This document shows, one piece after another, positions 1 to 64,000 of a stretch of 64,000 nucleotides of DNA. The notes below the pieces were generated by a model, which was not told the origin of the DNA, ran no database searches, and saw nothing but the letters and a program-made list of their open reading frames with translations. A program made the translations under genes and the position numbers. The stretch is taken from NCBI RefSeq assembly GCF_017311415.1, contig NZ_JAEKIS010000005.1, positions 186,001 through 250,000 on the forward strand, read 5' to 3'. Within the stretch, counting starts at the first letter, position 1; each line of letters begins with the position of its first letter. The DNA is from Salipiger abyssi (GTDB taxonomy: Bacteria > Pseudomonadota > Alphaproteobacteria > Rhodobacterales > Rhodobacteraceae).

Positions 1-1
1 C

Positions 2-688
2 GTGATGACCCCGCCCGAAGGGTACTGGCCCGGCGTTGCCGAGATCTGCGCGAAATACGACATCCTGCTGGTGGCCGACGAGGTGATCAACGGGTTCGGC
101 CGCACCGGCGCGCGCTTCGGCTGCGAGCGCTACGGCTTTACCCCCGACATTCTGGTGACCTCGAAACAGCTCACGTCGTCCTACATGCCGCTCGCCGCCA
201 TCGTGGTGAACGACAAGGTCTATAACGCCATCGCCGACAACACCGCCAAGCTCGGCACCTTCGGCCATGGCTTCACCGGCTCCGGCCACCCGGTTGCCTG
301 TGCCGTGGGTCTGGAGAACCTCAAGATCATCGAAGAGAAAGACCTGATGGGCAACGCGGCGCGTCTGGAGCCGATGTTCCAGGAGGGGCTGCGCAAATTC
401 GCCGATCACCCGCTGGTGGGCGAGGTGCGCGGCATCGGCCTGATCGCGGGCGTGGAAATGGCCAAGGACCGCGAAAAGCGCCAGTCCTTCGAACCGGCGG
501 GCATGATGGCGGCCAAGGTCACCGCGCTCTGCGCCGAGGAAGGGCTGATCGTGCGCTCGGTCTATGAGACCGTGGCCTTCTGCCCGCCGCTGATCGTGAC
601 CGAAGAGGATATCGAGCAGATCCTCGCCCGCTTCGGCCGCGCGCTCGACCGGGCGTTGGACTGGGCCAAGGAAGAAGGGCTGGTCTGA
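2..688 (+). CDS. Class III (PLP-dependent) aminotransferase, C-terminal part
   Basis: Partial gene; the 5' end lies outside the window, leaving 228 residues. The family transfers an amino group from an amine or omega-amino acid to a keto acid using pyridoxal phosphate. The PLP-ring aspartate motif VADEVINGFGRTG (Asp near fragment residue 26) and a Schiff-base lysine in VTSKQLTSSYMPL (near residue 55) are visible, then the small C-terminal domain with GEVRGIGLIAGVEM. The SKQLTSSYMPL context resembles amine/omega-amino acid:pyruvate transaminases rather than acetylornithine aminotransferase. The substrate cannot be assigned from this fragment. Confidence 0.88.
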   Translation: MMTPPEGYWPGVAEICAKYDILLVADEVINGFGRTGARFGCERYGFTPDILVTSKQLTSSYMPLAAIVVNDKVYNAIADNTAKLGTFGHGFTGSGHPVACAVGLENLKIIEEKDLMGNAARLEPMFQEGLRKFADHPLVGEVRGIGLIAGVEMAKDREKRQSFEPAGMMAAKVTALCAEEGLIVRSVYETVAFCPPLIVTEEDIEQILARFGRALDRALDWAKEEGLV

Positions 689-718
689 GCCGCGCGCCAC
701 AGCGCACATGAACAGAGC

Positions 719-742
719 GGTGGGCGGGATTGCCCACCCTAC
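719..742 (-). repeat. GTAG-headed palindromic repeat, copy 1 (single)
   Basis: GGTGGGC (719-725) and GCCCACC (732-738) form a hairpin, followed by CTAC; on the minus strand it reads GTAG then hairpin. It is one of eight copies in the window and lies between two convergent genes. Confidence 0.8.
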
Positions 743-754
743 ACCCTGCGCACC

Positions 755-1423
755 TTACCCGATGCTTTGCGCCAGCACCCGGCTGATCGTGGTGAGTGTG
801 GCGCCGCTTTCCTCCCGCAACGCATTGAACGCCTGCTGGACGGCCTGCATGGCCTTGCGCGAGCTTGGCGCCTTGTCGATCACGCCCTCGGCCACCAGCC
901 GCGCCACCACATCCTGACTGAGAATATAGCCGTCCTTGCCCATGCTGCGCAGGAGATAGGCCGCCGTCCCGCCGCCAAGCCGCGACCCGTCGCGCTTGAG
1001 CCAGTCGAGCAGCCCGGCGAAATCCGCCTCGGGCCAGTCGGCCACCCGGCGCCCGAAGGGAGTGCCCTCTTCGGCGAGGCGGCGCAGGAACGCCGCGTTG
1101 TCGCGAATGGCAGCAATCTTGGGCGCCGAGCGGATCACCCGCCTGTCGGCGACGAGATCGTCGAACCAGTCTTCCGACATCATCGACAGCGCGCCCACAT
1201 CGAAGCCGCGAAACGCCTCTTCGATCTCCGGCCATTTGTTCTCGACCACGGTCCAGCTTATCCCGGCCTGAAAGATCCCCCGCGCCATACCCGCAAGCCA
1301 GCGGTCATCGGGGATGGCGGCGATCTCGTCAGGTGATTTCGGCGTCGGAATGCCGGCGAGCACAGCGTCGCGCCCGCCCTTCCGCTCGGCGGCGATATCA
1401 AGGATCTCTTCGAAACGGCGCAT
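755..1423 (-). CDS. Divergent DNA-3-methyladenine glycosylase I (Tag)-like protein
   Basis: 222 residues. Similarity to the Tag family (base excision of 3-methyladenine) lies in the helix FQAGISWTVV (near residue 50), the following GFD segment and the C-terminal region. E. coli Tag has LEGQQAGLSW here; its catalytic Glu aligns with Gly in the present MARGIFQAGISW. The N-terminal Cys and His ligands of the Tag zinc snap are also absent. It may belong to a subfamily with altered chemistry. It faces the aminotransferase and lies next to a small membrane-protein gene on the same strand. Confidence 0.72.
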   Translation of the reverse strand: MRRFEEILDIAAERKGGRDAVLAGIPTPKSPDEIAAIPDDRWLAGMARGIFQAGISWTVVENKWPEIEEAFRGFDVGALSMMSEDWFDDLVADRRVIRSAPKIAAIRDNAAFLRRLAEEGTPFGRRVADWPEADFAGLLDWLKRDGSRLGGGTAAYLLRSMGKDGYILSQDVVARLVAEGVIDKAPSSRKAMQAVQQAFNALREESGATLTTISRVLAQSIG

Positions 1424-1517
1424 CGGCCCCTCCAGCGTTCACACTGAGCGAAAACTGCCGGACGGACCAACAAAGGTAAAGAACAAATTGAGAACAGCCC
1501 GCTGCGGGGCCACCCTA

Positions 1518-1775
1518 TCAATCCGCGCCCGCAGGCACGCTGTTCAGATCCTGAGCATCGCGCTCCACCGCCGCGTCCTCGTTCACCTGTTCGGACTGGC
1601 CAGTGAAATCGTCCATCACGGTGCCCTGTGCCTCGGGCGCCTCGCCGCCGGCTATGACCCAGCCGAGCCAGCCGAGAAAGAGCAGCACGACAATGCCCAG
1701 CCCGGCCCAGATGCCCCAGAGCGGCGCGCGGTGCTGGCGTTCCTGTTTCTTGAGATTGGTGTCGGGTGCCGACAT
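1518..1775 (-). CDS. Small single-span membrane protein, unknown function
   Basis: 85 residues: a basic, hydrophilic N-terminus (MSAPDTNLKKQERQ), one transmembrane helix at about residues 20-43 (WGIWAGLGIVVLLFLGWLGWV), and an acidic tail of about 40 residues. There is no cleavable signal, so an N-in anchor with the acidic tail in the periplasm is likely. A GGAGGGG-type ribosome site lies just upstream of the ATG. It is divergent from pepN. I do not recognise a family. Confidence 0.65.
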   Translation of the reverse strand: MSAPDTNLKKQERQHRAPLWGIWAGLGIVVLLFLGWLGWVIAGGEAPEAQGTVMDDFTGQSEQVNEDAAVERDAQDLNSVPAGAD

Positions 1776-1891
1776 GGTCCCCTCCTTTCGATTTTTCCCG
1801 GGCGCGCGGTTGCCGCCCGTGTCTCATAGGCCTAACACTTTGGCAGCCGACACAGTTCCGGCGCCGCCCCAGCCCCGAGGATGAGAGAGAC

Positions 1892-4507
1892 ATGAAAGAC
1901 GCGAGCCCCCAGACCATCTATCTCGAGGATTACACCCCCTTCGGCTGGCAGGTGGCGGATGTGCATCTCACCGTGGCGCTGGCGCCCAATGCCACAAGGG
2001 TCAAATCGCGCATCCATTTCGTGCCGAACCCGAACGCTCCGGAGCAGGAGTTCTTCCTGCATGGCGAAGAGCTGAAACTGATCCGCGCCGCCATCGACGG
2101 CGAAGAGGTCGCGCCCGAGGTCACGCCGCAGGGCCTGCGCTGCAAGGTGCCCTCCGGCCCGTTCCTCTGGGAGGCGGAGGTCGAGATCGCGCCGGCGGAA
2201 AACTTCGCGCTTGAAGGGCTTTACATGTCGAACGGCATGTATTGCACACAATGCGAGGCGGAAGGCTTTCGCAAGATTACCTATTACCCCGACCGGCCCG
2301 ACGTGATGGCCACCTTCACGGTGCGCATCGAGGGCGATGAGGCGGTGAAACTGTCGAATGGCAACCCCACCGACAGCGGCGAAGGCTGGGCGGAATGGCA
2401 CGATCCCTGGCCGAAACCGGCCTATCTCTTTGCGCTGGTGGCGGGCGATTTGGTGAACCATCCCGGGGAGTTCACCACCATGTCGGGCAAGACGGTGGAG
2501 CTGAACATCTGGGTCCGCCCCGGCGACGAGGACAAATGCGCCTTCGGCATGGAGGCGCTGAAAGCCTCGATGAAATGGGATGAAGAGGTCTACGGGCGCG
2601 AATACGACCTGGACATTTTCAACATTGTTGCGGTCGACGACTTCAATATGGGCGCGATGGAGAACAAGGGGTTGAACATTTTCAACTCTTCCTGCGTTCT
2701 CGCCTCTCCCGAGACCTCGACCGACGCAAATTTCGAGCGCATCGAGGCGATCATCGCGCATGAGTATTTCCACAACTGGACCGGCAACCGCATCACCTGC
2801 CGCGACTGGTTCCAGCTTTGCCTTAAAGAGGGGCTGACGGTGTTCCGCGACAGCCAGTTCACCTCCGACATGCGTTCGGCCGAGGTGAAGCGGATCTCCG
2901 ACGTGATCGACCTGCGCGCGCGCCAGTTCCCCGAGGATCAGGGGCCGCTCTCACACCCGGTACGGCCCGAGAGCTTTCAGGAGATCAACAATTTCTATAC
3001 CGCCACGGTCTATGAGAAAGGCGCCGAGGTGATCGGCATGCTCAAGCGGCTGGTGGGCGACGAGGATTACGCCAAGGCGCTGGATCTCTATTTCGAGCGC
3101 CACGATGGCGACGCGGCGACCATCGAGGACTGGCTGAAGGTGTTCGAGGACGCCACGGGCCGCGATCTGGCGCAGTTCAAGCGCTGGTACTCGCAATCCG
3201 GCACCCCGCATCTGAGCGTGACAGAAGATTATGCCGACGGGGTCTATACGCTGACCTTCAAGCAGCACACGCCGCCCACCCCCGGCCAGTCCGAGAAGGC
3301 GCCGCAGGTGCTGCCCATCGCGGTTGGGCTGCTGAACCCCAATGGCGACGAGGTGGTGCCGACCACGGTGCTGGAGATGACAGAGGCCGAGCAGAGCTTC
3401 AGCTTTTCATGGACTGCTGAAGGCTGGGTTCTGAATACTGGTAATCCAGATGAGATGCCTGAGCGCGTCGATGGAAGTGTTTCAACAAAGCCGGTGCCCT
3501 CGATCCTGCGCGGCTTTTCCGCGCCGGTGGTGCTGGAGCGCGAGACCGCTCCCGAGGAAAAGCGCTTTCTGCTCGCCCATGACACCGACGCATTCAACCG
3601 CTGGGAGGCGAGCCGCGATCTCGCCCGCGCCTGCCTCTACGCGATGATCACCGAGGGCGCCGGGCCGGACACCGCCTGGATCGACGCGCTGGAACAGGTT
3701 GTGCGCGCCGCCGATCTCGATCCGGCTTTCCGCGCGCTGATGCTGTCGCTGCCGACCCAGTCGGAGCTGGCGCAGATGCTGCATGCCAGGGGCGTGACGC
3801 CCGATCCGGACGCGATCTATGCCGCCACCGAGGCGCTGAAAAACGCCATGGCCGAGCGCTGGTCCGTCCTGCTGCCGGCGCTGCGCGAGGAAAGCGCGGT
3901 GAGCGCCGCCTACAGCCCCGATGCCGAGCAATCCGGCAAGCGCGCTCTGGGCAACGCGGTGCTGGCGCTGCAAACCCGGCTCGACGGCGGCAAGGCAGCA
4001 CAAGCGCAATACGATGCCGCCGACAATATGACGATGCAGCTCAGCGCGCTGAGCTGCCTAATCTCGGCGGGCGCCGAAGAGACCGCGCTGGCCGCGTTCG
4101 AGGCGCAGTGGAAAGATGACCGGCTGGTGATGGACAAATGGTTCGCGCTTCAGGTCGCCGCCACCGCCCCGGAAAATGCCGCGACCCGCGCCGGGGCGCT
4201 GACCGAGCGGGCGGATTTCGACTGGAAGAACCCCAACCGTTTCCGCGCGGTGATGGGCTCGCTGGCGATGAACCACGCGGGTTTTCACGCCAAGGATGGC
4301 AGCGGCTACAAGCTGCTGGCGGACTGGCTGATCAAGCTGGACGAGAAAAACCCGCAGACCACGGCGCGCATGTGCTCGGTCTTCCAGACCTGGAAACGCT
4401 ACGATGCAGGACGCCAGGCACTGATGAAGGCCGAGCTGGAGCGCATCGCCGGCAAGCCCGGACTGTCGCGCGACGTGACCGAGATGGTGACACGGCTGCT
4501 GAGCTGA
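1892..4507 (+). CDS. pepN: Aminopeptidase N (M1 zinc metalloprotease)
   Basis: 871 residues, matching bacterial PepN (about 870). It removes N-terminal amino acids from peptides in the cytoplasm. Landmarks: substrate motif GAMEN at residues 254-258, HEYFHNW zinc motif at 290-296 and third ligand Glu313, with the 23-residue spacing to the first His seen in E. coli PepN. The start is ATG 1892 after GAGAGA; an in-frame extension back to 1766 would overlap the divergent membrane-protein gene and has no M1 similarity. The C-terminal half is the helical PepN-specific domain. Confidence 0.96.
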   Translation: MKDASPQTIYLEDYTPFGWQVADVHLTVALAPNATRVKSRIHFVPNPNAPEQEFFLHGEELKLIRAAIDGEEVAPEVTPQGLRCKVPSGPFLWEAEVEIAPAENFALEGLYMSNGMYCTQCEAEGFRKITYYPDRPDVMATFTVRIEGDEAVKLSNGNPTDSGEGWAEWHDPWPKPAYLFALVAGDLVNHPGEFTTMSGKTVELNIWVRPGDEDKCAFGMEALKASMKWDEEVYGREYDLDIFNIVAVDDFNMGAMENKGLNIFNSSCVLASPETSTDANFERIEAIIAHEYFHNWTGNRITCRDWFQLCLKEGLTVFRDSQFTSDMRSAEVKRISDVIDLRARQFPEDQGPLSHPVRPESFQEINNFYTATVYEKGAEVIGMLKRLVGDEDYAKALDLYFERHDGDAATIEDWLKVFEDATGRDLAQFKRWYSQSGTPHLSVTEDYADGVYTLTFKQHTPPTPGQSEKAPQVLPIAVGLLNPNGDEVVPTTVLEMTEAEQSFSFSWTAEGWVLNTGNPDEMPERVDGSVSTKPVPSILRGFSAPVVLERETAPEEKRFLLAHDTDAFNRWEASRDLARACLYAMITEGAGPDTAWIDALEQVVRAADLDPAFRALMLSLPTQSELAQMLHARGVTPDPDAIYAATEALKNAMAERWSVLLPALREESAVSAAYSPDAEQSGKRALGNAVLALQTRLDGGKAAQAQYDAADNMTMQLSALSCLISAGAEETALAAFEAQWKDDRLVMDKWFALQVAATAPENAATRAGALTERADFDWKNPNRFRAVMGSLAMNHAGFHAKDGSGYKLLADWLIKLDEKNPQTTARMCSVFQTWKRYDAGRQALMKAELERIAGKPGLSRDVTEMVTRLLS

Positions 4508-4531
4508 CCCCGGCTGGCGGCTGTCTGGAGC

Positions 4532-4555
4532 GGTGGGCAGAATTGCCCACCCTAC
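4532..4555 (-). repeat. GTAG-headed palindromic repeat, copy 2 (single)
   Basis: GGTGGGC and GCCCACC arms followed by CTAC, in the same orientation as copy 1, 24 nt after the pepN stop. It lies between convergent pepN and the lytic transglycosylase and could form a transcript-end hairpin. Confidence 0.8.
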
Positions 4556-4690
4556 GCGGGCGATGACGGGGATCGTGGCGGATGGCAACGGCGAATGACC
4601 GTCCGCGCCTTCGCCTTCGAACATTCGAACAAAAGCGCTGAACGATATGTGCCGGCGGGTCCGTCTCGGGTGATCGTTTGCACCACCCGG

Positions 4691-4728
4691 GCGAATGCCT
4701 CCGGGAGAGTAGTTGCCGAAAAGAGGAA
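4691..4728 (+). repeat. Degenerate copy of the second intergenic repeat family
   Basis: GCGAATGCCTCCGGGAG followed by a decayed GTAGTTG and AAAAGAGGAA. The first 14 bases (GCGAATGCCTCCGG) equal those at 25054-25067, where a complete palindromic copy occurs. Only one arm is recognisable here. Confidence 0.55.
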
Positions 4729-4747
4729 CGTCGGACGTGACCCGGGA

Positions 4748-5623
4748 TCAGTGCTCCCGGCCGATGTCCTGTTCGGCGGTCGTACCCGAGGTGGCAATGA
4801 CGGGATCGGAGGCTTTGCGCACGATGGTTCCGTCGATGCTGAGCGCCACGACCCCCTGCATTTCCGGCAATTGCGGGCGCGTGCCCTCAAGCCCGGCCAT
4901 GAGCGCGGGCTGGCCCCAGGCATCGGGGCGCGCCACCGGTTTCAGCGAGCGCGGCAGACCGGCGCAATAGGGCTGCGCGCGCGTCCATGCGATCATGTCC
5001 TCGCGTTTCGCCCGCGAGTGAAACGGGCCCCAGTCGGCCGCCACGCCGCGCATATTTCGGCTCACCACCCCGTCGCGCGCCACGGTCTTGGCCATGATGC
5101 GCAGCCCGCAGGCCAGGTTGAGACGCGGATCCTTGAGCGCCGCCCCGCTGCGCGCTTCGCAGCCATAGAGCCGCGCGGTCGAGGGCAGGATTTGCAGCAG
5201 CCCATACCACAGCCCGCCGCCGCCCACGGCGGTGGGGCGATACGTGCTTTCATGCTTGGCCAGCGTCGAAACCAGCCCCAGCCAAAACGCCTCGCGGTCG
5301 GCCTGGGTGGCGCTGGGATAGGCCGGGCACCAGGTCGAAATATCGGCGGGCACGGTTTCCGGCAGGCGGCTGGCATGACCGCGCAGCGCCGACAGCGCCG
5401 CCAGAGACCAGGTGTTGCGGTCTGCGGATCTGCCCCAGCGCGCCTCGGGGATGCGCATCCGGCGCACCTGCGGGCGCAGCGACTCGGACACAGCCGCCGT
5501 CACCTTGGCGATGGGCGGAAGGCGGACCGGATCGGACCAGGCGGCGCTTGCAGTGACCAGCGCCGCCACGACACAGAGAACACGGGGCAGCATGGCCCAG
5601 ACGCTTGCCACATCGGGTTCCAT
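4748..5623 (-). CDS. Lytic murein transglycosylase (SLT domain), exported
   Basis: About 291 residues from ATG 5623; ATG 5593 is also possible because no strong ribosome site separates them. A hydrophobic leader ending near TASAAWSD looks like a signal peptide, so it acts on peptidoglycan in the periplasm. The SLT core follows: AKHESTYRP with catalytic Glu about residue 125, then GLWYGLLQILPSTARLYGC. The Glu-Ser pair and the aromatic GLLQ segment are family hallmarks. The last 50 residues after the domain have no recognised fold. Substrate class among lytic transglycosylases is not determined. Confidence 0.82.
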   Translation of the reverse strand: MEPDVASVWAMLPRVLCVVAALVTASAAWSDPVRLPPIAKVTAAVSESLRPQVRRMRIPEARWGRSADRNTWSLAALSALRGHASRLPETVPADISTWCPAYPSATQADREAFWLGLVSTLAKHESTYRPTAVGGGGLWYGLLQILPSTARLYGCEARSGAALKDPRLNLACGLRIMAKTVARDGVVSRNMRGVAADWGPFHSRAKREDMIAWTRAQPYCAGLPRSLKPVARPDAWGQPALMAGLEGTRPQLPEMQGVVALSIDGTIVRKASDPVIATSGTTAEQDIGREH

Positions 5624-5685
5624 GGGTAAAGCGCGAGGGGGTGGCATCCCCGAGGCGCATAGGTGGAAACCGGGTATCGCCTGCA

Positions 5686-5700
5686 TTAACCCTTTGTAAA
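5686..5700 (+). promoter_or_regulatory. Possible CtrA-like site (TTAA-N7-TAAA)
   Basis: TTAACCCTTTGTAAA matches TTAA-N7-TTAA except one base. It lies between divergent genes (lytic transglycosylase and the 5726 ORF) in the only AT-rich stretch of that spacer. Weak single-site evidence. Confidence 0.25.
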
Positions 5701-5725
5701 TCAATGCGGCAGGACCGGGACAGCG

Positions 5726-7132
5726 ATGCGCGGAATGCCGCCGCTTCTTCGCCGGAACGCCCTCATGACGCCCGAATCCGCGACCAGTCTCTCCGTCATG
5801 ATGGTTCCCGGTAAGATTCCCGATCTGTTTCCAGCAGTCCGCGCCCTGGGCGCCCGGCTGGGTGTGCGACCCCGTGCCGGGGAGGTTTCGATGCCGCTGC
5901 CCTCACGCCCGGAGGACTGTCCCGGCAGCGCGCCACAGCCCCGGATCCTGATCCCGGTCCGCGACGCCCCGCCCGACGCGGTGCAGCGCGACCGCCTGCG
6001 GACGCAGGGGCGCTATCTCGCCCGGCAGGAGGCCTGGGAGGTGCTGGCGCGCGGGCTGCGCGAGGCGGATACCGCCCGAGATGCCGCGCCCGGAGGCACG
6101 CCGGTAGCGCGGCTTCTGGCCGAGGGCGCCTGTTCGGACGCGATGGGGAGCGCGCTGGCCGCTGTCCGTCGCGACGATCCCACCGCCGCCCGCGCCAGCC
6201 TTTTCGCCCTGCGCGACGCCATCGACGGCGCCGAACGCGCGCCCTGGCTCGCCGCCATGCTGGCGCAAGCGCATCTCGGCGTGGCCAAAGCTTGGGCCAC
6301 CCGCTCTGGCGGCCTCCTGCATCGCGATGCCCGGGCGCAACATCTGGAAGCGGCGCAGCGACTGATCGCACCCTTCGATCCGCTGGAGCACGACTCGCCC
6401 CTGCTTGCCGCGCTGCGCTGCGCTCTGCTCGATCTGGATCCGCATCCGGAGCATCGGGTCTATGACGATTACGAGGATCTGATCGACCTCGATCCCGCCT
6501 GCCCCGACCACCTGCGCGCGCTGGGACGCGACCTGATCCCGCAGCGCTTTGGCGACTGGGAGCGGCTCGACCGCGAGGCGCGGCGCACCGCCGGGCACAC
6601 CGCGGATATCTGGGGGCTGGGCGGCTATGCCTGGGTGTGGTTCGACGCGCTGGCGGGCGCCGCGCCGGGCGGCTTCGCGAATGTGGATGCGGAGCTCTTC
6701 GCCGAGGGGCTGCACGATATCCTGCATCGCCGCCCCGATCAGCACATGGCCAACCTGCTGGCCGCCTATTGCGGGCTGACGCTCTCGGGTGCCGCCGTGC
6801 CGGGCTCGGCCCGGGCCCGCATTGCCGGCTGTTTCGGCTGGATCGCGCAGGACCATCTGCGCGAGGTGCATCCCGAGCTCTGGGCCGATGCCCGCCCCGT
6901 CCGGGGCAGCACCGACGGCGGCGAGCGGCTGCGGCTGGGTGAGGCCCGCGCGCTCTCTGCGCTGGCGGAGCATTTCGCCCATCAGCTGGCGCGCGGCCGG
7001 CAGGTGCGCTTTACCGAGGCGGGCATCGTGCTGACACCCTCGCCCTGTGCCGCCTGCACCCTTGCTCCCTGTTCCGCTCTGGCGTATCCCCGTCGCGATC
7101 AGCGAGACGAGGATGCGCCATGCTTGACCTGA
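5726..7132 (+). CDS. Conserved hypothetical protein, helical, unknown function
   Basis: 468 residues if started at ATG 5726 (preceded by CGGGACAGCG); ATGs at 5735 and 5765 are alternatives. No transmembrane segment or signal peptide is obvious. The middle (residues 90-400) is rich in Ala/Leu/Arg/Asp with helix-like spacing and the repeated acidic segment [16 protein letters not shown], suggestive of a TPR-like solenoid but without a clear repeat. The C-terminus has CAACTLAPC, a three-Cys cluster. It overlaps the start of gatB by 13 nt, so translation is probably coupled. I do not recognise the family. Confidence 0.7.
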
Positions 7133-8634
7133 GCTTCGAGACCCCCAAACCCAAGGTCATCGCCGGGGCCAAATACGATTGGGAACTGGTGATCGGCATG
7201 GAGGTGCATGCCCAGGTCGCCTCCGAGGCCAAGCTGTTCTCGGGCGCCTCGACCAAATTCGGCGCAGAGCCGAACAGCAATGTCAGCTTCGTGGACGCGG
7301 CCATGCCCGGCATGCTGCCGGTCATCAACGAATTCTGCGTCGAGCAGGCGGTGCGCACCGGGCTGGGGCTGAAGGCAGAGATCAACCTGAAATCGGCCTT
7401 CGACCGCAAGAACTATTTCTACCCCGATCTGCCGCAGGGCTATCAGATCTCGCAGCTTTATCACCCCATCGTCGGCGAAGGCGAAGTGATCGTGGATATG
7501 GAGCCGGGCATCGCCCGCCTCGTGCGCATCGAGCGCATCCATATCGAGCAGGATGCCGGCAAGTCGATCCACGACATGGACCCGAACATGTCCTTCGTCG
7601 ATCTCAACCGCACCGGCGTGGCGCTGATGGAGATCGTCTCGCGCCCCGACATTCGCGGGCCCGAAGAGGCCGCCGCCTATGTGTCGAAGCTGCGGCAGAT
7701 CCTGCGGTATCTCGGCACCTGCGACGGCAATATGCAGAACGGCAACCTGCGGGCCGATGTGAACGTATCGGTCTGCCGCCCCGGCCAGTACGAGAAATAT
7801 CAGGAAACCCAGGATTTCAGCCATCTCGGCACGCGCTGCGAGATCAAGAACATGAACTCCATGCGCTTTATCCAGGCCGCCATCGACTACGAGGCGCGCC
7901 GCCAGATCGCCATTCTCGAGGCCGGCGGCTCGGTCGATCAGGAAACCCGGCTCTACGATCCCGACAAGGGCGAGACGCGGTCGATGCGCTCCAAGGAAGA
8001 GGCGCATGATTACCGCTACTTCCCCGATCCCGACCTGCTGCCGCTGGAGATCGAACAGGCCTGGGTGGACGATATCGCCGCAAACCTGCCCGAGCTGCCG
8101 GATGCCAAGAAGGCGCGGTTCGTGGGCGATTTCGGCCTGTCGGAATACGATGCCGGCGTGCTGACCGCCGAGGTGGCGAATGCCGCCTATTTCGAAGAGG
8201 TCGCGGGCGAGGCGGGCGACGGCAAGCTGGCCGCCAACTGGGTGATCAACGAGCTCTTCGGCCGTCTCAAGAAGGAAGGTCACGAGATCACCGAAAGCCC
8301 GGTGTCCCCGGCACAGTTGGCGGGTATCGTGCGGCTGATCAAGTCGGACGCGATTTCCGGCAAGATCGCCAAGGATCTGTTCGAGATCGTCTATACCGAG
8401 GGCGGCGACCCGGAAAAGATCGTCGAAGAGCGCGGCATGAAGCAGGTGACCGATACCGGCGCCATCGAAACCGCCGTCGACGCGATCATCGCCGCCAACC
8501 CGACGCAGGTGGAAAAGGCCAAGCAGAACCCCAAGCTCGCGGGCTGGTTCGTCGGGCAGGTGATGAAGGCCACCGGCGGCAAAGCCAACCCCAAGGCGGT
8601 GAACGAGATCGTCTCGAAGAAACTCGCACAGTAA
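7120..8634 (+). CDS. gatB: Aspartyl/glutamyl-tRNA amidotransferase subunit B
   Basis: 504 residues, normal for GatB. With GatA and GatC it converts Glu-tRNA(Gln), and Asp-tRNA(Asn) where needed, to the amidated form in the cytoplasm. Visible: IGMEVHAQV near residue 26, the kinase/transamidase core including [15 protein letters not shown] and RCEIKNMNS, and the tail region for tRNA binding ending in [15 protein letters not shown]. Its partners gatC-gatA are about 17 kb away at 25.3-27.1 kb on the same strand, so the subunits are unlinked. It is followed by a GC-rich hairpin. Confidence 0.97.
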
Positions 8635-8642
8635 CCCTGCTC

Positions 8643-8668
8643 GGCCATCCCGCGCCCGCGGGGTGGCC
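8643..8668. terminator. GC-rich hairpin between convergent genes
   Basis: A 12-bp stem with a 2-nt loop (GGCCATCCCGCG / CGCGGGGTGGCC, one G-T pair) starts 8 nt after gatB and ends 12 nt before the end of the convergent EEP gene. There is no T-run, so it may be a boundary hairpin rather than a strong intrinsic terminator. Confidence 0.5.
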
Positions 8669-8679
8669 CGTCTGCCGCT

Positions 8680-9702
8680 CTACAGGTCGATGTCCAGCGT
8701 CACCGGGAAATGGTCTGATGCGGTCAGCAGCGCCTGGCGCAACTCCGGCGTTTCCCAGCAGACCGGGTCGTCGAACGGGTGCCAGATGTGCCATTTCGGC
8801 CCTCGCGCCGCGAGATCGGGCGACACCATGATGTAGTCCAGCATCGCCTGCAAATAGCGCTGCTCGCCCGAAATATAGAAGCGTGCGGTGGTCGGCTGCG
8901 CCCCCAGCTTCGCATTCAGCGCCTGGGTCGCATGCGGATCGTAGAGCCGCGGCCCGCCATCGCCCAGCACGATCTCGACCGAGCTGCGCCCAAACAAGTG
9001 CTCGTATTCGTCGAGCCCCGGGCCGTCGTTCAGATCGCCCATCACGATCAGGCTCTCGCCTGCCTCCAGATGCGTCGCCACCCGGCGCCGCAGCCAGATC
9101 GCCTGGGCGAGCTGCTTGCGCCGGTTGGCAATGGCCAGCCGCATGATCTGGTCGCGGGTCTGCGCCCCGTGCGGCGCCTTGGATTTCAGATGCGCCCCGA
9201 TCAGCCGCAGCACATTGCCCTTCGCCGTCACCGCCTCCACCTCCAGCGGCGGTTTCGAGAACACCACCTTGTCCTCGGTGGCGTCGATATCGAGGTCGAT
9301 GCGGAACACCCCGTCGAAACGCGGCGCGCCGTCATCGCCCTGCGCCGGGCCGCGCTCGCCCACCGGAGCGTGACGCGCGCTCAGCACGGCAGGATCGTAG
9401 AGCAGCGCGATCTCCTGCTGGGTGTCGTTGACGAAACCGGTCAGCACCTCGCGGGTGCGCAGATCGAAGGCTGAGGCAAAACTCTTGAGCGCGCGTGTGG
9501 TGTCGCGGCGGGAATTGCCGTCCGGCGCCTCGATGATCATCACCGCATCGGCGTTCATCGCGGTAAAGACGATGCCCAGCGTCTCGATCTGCTGCGCCCG
9601 GGTGATGTCGTGCCGCGCCGACCAGCCGTCATCGACAAGCAGCGCGCCGCTCTCGTCGAAAAGCGAATCGAACCATTCGACATTGTAGGTGGCGAGCCGC
9701 AT
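8680..9702 (-). CDS. Endonuclease/exonuclease/phosphatase family protein
   Basis: 340 residues. The DNase I-like fold is shown by the N-terminal NVEWFDSLF, the metal-binding Glu in IIEAPDG (about residue 60), GAHLKSKAP, GDLNDGPG and the C-terminal SDHFPVTLDI with the catalytic Asp-His. No signal peptide is seen, so a cytoplasmic enzyme is likely. Whether it cleaves DNA, RNA or a phosphoester metabolite cannot be told. It lies 7 nt downstream of the TerB-DnaJ gene on the same strand and is probably cotranscribed. Confidence 0.85.
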   Translation of the reverse strand: MRLATYNVEWFDSLFDESGALLVDDGWSARHDITRAQQIETLGIVFTAMNADAVMIIEAPDGNSRRDTTRALKSFASAFDLRTREVLTGFVNDTQQEIALLYDPAVLSARHAPVGERGPAQGDDGAPRFDGVFRIDLDIDATEDKVVFSKPPLEVEAVTAKGNVLRLIGAHLKSKAPHGAQTRDQIMRLAIANRRKQLAQAIWLRRRVATHLEAGESLIVMGDLNDGPGLDEYEHLFGRSSVEIVLGDGGPRLYDPHATQALNAKLGAQPTTARFYISGEQRYLQAMLDYIMVSPDLAARGPKWHIWHPFDDPVCWETPELRQALLTASDHFPVTLDIDL

Positions 9703-9708
9703 CCGCGC

Positions 9709-10401
9709 TCAGGCCTCCTGACGCTCTTCGCGGGCCGAAATCTCGCTCCAGGCGCGGTTGATGTCGATGAGCCGTTTTTCAGAAAGCTTCACCGCCTCCT
9801 CCGGCACGCCGCGCGCCTGCATCACATCCGGGTGGCTGTCGCGCACGAGCTGGCGCCAGTGGCGGCGGATCTCGGGCATGGGCGTGTCGGGCGTCACTCC
9901 CAGCACCGCATAGGGGTCGGGCGCCGCATCGGGCACGAAGCGGGCGCGCAGGGCGCGGAAATCGGGTTGCGGCACACCAAAGATCTCGGCCACGCGTTCG
10001 AGGAACTGATCCTCACCCGGGTGGTAATGCCCGTCGGCCACGGCGATGTGAAAGAGCCCCTCCATCAGGTCGCAGACCGGGCCGCTCGCCTCGTCGAACA
10101 TACGGCGGATGCGGCGGGCGTATTCTTCGAACCCGGCCACGTCCTGCCGGGCGAGGTTGAACACCCGGGCCGCCGCCTTCTCGTCCTCGGGCGCGATGTA
10201 GAACACCTCGCGAAAGGCGGCGACCTCGTTGCGGGTCACCTGGCCGTCGGCCTTGGCCATCTTGGCCGAAAGCGCGATCACCGCGATGGTAAAGGCCACG
10301 CTGCGTTCGGGAGGCTGGCGCAACCGGTCGAAGACCGCGCCCAGCCCCTCGCCCTTGGCCAGCGCGGAAAGCGCTTCGGAAATGCGGGTCCAGATCGACA
10401 T
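9709..10401 (-). CDS. DjlA-like protein: TerB domain plus DnaJ domain
   Basis: 230 residues. Residues 30-145 look like a TerB-type helical metal/tellurite-associated domain with acidic helices (MAKADGQVTRNEV and VADGHYHPGEDQF). Residues 162-226 are a J domain (PYAVLGVTPDTPMPEIRRHW) with the HPD triad at 190-192, expected to stimulate an Hsp70/DnaK ATPase. Unlike E. coli DjlA there is no N-terminal transmembrane helix, so the protein is predicted soluble. It is in line with the EEP gene. Function beyond co-chaperone is unknown. Confidence 0.85.
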   Translation of the reverse strand: MSIWTRISEALSALAKGEGLGAVFDRLRQPPERSVAFTIAVIALSAKMAKADGQVTRNEVAAFREVFYIAPEDEKAAARVFNLARQDVAGFEEYARRIRRMFDEASGPVCDLMEGLFHIAVADGHYHPGEDQFLERVAEIFGVPQPDFRALRARFVPDAAPDPYAVLGVTPDTPMPEIRRHWRQLVRDSHPDVMQARGVPEEAVKLSEKRLIDINRAWSEISAREERQEA

Positions 10402-10442
10402 GGGAGGATATTACGCTGTCCGCGCCGGACTGTCAGGGCGGC

Positions 10443-10922
10443 TCAGAGAAATTTCTGCATTAGCACAAGGTCCATCCAGCGACCGAACTTGTAGCCGACC
10501 TGCGGCAGCCGTGCCGTCTCGCGGAAACCGATGGCGGCGTGAAAGGCCACGCCCTCGGGGTTTTCCGCCGAAACGCCAGCAAAGAGCGAATGCACCCCCT
10601 GCCCCCGCGCCACCTCTTCGAGCGCGCTCATCAGCGCGCGGCCCGCACCGCGCCCGCGCGCGGCGGGCGACAGGATGATCGTGTGCTCCTTGGTGCGCGC
10701 ATAGCCGGGGCCGGCGCGGAAGGGAAAGAAGGTTGCGAGCCCCAACAGCGCGCCCTCCGCCTCCGCCACCTGAAAGGCCGGGCCGCGCGCGGCGATATCG
10801 GCGGTGAGGCCGGTTTCGGTCTTGAGCTCGGTGCTGAAGGTGATGGCGGTGTTTTCGATCCACGGGTTCCAGAGCGCCACCAGCGCCGCCGCATCCTCCG
10901 CCCGCGCCGGGCGGACGATCAT
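10443..10922 (-). CDS. GNAT acetyltransferase, phosphinothricin acetyltransferase-like
   Basis: 159 residues. It transfers acetyl from acetyl-CoA to a small amine. RGRGAGRALMSAL (about residues 93-105) is the acetyl-CoA pyrophosphate loop, and LFAGVSAENPEGVAFHAAIG with the later VGYKFGRWMD is the pattern of the Pat/Bar subfamily, also used on methionine sulfoximine or sulfone. ATG 10922 is preferred because it overlaps the upstream gene by ATGA. The natural substrate is not known. Confidence 0.85.
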   Translation of the reverse strand: MIVRPARAEDAAALVALWNPWIENTAITFSTELKTETGLTADIAARGPAFQVAEAEGALLGLATFFPFRAGPGYARTKEHTIILSPAARGRGAGRALMSALEEVARGQGVHSLFAGVSAENPEGVAFHAAIGFRETARLPQVGYKFGRWMDLVLMQKFL

Positions 10923-11539
10923 TGCAGCACCCTCACCTGACCCTGCGCATTGCGCAGCTCGGCCCGCAGCCCCGGCGCGTCGCCCGTCGCGAATTGCACC
11001 AGCGGTGCGTCGAGATATGGCGCCAGCAGCGCCTCCAGCGCATCGGCCTCGGGATGGGTGACCATGAGCCGGGCCAGTGTGGTGCCGGAAGCCGAGAGCA
11101 TCGCGCCGGCGGGCACCGGGCTGCGCCATTCGATCAGCGCCGGGAACATCCCGTCAAAGGGCAGCATGCCGTCCTCGGGCACCGACATGACCCAACGCAG
11201 GCGTCCGCGCGACAGCGCGACCGGGCGCCCGGCCATGGGCAGCGCTTCGAGCGCGGCCTCCATATCCTTTACCCGGCAAATCCACTTATCCAGACGCGCC
11301 GGGCCCTCGAACCGGTCGAGCCCGAACCAGCGCGGCTCCTCCGGCGGCGGTGCGGCAGGGTCGATGGACATCGCTTCGAGATAGAGCCCCCGGCCCAGCC
11401 CCAGAAGCTGGTTATGGGTGCCATAGCGCGGGTGTTCCCCGCCCGGCAAAAGCGGCATCCCGACCGCCGCCTCGGAATGCGCGACCGCCTCTTCCAGGCT
11501 CTCGCCCAGTACCGCGATGTGATCCAGCTGAAGCTTCAT
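10919..11539 (-). CDS. Glyoxalase-like (VOC) domain protein
   Basis: 206 residues. It opens with LQLDHIAVLGESLEEAV, the beta-alpha start of a vicinal oxygen chelate module with a potential metal His at position 6. Further conserved positions (GTHNQLLGLG and YLEAMSID) match the glyoxalase-like domain family. This is longer than a simple VOC fold and may hold two pseudo-repeats. It is translationally coupled to the downstream acetyltransferase (4-nt overlap), hinting at modification or detoxification of a shared class of small molecules, which is inference only. Confidence 0.75.
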   Translation of the reverse strand: MKLQLDHIAVLGESLEEAVAHSEAAVGMPLLPGGEHPRYGTHNQLLGLGRGLYLEAMSIDPAAPPPEEPRWFGLDRFEGPARLDKWICRVKDMEAALEALPMAGRPVALSRGRLRWVMSVPEDGMLPFDGMFPALIEWRSPVPAGAMLSASGTTLARLMVTHPEADALEALLAPYLDAPLVQFATGDAPGLRAELRNAQGQVRVLQ

Positions 11540-11655
11540 CCGCCATCCGCTTGTCCTGACCCGTCCGACCCAAGATAGGGCGCGGAAATCATTAAGGAAA
11601 TGGCAAAAATGCGCAAGCGGCCCAAACGCATACGCCGGACCGTGTGGATTTTCGG

Positions 11656-11702
11656 TCTCTCCGGAGGTCGGACGGGCCGGTTTCGGCCCGTCCGTGGAGA
11701 GA
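11656..11702 (-). terminator. Nested hairpin downstream of methylmalonyl-CoA mutase
   Basis: An outer stem TCTCTCC/GGAGAGA (11656-11662 with 11696-11702) surrounds an inner 10-bp stem GGACGGGCCG/CGGCCCGTCC with a GTTT loop. It lies 25 nt after the mutase stop on the minus strand. Only a short A/T tail follows (AAAATCC some 3 nt past the stem), so strength is moderate. Confidence 0.6.
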
Positions 11703-11727
11703 TTTGTGCAACGCGCCTACGCGGCGA

Positions 11728-13857
<2,130 letters not shown>

Positions 13858-14891
13858 CGTCTTGTCCTCTCTCTCTGGGAGCCGGCGGCCAGTTGATCCT
13901 GTCCTGTCCGGGCTCCGGGTCTTCCGTCAGTCGGGCCAGACCATCCGCCCCGGCGCGCAGCCAGAACAGATCGTCCGCATAGGTTTCGCGCAGGCGAGCG
14001 GCCTGCCCGGGCGAGAACGGCATCCAGCGCCCCTCGCCCTCGGGCAACGCAGCGGCGGCCGCGCCGCGTTCGGCCAGCAGCGCCCGCAGCATTGCGAGAC
14101 CGGGGCCGCGATGTTCCCAGATCCCGCCGGACGGCAGCGGCGGCGCAAAGCGCAGCCCCGCCGCATGCATCAGCAGCCGGTCGGGCCGCGCGGCAAAGCG
14201 TTCGAAGGGCGTGACCAGCAGCTCCGTTCCCAGCAGGGCCGCGGCGATATCGGCGATCACCGGGCGCCAGCTCTGCGCGCGCGCCGCCAGCGCGTCGATC
14301 TGCGCCACATCCGGCAGCGGCAGGCCGCGCCCGACGAGAAAGGCCAGCGCCGAGGCCCACCACATCTCGGGCGAGCGGATCTGCAACACCGCGCGGCGCA
14401 CCGGGCCAAACGCCTCCGCCACCCGCGCCAGCCTCTGGCCGGCCTGCGGATAGAGCCGCCGCGCGCGCAGACAGGCGCGCGGGCTGCCCAGCATATCCTC
14501 GTCCGTGACCAGCAGCAGCGGCAGCTCGCGCCGCGCCGAGGCCGCGACCGCAAGCCGCACCCGCCCCGTGGCGCGCCGCGCCGCCACCGGATCGGCAGGC
14601 GGCGCCATCAGCCCGTGAAACAGCCCGTTGCGGGTGCGCCAGGGCCCCCAGAAGCCGACGCCCTGCCCCGCCAGTGGCGCATCGGCACCGCGCAGATAGG
14701 TCTGAAACGTGGTCGAGCCCGCGCGATGGGCCCCGAGATGCAGGACGATGTCCATTCCGGTCCGTCTCCATATGGGAAATCCGCGCCATCATGCGCCCCT
14801 CCCCATGAGAAACCGGTTAAGTCCGGAAAAATTCGCGCGCGCGGCTGCGAAACGCTGTGCAGAGCCGGCGCGCGCGCCTATATCTGAGGGT

Positions 14892-15350
14892 ATGAAGCGC
14901 TGCATCACCCTTGTGTCGATTGGATTTTTCACCCTCACCGCCGGGCTCGGCGCGGCGCAGGGCGCCGAACCGACCGAGGCCGAGACGATCCGCCCCGCCG
15001 ATGAGGCCACGCTGGAGGAGTTCCTCTGGATCAAGCGCCCGCTGGTGGTCTTTGCCGACAACCCCGCCGATCCGCGATATGTGCAGCAGATGCAGCTCAT
15101 CACCGAGCGGCTCGATGCGCTGGAAGAGCGCGACGCGGTGGTGATCACCGACACCGATCCCTCGGCGCGCTCGCCGATCCGGCGCGAGCTGCGCCCGCGC
15201 GGCTTCATGTTCACGCTGGTCGCCAAGGACGGCACGGTCATCATCCGCAAGCCCGCACCCTGGGACGTGCGCGAGATCTCGCGCTCCATCGACAAGCAGC
15301 CGCTGCGCCAGCAGGAGGTGCGCGACCGGCGCGATACCTTGCGGCAATGA
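14892..15350 (+). CDS. DUF4174-like exported protein
   Basis: 152 residues with an N-terminal signal peptide (MKRCITLVSIGFFTLTAGLGAAQGA). The mature part starts DEATLEEFLWIKRPLVVFADN and ends with a thioredoxin-fold-like VAKDGTVIIRKPAPWDVREI, the pattern of DUF4174 periplasmic proteins. No CxxC is present, so redox activity is not implied. GAGGG precedes ATG 14892. It is the only plus-strand gene inside the minus-strand propionate block and splits pccA from the mutase. Confidence 0.75.
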   Translation: MKRCITLVSIGFFTLTAGLGAAQGAEPTEAETIRPADEATLEEFLWIKRPLVVFADNPADPRYVQQMQLITERLDALEERDAVVITDTDPSARSPIRRELRPRGFMFTLVAKDGTVIIRKPAPWDVREISRSIDKQPLRQQEVRDRRDTLRQ

Positions 15351-15404
15351 CGCGAACGGCCTATATTGAGGGTGTGCGCATCATGGCGCATGCAGGAGCG
15401 TAAG

Positions 15405-15479
15405 ATGGAAAAAGATCCCAACATTCCCTTCACTCCGATCCCGCTGACCGGCCGGAGCGGGCCGCGTCCGGGCTATTGA
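15405..15479 (+). CDS. Possible 24-residue micro-ORF
   Basis: A short frame MEKDPNIPFTPIPLTGRSGP followed by RPGY, preceded by GGAGCG at 8-nt spacing (GCAGGAGCGTAAG then ATG). Proline-rich, with no hydrophobic segment. Its 3' half overlaps the end of the opposite-strand membrane-protein gene. The ribosome site and the stop directly after the protein-like stretch are suggestive, but chance is not excluded at this size. Confidence 0.3.
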   Translation: MEKDPNIPFTPIPLTGRSGPRPGY

Positions 15480-16227
15480 CCCGGGCAATCACCGCATCCG
15501 CCGCCGCGGAGCCGCCCGCCGCATAGGCCCGGATCAGTTCCAGCGCGTGCTGACCCAGAACAAAGGCCTGACGCCGCATATCCGCGTAGTCCTCGTACAT
15601 GGCGATGCGCCGCTCCTGCGGCAGCGTCGCCCGGAAATACTCTCCCCGCATATCCTCGGCCATGATGCTCAGCGCCTTGACCTGGCTGTAATAGGCGACG
15701 ACCGCGTCGATGGTCTGCCGGGGCAGCACCTCGATCTCCTCGACAATCGCATCGAAGACGTGATCGTGCCGTTCATGCGGAATGAAAGGCACGAAATCGC
15801 GCTCCCGCCGCATGCGCGCAGCCGTTTCGGTCATGTAGCCATCAGCACGCCCCTCGTCCCACATCGCCCGCAGCGTGTTGCCGATCTCGGCATAGAGCGC
15901 CTTGTGATAGTCCCGCAGTCGCTCGGCCTTGGCACGCGAGCGGCCGATCTCGGAAAAGATCGCGGTGGTCAGCCAGCCCATGGCGATGACCGTGCCCGCG
16001 ATCAGCGCCTGCCAGAGTCGGTCTTCCAGATCGACGAGTTGTGCCAGCAGCAACAGCGGCACGCCCAGCAGGATCGCCATCGGCAGTGCGATGCGGAACA
16101 GGAATTGCGACAGGATCAGCCGGGGCGTTGCCGCCCCGGAGCCGAGGTAAAGCGCAGCCCACAGCAGGACGAGCGCGGCAAACCCGCCCCCGATCCAGAT
16201 GCCAGTGCTGGGCTGCGCCTGGTCCAT
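15430..16227 (-). CDS. Membrane protein with long cytosolic helical domain, unknown
   Basis: 265 residues. Three transmembrane helices in the first 90 residues (IWIGGGFAALVLLWAALYLG; LILSQFLFRIALPMAILLGV; LWQALIAGTVIAMGWLTTAI) are followed by a charged helical region of about 170 residues (RSRAKAERLRDYHKALYAEI and onward). The start is 4 nt downstream of the pccA stop, so it is surely cotranscribed with pccA. No family recognised; its position suggests an accessory of the propionate operon, but no motif supports a specific role. Confidence 0.72.
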   Translation of the reverse strand: MDQAQPSTGIWIGGGFAALVLLWAALYLGSGAATPRLILSQFLFRIALPMAILLGVPLLLLAQLVDLEDRLWQALIAGTVIAMGWLTTAIFSEIGRSRAKAERLRDYHKALYAEIGNTLRAMWDEGRADGYMTETAARMRRERDFVPFIPHERHDHVFDAIVEEIEVLPRQTIDAVVAYYSQVKALSIMAEDMRGEYFRATLPQERRIAMYEDYADMRRQAFVLGQHALELIRAYAAGGSAAADAVIARVNSPDAARSGRSAGSE

Positions 16228-16231
16228 GGGA

Positions 16232-18232
<2,001 letters not shown>

Positions 18233-18372
18233 ATCTGTCCCTTTCCTACATATTCCTCAGGCCGCGCGGTGCCTCCGCGTCTCCGGCCACGAAAAAGCCA
18301 CCGGCGCCGGGGGCACCGATGGCTTGCATAACCTCTACCGTTTCAGCGCCGAAACCGGCGCCGATCTGGTGA

Positions 18373-18582
18373 TCAGTTACAGTATTGCGGGGTGACGTCG
18401 TCGCAGACGGTGCCTGCGGCTGCACCCACGGCGGCGCCGACCATCCCGTCGCCGCCGAGCGCACGGTCTGCCAGATAGCCGCCGCCGGCACCAAGGCCCG
18501 CACGACCGATATCCGAGGTCTCGCAGGCTGCGACGGTGAAGAGACCGAGAACGGCGACGATGCGAAGAACGGTTTTAGCCAT
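18373..18582 (-). CDS. Small glycine-zipper lipoprotein
   Basis: 69 residues with a lipobox (LFTVAAC, Cys at position 20) after a short hydrophobic signal. The mature protein is glycine/alanine-rich (GRAGLGAGGGYLADRALGGD and VGAAVGAAAGTVC), a glycine-zipper feature found in small envelope lipoproteins. Two further cysteines near the C-terminus (CDDVTPQYC) could form a disulfide. It sits between pccA and an unknown gene in the pcc block. Confidence 0.75.
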   Translation of the reverse strand: MAKTVLRIVAVLGLFTVAACETSDIGRAGLGAGGGYLADRALGGDGMVGAAVGAAAGTVCDDVTPQYCN

Positions 18583-18937
18583 GAGGAAAACTCCCTGTGA
18601 TGGTTGCGATATTTCACGGTCACAACGTCACGTTCCGTCGGGAGGTTCCAAGAAAATCGTACGACACAGCGCAAACCGGCGGCGCGGCGCCTGTCGCCGG
18701 CGGAAAACCGCACGCGAGAGTCAGAGCCGGGGAAAAGAAAGGCGGACGGACGGCCAGGGGATGCGCCGTGCCGCCCGCCAGGGGAAGGGTAACGGTGAAT
18801 GAGCTGCGTCCTACGGAGACGCGGAACCACTCGCAACACGTCCAGCCTGCCCGACTCGCCACGCGCCGCATAGCGGTATCTGCCACACAACTTAAACTCG
18901 GCGCTCTTTCGCGCATACTCTCCTCTGAGTGGCAAAT
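18583..18937. other. 355-nt spacer in pcc block
   Basis: No convincing gene. It holds the upstream region of the glycine-zipper lipoprotein on the minus strand, and its composition is less regular than neighbouring genes. Open frames here lack ribosome sites and family similarity. I see no strong hairpin or known operator; an internal promoter is possible but not demonstrable. Confidence 0.5.
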
Positions 18938-19300
18938 TCACGCCCATTCCGTGCCCTCCTCGAAGGCTTCGGGAAAGGCCGCGCGCGCTGCCTGCTCGTC
19001 GATGATCAGCATCGACTCGTAGCTTTCGGGATCGAACGGGTCGTCATAGGGCAGCACTTCGCGCCCGAAGAGCCAGGACAACCGCCCGGCATCGAGATTG
19101 CCGCGCTCGAACGGCTCGGTTCCGAAATGCGCCCAGAGTGATGCCATAAAGGCGAGATCGGCGCGCTTGTCGGGGCTGCGGCGGTCGCGATAGCGCTCGC
19201 GCCGCACGATCGGCGTCACCCCCTTGGGGTTGGCGCGCCGGATGGTGAATTGGTAATCGGTGCCGGGCAGACGGCCCGGAAAGCCGCGGTGTTTCAGCAT
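18938..19300 (-). CDS. Conserved hypothetical protein in pcc block
   Basis: 120 residues, no signal peptide or membrane span. Basic first half (FTIRRANPKGVTPIVRRERY) and acidic second half (LPYDDPFDPESYESMLIIDE). The sequence is rich in aromatic and charged residues like a compact folded domain. No family recognised. It has normal high-GC codon use and lies in line with the lipoprotein genes, so it is likely real and cotranscribed with pccB/pccA. Confidence 0.6.
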   Translation of the reverse strand: MLKHRGFPGRLPGTDYQFTIRRANPKGVTPIVRRERYRDRRSPDKRADLAFMASLWAHFGTEPFERGNLDAGRLSWLFGREVLPYDDPFDPESYESMLIIDEQAARAAFPEAFEEGTEWA

Positions 19301-19345
19301 CGCCCGCCCTCCTCAGCGAAGGGCACCGCGCGGGGCGAAAGGGGG

Positions 19346-19366
19346 ACGGGCCCGCAGGCCCGCCCC
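19346..19366 (-). terminator. Weak hairpin after 46-residue lipoprotein
   Basis: GACGGGCC-CGCA-GGCCCG stem directly downstream (minus strand) of the lipoprotein stop, followed by CCCCCTTTCG. It has a short T-run, so partial termination or mRNA protection is more likely than full termination within the operon. Confidence 0.4.
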
Positions 19367-19372
19367 GGAGTC

Positions 19373-19513
19373 TTATTTGTACTTGCCGGTGTAGACGGGC
19401 TCGGTGCTGATCGGCTCGGGGTCGACCACAACGAACTCTTCTTCCTGCTGGCCGCCGCAGGCGGCAAGGCCGAACAGACCCAGCATGGCGAGAACTTTGA
19501 TGCTCTTGGACAT
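19373..19513 (-). CDS. 46-residue lipoprotein
   Basis: MSKSIKVLAMLGLFGLAAC: a textbook lipoprotein signal with lipobox LAAC (Cys19). The mature 28 residues start GGQQEEEF and are acidic and proline-rich, ending in YTGKYK. It resembles minimal lipoproteins such as entericidin-like or unknown envelope peptides, but no family is assigned. The ATG has an AGGAGT-type site upstream. It is one of two small lipoproteins inside the pccB-pccA interval. Confidence 0.75.
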   Translation of the reverse strand: MSKSIKVLAMLGLFGLAACGGQQEEEFVVVDPEPISTEPVYTGKYK

Positions 19514-19727
19514 CTCTTACTCCTGTCAGGTTCAACGAAACCGACAGGACCTGTTGGCCCTGCCTGTCCTCGTTCCGAGGTAACGATTGCTTGGGTGCAA
19601 TCCGAGTCGACCATATCCGAATTCCAAACCGAAAGATATCGGGGCCGCGCGCATGCGGCCACCTGTGGCGGCAAAGCCGCAGTCCCCTGCCCACATGAGA
19701 ATTTCCCCGCAAGATATTGTGGACACA

Positions 19728-20204
19728 TCAGAAAGCCTCCCAGATGCAGCGGCCGTCCCGCAGGCTGTAAGCCTCGAAATACTGCCGTATTCCCGGCGAA
19801 GGATCGCCGAATTCCACCGGCTCCGCCATGAGCGAGATCACGATGCGCGCAGGCACCGGCTCGGCCCCGGCAAGCTCTCCGGCAGCCACGTCCTGACAGA
19901 GGAAATCCATGTCGCCGGAGACCTCCTCATAAGGACGCGGGCTATCGCCGCCGATCTCGGGCGCAACAAAGCGGAAACGGTAGATCGCCCCCTCGCCCGG
20001 CGCGTCCATACGCATGTCGTGAAAGGCCACGGGCATGCCGGACGGCACCGCCACCGGCGCGCTCTCGGCCAGCGCAAACGCCGGATCGGCGAGGCACAGC
20101 GCCAGAAGCAGCCCCCGTCCCGGCCCCCGCGCCGGGACCTCCCGGCCGGTCATGAGGCCCCGGAACAGGTCCGGGGCGCGTCGCAGCCTGTGAATGACCT
20201 TCAT
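19728..20204 (-). CDS. DUF6497-like exported protein
   Basis: 158 residues from ATG 20204, which overlaps the upstream stop as ATGA; a GTG at 20213 is an alternative. An N-terminal hydrophobic stretch (GLLLALCLADPAFALAE) suggests export. The mature part VAVPSGMPVAFHDMRMDAP, FRFVAPEIG, PARIVISLMAEPV and the terminal RCIWEAF follow the pattern I associate with DUF6497, a Rhodobacteraceae family of unknown function. It has two Cys (DFLCQDV and RCIW) that may pair. Confidence 0.65.
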   Translation of the reverse strand: MKVIHRLRRAPDLFRGLMTGREVPARGPGRGLLLALCLADPAFALAESAPVAVPSGMPVAFHDMRMDAPGEGAIYRFRFVAPEIGGDSPRPYEEVSGDMDFLCQDVAAGELAGAEPVPARIVISLMAEPVEFGDPSPGIRQYFEAYSLRDGRCIWEAF

Positions 20205-20539
20205 GACGACCACCTTACCCAGCGCGCCCGATTGCCCGCATCCTCCAGAACCCCGGCGATGCAGGCTTCGGCCCGCGCCCGTGGCGCCCGACCCTCGACC
20301 TGCCCGCCGGCACGCAGAACCGTGCCCTCCGGCCCGTCGCTGACCGCGACGCAGGGGGAAAAGCCGCGCAGATGCTGGAGCGCGCGCCAGATATCCTGGC
20401 GCACCTGATGCGCCAGCCGCGCCTTGCGCGCGACCGGCGGCAGCCGCGTCTCGACGCTCAGATCGAAACGCGCCGGCCAGCGGCGGGCGAGGATCAGCGC
20501 CCCGTCCTGCTGCTGCATATACCAGCCCCTGCGGCCCAT
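20201..20539 (-). CDS. Conserved hypothetical protein directly after pccB
   Basis: 112 residues. ATG 20539 is chosen because GGGAGGAATC precedes it. No signal or membrane span. It opens with MGRRGWYMQQQDGALILARR, suggesting a beta-strand-rich start, then a helix (ARKARLAHQVRQDIWRALQH) and a strand GFSPCVAVSDGPEGTV. It begins 19 nt after the pccB stop and shares ATGA with the next gene. Unrecognised; tight coupling to pccB and retained fold-like composition suggest a conserved accessory. Confidence 0.65.
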   Translation of the reverse strand: MGRRGWYMQQQDGALILARRWPARFDLSVETRLPPVARKARLAHQVRQDIWRALQHLRGFSPCVAVSDGPEGTVLRAGGQVEGRAPRARAEACIAGVLEDAGNRARWVRWSS

Positions 20540-20558
20540 GATTCCTCCCAGAACCGGC

Positions 20559-22091
20559 TCAGAGCGGGATATTGTCGTGCTTCTTCCACGGATTGCTGAG
20601 CTTTTTGTTGCGCAGCATGGCAAAGGCACGGCTGACCCGGCGGCGGGTGGAGCGGGGCTGGATCACCTCGTCGATAAAGCCGCGTTCCGCCGCCACGAAG
20701 GGGTTGGCGAAGCGGTCTTCGTAATCGGCGGTGTGCTTGGCGATCTTCTCCGCATCACCGAGATCGGCGCGATGGATGATCTCGGTCGCGCCCTTGGCCC
20801 CCATCACCGCGATCTCGGCGGTGGGCCAGGCATAGTTGACATCGCCGCGCAGGTGCTTGGAGCTCATCACGTCATAAGCACCGCCATAAGCTTTGCGGGT
20901 GATCACGGTCACCTTCGGCACCGTCGCCTCGCCATAGGCAAAGAGCAGCTTGGCGCCGTGCTTGATGACGCCGCCATATTCCTGACCGGTGCCCGGCAGG
21001 AAGCCCGGCACATCGACGAAGGTCAGCAGCGGGATCTCGAAACAGTCGCAGAACCGCACGAAGCGCGCGGCCTTCTTGGAGCTGTCGATGTCGAGGCAGC
21101 CGGCAAGCACCATCGGCTGGTTGGCCACCACGCCCACGGTCTGGCCTTCGAGACGAATGAAGCCGGTGATGATGTTCTTGGCGTGCTCTTCCTGGATCTC
21201 GTAGAAATCGCCCTCGTCCGCGACCTTCAGGATCAGCTCCTTCATGTCATAGGGCTGGTTGGCGTTTTCCGGAATGATCGTGTCGAGCGAGGTTTCCACC
21301 CGGTCGACATCGTCGAAGAACGGCCGCACCGGCGGTTTCTCGCGGTTGTTGAGCGGCAGGAAATCGACCAGCCGCCGCACCTCGGCCAGCGCCTCGACAT
21401 CGTTCTCGAAGGCGCCGTCGGCGACGGAGGATTTCTTGGTATGGGTGGAGGCCCCGCCCAGCTCCTCGGCGGTCACAACCTCGTTGGTCACGGTCTTCAC
21501 CACATCGGGACCGGTGACGAACATGTAAGAGGTGTCTTTCACCATGAAGATGAAATCGGTCATCGCGGGCGAATAGACCGCGCCGCCGGCGCAGGGCCCC
21601 ATGATGACGGAAATCTGCGGGATCACACCCGAGGCCTCGATATTGCGCTGAAAGATCTCGGCATAGCCGGCCAGCGAATCGACGCCTTCCTGAATCCGCG
21701 CGCCGCCCGAATCGTTGAGCCCGATCACCGGGGCGCCGTTCTGCACCGCCATATCCATGATCTTGCAGATCTTCATCGCATGGGTGGCCGAGACGGAGCC
21801 GCCCAGAACGGTGAAGTCCTGGCTGAAGACATAGACCATGCGGCCGTTGATCGTGCCCCAGCCGGTCACCACGCCGTCACCGTAGGGGCGGTTCTTTTCC
21901 ATGCCGAAATCGGTGCAGCGATGGGCGACGAACATGTCGTATTCTTCGAAACTGCCCTCGTCGAGCAGGACCTCGATCCGTTCGCGCGCGGTCAGCTTGC
22001 CCTTGGCGTGCTGCGCATCAATCCGCTTCTGGCCCCCTCCGAGCCGCGCCCCGCTGCGGCGCTCTTCCAGTTCATGCAGAATGTCTTTCAT
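20559..22091 (-). CDS. pccB: Propionyl-CoA carboxylase, carboxyltransferase beta subunit
   Basis: 510 residues, the standard length. It transfers carboxyl from biotin on PccA to propionyl-CoA, giving (S)-methylmalonyl-CoA. Two crotonase-fold halves are visible: N-half with [20 protein letters not shown] and [16 protein letters not shown] (oxyanion), C-half with [16 protein letters not shown] and the Gly-Ala-rich [14 protein letters not shown]. It is the first gene of the minus-strand propionate block and has a candidate PccR operator upstream. Confidence 0.97.
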
Positions 22092-22149
22092 GGCCGTCCC
22101 TTTCGTTTGTCAGGACCATACAGAGGCGGCTTGTCCACTCAAGTCAAAT

Positions 22150-22206
22150 TCGGCAAATTTGCAAAGACGGAAAACAGATTGGATCGCAAAATGCAAATCC
22201 GCAAAT
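22150..22206. promoter_or_regulatory. Candidate PccR operator, pccB/MFS intergenic region
   Basis: TTTGCAAA at 22158-22165 inside the palindrome GCAAATTTGC (22153-22162), and GCAAATCCGCAAA at 22193-22205. The same two elements recur in front of pccR. R. sphaeroides PccR is known to bind TTTGCAAA-type repeats at pccB. The site lies 60-115 nt upstream of pccB and also upstream of the divergent MFS gene. Confidence 0.7.
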
Positions 22207-22276
22207 AGCGCATAATTACCGTTTTGCGCGTCAAGCCGAATGGACATTCCCCGGTTTCGGTCCTACCCCTTTGCTC

Positions 22277-23497
22277 ATGCAACCCGCGCCGAAGGTCCGC
22301 TTTCTGGACCGCACGACTCCGCCTCACCTTGTCACACTTATCCTGCTCGCAGGTGTCTCTGCGCTTGCGATGAATGTGTTTTTGCCCTCGCTGCCCAACA
22401 TGGCGGCGCATTTCAACACCGAATACCGGCTCATGCAGCTCTCGGTCGCGATCTACCTGGGGGTGAACGCGGTGCTGCAAATCCTCGTGGGGCCGATTTC
22501 CGACAAGGTCGGGCGGCGACCGGTGATTCTCTGGGGCATCGTGTTGTTCCTGATCGCGACGCTGGGCTGCATCTTCGCGCCCAATATCGTGGTCTTCCTC
22601 ATCTTCCGGATGTGTCAGGCCATCGTGATCGTCGCCATGGTGCTGAGCCGCGCCGTGGTGCGCGACATGGTCCCGCAGGATCAGGCCGCCTCGATGATCG
22701 GCTATGTGACCATGGGCGTCGCGGTCGTGCCGATGGTGGGGCCGGTCTTTGGCGGCATGCTGGATCAGGCCTTTGGCTGGCAAGCCTCCTTCTGGCTGCT
22801 GTTCCTCGTCGGGCTCGCCATTCTCTGGCTGAGCTGGCGCGATCTCGGCGAGACCTCGGTCTCGAGCGGCCTTTCGCTGGCGCAGCAGTTCAGCGAATAT
22901 CCCGAGCTGTTCCGCAGCCCGCGCTTCTGGGGCTATGCGCTGACCTGCGCACTCTCCTCGGGCGCGTTCTTTGCCTATCTCGGCGGCGCGCCCTTCGTCG
23001 GCTCTCAGGTCTTCGGCCTCGACCCCGCGACGCTCGGCCTGTTCTTCGGCGCGCCGGCAGTCGGCTATTTCTTTGGAAACGGCCTCTCGGGCCGCTATTC
23101 CGCGCGGTTCGGGATCAACCAGATGATCCTTTGGGGCTGCACCATCGTCACGCTGGGGCTGGCGTTGGCGCTGCTGCTGTTCTGGGCCGGCTTCCAGTAC
23201 CCGCTGACTTTCTTCGGCTTCATGACCTTCGTCGGTTTCGGCAACGGCATGACCATCCCCAACGCCACCGCCGGCGCGCTGTCGGTGCGCCCGCATCTGG
23301 CGGGCACCGCCTCCGGCCTCAGCGGCGCGATCATGATCGGCGGCGGCGCGGCGCTCTCGGCGCTGGCCGGGGCGCTTTTGCAACCGGGCACCGGCGCATG
23401 GCCGCTGCTCTGGCTGATGTTCGTCACCTGCGCCGCCTCCATCGTCTCGATCCTGCTGGTGATGCGTCGCGAAAAACGGCTGGCCGGGCTGCTCTGA
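22277..23497 (+). CDS. MFS drug-resistance transporter, Bcr/CflA type
   Basis: 406 residues from ATG 22277; a TTG two codons earlier is possible. About 12 transmembrane helices. MFS signature between TM2 and TM3: GPISDKVGRRPVIL; TM4 arginine in LSRAVVRDM; motif C GPVFGG in TM5, typical of antiporter-type drug exporters and the Bcr/CflA family. It is an inner-membrane proton antiporter of unknown substrate. Divergent from pccB with a shared candidate PccR operator, so it might be induced with propionate genes. Confidence 0.88.
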   Translation: MQPAPKVRFLDRTTPPHLVTLILLAGVSALAMNVFLPSLPNMAAHFNTEYRLMQLSVAIYLGVNAVLQILVGPISDKVGRRPVILWGIVLFLIATLGCIFAPNIVVFLIFRMCQAIVIVAMVLSRAVVRDMVPQDQAASMIGYVTMGVAVVPMVGPVFGGMLDQAFGWQASFWLLFLVGLAILWLSWRDLGETSVSSGLSLAQQFSEYPELFRSPRFWGYALTCALSSGAFFAYLGGAPFVGSQVFGLDPATLGLFFGAPAVGYFFGNGLSGRYSARFGINQMILWGCTIVTLGLALALLLFWAGFQYPLTFFGFMTFVGFGNGMTIPNATAGALSVRPHLAGTASGLSGAIMIGGGAALSALAGALLQPGTGAWPLLWLMFVTCAASIVSILLVMRREKRLAGLL

Positions 23498-23539
23498 GCC
23501 CTTCCCCGACCATCGCGGGGCTGGACCTGCGGCGCGAGA

Positions 23540-23577
23540 TTTGCAAACTAGCGAACCATCCCGCGCAAATCCGCAAA
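23540..23577 (+). promoter_or_regulatory. Candidate PccR autoregulatory operator
   Basis: TTTGCAAA at 23540-23547 and GCAAATCCGCAAA at 23565-23577, ending 17 nt before the pccR ATG. Matches the pccB site with half-sites 25 rather than 35 nt apart. Position just ahead of the ribosome site fits autorepression. Confidence 0.7.
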
Positions 23578-23594
23578 CGGGCGAGGAGGGGACG

Positions 23595-24986
23595 ATGGCC
23601 ACACGCAAGCTCTATGCGGGCGCCAAGCTGCGCGATCTGCGCGGACGGCTCGGACTGACGCAAAAGGATTTCGCCGCCAAGCTCGGCATTTCGCTGCCCT
23701 ACCTGAACCAGATGGAGAACAACAACCGCCCCGTCAGCACCACGGTGGTGCTGGCCCTGGCGCAGGAATTCGGCTTTGACGTCACCGAACTCGGCCAGGG
23801 CGACAGCGAGCGGCTGGTCACCGACATGCGCGAAGCGCTGGCCGATCCGGTCTTTGGCGAGACGCCGCCGCTGGCAGATCTGCGGCTCACCGCGTCGAAC
23901 GCCCCCGCCCTCGCCCGCGCCTTTCTGGAACTGCACCGCGCCTATCGCCAGACCCATGAGCGGCTGGCCAGTCTTGACGAGGCGCTGGGGCGCGAGGGTG
24001 CGCAACTCCAACCCTCCCCCTGGGAGGAGGTGCGCGATTTCTTCCATTATTGCGACAATTATATCGACGCGGTGGACCGCGCGGCGGAGCATTTCGCAAA
24101 CGGGCTGAACGGAGAGATGCGCGGCGCGGTGATCGCGCGGCTGCGCGAGCGCGGCATCGCGGTCGAGATGGCCCATAGCGCGACGCTGCGCGCCTACGAC
24201 CCGGCGCGCAAGCAGCTCACCCTGTCGAGCCTGGTGCCGCCGGAGACGCAGAATTTCCAGTTGCTGGTGCAGGTGGCGCTGCTGCGGCAGAACGATCTGC
24301 TGGAGGCGACGCTGGATCTGGGTCGTTTCCAGTCCGACGCCGCCCGCGCCATCGCCAAGCTGGGGCTCGCGAATTACTTCGCCGGCGCCGCGCTGATGCC
24401 CTATGGCCGCTTCCTCGCCGCGGCGCAGGAGACGCGGCACGATCTGGAACTGCTTGCCGCGCGGTTCGGCGCCTCGATCGAACAGGTGGCGCATAGGCTC
24501 TCGACACTGCAACGGCCCGGCGCCAAGGGCATCCCGTTCTTCTTCGCCCGGGTTGATCAGGCCGGCACGATCACCAAGCGGCACTCGGCCACACGGCTGC
24601 AATTCGCCCGTTTCGGCGGCGCCTGTCCGCTCTGGAACGTGCACCGCGCCTTTGAGACCCCTGGCCGTTTCCTGCGCCAGCTTGCCGAGACGCCGGACGG
24701 GGTGCGCTATGTGCTGCTCGCGCGCGACGTCACCAAGCGCGGCGGCCATTTCGGCGCGCCGGTACGGCGCTACGCCATGGCGCTGGGATGCGAGGTCAAA
24801 CATGCCGGCGCGCTGGTCTATGCGGACGGGCTCGATCTGGGGCGCGACGGCGCGTTCGAGCCCATCGGCATCTCCTGCCGGATCTGCGAGCGCACCGACT
24901 GCCACCAGCGCTCGGTGCCGCCGCTGGAAAAGCGGCTCTCGATCCACCCCGAACGGCGCGAGGTGCTGCCCTATTCGCTGGAATGA
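23595..24986 (+). CDS. pccR: Short-chain fatty acyl-CoA regulator PccR (XRE/ScfR family)
   Basis: 463 residues, ScfR length. N-terminal helix-turn-helix (residues 8-63: LRDLRGRLGLTQKDFAAKLG and LPYLNQMENNNRPV), a central IrrE/peptidase-like domain, and a C-terminal cysteine cluster C428-x2-C431-x4-C436 in SCRICERTDC. In R. sphaeroides PccR activates propionyl-CoA carboxylase genes; acyl-CoA probably acts as effector. ATG 23595 follows GAGGAGGGG. Location immediately beyond pccB and MFS, with operator copies at both, is classical. Confidence 0.92.
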   Translation: MATRKLYAGAKLRDLRGRLGLTQKDFAAKLGISLPYLNQMENNNRPVSTTVVLALAQEFGFDVTELGQGDSERLVTDMREALADPVFGETPPLADLRLTASNAPALARAFLELHRAYRQTHERLASLDEALGREGAQLQPSPWEEVRDFFHYCDNYIDAVDRAAEHFANGLNGEMRGAVIARLRERGIAVEMAHSATLRAYDPARKQLTLSSLVPPETQNFQLLVQVALLRQNDLLEATLDLGRFQSDAARAIAKLGLANYFAGAALMPYGRFLAAAQETRHDLELLAARFGASIEQVAHRLSTLQRPGAKGIPFFFARVDQAGTITKRHSATRLQFARFGGACPLWNVHRAFETPGRFLRQLAETPDGVRYVLLARDVTKRGGHFGAPVRRYAMALGCEVKHAGALVYADGLDLGRDGAFEPIGISCRICERTDCHQRSVPPLEKRLSIHPERREVLPYSLE

Positions 24987-25002
24987 GCCCGGCCCGCGGT
25001 GC

Positions 25003-25025
25003 GGTGGGCAAATTGCCCACCCTAC
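25003..25025 (-). repeat. GTAG palindromic repeat, copy 3 (left member of pair)
   Basis: GGTGGGCA-AAT-TGCCCACC then CTAC. Its GTAG end faces copy 4, 157 nt away, with the second repeat family in between. Confidence 0.85.
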
Positions 25026-25053
25026 CCCGCCCGGCATGACAGCCCCCGTGCAT

Positions 25054-25137
25054 GCGAATGCCTCCGGCGGGCGTATTTGCAAAGAGAAGAAACGCAAGAG
25101 AACGCCCCTGCCCCCTTCTTCTCTTTTCCAAATACGC
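25054..25137. repeat. Second intergenic repeat family, complete palindromic copy
   Basis: GCGAATGCCTCCGGCGG leads into GCGTATTTGC-AAAGAGAAGAA (25071-25091), whose near-perfect inverted copy is at 25116-25137. The arms are about 21 nt with one mismatch and one indel; loop about 24 nt. Confidence 0.8.
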
Positions 25138-25182
25138 AAAACCTGCCCTGGACGCCTGCTCGGCCTCGACGGCTCTGCACCC

Positions 25183-25206
25183 GTAGGGTGGGCAATTCTG
25201 CCCACC
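25183..25206 (+). repeat. GTAG palindromic repeat, copy 4 (right member of pair)
   Basis: GTAGGGTGGGCA then TGCCCACC. Inverted with respect to copy 3, so GTAG ends face each other. Confidence 0.85.
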
Positions 25207-25304
25207 ACAGCCTCAAGCCGCCCCAGCCCAAACCCGACCGCTTGCGACCGCAGACGCGGCGGAGTAAAGCGGGCAGGACAAATTCAGGACAACGGAGATC
25301 CCCG

Positions 25305-25592
25305 ATGTCGATCGACACCGATACCGCCGCGCGTGTGGCGAAGCTCGCCCGGATCCGGGTGGAAGACGACCAGCTCCCTGCGCTGGCGCAGGAATTCTCC
25401 AATATCCTCGATTTCATCGAACAGCTGAACGAGGTGGATGTGGAGGGCGTCGAGCCCATGGTCTCGGTCACGCCGATGCGGCTCAAGCGCCGTCAGGACG
25501 GCGTCACCGATGGCGGCATGCAGGACAAGATCCTCTCCAACGCCCCCGATGCCCGCGAGGGCTTTTTTGCCGTGCCGAAGGTGGTCGAATGA
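25305..25592 (+). CDS. gatC: Aspartyl/glutamyl-tRNA amidotransferase subunit C
   Basis: 95 residues, standard GatC. It bridges GatA and GatB. The N-terminal [19 protein letters not shown] helix and the [18 protein letters not shown] segment are characteristic. ATG 25305 follows CGGAGATCCCCG. The stop overlaps the gatA start as ATGA, so GatC and GatA are coupled. Confidence 0.95.
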
Positions 25593-27076
25593 GCGATCTG
25601 ACAAAGATGAAACTGGCCGAGGCGCGCGACGCGCTGCGCGCCGGCGATGTGACCAGTGTGGAACTGACCGAGGCCTGCCTCTCGGCCATCGAGGGCGCGG
25701 GCGCGCTGAATGCCTTCGTGCACAAGACCCCGGAGCTCGCCCGCGAACAGGCACAGGCCGCCGATGCGCGCATCAAGGCCGGCGACGCGCCGTCGATGTG
25801 CGGCATCCCGATGGGGATCAAGGATCTCTTCTGCACGCGCGGTGTGGCCAGCCAGGCTGCGAGTCGCATCCTCGAAGGCTTCAAGCCCGAATACGAATCC
25901 ACCGTCACCACGCAGCTTTTCGACGCGGGCGCAGTGATGCTGGGCAAGCTCAACATGGACGAATTCGCCATGGGGAGCAGCAACGAGACCTCGTGCTACG
26001 GCAACGCGGTGAACCCGTGGCGGCGCGGCAATGACGATACCGCCCTCACCCCCGGCGGTTCCTCCGGCGGCTCGGCGGCGGCGGTGGCGGCCGATCTCTG
26101 TCTCGCGGCCACCGGCACCGATACCGGCGGCTCGATCCGCCAGCCCGCCGCCTTCACCGGCATCACCGGCATCAAGCCGACCTACGGGCGCTGCTCGCGC
26201 TGGGGTATCGTGGCCTTTGCCTCTTCGCTCGACCAGGCCGGCCCGATGACCAAGGATGTGCGCGACAGCGCCATCCTGCTCAACGCCATGTGCGGCCACG
26301 ACCCCAAGGACAGCACCTCCGCCGATCTGCCGGTGCCGGATTTCGAGGCGATGCTCACCGGCGACATCAAGGGCAAGACTATCGGCATCCCGCGCGAATA
26401 CCGCATGGAGGGCATGCCCGAGGAGATCGAGGCGCTCTGGACCAGGGGCCGCGAGATGCTGGCCGATGCCGGCGCGAAGATCGTCGATATCTCGCTGCCG
26501 CATACCAAATACGCCCTGCCCGCCTATTACGTGATCGCTCCCGCCGAGGCCTCGTCGAACCTCGCGCGCTATGACGGGGTGCGCTACGGCCACCGCGCCA
26601 CGCTTTCGCAGGGCGAGGGCATCAACGACATGTACGAGAAAACCCGCGCCGAGGGCTTCGGCCACGAGGTGCAGCGCCGCGTGATGGTGGGCACCTATGT
26701 GCTCTCGGCGGGCTTCTACGACGCCTATTACAACCGCGCCCGCAAGGTCCGCACGCTGATCAAGAAAGACTTCGAGGATGTCTTTGCCCATGGCGTCGAT
26801 GCGATCCTGACCCCGGCCACGCCCTCCGCCGCCTTCGGGCTCGGCGAGATGAAGGATGCCGACCCGGTGCAGATGTATCTCAACGACGTTTTCACCGTCA
26901 CGGTGAACCTTGCGGGGCTTCCGGGCGTTAGCGTTCCGGCGGGTCTGGACAAGCAGGGCCTGCCGCTGGGGCTGCAACTGATCGGGCGGCCCTGGGAGGA
27001 AGGCGATCTGCTGAATACCGCTTATGCGCTGGAGCGTGCCGCGGGGTTTGTGGAAAAACCCGCCAAATGGTGGTAA
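25589..27076 (+). CDS. gatA: Glutamyl-tRNA(Gln) amidotransferase subunit A
   Basis: 495 residues. Amidase-signature hydrolase that releases ammonia from glutamine for GatB. The catalytic triad is in place: Lys78 (GIKDLF), cis-Ser158 ([11 protein letters not shown]) and Ser182 ([10 protein letters not shown]), each offset 4 or 1 from the S. aureus enzyme. The C-terminal [19 protein letters not shown] is also typical. Coupled to gatC; gatB is far upstream at 7.1 kb. Confidence 0.97.
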
Positions 27077-27108
27077 GGACGCGAAAAACAGGGGTGACGG
27101 GCAGACAG

Positions 27109-27798
27109 ATGAGAACGGTTTTCCTTTGCGGTGTGGCAGCGCTGGCGCTGTCGGCCTGTGGCACGTCGGTGCCCGATAGCGGTGCGGGCGTGGGCTTTGA
27201 CGACTACCAGACCTACGCACAGCGCCAGATGGCGCAGCAGGCGCAGGGCGGTGGCCAGACCACTGTGCAGCCCCCCACCGCCGTGGAAAGCCAGACGCTC
27301 GACAGCGCAGAGGCGCAGGCCGCCGCAAACGCCGCCGCGCAAAATTCCGGCGTCGCCCCGGTCGAGGCCTCCCCCTCGAACCCGGCGCCGCAGGTCGTGA
27401 CCAACGCCGCCGGCATCTCCGACGAGAACAATTTCGAAGCGGTCTCGGCAGAGCGCGACATTCAGGCCGATGCCGCGCTGATCGCGCAGAACCGCGCCCA
27501 GTACCAGCTCGTCACACCGACCGACCTGCCGCCGCGCCCGGACAGCGACGCGCCCAATATCGTGGAATATGCGCTGCGCACCACCAACCCGGTCGGTGCA
27601 CAGCTCTACGAACGTCGCGGTCGCTATGATGGCAACCGTATCTCCAAGGCCTGCGGCTCCTACAACTCTTCCGATCTCGCACAAGAGGCCTTCCTCGCCG
27701 CCGGCGGACCAGAGCGCGACCGCCGCGGGCTCGACCCGGATGGCGACGGCTTTGCCTGCGCCTGGGATCCCGCGCCGTTCCGCGCGGCGCGCGGCTGA
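27109..27798 (+). CDS. Lipoprotein with C-terminal Excalibur calcium-binding domain
   Basis: 229 residues from ATG 27109 (in-frame upstream codons overlap gatA). Signal MRTVFLCGVAALALSAC with lipobox LSAC (Cys17). A long Gln/Ala/Pro-rich low-complexity region (residues 30-130) leads to a C-terminal domain with KACGSYNSSDLAQEAFLAAG and DPDGDGFACAWDP, the DxDxDGxxC signature of Excalibur domains. It would be an outer-membrane or periplasmic lipoprotein. Its stop overlaps the possible CTG start of the next gene. Confidence 0.82.
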   Translation: MRTVFLCGVAALALSACGTSVPDSGAGVGFDDYQTYAQRQMAQQAQGGGQTTVQPPTAVESQTLDSAEAQAAANAAAQNSGVAPVEASPSNPAPQVVTNAAGISDENNFEAVSAERDIQADAALIAQNRAQYQLVTPTDLPPRPDSDAPNIVEYALRTTNPVGAQLYERRGRYDGNRISKACGSYNSSDLAQEAFLAAGGPERDRRGLDPDGDGFACAWDPAPFRAARG

Positions 27799-28454
27799 CA
27801 CCGCTCTGGCACCCCAGCGATAATTTCGGCCCGCGCCGGCTCGGCGTGCGGGCCGATACAGTCGTTTTGCACTACACTGCGATGGAGAGCGCCGAGGGGG
27901 CGCGCGACTGGCTTTGCAATGTCGAATCCAGCGTCTCCGCCCATTATGTGATCGGCCGCCATGGCACCTGCTGGCAACTGGTGCGCGAAGATATGCGCGC
28001 CTGGCATGCGGGGCTCGGCGCCTGGGGCAGCGTCGAGGAGGTCAATTCCCGCTCCATCGGTATCGAGATCGCCAATACCGGCGCCGAGCCCTTTCCCGAA
28101 CCGCAGATGGCCGCGCTGGAGGCCCTGCTCACCGGCATTCTCGCGCGCTGGGATATCTCGCCGGAGCGGGTGATCGGCCATTCCGACCTTGCGCTCGGGC
28201 GCAAGATCGACCCCGGCCCGCGCTTCGATTGGTCGCGGCTGGCGCGGCGCGGGCTGGCGATCCGGCCCTCGCCCGCGACACCCGGCGATTTCCACGCCGA
28301 TGCCCGACGCTTCGGCTATGTCTTTACTGAGGATCAGCATACGGCCCTGCTCGCCGCCTTCCGTGCCCGCTTCCGTCCCGGCGCTGCCGGCCCGCTCTGC
28401 GATGCCGACCGCGCGCTGATGGCCGATCTCGCCGCGCGCTGGCCTGCCGCCTGA
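27795..28454 (+). CDS. N-acetylmuramoyl-L-alanine amidase (AmiD/AmpD type)
   Basis: Amidase_2 zinc enzyme cleaving the MurNAc-L-Ala bond of peptidoglycan. Zinc ligands: His in VVLHYTAM, His in IGHSDLALGRKIDPG and its Asp; SAHYVIGRHG supplies the active-site strand. The first canonical start in this frame is GTG 27846 (202 residues). However, the preceding in-frame codons read LTPLWHPSDNFGPRRLG, the usual conserved N-terminus (WHPS-N-GPRR), and begin with CTG at 27795, overlapping the lipoprotein stop as CTGA. I report the longer form, 219 residues, with start uncertain. No signal peptide; likely cytoplasmic muropeptide recycling. Confidence 0.8.
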   Translation: MTPLWHPSDNFGPRRLGVRADTVVLHYTAMESAEGARDWLCNVESSVSAHYVIGRHGTCWQLVREDMRAWHAGLGAWGSVEEVNSRSIGIEIANTGAEPFPEPQMAALEALLTGILARWDISPERVIGHSDLALGRKIDPGPRFDWSRLARRGLAIRPSPATPGDFHADARRFGYVFTEDQHTALLAAFRARFRPGAAGPLCDADRALMADLAARWPAA

Positions 28455-28568
28455 GACCCAAAAACCGCAGCCACCCGGGCCCGGGACGGGACCATGCAGC
28501 GCCCCTTGCGCGAACCGCCCCCCCGGCGTAAACCGCGCCTGATTCAAAGACACCCCGGGGAAAGCCTC

Positions 28569-29807
28569 ATGCCCGTTCTCGTGATGAAATTCGGCGGCAC
28601 CTCCGTCGCGACGCTCGACCGGATCCGGCGGGCGGCGAAACGCGTGGGCGTCGAGGTGGCCAAGGGCTATGACGTGATCGTCATCGTCAGCGCCATGTCG
28701 GGCGAGACAAACAAGCTCGTGGGCTATGTCGAGGAAACCTCTCCCCTCTTCGACGCGCGCGAATACGACGCCGTGGTCAGCTCGGGCGAGAACGTCACCG
28801 CCGGGCTGATGGCGCTGACGCTTCAGGAAATGGACGTGCCGGCGCGCAGCTGGCAGGGCTGGCAGGTGCCGCTGATGACCACCTCCGCCCACAGCGCCGC
28901 GCGCATTGTCGATATCCCGACCGAGAACATCACTCGCAAGTTCGGCGAGGGCATGAAGGTCGCGGTGGTCGCGGGCTTTCAGGGCCTCTCGCCCGAGGGC
29001 CGGATCACCACGCTGGGCCGGGGCGGCTCGGACACCACCGCCGTGGCCTTTGCCGCCGCCTTCGGGGCCGAGCGCTGCGATATCTACACCGATGTGGACG
29101 GGGTCTATACCACCGATCCGCGCATCTGCGAAAACGCCCGCAAGCTCGACAAGATCGCCTTTGAAGAGATGCTGGAACTTGCCAGCCTCGGCGCGAAAGT
29201 GTTGCAAACCCGCTCGGTCGAGCTGGCGATGCGCTACAAGGTCAAGCTGCGGGTGCTGTCGAGTTTCGAGGAACAGTCGGACGAGGCCGGAACGCTGGTC
29301 TGCGACGAGGAGGAAATCATGGAACTGAACGTTGTTTCCGGGGTCGCCCATTCGCGCGACGAAGCCAAGATGACCCTGTTCTCGGTCGCTGACCGCCCCG
29401 GCATCGCCGCGGCGATCTTCAGCCCGCTCTCCGAGGCGGGGATCAACGTGGACATGATCGTGCAGAACATCTCCGAAGACGGCCGCACCGACATGACCTT
29501 TTCCTGCCCCACAAATCAGGTGAAACGGGCCGAGGAAGCGCTGAAGAAAGCCCAGGACTCGGGCGAGATCAATTTCCACAACCTCCTGGCCGATACCAAT
29601 GTCGCCAAGATCTCGGTGGTGGGAATCGGCATGCGCTCCCACACCGGCGTCGCGGCGAAAATGTTCAAGGTTCTCTCGCAAGAGGGTATCAACATTAAGG
29701 TTATCACAACCTCCGAGATAAAAATTTCCGTGTTGGTCGACCGGAAATACATGGAACTCGCGGTTCAGGCGCTGCATGATGCGTTCGAACTGGAGAAGGC
29801 GGCCTGA
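28569..29807 (+). CDS. lysC: Aspartate kinase
   Basis: 412 residues, size of monofunctional aspartokinase. First step of lysine, threonine, methionine and diaminopimelate synthesis. ATP site VMKFGGTSV, then TTLGRGGSDTTAVAFAAAFG and CDIYTDVDGVYTTDPR; two C-terminal ACT domains (FSVADRPGIAAAIFSPLSEA; SVVGIGMRSHTGVAAKMF) for feedback control by lysine/threonine. No lysine riboswitch is visible in the 114-nt leader. It is followed by ptsP after 48 nt. Confidence 0.97.
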   Translation: MPVLVMKFGGTSVATLDRIRRAAKRVGVEVAKGYDVIVIVSAMSGETNKLVGYVEETSPLFDAREYDAVVSSGENVTAGLMALTLQEMDVPARSWQGWQVPLMTTSAHSAARIVDIPTENITRKFGEGMKVAVVAGFQGLSPEGRITTLGRGGSDTTAVAFAAAFGAERCDIYTDVDGVYTTDPRICENARKLDKIAFEEMLELASLGAKVLQTRSVELAMRYKVKLRVLSSFEEQSDEAGTLVCDEEEIMELNVVSGVAHSRDEAKMTLFSVADRPGIAAAIFSPLSEAGINVDMIVQNISEDGRTDMTFSCPTNQVKRAEEALKKAQDSGEINFHNLLADTNVAKISVVGIGMRSHTGVAAKMFKVLSQEGINIKVITTSEIKISVLVDRKYMELAVQALHDAFELEKAA

Positions 29808-29855
29808 GGTGACCCGGGCCGGCTTTTCGCTGGGACGGGGACAGGTCTGACCGAT

Positions 29856-32090
29856 ATGCCGGATGGCTCGGAAAGCGAAAGCCGCAAGCTGCTTGGCCGG
29901 CTGCGCGACACCATGGCCGAAGAGGCCGCGGGTCAGGCGCGGCTGGACAAGATCACGCATCTGACGGCGGATTCGATGGGCACCGAAGTGTGCTCCGTCT
30001 ACCTCTTCCGCGACGAGGACACGCTCGAGCTCTGCGCCACCGAGGGGCTCAAGCAGGAGGCGGTGCACCACACACGGATGAAGCTCGGCGAGGGCCTCGT
30101 GGGGCGCGTGGCGCGCACCGGCAAGATGGTCAACACCGCTGACGCGCCCTCGGAACGCGGCTTCCGCTACATGCCCGAGACCGGCGAGGAGATCTTCTCC
30201 AGCTTCCTCGGCCTGCCGATCCAGCGGCTTGGCGAAAAGCTCGGCGTGCTGGTGGTGCAGACCAAGGCCAAGCGCGAATTCACCGCCGACGAGATCTATG
30301 CGCTTGAGGTCGTCGCCATGGTGCTGGCCGAGATGGCCGAGCTCGGCGTCTTTGTCGGTGAGGGCGCGGCGCTGAAGGCACGCCACACCCAGGCGGCGAT
30401 GATCCGGGGCATCACCGGTCAGGAGGGCACCGCCGAGGGCCATGTCTGGCTGCACGAGCCGCGCGTCGTGGTCACCAACCTGGTCAGTGACGATCCCGAG
30501 CGTGAGCGCGAGCGGCTGAAATCGGCGGTGGAGAAACTTCGGGTCAGCGTCGACGAGATGCTTGCGGGCGCCAGCGGCGAGCAGCTCGAAGTGCTCGAAG
30601 CCTACCGCATGTTCGCCAATTCCAAGGGCTGGCGGAAGCGCATGGAAGAGGATATCGACCGCGGCCTCTCCGCCGAGGCGGCGGTGGAAAAGGAGCAATC
30701 CGCCGCCCGCGCCCGCATGGGCCAGGTCACCGACGCCTATCTGCGCGAGCGGCTGCACGATCTCGACGACCTGTCGAACCGGCTGCTGCGCATTCTCACC
30801 GGTCAGGGCAGCGAGACCGGCGCCGAGATGCCCGCCGACCCGATCCTCATCGCCCGCAATATCGGCCCCGGCGAGCTGCTCGATTACGGGCGGCGGCTCA
30901 GAGGCATCGTGCTGGAGGAGGGCTCGGTCGGCAGCCACGCCGCCATCGTCGCCCGTGCCCTGGCTATTCCGCTGGTCGTCCGCGCCGACCGGGTGCTGAC
31001 CGAGGCGCTGAACGGCGATCACATCATGGTCGACGGCGATCAGGGCGTGGTGCATCTGCGCCCCGACGAAAGCGTCGTCAGTGCCTTCCGTGACAAGATC
31101 GCGATGCAGGCGCAGGCGCAGGAGCGCTACGCCTCGATCCGGCAGAAACCGGCGATGTCGATCTGCGGCAAGCAGATCAACCTGTTCATGAATGCGGGGC
31201 TTCTGGCCGATCTGCCGTCGCTGCCGAGCTCCGGCGCCGAGGGCGTCGGGCTGTTCCGCACCGAGCTGCAATTCCTCATCCGCAACCAGATGCCGCGCCG
31301 CACCGAGCTGGTCGAGGTCTACAAGCGGGTGATGGATTCCGCCGGCGACAAGCCGGTGATCTTCCGCACGCTGGATATCGGCTCGGACAAGGTGCTGCCC
31401 TATATGAAGCCCAATGACGAGCCCAACCCGGCGCTCGGCTGGCGGGCGATCCGCGTCGGACTCGACAAGCCGGGCGTGATGCGGATGCAGATCCAGGCGC
31501 TGCTGCGCGCCTCCGAGGGGCGGCCGCTATCGGTGATGTTCCCCTTCGTGGCGCAATACGAGGAGTTCCGCGCCGCCCGCGCCGAGGTCGACAAGGCCAT
31601 GGCCATCGAGCGCAAGCTCGGCCACAAGGTGCCCGAGACCATCACCATCGGCACCATGCTGGAGACGCCGAGCCTCGCCTATGCGTCGAAGAAGTTCTTC
31701 GAGGACGTGGCCTTCATTTCGATCGGCGGCAACGATCTCAAGCAGTTCTTCTTTGCCGCCGACCGCGAAAACGAGCGGGTGCGCCGGCGCTACGATACGC
31801 TGAACGTGAGCTTCCTGACCTTCCTCGAAGGCATCGTGCAACGCTGCTCCGAGACCGGCACGGCGCTGAGTTTCTGCGGCGAGGATGCAGGGCGGCCCAT
31901 CGAGGCGGTGTGTCTCGCCGCCATCGGGCTGCACAAGCTGTCGATGCGCCCGGCCTCCATCGGCCCGGTGAAAAGCCTGATCATGCGCACCGATCTCGAT
32001 GCGCTCTACGATGTGATCTGCGACGCACGCGAACGCGGCGAGCAGTCGGTGCGCGAGTCGGTGCTGGATTACCTGCGCTGGAACGGGTGA
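29856..32090 (+). CDS. ptsP: PTS-Ntr enzyme I (GAF plus EI domains)
   Basis: 744 residues. GAF domain at residues 20-155 (MGTEVCSVYLFRDEDTLELC), then the PEP-utilising EI region. The phospho-acceptor His is in GSVGSHAAIVARALAIPLVV at residue 361; the C-terminal PEP-binding barrel has GLFRTELQF, FRTLDIGSDKVLPY and SIGGNDLKQFFFA. It phosphorylates NPr in the nitrogen PTS. Position after lysC is common in Rhodobacteraceae. Confidence 0.96.
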   Translation: MPDGSESESRKLLGRLRDTMAEEAAGQARLDKITHLTADSMGTEVCSVYLFRDEDTLELCATEGLKQEAVHHTRMKLGEGLVGRVARTGKMVNTADAPSERGFRYMPETGEEIFSSFLGLPIQRLGEKLGVLVVQTKAKREFTADEIYALEVVAMVLAEMAELGVFVGEGAALKARHTQAAMIRGITGQEGTAEGHVWLHEPRVVVTNLVSDDPERERERLKSAVEKLRVSVDEMLAGASGEQLEVLEAYRMFANSKGWRKRMEEDIDRGLSAEAAVEKEQSAARARMGQVTDAYLRERLHDLDDLSNRLLRILTGQGSETGAEMPADPILIARNIGPGELLDYGRRLRGIVLEEGSVGSHAAIVARALAIPLVVRADRVLTEALNGDHIMVDGDQGVVHLRPDESVVSAFRDKIAMQAQAQERYASIRQKPAMSICGKQINLFMNAGLLADLPSLPSSGAEGVGLFRTELQFLIRNQMPRRTELVEVYKRVMDSAGDKPVIFRTLDIGSDKVLPYMKPNDEPNPALGWRAIRVGLDKPGVMRMQIQALLRASEGRPLSVMFPFVAQYEEFRAARAEVDKAMAIERKLGHKVPETITIGTMLETPSLAYASKKFFEDVAFISIGGNDLKQFFFAADRENERVRRRYDTLNVSFLTFLEGIVQRCSETGTALSFCGEDAGRPIEAVCLAAIGLHKLSMRPASIGPVKSLIMRTDLDALYDVICDARERGEQSVRESVLDYLRWNG

Positions 32091-32101
32091 GGACGGTAGA
32101 A

Positions 32102-32124
32102 GGTGGGTTGAAAACCCACCCTAC
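32102..32124 (-). repeat. GTAG palindromic repeat, copy 5 (left of pair)
   Basis: GGTGGGTT-GAAA-ACCCACC then CTAC. The stem sequence has drifted compensatorily (GGGTT pairs AACCC) relative to other copies, showing that base-pairing is maintained. Confidence 0.82.
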
Positions 32125-32133
32125 CCCGCACCC

Positions 32134-32156
32134 GTAGGGTGAGTTTCCAACCCACC
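32134..32156 (+). repeat. GTAG palindromic repeat, copy 6 (right of pair)
   Basis: GTAGGGTGAGTT-TCC-AACCCACC. Inverted to copy 5, only 9 nt apart. One stem mismatch (A for G). Confidence 0.82.
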
Positions 32157-32222
32157 ACCCGCTCGACATCCTCCGCCACCACCGGTACTGCATACAAAGG
32201 CATACAAAACTCGGACACGCTC

Positions 32223-32588
32223 TTGCTCCTCTCCCTGCACCATATACAACTCGCCATGCCTGCGGGGCGCGAGACCGACGCCATCGCCTTCTATTCCGGC
32301 GTGCTGGGGCTGGAACCGGCCGAGAAACCCGCCCCGCTGCGCGCCCGTGGCGGCGTCTGGTTCGAACGCGGCGCATTGCGCGTGCATCTGGGCACCGAGC
32401 AGCCCTTCGCCCCCGCCCGCAAGGCGCACCCCGCCTTTCAGGTCGCGGAGCTCGACGCGACGATCGCCCGTCTGGATCGCGCCGGCCTGCCCTGGCGCCG
32501 CGACATCGACCTGCCCGGCCTGCGCCGCATCTATGTGGACGATCCTTTCGGCAACCGCATCGAGCTGCTGGAGCTGCACGCGGAGTGA
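32223..32588 (+). CDS. VOC (glyoxalase/bleomycin resistance) family protein
   Basis: About 121 residues from TTG 32223. A single VOC module: start LSLHHIQLAMPAGRETDAIA with first metal His, the AFYSGVLGLEPAEKP motif and the end RRIYVDDPFGNRIELLELH with metal Glu. A farther in-frame GTG at 32139 lies in the repeat and would add non-conserved residues. Substrate unknown. It is too short and different for a clear methylmalonyl-CoA epimerase. Confidence 0.78.
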   Translation: MLLSLHHIQLAMPAGRETDAIAFYSGVLGLEPAEKPAPLRARGGVWFERGALRVHLGTEQPFAPARKAHPAFQVAELDATIARLDRAGLPWRRDIDLPGLRRIYVDDPFGNRIELLELHAE

Positions 32589-32889
32589 CACCCCCGCACG
32601 GGCGCCAGTTCTCGGAGAACATGTAAGCGGTCAGCCCGAATGCGCCTACAGACAAAGACAAAGCCGCCCGGCCAGACCGGAGCCTCTCCGCGGCCGGGCG
32701 TAGTCTGTTCTGTCGCGCGCCGATGCCCTTCTGGCAACGGACACTGCCCGCACCTTCTGCGCGGGATTACCCCTGCCCGGGAACCGGTGAGACCACGATC
32801 CGGCGGCCCCCGTGCATGTCCGGGCGGGGCTGCGGAGAAGAACTTTGCCGCTCCGCCCCCCCTGTTAGGCGATTAACCTTGAGAAAGGC
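32589..32889. other. 301-nt convergent spacer with inverted repeat
   Basis: Between the VOC gene and the EcsC-like gene. It holds a 9-bp GC stem CGCCCGGCC (32665-32673) with GGCCGGGCG (32692-32700), loop 18 nt, probably a transcript-end hairpin. No open frame here has support. Confidence 0.5.
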
Positions 32890-33642
32890 TTAACCAAGCC
32901 GCGCCAGCTCGGTTTTCAGCGCATCGACCAGCGCCGCGCGCTCCTGCCCGCTCTCGCGCGCCAGCCGCAGCAGACCGAAATGCACATGCGCCATCTGCTG
33001 GTAATAGCTGGTATAGGCGTAATTGGTCGCGGCCCCCGCCGCCGCCCCCAGCACCGGCACCGTCTGCGCCGCCAGCTTCTGCCCCAGCACCGTCGCCAGC
33101 CGCGGCGCCACCCGGCGGATCAGCCCGTGCACCGTCGCGCCGGTCAGCGTCACCCGCGCCGAGAGAAAGCCCATATCCACCCCGTCATCCTGTGCCAGCG
33201 GCCCGGCGGAAGCAAAAACCGCGAGGCATTCGGCGCGGATCTCCGGCGTATCGGGGTCGAACCCGTGCTCGGCGGCGATGCCCTGGATCGTGCGCAACAG
33301 CACCGTGGTGGTCACCGGCAGCTCGGCCAGCGCCGAGGGCAGACCGCCGGCGCCGCCCGCCGCCCCCATCGCCGTGGCAAGCGCGGTGTTGAGCCAGCCC
33401 TTCTGGTCGCGCACCACCCCGCGCGAGCCGGAAGCGGCGCGCAGCGCGGTCTCCAGCGCCCGCTCTGTGGCGCCCTCGAGCCGGTCCTTGACCCGGTCGG
33501 GCAGCCGTTCGAGCAGGTTCTCCGCCTGCCCGCCGATCAGGTTCAGCACCTGCAAACCGACACCGCCGGCCGCGCGATAGCGCCGCGCCAGCGCGGCGAT
33601 CTCACCGCTGGTATCGAGAGGAACAAGCTCGGTTCCGGTCAT
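32890..33642 (-). CDS. EcsC family protein
   Basis: 250 residues from ATG 33642, preceded by AAGGGAGCGCC. Glycine/alanine-rich EcsC-like pattern: GSRGVVRDQKGWLNTALATA, ELPVTTTVLLRTIQGIAAEHGFD, and a conserved YAYTSYYQQMAHVHFGLLRL near the C-terminus. EcsC was named for an ABC-linked gene of B. subtilis; biochemical role unknown. No clear transmembrane helix, only amphipathic segments. It is downstream of the GNAT gene by 50 nt. Confidence 0.75.
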   Translation of the reverse strand: MTGTELVPLDTSGEIAALARRYRAAGGVGLQVLNLIGGQAENLLERLPDRVKDRLEGATERALETALRAASGSRGVVRDQKGWLNTALATAMGAAGGAGGLPSALAELPVTTTVLLRTIQGIAAEHGFDPDTPEIRAECLAVFASAGPLAQDDGVDMGFLSARVTLTGATVHGLIRRVAPRLATVLGQKLAAQTVPVLGAAAGAATNYAYTSYYQQMAHVHFGLLRLARESGQERAALVDALKTELARLG

Positions 33643-33692
33643 GGCGCTCCCTTTCCTGCCTGCTGGAAAGATCGGCATGCCGGCACGCGAAA

Positions 33693-34178
33693 TCAAGCGC
33701 CGCGCGTCACCTCGCCCGTCACCCCCTCCCAGGCGCCGGGGGCCAGCTCCAGCCCCAGCACCCGCTCGGGGTTGGTCGGCGGCGGCATCTCGACGCCGCT
33801 CAGCTTGCGAAATCCGAAGCGACGGTAATAGGGCTCGTCGCCCACCAGCAGCACCCGCGCCCATTCCAGCGCCCGCGCCCGCTCCACCGTGTCGCGGATC
33901 AGCGCCGCGCCCAGGCCTTCGCCCTGCGCGGTGGGATGCACTGCCACCGGCCCCAGGAGCAGCGCCTGCCAGGCGCCGATGCGCACCGGCCAGTAACGGA
34001 TCGCCCCACCCAGAATGCCGGTCTCGTCGCGCGCGATGCGGCACAGCTCCGCCACCGGCGGCACGTCCTCGCGCAGCCGATAGGAGGAGAGCGCCGTGCG
34101 CCCCGGCGCAAAGCTGAGATCGTATAGCGCCTCGATCTCCCACCAGTCGTCGGGCTTTTCCTGTGACAGCGTGAACAG
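33693..34178 (-). CDS. GNAT N-acetyltransferase with probable non-canonical start
   Basis: C-terminal half includes VAVHPTAQGEGLGAALIRDTV (acetyl-CoA loop) and VLLVGDEPYYRRFGFRKL. The first ATG/GTG/TTG in frame is GTG 34064, giving 123 residues and missing the first strand-helix of the fold. Upstream in-frame codons encode FTLSQEKPDDWWEIEALYDL and FAPGRTALSSYRLRED, typical of the family start, and begin at a CTG at 34178. I give that longer 161-residue form; the true start is uncertain. Small-molecule acceptor unknown. Confidence 0.72.
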   Translation of the reverse strand: MFTLSQEKPDDWWEIEALYDLSFAPGRTALSSYRLREDVPPVAELCRIARDETGILGGAIRYWPVRIGAWQALLLGPVAVHPTAQGEGLGAALIRDTVERARALEWARVLLVGDEPYYRRFGFRKLSGVEMPPPTNPERVLGLELAPGAWEGVTGEVTRGA

Positions 34179-34255
34179 CGCCGCTTCTCCCGTGCAATTG
34201 GCCGCGAACCGGCCTATTCCTGAACCTATAGGTGCAAATATCTGAAAGGACAGAA

Positions 34256-34858
34256 ATGTTCTACCGCCCCGAAGATGGCCACGGCCTGCCGCACAACCCG
34301 TTCAATGCCATCGTCACGCCGCGCCCGATCGGCTGGATCTCGACCCGGGGCGCGCTCGGCGACAATCTCGCACCTTACAGCTTCTTCAACGCGGTGGCCT
34401 ATGTGCCGCCGCAGGTGATGTTCGCCTCGACCTCGGCCAAGGACGACCGCGGCGACACCAAGGACAGCGTCGCCCAGCTGCGCGAGCAGGGCGTGTTCTG
34501 CGTCAACATCGTTGAATACGCCATGCGCGACGCGATGAACCTTACCTCGGGGCCGTGGCAGGCCGGGCAGGACGAATTCGAGATGGCCGGTCTGGAAAAG
34601 GCCGAATGCGAAACCATCGACTGCCCGCGCGTGGCGCGCGCGCCGGCGGCGCTGGAATGCAGGGTCGTGCAGATCGTGCAATTGCCCGGCAAGTCCAATT
34701 TCGTGACCTTCGGCGAGGTCACCGGCGTGCATCTACGCGACGATTGCCTGGTCGATGGCATCTTCGACATCACCCGCTTCCACCCGCTCTCGCGGCTGGG
34801 CTATCGCGACTACACAGTGGTGCGCGAGCTGTTCTCGCTCAAACGCCCCGGCGAATAG
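34256..34858 (+). CDS. Flavin reductase family protein
   Basis: 200 residues. FMN-binding split-barrel fold: N-terminal NAIVTPRPIGWISTRGALGD, LAPYSFFNAVAYVPPQVMFA and FVTFGEVTGVHLRDD. It reduces or binds flavin, often supplying FMNH2 to monooxygenases. No partner monooxygenase is adjacent. ATG 34256 follows GAAAGGACAGAA. It is divergent from the GNAT gene. Confidence 0.88.
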   Translation: MFYRPEDGHGLPHNPFNAIVTPRPIGWISTRGALGDNLAPYSFFNAVAYVPPQVMFASTSAKDDRGDTKDSVAQLREQGVFCVNIVEYAMRDAMNLTSGPWQAGQDEFEMAGLEKAECETIDCPRVARAPAALECRVVQIVQLPGKSNFVTFGEVTGVHLRDDCLVDGIFDITRFHPLSRLGYRDYTVVRELFSLKRPGE

Positions 34859-34917
34859 CCCGCCAGCGCCGGATAGCGCACCCTCCCGGTTTCCATTGGC
34901 CCCAAATATCCCGGGGA

Positions 34918-35022
34918 GTCGGCCGCAGGCCGACGGGGCAGCGCCCCAACCCGCGCGCCGCGGGCGCGCGCAAGATCCCTTGGATACAAACGACAAGCGC
35001 GCGCCGCGTCAGCGGCGCGCGC
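34918..35022. repeat. Cluster of GC-rich hairpins between convergent genes
   Basis: Four successive perfect or near-perfect stems: GTCGGCC-GCA-GGCCGAC (34918-34934), GGGGC-AGC-GCCCC (34935-34947), GCGCGCC/GGGCGCGC (near 34952-34970) and GCGCGCCGC-GTCA-GCGGCGCGC (34997-35022). It separates the flavin reductase and SulP genes; likely termination or a lineage repeat. Confidence 0.6.
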
Positions 35023-35066
35023 GCCCGGGCATCGCGGGCAACGCCCGCGGCGCAACCCCTCCGGTC

Positions 35067-36698
35067 TCAATGCCCGCCGAGGATCCCCGTGCGCACATGG
35101 TAATCCACCGCCAGCGCGTAATCCGGATCGTCGTCGCTATCGACCATCAGATGCCCCGCCTTGGTCAGCAGCCGGTGACAGTCGCGCGACAGGTGGCGCA
35201 GTTGCAGCCGCTTGCCCGCCGCCTGGTATTTCGCCGCCACCGCCTCGATGGCCTGAAGCGCCGATTGATCCACCACCCTGCTGTCGGCGAAATCCACGAT
35301 CACCGTCTGCGGATCCTCCGCCACGTTGAAGAGCTCGGCAAAACCCTCCGACGAGCCGAAGAACAGAGGCCCCTGCACCTGATAGACCTTCGCCCCTTCC
35401 GGCGTCACGTAGCTGCGCGCATGGATGCGGCGGGCATTGTTCCAGGCATAGGCCAGCGCCGAGACGATCACCCCGACCACCACGGCCACGGCGAGATCTT
35501 CATAGACCGTCACCACCGTCACCAGCACGATCACGAAGGCATCGGTCAGCGGCACCCGGAACAGGATGCGCAGCGAATTCCAGGCGAAAGTGCCGATCAC
35601 CACCATGAACATCACCCCCACCAGCGCCGCCAGCGGAATGAGCTCGATCAGCGGCGAGGCGAAGAGGATGAAGCTCAGCAGGAACAGCGCCGCCACGATG
35701 CCGGCGATCCGCGTCCGCCCGCCGGAATTCACGTTGATCATCGACTGACCGATCATCGCGCAGCCGCCCATGCCGCCAAAGAACCCGGTCACCGTATTGG
35801 CGAGCCCCTGGGCGATGCATTCCTGGCTGGCGCCGCCGCGCTGGCCGGTCATCTCGCCCACGAGGTTCAGCGTCAGCAGGCTCTCGATCAGCCCGATGGC
35901 GGCGAGGATCACCGCATAGGGCAGGATGATCTCCAGCGTCTCCCAGGTGAGCGGCACCATGGGGATGTGGAAGGCCGGGAACCCGCCCTCGATCGAGGCC
36001 ATGTCGCCCACCCGCGGCGTGTCGAGCCCCAGCGCGATCACCAGCGCCGCGGTCACCGCGATCCCCGCTAGCGGCGCCGGCACGATGCGCGTCAGCTTCG
36101 GCAGCAGCCAGATCACCGCCATGGTCAGCGCCACCAGCGCCAGCATCACCAATAGCGGCGTGCCGCTCAGCCACGCGCCGCCGCCGATGCCGCCATGGCC
36201 CGAGGCCTCGGCGCTGCCCGGCACCTTGAACTGCGTCAGTTGCGCCATGAAGATCACGATGGCCAGCCCGTTCACAAAGCCCAGCATCACCGGATGCGGC
36301 ACCAGCCGGATGAACTTGCCCCAGTGCATGACCCCGGCAAAGATCTGCAACAGCCCCATCAGCACCACCGTGGCGAAGAGGTACTCGACGCCGTGATCGG
36401 CCACCAGCGCCACCATCACCACCGCAAGCGCGCCGGTCGCCCCCGAGATCATCCCCGGACGCCCGCCGAACACGGCGGTGATCAACCCAACCATGAAGGC
36501 CGCATAAAGCCCCACCAGAGGGTGCACGCCGGCGACAAAGGCAAAGGCCACCGCCTCGGGCACCAGCGCCAGCGCCACGGTCAGCCCGGAGAGCAGATCG
36601 GTCTTGACCTGTCCCGGTGTCAGCCGCCCGGTCGGGTGGATGCTGAGATCGGGCATGGAAATGCGGCTGGCGTAGCGCGCCAGTAGGGCCTTGGCCAT
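35067..36698 (-). CDS. SulP family inorganic anion transporter with STAS domain
   Basis: 543 residues from ATG 36698. Inner-membrane SLC26/SulP fold: LLSGLTVALALVPEAVAFAF (TM1 with conserved Pro-Glu), VGLITAVFGGRPGMISGATGA (TM3 motif) and a dozen helices, then a cytosolic STAS domain at about 430-543 (PQTVIVDFADSRVVDQSALQ). Candidate substrates are sulfate, bicarbonate or chloride; no carbonic anhydrase is fused or adjacent, so sulfate/bicarbonate is unresolved. Divergent from mtnP. Confidence 0.9.
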   Translation of the reverse strand: MAKALLARYASRISMPDLSIHPTGRLTPGQVKTDLLSGLTVALALVPEAVAFAFVAGVHPLVGLYAAFMVGLITAVFGGRPGMISGATGALAVVMVALVADHGVEYLFATVVLMGLLQIFAGVMHWGKFIRLVPHPVMLGFVNGLAIVIFMAQLTQFKVPGSAEASGHGGIGGGAWLSGTPLLVMLALVALTMAVIWLLPKLTRIVPAPLAGIAVTAALVIALGLDTPRVGDMASIEGGFPAFHIPMVPLTWETLEIILPYAVILAAIGLIESLLTLNLVGEMTGQRGGASQECIAQGLANTVTGFFGGMGGCAMIGQSMINVNSGGRTRIAGIVAALFLLSFILFASPLIELIPLAALVGVMFMVVIGTFAWNSLRILFRVPLTDAFVIVLVTVVTVYEDLAVAVVVGVIVSALAYAWNNARRIHARSYVTPEGAKVYQVQGPLFFGSSEGFAELFNVAEDPQTVIVDFADSRVVDQSALQAIEAVAAKYQAAGKRLQLRHLSRDCHRLLTKAGHLMVDSDDDPDYALAVDYHVRTGILGGH

Positions 36699-36942
36699 GG
36701 AGCTGTCCTGTTCGTTGCTTGCACGCAGGCCGCAGATACTGCACCGCAGCGAAAAACGCCACCCATACGCTCGAAATCGGCCCCTTGCGCGCACTCATAC
36801 AAGCGAGGCGGCGAAAGTCACGGCTTTCCTGCGCCCACCACCCTCACAACCCGCTGCACGGGGGCGGTTTTTGCCCCCCGGCCCTTCCCTTCGCCGCCAC
36901 GCCGTTGCACGCTTCGCCCAGGGATATCACGGAGCGGATTGC

Positions 36943-37818
36943 ATGACGGAAACCATGATCGGCGTGATCGGAGGATCGGGGGTCTACGATCTCGACACGC
37001 TGGAAGACAAACGCTGGGTGGCGGTCGAATCGCCCTGGGGCCTGCCCTCGGACGAGATCCTCACCGGCACGCTCGGCGGCGTGAAGATGGCCTTCCTGCC
37101 CCGCCACGGGCGCGGCCATGTGCATTCCCCCTCCACCGTGCCCTACCGCGCCAATATCGACGCGCTGAAACGGCTGGGCGTCACCGATGTGATCTCGGTC
37201 TCCGCCTGCGGCTCCTTCCGCGAAGAGATGGCGCCGGGCGATTTCGTCGTAATCGACCAGTTCATCGACCGCACCTTCGCTCGCGAGAAGAGCTTCTTCG
37301 GCAGCGGCTGCGTCGCGCATGTCTCGGTGGCCCACCCCACCTGCCCGCGCCTCGGCGCCGCCTGCCTGACCGCTGCGAGCGAAGCGGGCATCCGGGTGCA
37401 TGACGGCGGCACCTATCTGGCAATGGAAGGCCCGCAATTCTCCACCCTCGCGGAATCGAAGATGTACCGCGACAGCTGGGGCGCCGATGTGATCGGCATG
37501 ACCAATATGCCCGAGGCCAAGCTCGCCCGCGAGGCCGAGCTCTGCTACGCCTCGGTCGCCATGGTCACCGATTACGACAGCTGGCATCCCGATCACGGCG
37601 CCGTCGACATCACCGAAATCGTCAAGATCCTCACCGGCAATGCCGACAAGGCCCGCGATCTGGTCAGCCGGCTGCCCGGGCTGCTGGGGGCCGAGCGCAC
37701 GCCCTGCCCGCATGGCTGCGACCGCGCCCTCGACTACGCCCTGCTCACCGCACCGGAGAAACGCGACCCGATGCTGATGTCGAAACTCGACGCCGTTGCC
37801 GCAAGGATGCTGACATGA
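36943..37818 (+). CDS. mtnP: S-methyl-5'-thioadenosine phosphorylase
   Basis: 291 residues. It splits methylthioadenosine into adenine and methylthioribose-1-phosphate. Phosphate loop IGVIGGSGVYDL, purine-site region SVSACGSFREEMAPGDFVVI and MEGPQFSTLAESKMY, and GMTNMPEAKLAREAELCYA with the conserved MTA signature. ATG 36943 follows GGAGCGGATTGC. A short hairpin (GGGGGC/GCCCCC) lies 65-83 nt upstream. The released adenine can be used by apt two genes downstream. Confidence 0.95.
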   Translation: MTETMIGVIGGSGVYDLDTLEDKRWVAVESPWGLPSDEILTGTLGGVKMAFLPRHGRGHVHSPSTVPYRANIDALKRLGVTDVISVSACGSFREEMAPGDFVVIDQFIDRTFAREKSFFGSGCVAHVSVAHPTCPRLGAACLTAASEAGIRVHDGGTYLAMEGPQFSTLAESKMYRDSWGADVIGMTNMPEAKLAREAELCYASVAMVTDYDSWHPDHGAVDITEIVKILTGNADKARDLVSRLPGLLGAERTPCPHGCDRALDYALLTAPEKRDPMLMSKLDAVAARMLT

Positions 37819-38438
37819 GTCTCGATCTCTGGCTGACCTTCGTCGCCGCCTCCACCGCGCTGCTGCTGATCCCCGGCCCCACCGTGCTGCTGGTGCTCTC
37901 CTACGCGCTTTCCAAGGGCCGCTCGGTCGCCATGGCCTCCGCCGCCGGCGTCGCGCTCGGCGATTTCACCGCCATGTCATTGTCGCTCGCCGGGCTCGGC
38001 GCGCTGGTGCTGGCCTCGGCCACGCTCTTCACCGCGCTGAAATGGATCGGCGCCGCCTATCTGGTCTGGCTCGGCATCAAACTCATCCGCTCCGCCCCAA
38101 AGGAAGGCCTCGCGATCCCGCGCGCCGAGGTCACCGCCAGGGGCGTCTTCGCACATGCCGCCGCCGTCACCGCGCTCAACCCAAAGAGCATCGCCTTCTT
38201 CATCGCCTTCGTGCCGCAATTCATCGACGCGTCCGCGCCGCTGCTGCCGCAATTCGTCATCCTGATCGCCACCTTCGTGGGCCTCGCAGCCCTCAATGTG
38301 CTGGTCTATGCGCTGGCCGCCGACAGGCTGCGCAGCGCCGTGGCCCGGCCCGGCATCATCGCCTGGCTCACCCGCGCCGGCGGCGCCGCACTCATCGGCA
38401 TGGGGGTGCTCACCGCCACCCTGCGCCGCGCGAGCTGA
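37815..38438 (+). CDS. LysE/RhtB family amino-acid exporter
   Basis: 207 residues, about six transmembrane helices. LysE signature: start LWLTFVAASTALLLIPGPTV (Pro-Gly-Pro), GVALGDFTAMSLSLAGLGAL and WIGAAYLVWLGIKLIRSAPK. It exports amino acids or related compounds through the inner membrane. It overlaps mtnP by ATGA and lies 9 nt ahead of apt, so all three form one operon. Substrate unknown; a methionine-cycle product is only a context guess. Confidence 0.92.
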   Translation: MSLDLWLTFVAASTALLLIPGPTVLLVLSYALSKGRSVAMASAAGVALGDFTAMSLSLAGLGALVLASATLFTALKWIGAAYLVWLGIKLIRSAPKEGLAIPRAEVTARGVFAHAAAVTALNPKSIAFFIAFVPQFIDASAPLLPQFVILIATFVGLAALNVLVYALAADRLRSAVARPGIIAWLTRAGGAALIGMGVLTATLRRAS

Positions 38439-38447
38439 GGCGCCGCC

Positions 38448-38987
38448 ATGATCGCCCAGAAACAGGTCCGCGACTATATCCGCTCCATCGTCGATTTCCC
38501 GCATGAGGGCATCGTCTTCCGCGACGTGACCACGCTCTTCGCCGATCCGCGCGGCTTCCGCATGGCCGTCGACCAGCTGCTGCACCCCTATGCCGGGATG
38601 CGGTTCGACAAGGTGGTGGGGCTCGAGGCGCGCGGCTTCATCCTCGGCGGCGCCATAGCGCATCAGCTCTCGGCGGGCTTCGTGCCGATCCGCAAGAAAG
38701 GCAAGCTGCCCGGCGCCGTGATCTCTGAAAGCTACACGCTGGAATATGGCGAGGCGGTGGTCGAGATCCATGACGACGCCATCGCCCCCGGCGAGCGCAT
38801 TCTGCTGGTCGACGACCTGCTGGCCACCGGCGGCACCGCCGAGGCGGGCATCAAGCTTGTGGAACGGCTCGGCGGCGAGATCATCGGCTGCGCCTTCATC
38901 GTCGATCTGCCCGAGCTGGGCGGACGCGCGCGGCTCGACGCGATGGGCATGGATGTGCACGCGCTCTGCGCCTTCGAGGGTCTCTGA
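38448..38987 (+). CDS. apt: Adenine phosphoribosyltransferase
   Basis: 179 residues. It salvages adenine to AMP with PRPP. Start [20 protein letters not shown], and the PRPP loop [17 protein letters not shown] are diagnostic. In this operon it recycles adenine released by MtnP. Standard length. Confidence 0.96.
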
Positions 38988-39023
38988 CCTCGGGCACCAC
39001 GGCCCGGCCCAACCGCCGGATAT

Positions 39024-39089
39024 GCGTATTTGAAAAGAGAAGAAGAGCAGACGCGCCGCCGCTGCCCGTCTTCTCTTTCAAAAATACGC
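39024..39089. repeat. Second intergenic repeat family, palindromic copy
   Basis: GCGTATTTGAAAAGAGAAGAA (39024-39044) with a near-perfect inverted copy at 39069-39089. It lies between convergent apt and phaZ; same arm sequence as the 25.1-kb copy. Confidence 0.82.
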
Positions 39090-39150
39090 CCTTGAAAGAC
39101 CGCCACGCATCGCGCCGCCGCTCTTGACGTATCAGACCGGCCAGAGGCGC

Positions 39151-39175
39151 CGAGGCCCCCGGCGAAGGCGGGGGC
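39151..39175 (-). terminator. GC hairpin downstream of phaZ
   Basis: GGCCCCCG-GCGAAGG-CGGGGGCC, 8-bp stem, 36 nt after the phaZ stop (minus strand). No T-run; probably limits read-through between convergent transcripts. Confidence 0.45.
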
Positions 39176-39210
39176 CGAGACAGACTGCGCGCCGCAGGCG
39201 CACCATCAGG

Positions 39211-40473
39211 TCACGCGGCGTTGGCGGCGCTTTTGCGGGGCGTGCCGGCATTGGCGTCGATGAAATCGAGCACCAGCGGACGGATATTGTTGCGCCAGCT
39301 CTTACCGGCAAAGATGCCGTAATGGCCCGCCCCCGGCTCCAGATGGCTGGCCTTCTTGCTGTCGGGCAGCCCGGTGCAGAGATCGAGCGCCGCCACGCAT
39401 TGGCCCGGGGCCGAGATATCGTCCTTGGCGCCCTCGACGGTCTTCACCGCCACATCGGTGATCTTGCCGATATCCACTTGCTTGCCCGCCACGACAAAGC
39501 GGTTCTGCGCGATCTCGCCATTCTTGAAGATCCGCTCCACGGTCGACAGGTAGAACTCCGCCGTCATGTCCATCACCGCGAGATACTCGTCGTAGAAACG
39601 GTTATGCGCATCGTGATCCGAGCCCTCGCCACGCGTCACCCGCAGGATCTGTTCGTTGAAGGCCTTGGAATGGCGCTCGGCATTCATCGCCACGAAGGAG
39701 CTGAGCTGCAACAGGCCCGGATAGACCAGCCGGCCGACGCCCTTGTACTTGAAGCCCACCCGCTGGATCATCGATTCCTCGAGCTGGCCCATGGTCACGC
39801 GGTTGCCGAAATCGGTCACTTCGGTGGGCGTGGCATCGGGGTCGATCGGGCCGCCGATCAGCGTCAGCGTGCGCGGCTGCGCGTCCGGATCGAGCTCTGC
39901 CAGATAGGCGGTGGCCGCCAGCGTCAGCGGCGCCGGCTGGCAGACCGCGATCACGTTGGTGTCGGGCCCCAGCGCGCGCATGAAATCCATCAGGTAGAGC
40001 GTGTAATCCTCGATATCGAACTTGCCGCAGCTCACCGGAATGTCGCGGGCGTTCTTCCAGTCGGTCACATAGACCTCTGCATCGGGGATGAGCGAGATCA
40101 CCGTCGAGCGCAGCAGCGTCGCGTAGTGCCCCGACATCGGCGCCACCAGCAGCACCTTGCGCGGCTTCTCGTCGCGGCCCTGCACGTTGAAATGAATGAG
40201 ATCGCCGAAATCCTTTTCGACCACCGTCTCGATCTGCACCAGGTGGTCCTTGCCATCGTCGCAGGTGATGCTGCGGACGCCCCAGCTGGGCTTGACTACC
40301 ATGCGCTTGAAGCTGCGCTCGGTCACCTCGCCCCACGCCGCCATCCACGCAATGCCCGGATTGGGCAGCGCGGCGAGCGCAGGATAAGAGGCCATGGCCT
40401 TGGCTGTCGCGCCAAGCCACTGGTTGGTGTTGCGAAGGGATTCCATCAGGTCGTAGGTCGCCATGTAACGCAT
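39211..40473 (-). CDS. phaZ: Intracellular polyhydroxyalkanoate depolymerase
   Basis: 420 residues from ATG 40473, preceded by CAGGAGACATCGC. It degrades stored PHA granules to hydroxyacids. Type with a Cys nucleophile: VIAVCQPAPLTL (Cys178), mid-domain LIGGPIDPDATPTEVTDFGN, and the terminal LEPGAGHYGIFAGKSWR with catalytic His. Divergent from phaC. Confidence 0.94.
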   Translation of the reverse strand: MRYMATYDLMESLRNTNQWLGATAKAMASYPALAALPNPGIAWMAAWGEVTERSFKRMVVKPSWGVRSITCDDGKDHLVQIETVVEKDFGDLIHFNVQGRDEKPRKVLLVAPMSGHYATLLRSTVISLIPDAEVYVTDWKNARDIPVSCGKFDIEDYTLYLMDFMRALGPDTNVIAVCQPAPLTLAATAYLAELDPDAQPRTLTLIGGPIDPDATPTEVTDFGNRVTMGQLEESMIQRVGFKYKGVGRLVYPGLLQLSSFVAMNAERHSKAFNEQILRVTRGEGSDHDAHNRFYDEYLAVMDMTAEFYLSTVERIFKNGEIAQNRFVVAGKQVDIGKITDVAVKTVEGAKDDISAPGQCVAALDLCTGLPDSKKASHLEPGAGHYGIFAGKSWRNNIRPLVLDFIDANAGTPRKSAANAA

Positions 40474-40577
40474 GTGCGATGTCTCCTGTATCACGTCAGA
40501 CGCGGGCTCTCTTCAGCCATGGACTGCACCCCTCCGCTGCACCCAAGACCCGCCCGATGTCAAACCAATTCGCCGCT

Positions 40578-40606
40578 TTGACCGCGGCACCGGCATCGTT
40601 ATTCTA
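40578..40606 (+). promoter_or_regulatory. Candidate phaC promoter
   Basis: TTGACC (40578-40583) and ATTCTA (40601-40606), 17 nt apart. The phasin promoter region carries the same ATTCTAAG string. Low-information match; GGGGGG-type ribosome site follows before ATG 40639. Confidence 0.35.
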
Positions 40607-40638
40607 AGTCTGGGAGAAGATAGGGGGGATTCGCGCTC

Positions 40639-42432
40639 ATGACAACAAAAGCCGCCACCGTCAGCCCGGAACGCGAGAAACTGGAAGACAATCTCGCGAA
40701 AGTCGAGGAATTGACCCAGCGCCTGATGGATGCGCTGGCGCATCGCAAACCGATGCCCAGCGGCCTGAGTGGCCCCGAGCCCACGCTCTATGCCAAGGCC
40801 GCGCAGGCCTATTGGCAGGAATGGCTCAACAACCCCACCAAGGTGTTCGAGCAGCAGGTCGGGTTCTGGGGCAAGTCGCTGTCGCATTTCATCGAGGCGC
40901 AGAAGGCGCTGTCGGAGGGCAAGCTCGCCCCGCCCGAGGATCCCGGCCCGCGCGATCGCCGGTTCAAGAACCCGCTCTGGGACAGCCACCCCTATTTCAA
41001 CTTCATCAAGCAGCAATATCTCATCAATGCAGACGCGATCCGCGGCGCGGTGGACGAGATCGAAGAGCTCGACGACACCGAAAAACGCCGGCTGCGTTAC
41101 TTCGCGCAGCAGATCACCGACATGATGGCGCCGACCAATTTCTTCGCCACCAACCCCGATGCGCTGCAAAAGGCGCTGGAGACCGAGGGCGCGAGCCTGG
41201 TGAAGGGGCTGGAAAACCTCGTCGCCGATCTAGAAGCCAATCGCGGCGAACTGGTGGTGCGGCTGGCGGATGAAGACGCGTTCTCGATCGGCGAGAACAT
41301 CGCCACCGCCGAGGGCAAGGTGGTCTGGCGCAACCGCATGATGGAGCTGATCCAGTACTCTCCCACCACCGATCAGGTGCGCGAGACGCCGCTGCTGCTC
41401 TTCCCGCCCTGGATCAACAAGTTCTACATTCTCGATCTGAAGCCCGAGAACAGCCTGATCCGCTGGATCGTCGATCAGGGCTATACGCTCTTTGTGGTGA
41501 GCTGGATCAATGCCGACGAGAGCTATCGCGACGTCGGCATGGAGGATTACATCGAGGACGGGTTCCTCACCGCCATGCGGCTGGTGCGCGAGATCTGCGG
41601 CGTCGAGCGCATCAATGTGGTGGGCTACTGCATCGCCGGCACCACGCTGGCGCTCACCCTGTCGCTGCTGAAGAAACGCGGCGACAAGCAGATAAAATCC
41701 GCCACCTTCTTTACCGCGCTCACCGATTTCAGCGATCAGGGCGAGTTCACCCCTTTCCTCCAGAACGATTTCATCGACGCCATCGAGGAGGAGGTGAAGG
41801 CGAGCGGCATCCTCAAGAGCTTCATCATGGCGCGGACCTTCTCGTTCCTGCGCTCCAACGATCTCATCTACACACCGGCGATCCGCTCATACATGATGGG
41901 CGAGACGCCGCCGGCCTTCGATCTGCTCTACTGGAACGGCGACGGCGCCAACCTGCCCGGTCGCATGGCGATGCAGTATCTGCGCGGGCTCTGCCAGGAC
42001 AACCAGTTCTCCGAGGGCCGTTTCGAGCTGATGGGCGAGACGCTCGACATTCACGACGTGGATGTACCGCTGATTTCGATCACCGCCGAGACCGACCATA
42101 TCGCCGCCTGGAAAGACTGCTATCGCGGCGTGCAGAAGATGGGCTCGCGCTCGAAGACCTTCATCCTGTCGGAATCCGGCCATATCGCCGGCATCGTCAA
42201 TCCGCCCAGCAAAAAGAAATACGGCCACTACCTGAACCCCGACCTCAAGCTCGATGCCGAGGCCTGGCAGAAGGCGGCGGAGTATCATCAGGGCAGCTGG
42301 TGGCCGGAATGGGAAGCCTGGCTGCGCAAGCGTTCGGGCAAGCTGGTGCCGGCGCGTCAGCCCGGTGATTCGGAGCATCCCGCACTTGAGCCGGCCCCGG
42401 GAACTTACGTGCGCGTAAAGGCCAATCAGTAA
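40639..42432 (+). CDS. phaC: Class I poly(3-hydroxyalkanoate) synthase
   Basis: 597 residues. It polymerises (R)-3-hydroxyacyl-CoA at the granule surface. Lipase-like box GYCIAG with nucleophile Cys331, catalytic Asp486 (AETDHIAAWKD) and His515 (ESGHIAGIVNPP). N-terminal helical domain as in short-chain-length class I enzymes, with the PWINKFYILDL segment. Length and residues are normal. Confidence 0.97.
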   Translation: MTTKAATVSPEREKLEDNLAKVEELTQRLMDALAHRKPMPSGLSGPEPTLYAKAAQAYWQEWLNNPTKVFEQQVGFWGKSLSHFIEAQKALSEGKLAPPEDPGPRDRRFKNPLWDSHPYFNFIKQQYLINADAIRGAVDEIEELDDTEKRRLRYFAQQITDMMAPTNFFATNPDALQKALETEGASLVKGLENLVADLEANRGELVVRLADEDAFSIGENIATAEGKVVWRNRMMELIQYSPTTDQVRETPLLLFPPWINKFYILDLKPENSLIRWIVDQGYTLFVVSWINADESYRDVGMEDYIEDGFLTAMRLVREICGVERINVVGYCIAGTTLALTLSLLKKRGDKQIKSATFFTALTDFSDQGEFTPFLQNDFIDAIEEEVKASGILKSFIMARTFSFLRSNDLIYTPAIRSYMMGETPPAFDLLYWNGDGANLPGRMAMQYLRGLCQDNQFSEGRFELMGETLDIHDVDVPLISITAETDHIAAWKDCYRGVQKMGSRSKTFILSESGHIAGIVNPPSKKKYGHYLNPDLKLDAEAWQKAAEYHQGSWWPEWEAWLRKRSGKLVPARQPGDSEHPALEPAPGTYVRVKANQ

Positions 42433-42455
42433 AATCAACCAGTTGCACAATTGTG

Positions 42456-42506
42456 CTGCATCGCAGAAGTTTCCCTTGAAATGCTGCGGTGCAGCATTCA
42501 TATTCT
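42456..42506 (+). promoter_or_regulatory. Candidate PhaR operators on phasin promoter
   Basis: Two perfect CTGC-N3-GCAG sites: 42456-42466 (CTGC-ATC-GCAG) and 42484-42494 (CTGC-GGT-GCAG). The latter lies in the spacer of a TTGAAA (42476-42481) with CATATT/TATTCT promoter. Known PhaR sites of Paracoccus/Rhodobacter have this form. A GCACAATTGTGC palindrome (42445-42456) abuts the first. Confidence 0.72.
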
Positions 42507-42557
42507 AAGGAGCTGATGAATTCGCGGGGTGGGCCCGCGAGGCAGACAGACAGGAAT

Positions 42558-43010
42558 ATGACAATGGCCGCTAAGACCCAAGACTTCACCACCGTTATGA
42601 AAGACATGATGGGCGCATTCCCCGTGGACACCAAAGCCATGGACGAAGCCTTCAAGACCACCGCGACGCTGAACGAGAAGCTCTCCGCCGTGGCTCTGGA
42701 AGCCGCCGAAAAATCCACCGAGATTTCCGCCAAATGGACCAAGGACACGCTGTCCAAGCTGACCGACATGTCCAAAGTCAAGAAAGAGCCGGCCGATTAC
42801 GCCAAGGCGATGTCCGACTTCACGTCGGCCCAGGCCGAAGTTGCCGCCGAGAACATGGCCGCCTTCGCCGAGATCGCCAAAAAGGTCCAGATGGACACCG
42901 TGGAACTGATGATGGCGGCCGGCAAGGACTTCACCGAAGACGCCACCGCCGCCGTCAAGAAAGCCACCGACGACATGACCTCGGCCGCCAAGAAAGCGAC
43001 CGCGAAGTAA
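42558..43010 (+). CDS. phaP: Phasin (PHA granule-associated protein), first copy
   Basis: 150 residues from ATG 42558; a second ATG two codons later, and ATG 42516 with a better ribosome site, are options. Amphipathic helical phasin: TTVMKDMMGAFPVDTKAMDE, AAEKSTEISAKWTKDTLSKL, SDFTSAQAEVAAENMAAFAE. Coats PHA granules. Second copy follows after a strong terminator. Start is not certain; family is. Confidence 0.88.
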   Translation: MTMAAKTQDFTTVMKDMMGAFPVDTKAMDEAFKTTATLNEKLSAVALEAAEKSTEISAKWTKDTLSKLTDMSKVKKEPADYAKAMSDFTSAQAEVAAENMAAFAEIAKKVQMDTVELMMAAGKDFTEDATAAVKKATDDMTSAAKKATAK

Positions 43011-43086
43011 TCGGTTTCCGGGTCTCCCCTCCCGGGGCCCGGACTAGAAATTGCGCCCCTCTCCTCCCAATCCGGCGCAATGACGT

Positions 43087-43130
43087 GGGGGCGGGTTCAC
43101 ATTGCGAGCTCGCCCCTTTTTTCTTTTTTT
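43087..43130 (+). terminator. Intrinsic terminator after first phasin
   Basis: GGGGCG/CGCCCC stem (loop 17 nt, containing the palindrome GCGAGCTCGC), followed by TTTTTTCTTTTTTT. Ends the phaC/phaP1 transcript; phaP2 has its own start. Confidence 0.85.
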
Positions 43131-43310
43131 ACAAAAGCTTGCGGGGATGCAGCGCTATCCTTCACCGGTGACGGCGGAGTCCCGCGCATTTCGTGACGCT
43201 TTTCTGAAATCGCGGCTGGCAGCCTTGCGTTGCCGCGCCGCAGAATGCCACACTCAAGGCAGCGTAAGCCTAGGCGGGGTATCCGCCGCAATTCCGCAAG
43301 GAGAGACACA

Positions 43311-43847
43311 ATGGCACTGACGCAAGATTTCACGAAACCTTTCAAGGATATGATGGGCAACTGGCCGATGGATTCCGACGCGATGGAGGGCGCCTGGGCG
43401 ACCTCCGCGGGATTCGGCGAGAAGCTGTCGAACATCGCGTTCGGCGCGGCTGGTAAGACCACCGATATCTCGATGCAGTGGACGATGGAGACGCTCGGCC
43501 GCATGGGCGATATGACCAAGGCCAAATCCGACCCGGCGGATTACGCCAAGGCGATGAGCGATTTCGCCACAGCCCAGATGGAAAGCGCCACTAGCCACAT
43601 GACCGCGCTCGGCGAAGTCGCCAAGCAGATGCAGAGCGAGACGCTCGAGCTGATGATGTCGACCGGCAAGGACATGGCAGAGGACGCATCGGCAGCCGCA
43701 GCGACCACCGCCAAGGCCACCGAAGACGCGGCCGAAAAGGCGACCGCCGCGGCCAAGACCGCCGCCCCGGCGGCCCCGGCCAAGCGCACCACCTCGACCT
43801 CGACCACACGCAAGACCGGCACGACTGCGGCAAGCGGCACGAGCTGA
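43311..43847 (+). CDS. Phasin, second tandem copy
   Basis: 178 residues; ATG 43311 follows AAGGAGAG. Aligned by eye with PhaP1: FTKPFKDMMGNWPMDSDAME, SDFATAQMESATSHMTALGE, then an Ala/Lys/Thr-rich tail of about 55 residues (AAPAKRTTSTSTTRKTGTTA) absent in copy one. No perfect CTGC-N3-GCAG box upstream. The tail is like other granule- or DNA-binding phasins and could contact DNA, which is inference. It occupies the place where phaR is often found. Confidence 0.88.
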   Translation: MALTQDFTKPFKDMMGNWPMDSDAMEGAWATSAGFGEKLSNIAFGAAGKTTDISMQWTMETLGRMGDMTKAKSDPADYAKAMSDFATAQMESATSHMTALGEVAKQMQSETLELMMSTGKDMAEDASAAAATTAKATEDAAEKATAAAKTAAPAAPAKRTTSTSTTRKTGTTAASGTS

Positions 43848-43870
43848 GCGCGCAGTCAGCGCTGTAACGC

Positions 43871-43901
43871 AAAACGCGGCCCTTCTGGGCCGCGTTTTTT
43901 T
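43871..43901. terminator. Bidirectional intrinsic terminator
   Basis: AAAACGCGGCCC-TTCT-GGGCCGCGTTTTTTTT. T-run on the plus strand for phaP2, and A-run on the left makes a T-run for the convergent scoB. Confidence 0.9.
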
Positions 43902-43919
43902 CCCGCTAAGGGTCCGCGA

Positions 43920-44546
43920 TCAGTTGACGATGGTCGCCTCGGTCGCGGCGCGCAGCTCGTCCTCGGTCACGCCATCGGCCAGCTCGACGATCTTCAGTCC
44001 GCCCTCGACCACATCCAGGACGCCCAGATTGGTGATGATGCGGTCGACCACCCCGGTGCCGGTCAGCGGCAGCGTGCAGGCCTTCAGCACCTTGCTTTCA
44101 CCGTGCTTGTTGGTGTGATCCATCACCACCACCACGCGGCCCACGCCGGCGACAAGATCCATGGCGCCGCCCATGCCCTTGACCAGCTTGCCCGGGATCA
44201 TCCAGTTCGCCAGATCGCCGTTCTCGGCCACTTCCATGGCGCCCAGGATCGCCGCCGCGATCTTGCCGCCCCGGATCATGCCGAAAGACATGGCGCTGTC
44301 GAAATAGGCCGTCTTGGGCAGCTCTGTGATGGTCTGCTTGCCGGCATTGATCAGGTCGGGATCCTCCTCCCCCTCATAGGGGAAGGGGCCCATGCCCAGC
44401 ATGCCGTTTTCCGATTGCAGCGTGATCTCCTTGTCGCCCACATAGTTGGCGACCAGCGTCGGGATACCGATGCCGAGATTCACATACATGCCGTCTTCGA
44501 GTTCCTCGGCCGCCCGTGCGGCCATCTGATTGCGATCCCAGGGCAT
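43920..44546 (-). CDS. scoB: 3-oxoacid (succinyl) CoA-transferase subunit B
   Basis: 208 residues. With ScoA it transfers CoA between succinyl-CoA and acetoacetate. Catalytic Glu46 in SENGMLGMG; GGAMDLVAG and VDRIITNLGVLDV typical of the beta chain. The ATG shares one base with the scoA stop (TGATG). It sits next to PHA genes and can feed acetoacetyl-CoA. Confidence 0.95.
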   Translation of the reverse strand: MPWDRNQMAARAAEELEDGMYVNLGIGIPTLVANYVGDKEITLQSENGMLGMGPFPYEGEEDPDLINAGKQTITELPKTAYFDSAMSFGMIRGGKIAAAILGAMEVAENGDLANWMIPGKLVKGMGGAMDLVAGVGRVVVVMDHTNKHGESKVLKACTLPLTGTGVVDRIITNLGVLDVVEGGLKIVELADGVTEDELRAATEATIVN

Positions 44547-45250
44547 CAAGCTTCCTCCCGGCTGCGCGTGGTGACTTTCTCGATCCGCTTCTCGTGCTCG
44601 CCCTTGATGATGCGGTGCACAAAAATGCCGGGCAGGTGAATGTGATCGGGATCCAGTTCGCCGGGCTCGACGATCTCCTCGACCTCCATCACGCAGATCT
44701 TGCCGCACATCGCCGCCGGCGGGTTGAAGTTCCGCGCGGTCTTGCGGAAGACGCAGTTGCCGGTGGTGTCGGCCTTCCACGCCTTGACGATGGAGAGATC
44801 GGCAAAGATCCCCTCTTCGAGAATATAGTCCTCGCCGCCGAACTGCTTGACCTCCTTGCCCTCGGCGATCTGCGTGCCGACGCCGGTCTTGGTGTAAAAG
44901 CCCGGGATGCCGCAGCCGCCGGCGCGCATGCGTTCGGCCAGCGTGCCCTGCGGGTTGAACTCCAGCTCCAGCTCGCCGCTCAGGTACTGGCGCATGAACT
45001 CCGCATTCTCACCCACATAGGAGGACATCATCTTCTTGATCTGCTTGGTATCGAGCAGCTTGCCGAGGCCGAACCCGTCCACACCGCAATTGTTCGAGGC
45101 GATGGTCAGATCCTTGACGCCGCTCTCGACGATGGCGTCGATCAGCAATTCGGGAATGCCGCAGAGGCCGAAACCGCCGGCGGCGATCAGCATCTTGTCC
45201 TCGAGCAGGCCGTCCAGCGCTTCTGCTGCCGAGCCATAGACCTTCTTCAT
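44546..45250 (-). CDS. scoA: 3-oxoacid (succinyl) CoA-transferase subunit A
   Basis: 234 residues. Alpha chain: [36 protein letters not shown] and [20 protein letters not shown]. Partner ScoB overlaps by one base, so the complex is coupled. Standard length. Confidence 0.95.
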
Positions 45251-45364
45251 GGAAATCTCCCCTCCTGAAGCTATCGGGGCAGTTTGTGCCGTGCGGCAGG
45301 TCCAGAGTCAACGAAGGCGGCGCCATTGCGGCACCGCCCTTGCGTTCCCGTCCTCACCGGCGCC

Positions 45365-45925
45365 TCAGATCACCCGCACCTGCGTGCCGATGGGGCAGAG
45401 CTGATACAGCTCGGCGATTTTCTCGTTGTAAAGCCCGATGCATCCGTCGGAGCTCCGGCGCCCGATCTTGCGGGTGTCGTGCGTGCCGTGGATGATATAG
45501 GCGGGCCAGCCCAGATACATTGCATGAGTGCCCAGCGGGTTGTCCGGTCCGGGTGGGATCGGCTTCCAGTCGGGAAAGCGTTCGAGCTGCGACGCCGTCG
45601 GCGTCCAGGACGGCCCGACCACCTTGCGCACGATTTCCGTATAGCCGCGCTTGGTCAGCTCGTCGGTCTTGGGCACCGAAGTGGGATAGACCCGGTAGTC
45701 GGTGCCGGTGCCATTCCAGAAATGCAGCGCGCGCGAATTGGTGTCGGCCACGATGCTGGCGACGCCCAGCGTCTCAAAATGGTCACGCCAATCCTGCATG
45801 GTGAAGCTGGAGATATTGTGGCGCACAAGCCCCTTCGCCTGGGCCGGAACCGGCAGCGCCGGGGCCAGAGCCATTGCACCTGCTGCGCCAAGCAGCGTGC
45901 GGCGTGAGTATCTTCGAGCGGACAT
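45365..45925 (-). CDS. L,D-transpeptidase (YkuD) with Tat-like signal
   Basis: 186 residues from ATG 45925. Signal SRRTLLGAAGAMALAPALPV with twin Arg suggests Tat export. The YkuD domain has HGTHDTRKIG and SSDGCIGLYN with nucleophile Cys162. It makes or edits 3-3 peptide crosslinks or links lipoproteins to peptidoglycan. An AT-rich stretch upstream (45950-46020) may hold its promoter. Confidence 0.9.
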   Translation of the reverse strand: MSARRYSRRTLLGAAGAMALAPALPVPAQAKGLVRHNISSFTMQDWRDHFETLGVASIVADTNSRALHFWNGTGTDYRVYPTSVPKTDELTKRGYTEIVRKVVGPSWTPTASQLERFPDWKPIPPGPDNPLGTHAMYLGWPAYIIHGTHDTRKIGRRSSDGCIGLYNEKIAELYQLCPIGTQVRVI

Positions 45926-46036
45926 CACGTTGCCCTTTTTGACTATCGTTTGTTGGTACTGCCCTTCAACTGGGGCAAACGTATAACATTTTCCAAACAC
46001 ATTATCTTGCAAATTGTTCCACAGAACGACCAGCAA

Positions 46037-46065
46037 ACCGCCCGGACAGCGCGGCGCCGGGCGGT
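46037..46065 (-). terminator. Hairpin downstream of topA
   Basis: ACCGCCCGG/CCGGGCGGT stem about 37 nt after the topA stop, ending in GGTTTG on the minus strand. Weak T-run. Confidence 0.5.
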
Positions 46066-46101
46066 CTTTCGGTCCAGAACGCCCCGAACGGGGCGCGCCG
46101 G

Positions 46102-48795
46102 TCAGTCTTTTTTCGCGGTTTTCTTGGCAGGGCTTTTCTTGGCAGCGGTTTTCTTAGCCGGCGCCTTTTTCTTGCCGCCTTTCTTGGCCTGCTTCTCGGC
46201 CAGAAGCTCCAGCGCCTTCTCCAGGCTCACATCGCCGGGCTCCAGATCCTTCGGCAGGGTCGCGTTGACCTTTTCCCACTTCACATACGGCCCGTAACGC
46301 CCTTCGTAGACAGCGATTTTTCCGCCATCCGGGTGGTCGCCCAGCTCCTTCAGCGCCTTGGCCGCAGAGCCCCGCCCGCGCCCGGGATTGGCACGCTTCT
46401 CGGCCAGAAGCTCGACCGCGTGGTTCATGCCGATCTCAAAGACCTCCTGGAACTCCTTGAGGTTCACATAGACCGGCTTCTCCTCGTCGGGGGCCTGATG
46501 CATGATATAGGGGCCGAAGCGGCCCAGGTTCGCCTTGATCACGCCGCCATCGGGATGCATGCCCACCTCACGAGGAAGTGTCAGCAGCGTCACCGCTTTT
46601 TCCAGATTAACGTCATCCGGCGACCAGCCCGGCAGGAACGCCCCGCCCTTTTTCGGCAGCGAGGCGCGCGGCGGTTTCTTGTTCTCGGGCGTCGGCTCGC
46701 CGCGCTGCACATAAGGCCCGAAGCGGCCCGCCTTCAGCCAGATCTCGTCCTCCTGGTCGATGCCCAGAAGACGCTCCTCGCCATCGGCCCCCTCGCCCGC
46801 GATGGGGCGGGTATAGGTGCATTCGGGGTAGTTGCCGCAGCCGACGAAACCGCCGGTGCGCGAGGTCTTGAGATGCAGCCGCCCCTGCCCGCATTTCGGA
46901 CAGATGCGCGGATCCGAGCCGTCTTCGCGCGGCGGGTAGAGCTGCGGCGCCAGCGCGTCGTCGAGCACATCCAGCACCTCGGCGATGCGCAGCTCGGAGG
47001 TCTCGGCAATGGCTGCCGAGAAATCGCGCCAGAACTTGGCCAGCAGCTGCTTGTAATCGAGATCGCCCGCCGAGACCTCATCGAGCTCGTTTTCCAGCTC
47101 GGCGGTGAACTCATAGCCCACATAGGTGCGGAAGAAGTTCAGCAGGAAGATCGTGACGATCCGGCCCTTGTCCTCGGGGATCAGGCGGTTCTGTTCCTTG
47201 CGGACATATTCGCGGTCCTGGATCGTGCCGATGACGCTGGCATAGGTCGAGGGGCGGCCGATGCCCAGCTCTTCCATCTTCTTGACCAGCGTCGCCTCGG
47301 TGTAGCGCGGCGGCGGCTGGGTGTGGCTCTGCGTGGCCAGCACCGCGCCATTCTCCGACAGCACCGCGGCGCCGTTGCTCTGCATGCCGGGGGCGCTGTC
47401 GTCGATCACCGCGTCGGCCTTCTCGCCCGCCTTGTCGAACTGAGCCTGAAGGCTGCTCTTGGCAAAGGCCGCCGGCTCGCCCTGCATGATCTGCGGCAGG
47501 CGCTTGTCGTCATCGTCGGCCACATCGTCGCGGCCTTCCTCATAGATCTTCAGGAAGCCGTCGAAGAGCACCACCTGCCCGGTGGCGCGCAGACCGACCT
47601 GACCGTCCTCAGAGGCGATCTCGACCGTTGTACGCTCCAGCCGCGCCGCCTCCATCTGGCAGGCAAGCGTGCGCTTCCAGATCAGATCGTAGAGCTTGCG
47701 CTGATCGTCCTCGCGCAGCTTCAGGCTCGCCGCATCCTTGGTCATGTCGGTGGGGCGAATACATTCATGCGCTTCCTGCGCGTTCTTCGCCTTGTTCTTG
47801 TAGATGCGCGGGCTGCCGGGCACGTAATCCTTGCCGAACCGGTCGGCGATGGCGTCACGGCAGGCGCTGACCGCCTCGGGCGCCATGTCGATCCCGTCGG
47901 TCCGCATATAGGTGATGTGGCCGGCCTCATAGAGCCGCTGCGCCGCGCTCATGCAGGCGCGCGCGCCCATGCCGAACTTGCGGCTCGCCTCCTGCTGGAG
48001 CGTCGATGTCATGAAGGGGGCGGCGGGGTTGCGGGTGGAGGGCTTGGCCTCTACCCCGGCGATCTTGAGTGCGCGCGACGTGATCGCCTGCACCGCCAGT
48101 TCGGCCTGTGTGGAATTCTCGATATCGAAACGGTCGAGCTTCTTGCCGCCCAGCACGGTGAGCCGCGCCTCGTATTCCTGCCCGCGCGGCGTGGTGAGCA
48201 GCGCCTTGACCTGCCAGTATTCACGCGGCTTGAAGGCCTCGATTTCCATCTCGCGCTCGACGATGAGCCGCAGACAGACCGATTGCACCCGCCCCGCCGA
48301 GCGCGCGCCCGGCAGCTTGCGCCAGAGCACCGGGCTCAGGTTGAACCCCACGAGGTAATCCAGCGCGCGGCGGGCCAGATAGGCCTCGACCAGCGGCGCG
48401 TCGATCTCGCGCGGGTTTGCCATGGCCTCGGTGACCGCCGCCTTGGTGATCGCGTTGAATGTCACCCGGCTGACCGGCGTATCCTTCTTGATAGAGCGGC
48501 GCTTGGTCAGCGCCTCTTTCAGGTGCCAGGAAATCGCCTCGCCTTCGCGATCGGGGTCGGTCGCGAGGATCAGGGCGTTGTCGGATTTCAGCGCCTCGGC
48601 GATGGCGGCGACATGTTTGCGCGAGTCGTTGGCGATTTCCCAGGTCATGGCGAAATCATGCTCGGTATCGACGGATCCGTCCTTCGGAGGCAGGTCGCGG
48701 ACATGGCCGTAGGAGGCGAGAACGGTGTAGTCGGATCCCAGATACTTGTTGATTGTCTTGGCCTTGGCCGGGGACTCGACGACGACGACTGGCAT
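46102..48795 (-). CDS. topA: DNA topoisomerase I
   Basis: 897 residues. Relaxes negative supercoils. Toprim start VVVVESPAKAKTINKYLGSD, catalytic Tyr296 in TYMRTDGIDM, one C4 zinc module (CPKCGQGRLHLKTSRT and later CGNYPEC), several Topo_C repeats (RFGPYV and GRYGPYV), and a lysine-rich tail (KKGGKKKAPAKKTAAKKSPA). The ATG after GAAAGGTGGTCATTTC is right for Toprim. Confidence 0.97.
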   Translation of the reverse strand: MPVVVVESPAKAKTINKYLGSDYTVLASYGHVRDLPPKDGSVDTEHDFAMTWEIANDSRKHVAAIAEALKSDNALILATDPDREGEAISWHLKEALTKRRSIKKDTPVSRVTFNAITKAAVTEAMANPREIDAPLVEAYLARRALDYLVGFNLSPVLWRKLPGARSAGRVQSVCLRLIVEREMEIEAFKPREYWQVKALLTTPRGQEYEARLTVLGGKKLDRFDIENSTQAELAVQAITSRALKIAGVEAKPSTRNPAAPFMTSTLQQEASRKFGMGARACMSAAQRLYEAGHITYMRTDGIDMAPEAVSACRDAIADRFGKDYVPGSPRIYKNKAKNAQEAHECIRPTDMTKDAASLKLREDDQRKLYDLIWKRTLACQMEAARLERTTVEIASEDGQVGLRATGQVVLFDGFLKIYEEGRDDVADDDDKRLPQIMQGEPAAFAKSSLQAQFDKAGEKADAVIDDSAPGMQSNGAAVLSENGAVLATQSHTQPPPRYTEATLVKKMEELGIGRPSTYASVIGTIQDREYVRKEQNRLIPEDKGRIVTIFLLNFFRTYVGYEFTAELENELDEVSAGDLDYKQLLAKFWRDFSAAIAETSELRIAEVLDVLDDALAPQLYPPREDGSDPRICPKCGQGRLHLKTSRTGGFVGCGNYPECTYTRPIAGEGADGEERLLGIDQEDEIWLKAGRFGPYVQRGEPTPENKKPPRASLPKKGGAFLPGWSPDDVNLEKAVTLLTLPREVGMHPDGGVIKANLGRFGPYIMHQAPDEEKPVYVNLKEFQEVFEIGMNHAVELLAEKRANPGRGRGSAAKALKELGDHPDGGKIAVYEGRYGPYVKWEKVNATLPKDLEPGDVSLEKALELLAEKQAKKGGKKKAPAKKTAAKKSPAKKTAKKD

Positions 48796-48932
48796 GAAAT
48801 GACCACCTTTCCTGGAAATACGACCGCAGGCTGAGCGCGGGGCGCATATGGCGGCGCAACATGTGGGGCGCAAGGGGGAAATGTCAATGTGGGGCCAGAT
48901 GCCGCTACATGCGTGGCGCCCCTGCCCGCTTT

Positions 48933-50111
48933 TCAGGCGCGGCTTGCCAGCGACAGCAGCCCGCCCGGCTGACGGCGGATGCGTCCTTCGAGTTCGAGAT
49001 CGGTAAGCGCCGGCGACACGCGGTCGGAGGGCGCGGCGAGATCGCGGATAAGCTGGTCTTCGGCAAGAGGGGCGGGGCCGAGCCGCGCCAGGATCTCGCT
49101 GTGCAGCGCGGCGGTCTCGCGCAGGCTGCGGCGTTCCGGGGCGGCCTGCGGGACGGTGGGGGCACCTTCCGCCAGCGGCAGCTCAGGCTGCGGCGCGGCG
49201 GCGGCTGCCAGCGGGCCCAGCGCCTCGATCACATCTTCGGCATGGCGGACAAGCTGCGCGCCGTCGCGGATCAGGATGTTGCAGCCCCCGGCCCGCGCGT
49301 CGAGCGGATGGCCCGGCACCGCCAGCACCTCACGCCCCTGTTCGAGCGCGCAGCGCGCGGTGATCAGCGAGCCGGATTTCGCTGCCGCCTCGACCACCAC
49401 ACTGGCCCGCGCCATGCCCGAGACGATGCGGTTGCGCGCCGGGAAGTGCCGCGCCTGCGGCTGCATCCCCATCGGCATTTCCGAGACCAGCGCGCCGCCC
49501 TGCGCGCGGATCTGCTCTGCCAGCCGGGTGTTCTCCGAGGGGTAGAGCACATCGACGCCCCCCGCCAGCACCGCCACCGTACCGCTGTCGAGCGCGGCGA
49601 GATGCGCCGCCGCGTCGATGCCGCGCGCCAGCCCGGAGACCACGGTAAAGCCCGCCTGCCCCAGCCCCTGCGCCAGGGCGCGCGCCATGCGGGTGCCGAG
49701 CGACGAGGCATTGCGCGCGCCGACCAGCGCCACCATGGGTCGCGTCAGCGCCGCCGGGTCGCCCGTGACCCAAAGGAGCGGCGGCGGATCTGAGATATCG
49801 GAGAGCAGCGCGGGATAATCGGGCATGCCGCGAAAGACCGGCTGCGCGCCATGGGCGCGGGCGGCCTTGAGCTCGGCCAGAACCACGCCTTCGGAGCAGA
49901 TCCGGTAGTCGTCGACCCCGGCGGCGGCGGCAACGCCGGGCAGCGCCTCGAGCGCCGCCTGTGCCATGCCGTGTTCGGACAAAAGCCGCCAGAACGTCGT
50001 GACCCCGACCCGACGAGAGCGCAAGAGACGGAGCCAGGACAGCCGATCGTCTTCCGTGGTGGGTGGGAGTGGGGGGTGAGTGGAAGAATAGCTGTTGCTG
50101 TCCTCGGTCAT
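48933..50111 (-). CDS. dprA: DNA-processing protein DprA
   Basis: 392 residues. Loads RecA on incoming single-stranded DNA. SAM-like N-domain, Rossmann core with VALVGARNASSLGTRMARAL, SGLARGIDAAAH, GGVDVLYPSEN and ARNRIVSGMA, and a C-terminal winged helix (IRDLAAPSDRVSPALTDLE). A CCGAGTT/AACTCGG inverted repeat is 36-70 nt before the ATG. Confidence 0.93.
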   Translation of the reverse strand: MTEDSNSYSSTHPPLPPTTEDDRLSWLRLLRSRRVGVTTFWRLLSEHGMAQAALEALPGVAAAAGVDDYRICSEGVVLAELKAARAHGAQPVFRGMPDYPALLSDISDPPPLLWVTGDPAALTRPMVALVGARNASSLGTRMARALAQGLGQAGFTVVSGLARGIDAAAHLAALDSGTVAVLAGGVDVLYPSENTRLAEQIRAQGGALVSEMPMGMQPQARHFPARNRIVSGMARASVVVEAAAKSGSLITARCALEQGREVLAVPGHPLDARAGGCNILIRDGAQLVRHAEDVIEALGPLAAAAAPQPELPLAEGAPTVPQAAPERRSLRETAALHSEILARLGPAPLAEDQLIRDLAAPSDRVSPALTDLELEGRIRRQPGGLLSLASRA

Positions 50112-50257
50112 CCCTGAGCCCCATCTGCTTGCAGGGATATCTCTAGCCCGAGTTTCCTTAATCAGTGGTAAACCAACTCGGAAAATCCCCGGCCTGGGCC
50201 AAAAAACACTGCCCTCTTTAAAAAAGACCGCAAGCCCTCGGAACCGCGATCCGCGCG

Positions 50258-50698
50258 TCAATCCGCTGTTCGCCCAGCCAGAGGCCGGCGCAGGGCGGCG
50301 CCGTGTATCAAAGCCAGTATCGGCCCGATCAGCGCCACGGACCACAGATCCAGCACCTCCGCCCAGAATGCGCCGATCGCCAGGCCGGCCAGCGCCACAC
50401 TGAGCCAGCCGGCCATACCGCATCGCATCATCACGTTGAGCAGGACAGCAAGCGGCAGATGACCCAGCCAGCTCATCAGGAACGACATGCCAAACAGCAC
50501 GCCGAAGCTGCTCAGGACCATGCCCATATCAGGCGAGAGTAACGCGAGGGCCTCCCCCGCGCCGATCAGAATCATCCCCGCGAATGCAGCCGCAATCACT
50601 GTCAGCGCGAAAGCGCCAAGATGCCGCGACAGCCGGGCCCCGGGGCCCGGAACCGAACGCAGCGGATGCCAGCGGCGTTCAGGCCTGCGCACCGCCAA
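50258..50698 (-). CDS. Small multi-spanning membrane protein, unknown
   Basis: 146 residues, four predicted helices (AFALTVIAAAFAGMILIGAG; GMVLSSFGVLFGMSFLMSWL; PLAVLLNVMMRCGMAGWLSV; WSVALIGPILALIHGAALRR). Overlaps the upstream tldD gene by 20 nt, so they are cotranscribed. No recognised family. Confidence 0.6.
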   Translation of the reverse strand: MAVRRPERRWHPLRSVPGPGARLSRHLGAFALTVIAAAFAGMILIGAGEALALLSPDMGMVLSSFGVLFGMSFLMSWLGHLPLAVLLNVMMRCGMAGWLSVALAGLAIGAFWAEVLDLWSVALIGPILALIHGAALRRPLAGRTAD

Positions 50699-52100
50699 CG
50701 GTCAGGCCCCCGATCATCACCGTCGGCTGGCCCACGCCCACCGGCACCCATTGCCCCTGCTTGCCGCAATTGCCCATGCCCGGATCGAGCACCATGTCGT
50801 TGCCGAGCGCGCGGATCTGTTGCAGCGCCGTGGCGCCGTCGCCGATCAGCGTGGCGCCCTTGACCGGGGCGCCGACCTTGCCGTTCTTCACCCGGTAGGC
50901 CTCGGTGCAGGAGAACACGAACTTGCCGTTGGTGATATCCACCTGACCGCCGCCGAAACCGACCGCCCAGATGCCGTCTTCAAGATCCGCGACGATATCG
51001 CCCGGATCGGTGTCGCCGCCCAGCATGTAAGTATTGGTCATGCGCGGCATCGGCGCATGGGCATAGCTTTCGCGGCGCCCGTTGCCGGTGGGCGTCACCC
51101 CCATCAGACGGGCGTTCTGCCGGTCCTGCATGTAGCCCACGAGCACGCCGTCCTCGATCAGCACGTTCTTTCCCGAAGGCGTGCCCTCGTCATCCACGGT
51201 GATCGAACCGCGCCGGTCGGGGATGGTGCCGTCGTCGAGAACCGTGACACCCGGCGCCGCGATGCGCTGCCCCATCAGCCCGGCAAAGGCCGAAGAGCCC
51301 TTGCGGTTGAAATCGCCCTCGAGCCCGTGGCCGATGGCCTCGTGCAGCAGGATGCCCGGCCAGCCCGGGCCAAGCACGATATCCATCACCCCCGCCGGCG
51401 CCGGCTCGGCACTCAGGTTGACCAGCGCGATGCGCAAAGCCTCGCGCGCCTTGCCCTGCCAGTCGGAAGGCTCAAGCAGCCCATCGAGCAGAAACCTCCC
51501 GCCGCCGGAGGCGCTGCCGGCCTCGCGGCGACCGTTCTCCTCGACGATCACGCTCACCGTGACGCGGGTCATCGGGCGCGTATCGGTGACCAGCGTGCCT
51601 TCGGGGCGCAGGATCGCCACCTCCTGACAGCTCGCGGCGATGGTGGCGGTGACCTGCACCACGCGCTTGTCGAGCCCGCGCGCATAGGCGTCGATCTCGC
51701 GCAGCGTGTCGATCTTGACCGGAAAGGTCTGCCCGGCGATGGGGTCGGCATCGGTATAGAGGGTGCGGTTGGTGCCCGCGGGCGGCGGCGCCAGCACACC
51801 GCCGCCATCGCCCACCGCCAGCCGCGCGGTTTCCGAGGCGCGCGCAATGGCGCGTTCCGACAGCTCGGTCGCATGCGCATAACCGGCGACCTCACCTTTC
51901 ACCGCGCGCAGGCCGAATCCCTCGGATGCGTCGTAGCTCGCGGTCTTGATTCGCCCGTCATCGAGCACCAGCGCCTCGGCGCGGCGGCGTTCCAGGAACA
52001 GCTCTCCGTCCTCGGCGCCGTCCAGCGCCGTGCGCAGCTGCGCCAGCGTCCGGTCGCGATCCAGCGCTGTTTCAAAGGGGCGAAAGGGGGCTTCGGCCAT
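50679..52100 (-). CDS. tldD: Metalloprotease TldD
   Basis: 473 residues. With TldE it trims unfolded peptides in the cytoplasm. HEAIGHGLEGD at residues 253-263 is the signature zinc motif; N-terminal ERRRAEALVLDDGRIKTASY and C-terminal VGVGQPTVMIGGLTVGGA are also typical. tldE is not in the window. An FNR box is 18-31 nt before its start. Confidence 0.95.
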   Translation of the reverse strand: MAEAPFRPFETALDRDRTLAQLRTALDGAEDGELFLERRRAEALVLDDGRIKTASYDASEGFGLRAVKGEVAGYAHATELSERAIARASETARLAVGDGGGVLAPPPAGTNRTLYTDADPIAGQTFPVKIDTLREIDAYARGLDKRVVQVTATIAASCQEVAILRPEGTLVTDTRPMTRVTVSVIVEENGRREAGSASGGGRFLLDGLLEPSDWQGKAREALRIALVNLSAEPAPAGVMDIVLGPGWPGILLHEAIGHGLEGDFNRKGSSAFAGLMGQRIAAPGVTVLDDGTIPDRRGSITVDDEGTPSGKNVLIEDGVLVGYMQDRQNARLMGVTPTGNGRRESYAHAPMPRMTNTYMLGGDTDPGDIVADLEDGIWAVGFGGGQVDITNGKFVFSCTEAYRVKNGKVGAPVKGATLIGDGATALQQIRALGNDMVLDPGMGNCGKQGQWVPVGVGQPTVMIGGLTVGGAQA

Positions 52101-52117
52101 GAGATACCTCGATTTAT

Positions 52118-52131
52118 TTGATCCAGATCAA
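52118..52131. promoter_or_regulatory. Perfect FNR/FnrL box (TTGAT-N4-ATCAA)
   Basis: TTGATCCAGATCAA in the 190-nt divergent spacer between tldD and coxB. A second TTTATTTGAT half-like repeat is at 52163-52172. Oxygen control of aa3 oxidase by FNR-type regulators is established in related bacteria. Confidence 0.72.
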
Positions 52132-52290
52132 AAAAAGCGCCTTTTTGCCGCGCCAGACCTGCTTTATTTGATGCACGGATTGTGCTTTTTAAAGAGCGGA
52201 ACTCAGAGGGGAGGAGGTCTCGCCCAGGCGCACCGCGCTGGATGTATCCTCCTGCGAACGAACAAGAACGACAACCGGATCAGGTGACAC

Positions 52291-53196
52291 ATGCGTAAGA
52301 TTTCGATGCTGACGGGGCTTATGGCCAGCCTTCTGGCCGCGCCCGCCATCGCCCAGGACCTGGAAGTGGTGGGACGCCCGCATCAAGGTGGCCTGGGCTT
52401 CCAGCCCGCCGCGACAGAGCTGGCCCGCGACCTCCAATGGCTCGACGGCATGCTGCTCATCATCATCACGGCAATCACCCTGCTGGTGGTGGCACTGATG
52501 ATCTTTGCCTTCATCCGCTTCAACCGCCGCGCCAACCCGACGCCGGCCAGCTTCACCCACAACACGCCGATCGAGGTGGCCTGGACCATCGGGCCGATCA
52601 TCATCCTGGTGGTCATCGGCGCCTTCTCCCTGCCGGTGCTGTTCAAGCAGCAGGAGATCCCCGAGGGCGACGTGATCATCAAGGTGACGGGCTACCAGTG
52701 GTACTGGGGCTATGAATATGTCGGTCAGGAGCTGGCCTATGACAGCTACATGATCGGCCAGCCCTACACGCTGGAAGCCGAGGACGAAGAGGCCGGCGCC
52801 CAGGCCTATGTCTTCAGCCCGGCGATGGAAGCCAAACTCGAGCGCGCCGGCTATTCCAAGGACGACTGGCTGCTGGCCACCGACACCTCGGTCGTCGTGC
52901 CCGTGGGCGCCACCGTGGTGATGCAGGTCACCGGCGCCGACGTGATCCACTCCTGGACCATCCCCGCCTTCGGCGTGAAGCAAGACGCCGTGCCGGGCCG
53001 GATCGCCGAGCTGTGGTTCAATGCCGAGCGCGAGGGCGTCTATTTCGGCCAGTGTTCCGAGCTCTGCGGCATCTCGCACGCCTATATGCCGATCACCGTG
53101 AAGGTGGTCAGCCAGGAGGCCTATGACGCCTGGCTCGCCGCCTCGCAGGAAGACGGCGGCTATGTCGACGTCCGCCAGTTCCTGGCCAATTCCTGA
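52291..53196 (+). CDS. coxB: Cytochrome c oxidase subunit II
   Basis: 301 residues with signal peptide, two transmembrane helices and a cupredoxin domain. CuA ligands: His220 (GADVIHSW), Cys255, Cys259, His263, Met266 in [12 protein letters not shown]. Accepts electrons from cytochrome c in the periplasm. First gene of the aa3 operon. Subunit I is not in the window. Confidence 0.96.
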
Positions 53197-53261
53197 ACCT
53201 TCCCGGCGCGTCCCGCCCCGGGGCGCGCCACTGACGACCTGAAAGAGCCAAAGATCTTCGC

Positions 53262-54212
53262 ATGACCGATCTCAGCACCAACACCACCGTCACCGCATCC
53301 CAGCCCGGCGAGGCACAGTTCGGCGACTATTTCGCCCTTCTGAAGCCCCGGGTGATGACGCTGGTGGTGTTCACGGCGCTGGTCGGTCTGCTGGCCGCGC
53401 CCACCCCCGTCCACCCGTTCATCGGCTTCTGCGCGATCCTGTTCATCGCCGTGGGCGGCGGCGCCTCGGGCGCGCTCAACATGTGGTGGGACGCCGATAT
53501 CGACGCGGTGATGAAACGCACCGTCAAGCGCCCGATCCCCGCCGGCAGGGTACAGCCGCAGGAGGCGCTGGCCTTCGGTCTGGCGCTGTCGGTCTTCTCC
53601 TGCGTCTTCCTCGGCCTTGCCACCAACTGGCTGGCCGGTGGGCTGCTGGCCTTTACCATCTTCTTCTATGTCGTGATCTACACCATGTGGCTGAAGCGCT
53701 CGACGCCGCAGAACATCGTGATCGGCGGCGCCGCGGGCGCCTTCCCTCCGATGATCGGCTGGGCCGCGGCCACCGGCTCGGTGAGCGTCGAGGCGGTGCT
53801 GATGTTCTGCCTGACCTTCATGTGGACGCCGCCGCATTTCTGGGCGCTGGCGCTCTTCATGCGCTCCGATTACGACGATGCGGGCGTGCCGATGCTGACC
53901 GTGACCCACGGCCGCCGCGCCACCCGCGTGCATATCCTCGTCTATACCGTGCTGCTGGCGGCACTCGCCATCGGCACCGGCTTCACCGCCATCGGCGGGC
54001 CGGTCTATCTGGCCGTGGCGCTGGTGCTGAACGCGCTCTTCCTCAAGGGCGCCTGGGAGATCTTCCGCCGCGACGAAGCGGATTCGGAAGCGGACAATTT
54101 CAAAACCGAGAAACGCTTCTTCAAGCTCTCGCTGCTCTACCTCTTCGCGCATTTCGGCGCGATTCTGGCAGAGGCCGGGCTGGCGCAATTCGGGCTGGGA
54201 GGCTGGGCATGA
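53262..54212 (+). CDS. ctaB: Heme O synthase (protoheme IX farnesyltransferase)
   Basis: 316 residues, nine predicted helices. UbiA-type prenyltransferase with [15 protein letters not shown] (Asp-rich motif 1) and [12 protein letters not shown]. Makes heme O, precursor of heme A for aa3 oxidase. In operon with coxB; overlaps the next ORF by 4 nt. Confidence 0.96.
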
Positions 54213-54385
54213 GCATCGCCAAGCAACACGAGCTGCACAAACGCCGCTTTGGCCGCAATGTCGGGCTGGGGCTGGTGCTGGCGGCCTTCATCGTCATCGT
54301 TTTCGGCATGACCGTGGTGAAGGTGACCAACGGCAATTTCTCGGCGGCGCTTCAGGGCAACGCACAGGTGCAGAATGGCAACTGA
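54209..54385 (+). CDS. 58-residue membrane protein between ctaB and ctaG
   Basis: [20 protein letters not shown] then one TM helix ([19 protein letters not shown]). ATGA overlap with ctaB and 11-nt overlap with ctaG. Small single-span proteins at this position in alphaproteobacterial cox operons are regarded as oxidase assembly factors. A histidine and basic N-tail face the cytoplasm by the positive-inside rule. Confidence 0.85.
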
Positions 54386-54959
54386 CGGCAAGAACAAGAC
54401 GCTGCTCCAGCTGATCGGCGTGGTGGTCTTCATGGGCGCCATGGCCTGGGCGGCGGTGCCCTTCTATAACTGGTTCTGCCGGGTGACCGGCTTTGGCGGC
54501 ACCACCAACGTGGCCGAGGGCCCTGCGGGCAAAATCCTCGACCGCACCATCAAGGTCCGCTTCGACGCCTCCAAGGCGCGCGGCTTCCCCTGGGAGTTCA
54601 AGCCGGCGCAGACAGAAATGACCCTGCGTATCGGCGAAGAGGGCCTGGCCTTTTACGAGGCTTACAACCCCACCGACCACCCGGTCGCCGGTCAGGCTGC
54701 CTACAATGTCTACCCCTATGAAGCCGGCGCCTTTTTCGACAAGATCGAATGCTTCTGCTTTACCGAGCAGGTGCTGATGCCGGGTGAGCGCGTGATGATG
54801 CCGGTGAGCTTTTTCGTCGATCCCGAGATCGTCGAGGACCGCGATGCGAAATACACCAAGCATATCACGCTGAGCTACACTTTCTACGAGATCGACCTGC
54901 CCGAAGAGGCGCAGGCCGCGCTCGATACCAAGACCGCGGACGAGAATTCCGTGAACTGA
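54375..54959 (+). CDS. ctaG: Cytochrome c oxidase assembly protein CtaG (Cox11)
   Basis: 194 residues. N-terminal anchor ([20 protein letters not shown]), then a periplasmic beta domain. Copper motif [14 protein letters not shown] holds the CFCF cysteines that deliver CuB to subunit I. Normal length. Confidence 0.95.
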
Positions 54960-54984
54960 ACGCCGATCCAACGAGGGAAACGAG

Positions 54985-55785
54985 ATGGCGCACGCTAAAA
55001 ACCACGATTACCACATTCTGAACCCCTCCATCTGGCCGTTCATGGCCGCGGTGGCGGCGTTCGTCATGCTGTTCGGCACCGTGCTCTGGTTCCATGGCAG
55101 CGGCCCCTGGATCTTCCTCGCGGGCTTTGTCGGCGTGCTCTACGTGATGTTCGGCTGGTGGTCCGACGTGATCGCCGAAAGCCGCGTCGGCGATCACACC
55201 CCGGTGGTGCAGATCGGCCTGAAATACGGCTTTATCCTGTTCATCATGTCCGAGGTGATGTTCTTCTTCGCCTGGTTCTGGTCGTTCTTCAAACACGCGC
55301 TCTATCCGATGGGCCCGAACTCGCCGGCGGTCGACGGCGTCTGGCCGCCCGCCGGGATCGAGACTTTCGACCCCTGGCACCTGCCGCTGATCAACACCAT
55401 GATCCTGCTCTGCTCGGGCTGCGCAGCGACCTGGGCGCACCACGCGCTGGTGCATGAGAACAACCGCGAAGACATGAAATGGGGCCTGATCATCGCCATC
55501 GTTCTGGGCGCGATCTTCTCGGTCTTCCAGGCCTATGAGTACAGCCATGCGGCCTTTGGCTTCTCCGGCAACATCTATGGCGCCAACTTCTTCATGGCGA
55601 CGGGTTTCCACGGCGCACATGTCATCATCGGCACGATCTTCCTCTTCGTCTGCCTGCTGCGGCTGATGAAGGGCGATTTCACGCCGACCAAGCATATCGG
55701 TTTCGAGGCTGCCGCCTGGTACTGGCACTTCGTCGATGTGGTGTGGCTCTTCCTCTTCGCCGCCGTCTATGTCTGGGGCGGCTGA
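54985..55785 (+). CDS. coxC: Cytochrome c oxidase subunit III
   Basis: 266 residues, seven predicted helices. [19 protein letters not shown] start, [45 protein letters not shown] and [14 protein letters not shown] end. The final gene before a strong terminator. Confidence 0.96.
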
Positions 55786-55811
55786 GCTTCCTCGCGACAA
55801 GCGCAAAATAG

Positions 55812-55840
55812 AAAAGCGGGCCTTCATGGCCCGCTTTTTT
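55812..55840 (+). terminator. Intrinsic terminator of cox operon
   Basis: AAAAGCGGGCC-TTCAT-GGCCCGCTTTTTT; bidirectional form with A-run and T-run, directly after coxC. Confidence 0.92.
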
Positions 55841-55861
55841 GTTGGATCGAGGCTCCGGTGT

Positions 55862-55884
55862 GGTGGGCAGATTGCCCACCCTAC
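55862..55884 (-). repeat. GTAG palindromic repeat, copy 7 (left of pair)
   Basis: GGTGGGCA-GAT-TGCCCACC then CTAC (minus-strand GTAG head). Paired with copy 8, 46 nt away. Confidence 0.85.
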
Positions 55885-55930
55885 GACGTTTTCACGATGT
55901 CTTTGAGAGGCTTCCGCCCGATCGGTGCGT

Positions 55931-55953
55931 GTAGGGTGGGCAATCTGCCCACC
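55931..55953 (+). repeat. GTAG palindromic repeat, copy 8 (right of pair)
   Basis: GTAGGGTGGGCA-ATC-TGCCCACC. Inverted to copy 7. Lies just after the end of the convergent saccharopine dehydrogenase gene. Confidence 0.85.
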
Positions 55954-55972
55954 GCCCCCCGGACCGAACCTC

Positions 55973-57097
55973 TCAGAGCTGATCCACCAGCATCAATCGC
56001 TGCGCCAGCACCTGCACCTCGTCGAGCCAGCGCGTCACGAGTTTCGGATCCGACGGCGCCGCAGACACGCCCGGCGCGATCTCGCGGTTCAGCACCGCCT
56101 CGACCGCCAGCGATACCGGCACCGAGACCAGCCGCCCCATGGCATTGCCGCGCGCATCTCCCCAGGCATCCATCACCCAGGTCTTGTGCCAGACCGGCAC
56201 ACCGTCCTTCTCCGCCTTCAGCGAGACGCAGAGCACCACCCGGTCGGGTTCCCCCTCCTCATAGGCGTTGGCCTCCAGCAGCTCGCCCGCCAGCTTCGCC
56301 AGCGCCGCGTCATCCGCCGTCTCGACCGTCTCGAAGACATCCTTCCACGCCTCCGCCCAGCCATTCAGCCGCAGCGTGCCGCGCACGAATTCCTTCACCT
56401 TCCAGCCCGGCTCGAACCCATATTGCGCCATGAAGGGCAGCGAGTCGCGGTTGGGATAGACCTCGAAACTCTCCGGCGGGTCGAGCGGCGCGTCGTAGCG
56501 CCCCAGCGCCTCCCAGGGGCGCGACACCTCCAGCTCCGAGAACTGCCGGATCGAGCGCGACGGCGAACGCAGTGCCTTCAGCACCCCCACCGGCGCCCAG
56601 GAGAACTTGTAGCGAAACGCGTTGGCCTCTTTCGGCACGCCGCCGCAATAACTCACGAAGCTCAGCGCGTTCTCCGCGTCGAAAGCCTCCGACTCGCGAT
56701 AGGCGCGCACCAGATCGTGGGCCATCAGGTGGTCGATCCCCGGGTCGAGACCGACCTCGTTGACCAGCGCCACGCCCGCCGCCCTGGCCTTGTCCTCCAG
56801 CGCCCGCATCTCCGGCGCGATATAGCTCGACGAGACGAAATGCGCGCCCTTGGCGATGGCAATCTCCGCCAGCGGCACATGCCAGTCGGCGGGCAGCATC
56901 GAAACCACCACATCGCCGGGCTGCACCGCCGCCTCGACCGCCTCGGGCGCAAAGGCGAGGATCCGGTTGGTCAGATCGCCCACCGCCTCGCGCGCCTTGG
57001 TCTCGGTGCGGTTCCACACCATGACATCGTGCCCGGCCTCGATCAGGCGTCGCAGCCCCGGGATCGAAGAAAGCCCCGTTCCGCACCAGTGAATCAT
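55973..57097 (-). CDS. Saccharopine dehydrogenase-like (glutamate-forming type)
   Basis: 374 residues. N-terminal Rossmann GTGLSSIPGLRRLIEAGHDV, LPADWHVPLAEIAIAKGAHF, EVGLDPGIDHLMAHDLV and FVSYCGGVPKEANAFRYKFS are the signature of LYS9-type saccharopine reductases. It would split saccharopine to aminoadipate semialdehyde and glutamate in lysine degradation, or the reverse. Overlaps the upstream LYS1-like gene by 4 nt. Confidence 0.85.
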   Translation of the reverse strand: MIHWCGTGLSSIPGLRRLIEAGHDVMVWNRTETKAREAVGDLTNRILAFAPEAVEAAVQPGDVVVSMLPADWHVPLAEIAIAKGAHFVSSSYIAPEMRALEDKARAAGVALVNEVGLDPGIDHLMAHDLVRAYRESEAFDAENALSFVSYCGGVPKEANAFRYKFSWAPVGVLKALRSPSRSIRQFSELEVSRPWEALGRYDAPLDPPESFEVYPNRDSLPFMAQYGFEPGWKVKEFVRGTLRLNGWAEAWKDVFETVETADDAALAKLAGELLEANAYEEGEPDRVVLCVSLKAEKDGVPVWHKTWVMDAWGDARGNAMGRLVSVPVSLAVEAVLNREIAPGVSAAPSDPKLVTRWLDEVQVLAQRLMLVDQL

Positions 57098-58158
57098 GTC
57101 CCTGCCTCCGGTTTATGTTGTTCGAATGTCTCTCGGGCGCGGCCCCAGACGCCGTCCTCCAGCGCCTCCAGCCGCGTCAGCCAGGGCAGCAGCTGCCCGG
57201 CGAAATCCTCGCTGCTCTCCAGCGGCAGCAGCGAGGGCAGATTGTCGATCGCCATCACGTCGAGCGGCGGCTCCTCATGCACCCGCAGCACAGGCGCCTC
57301 CCAGCTCGTGGCGCGGTCATAGACCTTGACGGGCGAGAAATCGCTGTCGGGATCGCAGGCGATATCGCCGATCACGCTCAGCCGTCGCGCATCGCCCGGC
57401 GCCGAGGCCGGCACAAAGACCGGCGTGCCCGGCCGCGCCAGGATGCAGTTGAGAAAGAGCTCATGCTCCAGCACCTCCGGAAACGGCCCGCCATGGGCGG
57501 TCTCGGCCATGTCCCATTGCGTCACCCGCACGCCCATCTTCTCGCAGAGATCGCTGGCGCCGCTGCCGACGCGCCCCAGCGCACCGATCACCAGCGCCCG
57601 CGGCCGCTCGGCCCCCGCCGCCGCGTCGAGCGCGGCGCGCAGATCGGCCTCCATCTCCGGTGAGTTCGGCCAGACCGAGACCGGCGCGCAGATCCCGCCG
57701 GCGCGCTGCGCCGCCCAGGCAAAGAGCGACACCGCCGCCCCCGCATAGCCCGCCCAGTAGCCGAAGGCCGCCACCCGGCGGCCCTCGACATCCACCAGAT
57801 ATTCCAGATCGTAGAGCGCGCCGCCACCGGCGGCAAAGCGCCTGAGCAGCACCTGCCCCGCCGGCTGGCCCTTATAGGCATGGCCGAACATGATGTGCCG
57901 GTGCACCAGCGGCGTGCCGTCCTCCGGCAGCTCCTTCAGCCCGAAGATCAGCGCCTCGCGCGGCGCCTGCGGCCAGCTGCCCTCGGGCGCGATCTCCGCC
58001 CCGGCGTCGCGATAGGCACCAATGCCGATCACCCGGCTGCGGCTCTCCTCCACCGTCACGCGCATGCCCTGCGCCACCAGCTCGGCAACGCCCCGGGGCG
58101 TGATGCCCACGCGATCCTCGTTCGGGCGCTGTTCGGCGCGCACCCACAGATGTGTCAT
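57094..58158 (-). CDS. Saccharopine dehydrogenase-like (lysine-forming type)
   Basis: 354 residues from ATG 58158 (GGGAGACAGC upstream). LYS1/alanine-dehydrogenase-like: LWVRAEQRPNEDRVGITPRG, GLKELPEDGTPLVHRHIMFG, FGYWAGYAGAAV and LVIGALGRVGSGASDL (nucleotide loop), FLNCILARPG. Condenses lysine with 2-oxoglutarate to saccharopine (degradative direction). Partner LYS9-like gene downstream, ATGA overlap. Confidence 0.87.
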   Translation of the reverse strand: MTHLWVRAEQRPNEDRVGITPRGVAELVAQGMRVTVEESRSRVIGIGAYRDAGAEIAPEGSWPQAPREALIFGLKELPEDGTPLVHRHIMFGHAYKGQPAGQVLLRRFAAGGGALYDLEYLVDVEGRRVAAFGYWAGYAGAAVSLFAWAAQRAGGICAPVSVWPNSPEMEADLRAALDAAAGAERPRALVIGALGRVGSGASDLCEKMGVRVTQWDMAETAHGGPFPEVLEHELFLNCILARPGTPVFVPASAPGDARRLSVIGDIACDPDSDFSPVKVYDRATSWEAPVLRVHEEPPLDVMAIDNLPSLLPLESSEDFAGQLLPWLTRLEALEDGVWGRARETFEQHKPEAGT

Positions 58159-58220
58159 GCTGTCTCCCGCTCTGTCCGGCGCCACGCTACCCCAGCGCGC
58201 CCGGGGGTGAAACCCAGGGC

Positions 58221-58874
58221 TCAGAGATGGGAGCGGGCTGCGGCCCTTTCGGCCCCTTCCAGATGCGGCACCGCGTTGAAAAGCGTCAGCGCCAGCCCGG
58301 TGGCCAGCGGCTGGAACCGGTGCAGCGAGCTGTTCTCGACCGACAGGCAGGCATGCGCCAGCGCCCCCATCCCGAGCCCCATGGTGGCGCGCATGGCAAA
58401 ACCGATAACCCCGCCGGAGGTCACCACCACCGCGCGCCCCTCGCCGGCGGCGATCTCGTGCAGCGCATCCGAAACCCGCGCCTCGAAATCGGCAAAGCTC
58501 TCGGGTGCGCCCTCCAGCCCGCCCTCGCGCCAGACGGTGAAAAGCCGCGGCATGTGCAGGATGAACCCGGCGCGATCCACCGGGATCGCGACCCCGTGCT
58601 GCTCGGCAAAGAGCTGCGCCATGGTGAAATATTCCAGCTCGTTGAAGCGCGCATCGCGCGACACGTCGAGCCCAAGATCCATTTCCTCGGCGGTCTGGCG
58701 ATGCCGGGTCAGCGTGCCGCTATAGGCCCGGGCAAAACGCTCGCCGGTGCCGCGCAGATGCGCCCCCAGCCAGCGCGCCTGCTGCCGCCCCAGATCGCTC
58801 AGCCTGTCATATGAGATCTCGTCGCGCGCGCCGGTATTGGCCTGACCGTGGCGCACCAGAGTGACATGGGACAT
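58221..58874 (-). CDS. Histidine phosphatase family protein
   Basis: 217 residues. VTLVRHGQAN start with phospho-His, LSDLGRQQARWLGAHL and the second His region VVVTSGGVIGFAMRATMG. Similar to phosphoglycerate mutase/SixA-like phosphatases; substrate unknown. ATG 58874 follows AAGGAAGG. Confidence 0.86.
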   Translation of the reverse strand: MSHVTLVRHGQANTGARDEISYDRLSDLGRQQARWLGAHLRGTGERFARAYSGTLTRHRQTAEEMDLGLDVSRDARFNELEYFTMAQLFAEQHGVAIPVDRAGFILHMPRLFTVWREGGLEGAPESFADFEARVSDALHEIAAGEGRAVVVTSGGVIGFAMRATMGLGMGALAHACLSVENSSLHRFQPLATGLALTLFNAVPHLEGAERAAARSHL

Positions 58875-58937
58875 CCACCACCTTCCTTTCCACCGCCTCT
58901 TACGAAGCGCGGGCGGAAATGAAAAGTGCCACGCAGC

Positions 58938-58965
58938 CCTTTCATCTTTCCGGCAAATACTCCCA
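58938..58965 (-). repeat. Partial copy of second intergenic repeat family
   Basis: On the minus strand GGGAGTATTTGCCGGAAAGATG matches the arm GCGTATTTG...AAAGAGAAG of the complete copies. No second arm. Located in the 215-nt spacer upstream of the histidine phosphatase, which also has GC-rich hairpins. Confidence 0.55.
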
Positions 58966-59089
58966 CGCCGCCCCCGCCACGGGCCGAACGCATATACGGC
59001 GCAGCAGACACCGCCACGAGCGCCTGCCGCCGCCTGACGCCGGAGGCGTCGGGCGGCTTGCCCTGTGCCGCGTCAGCGGCGCCGCCAGA

Positions 59090-59422
59090 TCAGGCCGCGC
59101 CGCCCTGCTGGCGCTCGATCCAGGCGCGCATCTCCTCGGCCTCGTGGCGCGCCTCGCGCAGCCCCTCCATCGCCGCAGACAGCTCCGCCTCGGTCTGTGC
59201 CAGCTGGTTGGTCAGCTCCGCCTCGCGCTGTTGCAGGTAGGTGATCGCCTGATCGCGGGTCTCCTCGGCCTCGTGCAGCTCCTGGCTCATGCGCTCCAGC
59301 TGATCCACATCCGCCTGGCTGATCCGCTTGAAACGATGCACCAGCCAGTTGGCGAACCAGCCCATGCAGAAGGCCACAAAGAGAATGATCGCCGTGGCGA
59401 TCACGAATTCCGTCCTGTTCAT
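59090..59422 (-). CDS. Membrane-anchored coiled-coil protein
   Basis: 110 residues: one TM helix (FVIATAIILFVAFCMGWFAN) and a coiled coil from residue 36 to 105 (VDQLERMSQELHEAEETRDQ, heptads of Leu/Ala). ATGA overlap with the OmpA-like gene. Predicted N-in with a coiled coil that could extend either side; a role in envelope organisation with its partner is a context inference. Confidence 0.78.
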   Translation of the reverse strand: MNRTEFVIATAIILFVAFCMGWFANWLVHRFKRISQADVDQLERMSQELHEAEETRDQAITYLQQREAELTNQLAQTEAELSAAMEGLREARHEAEEMRAWIERQQGGAA

Positions 59423-61332
59423 TCCCCTGCCCCTTCTTCTTCCACGCCGTCGGCCTCCGTATCGCCTTCCCCGGCGGCCTCTTCAAGCTCTTCCAGCGTG
59501 GTCTGCACCTCCGGCACCGGCTCGGGTCGGATGAGCTTGAACTCGATACGGCGATTGGCCTCGCGTCCCGCCTCGGTGCCATTGTCGGCGATGGGCAGCT
59601 CCTCGCCGTAACCGGTCACGCGATAGGAGGCGGTCAGCACCCTGCGGTTACGCAGCGCATCCAGCACCGCCTGCGCACGATCCTGGCTGAGCGCCTGGTT
59701 CATCGACTCGCGGCCCTGGCTGTCGGTATGGCCCTGAATCTCCAGCGGGATGTCGCCGCAAAGTTTCAACAGCTCGGCGATGTCGTCCATCACATCCTTG
59801 GCGGAGGCATCGAGATTGGCCGAGCCCGGCTCGAAGGTGATCTTGCGGTCGCCGATGATCTCGACGATCTGCGCCTCGCATTCCTCGGGCGTCGGGATGC
59901 CCAGCGTCGGGTCGAGTTTCTCCTGATAGGTGACGTCGATCTCGACCTCCGCCGCTTCACCCAGCTTGTCCGAGAGCAGACCCGCGATCTCGTCGGCCGC
60001 GTCGGCATTGCCGGTATTGCCCGCCACCGACACCAGATCCGGCGTCACCCGCACCACACCGTTCGACAGCTCACCCAGCGCCTCCAGCCCCGCCAGCACC
60101 CGCGCCGACCAGCCCGAGGGCAGCGTGTCGTCGACCCGCGCGGCGGTATAGACCGACTCAGAGGTGAAGAGCGCACGGGCGAAACTGTCGGCGGTCTGAC
60201 GCGAAATCTCAGACTGCACCCGCCCACGCAGCTGCACCGAGCCCTCGGGGCTCAGCGTCGCGGTGAATTCCGGCGGGCCCTGATCGCTTTCTTCGGGAAT
60301 TTCCGGAAGCACGGCCTTCAGCGCGAAAACCTCCGGAAGCCCGCTTTCCAGCTCGCCCACGACGCGGTCGAAGAGACCCGGATCGGTGCCCTCGGGCGCC
60401 AGCAGCGCCACATCGGCATTGGAGATTGTGACCGCGCCGCCGCCCAGATCCTGCACCGCGCCGATGGCCAGTACCGCCGCGTCGCCCCAGCGCCGCGTCG
60501 GCACCCCCAGCCCCAGCCGGCAGTTTGCGCCATCCGCAACACCGGCCTCCTCCGCCGCCGCAAGGATGCGGGTGCGGGCCTCTTCGGTATCGGCGGAACA
60601 GGCGTCGAAGCGCCCCCCCTCCTCGTCGATGAGAAAGCGCAGGATGAACGGGGTGATCACCGGGCGCGGCGCCGAGAGATCGAGCGCCAGCTCCACCCCG
60701 TCGGGCACCCGGCGTTCGAGATCGGCAAGCAGCCGGCGGCGCGCTTCCTCGCTGTCGGTCATCGCCTTGATCGCAACCGCGCCGGCACCGACCGACACCT
60801 TGGAGCGCGGCAGGTCGCGCAGTACTCGGGAGCCGAAGCGCATGGCCTCAGACCAGCCCTCGGGTGCGGGAAAATCCGCCACTTCCAGCAGGTCGGACAC
60901 CTCGCCCTCGTCGCCGGCGAGATCGGCGAAGCTCTCGATCAGGGTCTCGCGGTCCATAGCGGCGGGGATCAGCCCGATCACCGAGATGCCTTCGTCATTG
61001 CGCAGGATCTCGACGGAAAAGCGCGGCGGCTTGATGTCGTCGGCATCGGCGACGAGCATCTGGTCGATCACCCGTGCCGAATCCACCACGGTGCCGGCAA
61101 CGGTCACCGCCTGGAAGCGCGCCGCCTCGTCCGGAGCCTCGCCGATCAGGAAGACCTGAAGCCCGTTCACATCGACCTCGGCCCAGTCGAGCTCTGCCAG
61201 ATCCAGCGCCGTCTCGACCCCGGCGCGCGAGCTGTCTTCCACGAGGCGTAACGCAAACACGGCGGCGAGAAGACAGAGACAGGCGGCAGCCAGAAGGGTC
61301 GCGGCGGGGATGGCGAGTTTGGACAGGCGCAT
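59419..61332 (-). CDS. OmpA-domain protein with long N-terminal extension
   Basis: 637 residues from ATG 61332. Single N-terminal membrane helix (IPAATLLAAACLCLLAAVFA), then a roughly 450-residue periplasmic region rich in acidic residues with BON-like segments, and a C-terminal OmpA domain (ITFEPGSANLD, EIQGHTDSQGRESMNQAL, ANRRIEFKL) that binds peptidoglycan. Acidic tail after the domain. It links inner membrane to cell wall; ATGA overlap with the coiled-coil protein suggests a complex. Confidence 0.85.
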   Translation of the reverse strand: MRLSKLAIPAATLLAAACLCLLAAVFALRLVEDSSRAGVETALDLAELDWAEVDVNGLQVFLIGEAPDEAARFQAVTVAGTVVDSARVIDQMLVADADDIKPPRFSVEILRNDEGISVIGLIPAAMDRETLIESFADLAGDEGEVSDLLEVADFPAPEGWSEAMRFGSRVLRDLPRSKVSVGAGAVAIKAMTDSEEARRRLLADLERRVPDGVELALDLSAPRPVITPFILRFLIDEEGGRFDACSADTEEARTRILAAAEEAGVADGANCRLGLGVPTRRWGDAAVLAIGAVQDLGGGAVTISNADVALLAPEGTDPGLFDRVVGELESGLPEVFALKAVLPEIPEESDQGPPEFTATLSPEGSVQLRGRVQSEISRQTADSFARALFTSESVYTAARVDDTLPSGWSARVLAGLEALGELSNGVVRVTPDLVSVAGNTGNADAADEIAGLLSDKLGEAAEVEIDVTYQEKLDPTLGIPTPEECEAQIVEIIGDRKITFEPGSANLDASAKDVMDDIAELLKLCGDIPLEIQGHTDSQGRESMNQALSQDRAQAVLDALRNRRVLTASYRVTGYGEELPIADNGTEAGREANRRIEFKLIRPEPVPEVQTTLEELEEAAGEGDTEADGVEEEGAGE

Positions 61333-61396
61333 CGGCCTCGGCTTCCTTTTTGTTGTTGTTGCGGGGTCTGATACGCGCCGCAACGGCATCGCGCAA

Positions 61397-62365
61397 TCAG
61401 GCGAGCAACGCAGCGGCGAAAAACAGCACAGGCAAAAGCCCCGCATCGCGGTTGGCGCGGAACAGCATCAGCAGGCGGTCATTGTCGTTCACGTCGAGCC
61501 GGCGCAGCTGCCAGAGCATGTGCCAGCCCATGGCCCAGGGCCCACCGATAAGGATCACCAGTTGCAGGATCTCGCCACGCGGGGCGGCGGCGATGATCGC
61601 CAGCCCCATGAGCGCGATACTGACCACCAGGAACCGGGCGAGCCACTTCGGCGTGGCATCATCGCCAAAGAGCCGCGCGGTGGATTTGACGCCGATCAGC
61701 GCGTCGTCCTCCTTGTCCTGATGGGCGTAGATCGTGTCGTAGAACAGCGTCCAAGCCATGCCGGAGAGATAGAGCAGCACCGCCGGCAGGCCGAGCGAGC
61801 CGCTATGGGCCGTCCAGGCCAGCAGCGCGCCCCAGTTGAAGGCGATGCCGAGAAAGACCTGCGGCCACCAGGTGAAACGCTTGGCGAAGGGATAGATCGC
61901 CACCGGCAGCAGCGACAGCACGCCGAGCGCGATGGCCATGGGCGGGAAAGTCAGCAGGATCGCGAAGGACACCAGCGCCTGCGCCGCCGTCCAGGCCAGC
62001 GCCTGTTTCGCCGAGACCCGCCCCGAGGGAATCGGCCGCGAGGCGGTGCGCGCCACCGATCCGTCGATATGCCGGTCTGTGATGTCGTTCCAGGTACAGC
62101 CTGCGCCGCGCATCAGAAAGGCGCCGATGCCGCAGCCAGCAAAGATCCACAGATCGAACCAGGAGGCGCGCCCGTCATGCACCATCGACAGTAAGAGCCC
62201 CCACCAGCAGGGCAGCAGCAGCAGCCATGTGCCGATGGGCCGGTCGGCGCGGGAAAGCCGCAGATAGGGGCGGAACCAGGCCGGTGCCCAGTGATCGACC
62301 CAATTGCCGCGGACGGCGTCCGCGACCTGGCCCTCTGCCTCTGGCGTTGTTCCGTGCTGGCTCAT
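61397..62365 (-). CDS. ubiA: 4-hydroxybenzoate polyprenyltransferase
   Basis: 322 residues. Membrane enzyme attaching the ubiquinone tail to 4-hydroxybenzoate. Asp-rich motif 1 GCTWNDITDRHIDGSVART, motif 2 YDTIYAHQDKEDDALIGV, eight to nine helices. ATG 62365 abuts an ATG on the other strand (CATATG). Confidence 0.95.
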   Translation of the reverse strand: MSQHGTTPEAEGQVADAVRGNWVDHWAPAWFRPYLRLSRADRPIGTWLLLLPCWWGLLLSMVHDGRASWFDLWIFAGCGIGAFLMRGAGCTWNDITDRHIDGSVARTASRPIPSGRVSAKQALAWTAAQALVSFAILLTFPPMAIALGVLSLLPVAIYPFAKRFTWWPQVFLGIAFNWGALLAWTAHSGSLGLPAVLLYLSGMAWTLFYDTIYAHQDKEDDALIGVKSTARLFGDDATPKWLARFLVVSIALMGLAIIAAAPRGEILQLVILIGGPWAMGWHMLWQLRRLDVNDNDRLLMLFRANRDAGLLPVLFFAAALLA

Positions 62366-62377
62366 ATGGTGCGCCTC

Positions 62378-63100
62378 ATGACTGCGAAGGTTCGCCTGTT
62401 TGTAGATCACCCGCTGGGCGCGGGACAACCTGTCCCGCTGACGCGGGAGCAGGCACATTATCTCTTTTCCGTGATGCGGCTGGGCGCCGGGGCCGCAATC
62501 CTGCTCTTCAACGGGCAGGACGGCGAGTGGCGCGCGGAGATTTCCGAGGCCGGCAAGCGCGGCGGCGCGGCTGTCTGCGCGGAACGGACGCGGGCGCAGG
62601 AGATGCCGCCGGATCTGTGGCTGCTGTTTGCGCCGATCAAGAAGGCGCGCACCGATTTCATCGTGGAAAAGGCGGTGGAGCTGGGGGTGCGGCGGATCCT
62701 GCCGGTGCAGACTCAGTTTACCAATTCCGAGCGCATCCGGCAGGATCGGTTGCAGGCGCATGCGGTTGAGGCGGCGGAACAATGCGGCGCCTGTTTCGTG
62801 CCCGAGGTGACCGAGCTCGCGCGACTTGACCGGCTGCTGACGGAGTGGCCGGCGGAGCGGGCGCTGCTCTTTTGCGACGAGGCCGAGGCGGGCAGCCGCT
62901 CCTCCGCCCTTGCGGGCGTCCTCGCCCCGGCGGCGGTGCTGATCGGGCCGGAGGGCGGGTTCTCCGAGCCCGAGCGCGCCCGGCTCGGGGCGATGGACCA
63001 GACCCGGGTGATCGCGCTCGGGCCGCGCATCCTGCGCGCCGACACGGCGGCGGTGGCGGCGCTGACGCTGTGGCAGGCCACGAACGGGGACTGGGCATGA
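62378..63100 (+). CDS. rsmE: 16S rRNA m3U1498 methyltransferase
   Basis: 240 residues from ATG 62378; ATG 62366 would place start codons of rsmE and ubiA back to back. SPOUT fold: AHYLFSVMRLGAGAAI, PIKKARTDFIVEKAVELGVR, and the knot LIGPEGGFSEPERARLGAMD plus LGPRILRADTAAVAAL. Methylates helix 44 of 16S rRNA. ATGA overlap with the next gene. Confidence 0.94.
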   Translation: MTAKVRLFVDHPLGAGQPVPLTREQAHYLFSVMRLGAGAAILLFNGQDGEWRAEISEAGKRGGAAVCAERTRAQEMPPDLWLLFAPIKKARTDFIVEKAVELGVRRILPVQTQFTNSERIRQDRLQAHAVEAAEQCGACFVPEVTELARLDRLLTEWPAERALLFCDEAEAGSRSSALAGVLAPAAVLIGPEGGFSEPERARLGAMDQTRVIALGPRILRADTAAVAALTLWQATNGDWA

Positions 63101-63627
63101 GCCTCGTGCGGCCCGAAGTCCGGTCAGCGCTATCACAATGGCGCGAGGCGCTATACGGCGCGGGCGTGCTGGCGCTGGGGCTCTACTGGGCGTTTTTCAC
63201 CGGCGGCGGGCTGTTGCACTGGGTGGGCTATGTGGTCGCCGCCGCCGGCGCGCTGCTGCTGATCGCCGGGCTCCAGCGCGGGCGCTTCCGCATGGGCGGC
63301 GGCGGGCCCGGCATTGTGCAGGTGATCGAGGGCCGCATCAGCTATTTCGGCCCGCTGACCGGCGGCGCCGCCGATCTCGACACGCTCACCGCCCTCACCC
63401 TCGACCGTCGCGGCAAACCGGCGCATTGGCTGCTGCACCGGCCCGACGAGCCGCCGCTCGCCATCCCGCTCAACGCCGAAGGGGCGGATGCGCTCTTCGA
63501 TGCGTTTGCCACCCTGCCCGGCCTGCCGACCGAACGCATGCTCACCGAGATGCACCGTGCGTCGCGGCACTCGGTGACCATCTGGGAGGCGCCTTTGCGC
63601 GAGTCCACACACCTCCGTCTGCATTGA
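63097..63627 (+). CDS. Two-span membrane protein, unknown
   Basis: 176 residues. Two TM helices (LYGAGVLALGLYWAFFTGGG; VGYVVAAAGALLLIAGLQRG), then a soluble C-domain with a beta-rich PH-like pattern (GPGIVQVIEGRISYFGPLTG). Overlaps rsmE as ATGA. No family recognised; conservation next to rsmE/gshA in the group is plausible. Confidence 0.65.
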   Translation: MSLVRPEVRSALSQWREALYGAGVLALGLYWAFFTGGGLLHWVGYVVAAAGALLLIAGLQRGRFRMGGGGPGIVQVIEGRISYFGPLTGGAADLDTLTALTLDRRGKPAHWLLHRPDEPPLAIPLNAEGADALFDAFATLPGLPTERMLTEMHRASRHSVTIWEAPLRESTHLRLH

Positions 63628-63693
63628 CAAGGCAGACCATTCCGCCCATGCCTGACCTTCAAAGCGACAGGCCAAGACAATCGGAGCGCCCTC

Positions 63694-64000
63694 ATGTCCA
63701 TCCCTCAATCCGGCGGCGGCCCGATCGAAAGCCACGCGCAGCTCGCGGACTACCTGGCCGCCGGCTGCAAGCCGAAAGCCGACTGGCGCATCGGCACCGA
63801 GCACGAGAAATTCGGCTATCTCACCGACACCCACGCGCCGCTGCCCTATGACGGGCCGCGCTCGATCCGCGCGGTTCTGGAAGGGCTGCGCGACCGCTAC
63901 GGCTGGGAGCCGGTCAGCGAGGGCGGGCATATCATCGGGCTCGAAAAGGACGGCGCCAATGTCTCGCTGGAGCCCGGCGGTGCGCTGGAGCTTTCGGGCG
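63694..64000 (+). CDS. gshA: Glutamate-cysteine ligase, N-terminal part (runs off window)
   Basis: 102 residues visible from ATG 63694. First step of glutathione synthesis. The start region WRIGTEHEKFGYL, the GPRSIRAVLEGLRDRYGW helix and EKDGANVSLEPGGALELSG match the plant-type/proteobacterial class. The gene continues past 64000. Confidence 0.92.
   Translation, partial: MSIPQSGGGPIESHAQLADYLAAGCKPKADWRIGTEHEKFGYLTDTHAPLPYDGPRSIRAVLEGLRDRYGWEPVSEGGHIIGLEKDGANVSLEPGGALELSG

Follow-up and report, generated by a model that had tools for sequence, protein, structure and literature searches.

A 64,000-nucleotide stretch of a Salipiger abyssi genome carries eight short hairpins headed by GTAG, and the questions raised by this locus are what kind of element they represent, what spreads them and why more than one stem sequence occurs among them. 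The stretch analyzed, referred to here as the window, spans C5:186001-250000 of genome G000 (5.2 Mb in 75 contigs). A preliminary description had claimed eight GTAG hairpins, six of them arranged as three pairs with spacers of 157, 9 and 46 nt and with the GTAG ends facing inward. All eight copies (8/8) were found in place, and the arrangement of all three pairs was borne out. The hairpins in the window have a stem of 8 bp and a loop of 3 to 4 nt. They are listed under the two classes, A and B, that are argued for below.

719 to 742, minus strand: class A REP (GTAG plus GGTGGGCA), single, with the top of the stem mismatched at one position, flanked by an aminotransferase ORF (2-688, plus) and a methyladenine-glycosylase-like ORF (755-1423, minus)
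4532 to 4555, minus strand: class A REP, single, close behind an M1 aminopeptidase ORF (1766-4507, plus)
25003 to 25025, minus strand: class A REP, left half of pair 1, past an ScfRs-domain ORF (23541-24986, plus); conserved in G006
25183 to 25206, plus strand: class A REP, right half of pair 1 across a spacer of 157 nt, with GTAG facing inward; conserved in G006
32102 to 32124, minus strand: class B REP (GTAG plus GGTGGGTT), left half of pair 2, immediately past a GAF/PEP-utilizing enzyme ORF (29856-32090, plus)
32134 to 32156, plus strand: class B REP (GTAG plus GGTGAGTT), right half of pair 2, one mismatch, spacer of 9 nt
55862 to 55884, minus strand: class A REP, left half of pair 3, past a cytochrome oxidase subunit III ORF (54985-55785, plus); conserved in G006
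55931 to 55953, plus strand: class A REP, right half of pair 3, spacer of 46 nt, adjoining a saccharopine-dehydrogenase-like ORF (55973-57097, minus) at its 3' end; conserved in G006

The 24 GTAG REP families figured by Di Nocera et al. 2013 (PMC3733652) are described there as having a GTAG tag, a 6- to 13-bp stem, a small loop, a mostly extragenic location and a tendency to occur as dimers. The same source describes REPtrons, in which REPs flank RAYT genes and the GTAG can supply a TAG stop codon, and occasional intragenic REPs. Compared by description, the Salipiger copies share all of these features. Most of them also share the architecture of REPSm of the Stenotrophomonas maltophilia REPtron Sm (group 3), reported as a 23-nt element whose perfect palindrome of 8 bp encloses a 3-nt loop (PMC8266576). 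The window hairpins were correctly recognized as a known kind of element. An Rfam search of the window gave 0 matches at the gathering score, and two weak sub-gathering matches in the long-spacer stretch were taken as chance. A 12-mer searched at up to 3 mismatches was not enriched in the window (57 versus 48.9 expected), such a near-match count being uninformative.

Two REP classes and their RAYT genes

Copy number was examined across the 5.2-Mb genome G000, in which the strict class A hairpin (GTAGGGTGGGCA..TGCCCAC) occurred 140 times (68+72) and its reversed control 0 times. A relaxed hairpin finder detected 48 copies in 860 kb of G000, and 0 and 1 copies in two Markov-shuffled 697-kb controls. 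The stem was GGTGGGCA in 35 of these 48 copies, GGTGGGTT in 12 and GGTGAGTT in 1; the tag was GTAG in 46, GCAG in 1 and GTGG in 1. Neighbors less than 300 nt apart were found 13 times in the 860 kb, against 1.12 expected for random placement and a simulation maximum of 4 (n = 500). The GTAG ends faced inward in 12 of the 13 close pairs, and the stem was identical in both halves of 11 of these 12, the twelfth being a window pair whose halves differ at one base. The pair statistics proposed as a check in the preliminary description therefore placed pairs far above chance and nearly all in one orientation. Inverted REP pairs are also the form of REPINs, regarded as a likely mobile unit (Bertels and Rainey 2011, PMC3116915), but the spacers of the inward pairs in Salipiger vary, at 9-61 and 151-213 nt.

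Strict copies were counted in a genus set of 20 genomes, comprising G000, which is the genome of the window, and other Salipiger genomes that include G004, G006, G008 and G017. Strict GGTGGGCA copies numbered 140 in G000, 125 in G004, 83 in G006, 9 in G017, 1 in G008 and 0 in the other 15 genomes. Strict GGTGGGTT copies numbered 25 in G000, 2 in G006, 0 in G004, 11 in G017 and 0 in the other 16.

A search of the genome for RAYT genes, likewise proposed beforehand, detected two with the NF047646 profile (curated cut-off, 80 bits). RAYT-A is located at G000 C9:157296-157772 on the minus strand (166-166.6 bits) and RAYT-B at G000 C3:218755-219261 on the plus strand (about 160-163 bits). Both proteins are NF047646 equivalogs, and the HxH motif is visible in each. 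With both matches on contigs C3 and C9 and the window on C5, the earlier observation that the window holds no RAYT gene stands. RAYT-A is flanked on both sides by GGTGGGCA REPs, the 5' one being degenerate in G000, and the GTAG of a REP supplies the TAG stop codon of the gene. For RAYT-B, REPs adjoin just the 3' end, as a GGTGGGTT pair. The neighbors of RAYT-A are presumably a rhodanese-like ORF on one side and uvrB on the other, and that of RAYT-B is an ORF which we take to be of the ABC-F type.

The Pfam profile PF01797 recovered neither RAYT gene in G000 and matched only 3 of the 20 genus genomes, each of which has at most one strict class A REP. PF01797 alone had suggested REP-rich Salipiger genomes without a RAYT gene, a suggestion overturned by the NF047646 matches. 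Among 198 family genomes, an NF047646 match (E <= 0.001) was present in 19 of the 22 genomes with at least 10 such hairpins versus 58 of the 176 others (p = 1.8e-6, relatedness ignored). No NF047646 match was detected in the remaining 3 of the 22 REP-rich genomes, G024, G096 and G146, despite their 30, 63 and 10 such hairpins, or in G017, which nevertheless has 9 strict copies of class A and 11 of class B. The best fold match of the predicted model of a relative, L104, was 4er8, the E. coli TnpA-REP with a REP hairpin (TM of 0.87 on the target), which was also the only PDB sequence relative at E <= 0.001 (E 1.2e-39).

Window copies 5 and 6 were assigned to class B because the GGTGGGTT counts are separate from the GGTGGGCA counts and because RAYT-B is adjoined by GGTGGGTT. 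The preliminary description had treated copy 5 as a stem with compensated changes. The exchanged stem bases (GGTGGGTT/AACCCACC) are real, but they mark a second REP class rather than a chance compensated variant. That the window copies represent two coexisting REP classes, A (GGTGGGCA) and B (GGTGGGTT), is well supported. The alternative of one REP family, with copies 5 and 6 as class A members altered by drift and compensation, is hardly credible: the classes differ by just two stem base pairs (CA to TT) and further stem forms of like kind occur in Rhodobacteraceae, but the 25 strict GGTGGGTT copies of G000 compare with none in G004 although G004 has 125 class A copies, RAYT-B is the gene that GGTGGGTT adjoins, a weakly supported tree places RAYT-A and RAYT-B in different clades, L091 and L212 group with RAYT-B and likewise go with GGTGGGTT, and the halves of inward pairs share their stem except for the single base of the twelfth pair.

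Persistence of sites and a REP within coaBC

The fate of the two classes was compared in G006, which is ~95% identical to G000 across the compared parts of the window. RAYT-A is kept in G006 (171 bits), and RAYT-B is a 61-bit remnant beside the same ABC-F-type ORF. Strict class B copies number 25 where the RAYT-B frame is open (G000), 2 where RAYT-B is a remnant (G006) and 0 where there is no second match (G004). For 24 of the 34 own REP sites of G000, orthologous G006 sequence was available for comparison, the copies at 719 and 4532 lying outside this set; a site was scored as kept if it had an equal number of REPs with at most one mismatch. Class A was kept in G006 at 12/17 sites and class B at 0/6 (Fisher p = 0.0046), a contrast drawn from 23 sites in one species pair, with a mixed A/B site, changed in G006, omitted from the test. 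A damaged hairpin was still present at several of the non-kept sites (for example C1:562431, C1:430286 and C3:327135), and hence the contrast between the classes is one of decay no less than of absence. G000 and G006 have the majority of comparable class A sites in common; therefore, recent class A activity is limited or old.

Several sites differed between the two genomes. A 21-nt presence/absence difference, its direction not polarized, was detected at G000:C3:307120, one G000 pair corresponds to a single GTAG-less hairpin in G006, a hairpin is exchanged at C1:364626, and each of the three class B pairs that were compared is matched in G006 by either an altered pair or a lone hairpin. No whole-unit insertion or excision of REP pairs was seen in the comparison of G000 with G006. 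Within the window, pairs 25003/25183 and 55862/55931 are the same in G006, with equal spacing. The 32102/32134 site has a class B pair in G000, a degenerate GGTGGGGT-like pair with a nearly equal spacer in G006 and a class A pair with a different spacer in G004; no such pair was seen at this site in G017. One site thus holds different stem sequences in the three genomes that have a pair. These comparisons are all between species, with no movement observed, and they confirm the expectation that copies differ between close relatives. The preliminary description had named two outcomes that would speak against its reading, chance-level pairing and a lack of RAYT genes together with a lack of differences between relatives, and neither was found.

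The hairpins could instead be ordinary transcription terminators, or mRNA-stabilizing hairpins selected at gene ends, with an incidental link to RAYT genes. The location of the five window sites (two singles and three pairs), which begin 31, 25, 17, 12 and 77 nt past the end of a Pfam-matched ORF, is as such an explanation would have it, as are the retained fold of copies 5 and 6 and the rarity of intragenic copies; among the 48 copies in 860 kb, 2 lie inside long G+C3-biased ORFs and the one in coaBC is the sole convincing case. The presumed position of several copies at transcript ends, noted in the preliminary description, agrees with the flanking ORFs. However, a G+C hairpin followed by a T-run, as in an intrinsic terminator, was found at none of the eight copies, and a scan of the five sites placed no terminator-like hairpin on any REP copy. 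At the COX3 site, the REP pair is preceded by a distinct terminator-like hairpin (55812-55838). A near-identical sequence at 140 places, a fixed GTAG tag and one pair orientation would be superfluous for termination, each class is adjoined by its own RAYT gene, and class B sites are lost or decayed where RAYT-B is a remnant. We regard this explanation as very unlikely, although the REPs may have an RNA-stabilizing side role.

The REP/RAYT reading of the window hairpins is upheld by the two RAYT genes, the adjoining REPs of their own class, the excess of pairs and the differences between relatives. It is highly probable that the eight copies are non-autonomous GTAG REPs of two classes, each maintained and spread by a Y1/HUH RAYT of its own, whose gene lies elsewhere in the chromosome. 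RAYTs are reported to act on single-stranded REPs and to coevolve with them, and how REPs spread is described as a question that is still open (PMC8266576). By analogy with the biochemistry of the family, the RAYT would bind the single-stranded REP hairpin via GTAG and then cut and rejoin it.

A route of spread was suggested by a class A REP inside coaBC at G000:C3:323137. This gene was identified by TIGR00521 across 245 residues of a fragment, with 217.3 bits versus a full-length cut-off of 219.7, and coaBC is an essential gene in many bacteria. The coaBC alignment was free of gaps at the REP spot in 20/20 Salipiger genomes, which indicated that the REP had replaced coding sequence of equal length. 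The REP is present in G000 and G004 (peptides VGKLPTLR and VGRLPTLR), and the other 18 genomes have ordinary peptides, such as AGRLPVLE. G006 is a closer relative of G000 than G004 is, yet it is without the coaBC REP; either the REP was lost again in G006, or it had two origins, or G006 is an intermediate. In the genomes without the REP, the site matches a REP at 17/24 positions in G006 and at 9-16/24 in the other 17 species. A likeness of 17/24 was reached by 3.5e-5 of positions on both strands of 0.94 Mb of G006, REPs included, and the likeness in G006 is as expected if REP-like sequence were the target of overwriting.

An origin of the coaBC REP by point mutation, or by insertion with an equal deletion, would be in keeping with this partial likeness at sites without a REP, and G006 could be such an intermediate. 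Against it, 10/30 bases of the tract differ between G000 and G006, compared with 92% identity over 900 bp (P = 7e-5 if sites are independent), no gap occurs in the stretch in any of the 20 species, and G000 and G004 share the tract (2/30 bases differ) although G006 is closer to G000. We consider such an origin improbable. The length-neutral replacement in coaBC is a single clear case and suggests, as far as sequence comparison goes, that REPs may spread by overwriting as well as by insertion. Weaker cases that are compatible with overwriting are the changed stem at 32102 and the exchanged hairpin at C1:364626.

A scan of 290 distinct GTAG hairpins, which skipped RAYT ORFs by a motif filter and which, by requiring a long G+C3-biased ORF, can miss genes, placed only the coaBC REP convincingly inside another gene, and hence overwriting in coding sequence rests on one gene. 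The other passes were L190, a RAYT gene missed by the motif filter, and L054 and L259, whose ORFs were judged to be non-genes. Some copies would then have arisen by insertion, as with the 21-nt difference at G000:C3:307120, and some by length-neutral overwriting of REP-like sequence, as in coaBC, possibly through annealing of RAYT-made REP single strands at the replication fork. Gene conversion of REPs was reportedly proposed by Higgins et al. in 1988.

In-frame REPs in RAYT genes

The RAYT-A coding sequence itself holds a perfect class A REP in frame, translated as AVGRIAHPT, which is identical in three Salipiger species and is surrounded by bases that differ. Internal hairpins were scanned for in the 147 unique RAYTs among 158 loci with a match (L043 was without one), with the criterion of a GTAG-type hairpin with a perfect stem of at least 8 bp inside the coding sequence, G/T-only stems included. 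The set consisted of 85 Rhodobacteraceae RAYTs and 62 others, the latter being records not titled Rhodobacteraceae. The 85 were not a random sample but comprised the 66 best-scoring family-genome matches, 14 named records recovered with RAYT-A as the query and 5 Salipiger RAYTs; weak or partial matches fell mostly outside the 66, and L102, among the 85, is titled Paracoccaceae.

Synonymous-codon shuffles predicted an internal hairpin in 0.5 of the 85 Rhodobacteraceae RAYTs and in 0.3 of the 62 others; the numbers found were 31 and 1 (p = 8.6e-8), the latter with a sequence unlike REPs. Further, weaker internal cases under other rules, such as L090, were left out of the 31. A further 28 RAYT-like genes from the taxonomic class, 27 from other families and only five scoring more than 140 bits, showed no REP-type internal hairpin. 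Within the matched domain, the internal hairpins are located between codons 88 and 139, in the stretch from the HxH to the WQ motif; the WQ pattern was not found in L183. Their layout (n = 31) was a single minus-strand REP in 16 RAYTs, a plus-minus pair in 10, a single plus-strand REP in 4 and a minus-plus pair in 1.

Stem classes were compared between internal REPs and hairpins within 900 bp outside the gene. The 8-nt stem was shared in 24 of 26 testable RAYTs, over eight stem classes; permuted outside sets gave a mean of 5.2 matches and a maximum of 13 in 2000 shuffles, relatedness being ignored. The region of the insert measures 18-55 aa in RAYTs with an internal REP. In the 54 Rhodobacteraceae RAYTs without one, it measures 14-15 aa in 31 and 18-43 aa in 13, and the longer regions are perhaps decayed inserts. 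A RAYT tree that was built without the insert columns, and that took in 16 of the 62 others, needs 14 state changes, with 46 of 98 inner forks open. In the L104 model the insert falls in a low-confidence loop, with residues 97-108 below 50 pLDDT, and its position corresponds to a turn at residues 89-91 of 4er8. The E. coli TnpA-REP has no insert at this turn, where many Rhodobacteraceae RAYTs carry a REP-encoded loop. Overall, RAYT-internal cognate REPs form a strong pattern, as judged by these comparisons of genes and predicted proteins.

An in-frame cognate REP inside a RAYT gene is a feature for which the available part of the account of the GTAG REP families (PMC3733652) has no mention, and no such case was found in the accessible portion of the open-licence literature. 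Beyond the recognition of a known REP type, this analysis adds the two-class system, the cognate REPs internal to RAYT genes and the coaBC replacement without length change.

The in-frame REPs may have no function, if the activity of a RAYT is mostly confined to the vicinity of its gene and inserts are tolerated in just one disordered loop. The position of the insert in a low-confidence loop, at a turn of 4er8, accords with this explanation, as do the abundance of REPs at RAYT loci and the many RAYTs without an insert (14-15 aa in 31 of the 54 without an internal REP). What it leaves unaccounted for is that the internal class tracks the outside class in 24/26 RAYTs, though related RAYTs share long inserts on the tree, that the internal REP block is identical in three Salipiger species while nearby bases differ, and that REP-type hairpins are lacking in the 62 others, apart from one chance-like case, and in the 28 further RAYT-like genes. 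On this evidence we judge that the absence of a function stands at an even chance.

A functional role is a tentative and rather doubtful proposal: the Rhodobacteraceae RAYT gene would contain an in-frame copy of the substrate of its enzyme, located in a disordered loop and acting as a self-tag, for autoregulation or as a built-in seed copy, and RAYT-driven overwriting of REP-like sequence by single strands would be the main way in which REPs spread and change class. As overwriting keeps length and reading frame, internal and outside REPs would stay in step under this proposal. Either the process that spreads the copies or selection may hold the internal REPs to the class found outside the gene.

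The coaBC REP, with zero length change and absent from most of the genus, is a concrete case for REP gene conversion. A natural experiment is offered by the genus, in which two RAYT/REP pairs occur and one has decayed in a close relative, and RAYT genes that hold their own REP would make it possible to test whether the enzyme regulates its gene, tags it or simply peppers it.

Ends of the RAYT-A gene

Both flanks of the transposase gene RAYT-A were examined in the source genome (G000:C9:157145-157850, within stretch L046):

G000:C9:157296-157772, minus strand, RAYT-A, adjoined by class A REPs

The stop codon of this gene, TAG, was found to be supplied by the GTAG of the 3' REP. At the other end, the upstream ORF terminates in a stop codon that is immediately followed by the 5' REP.

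Sequences associated with REP pairs

Two further elements were detected in the source genome:

L242:13189-13390 (G000:C3:319189-319390), ~200-nt dispersed repeat, within or adjoining long REP pairs
Window 25071-25091, GCGTATTTG-AAAGAGAAGAA motif, inside the 157-nt REP spacer
L242:17482-17502, GCGTATTTG-AAAGAGAAGAA motif, downstream of coaBC

A search of 1.8 Mb of G000 and its close relative G006 detected 10 copies of the ~200-nt repeat, 8 of which were bordered by a REP on at least one side. Folding was stronger than that of shuffled sequences (200 shuffles; z, -3.3), no Rfam family was matched at gathering score, and the repeat was for the most part absent from the orthologous G006 site. A query that contained the coaBC-side motif stretch produced >10 matches in 13 of 20 Salipiger genomes, and most of the matches listed fell at the motif stretch.

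Detection of transposases by different models

Hairpins of the GTAGGGTGGG type were present in three family genomes, G024 (n = 30), G096 (n = 63) and G146 (n = 10), in which a search with the NF047646 profile detected no match; the RAYT may have been lost, missed by this search or left unassembled. Within Salipiger, PF01797 matched Y1 transposases in three REP-poor species (G002, G008 and G016) but missed the RAYTs of G000, G004 and G006, which were detected by NF047646. A transposase survey utilizing either model alone would be misleading.
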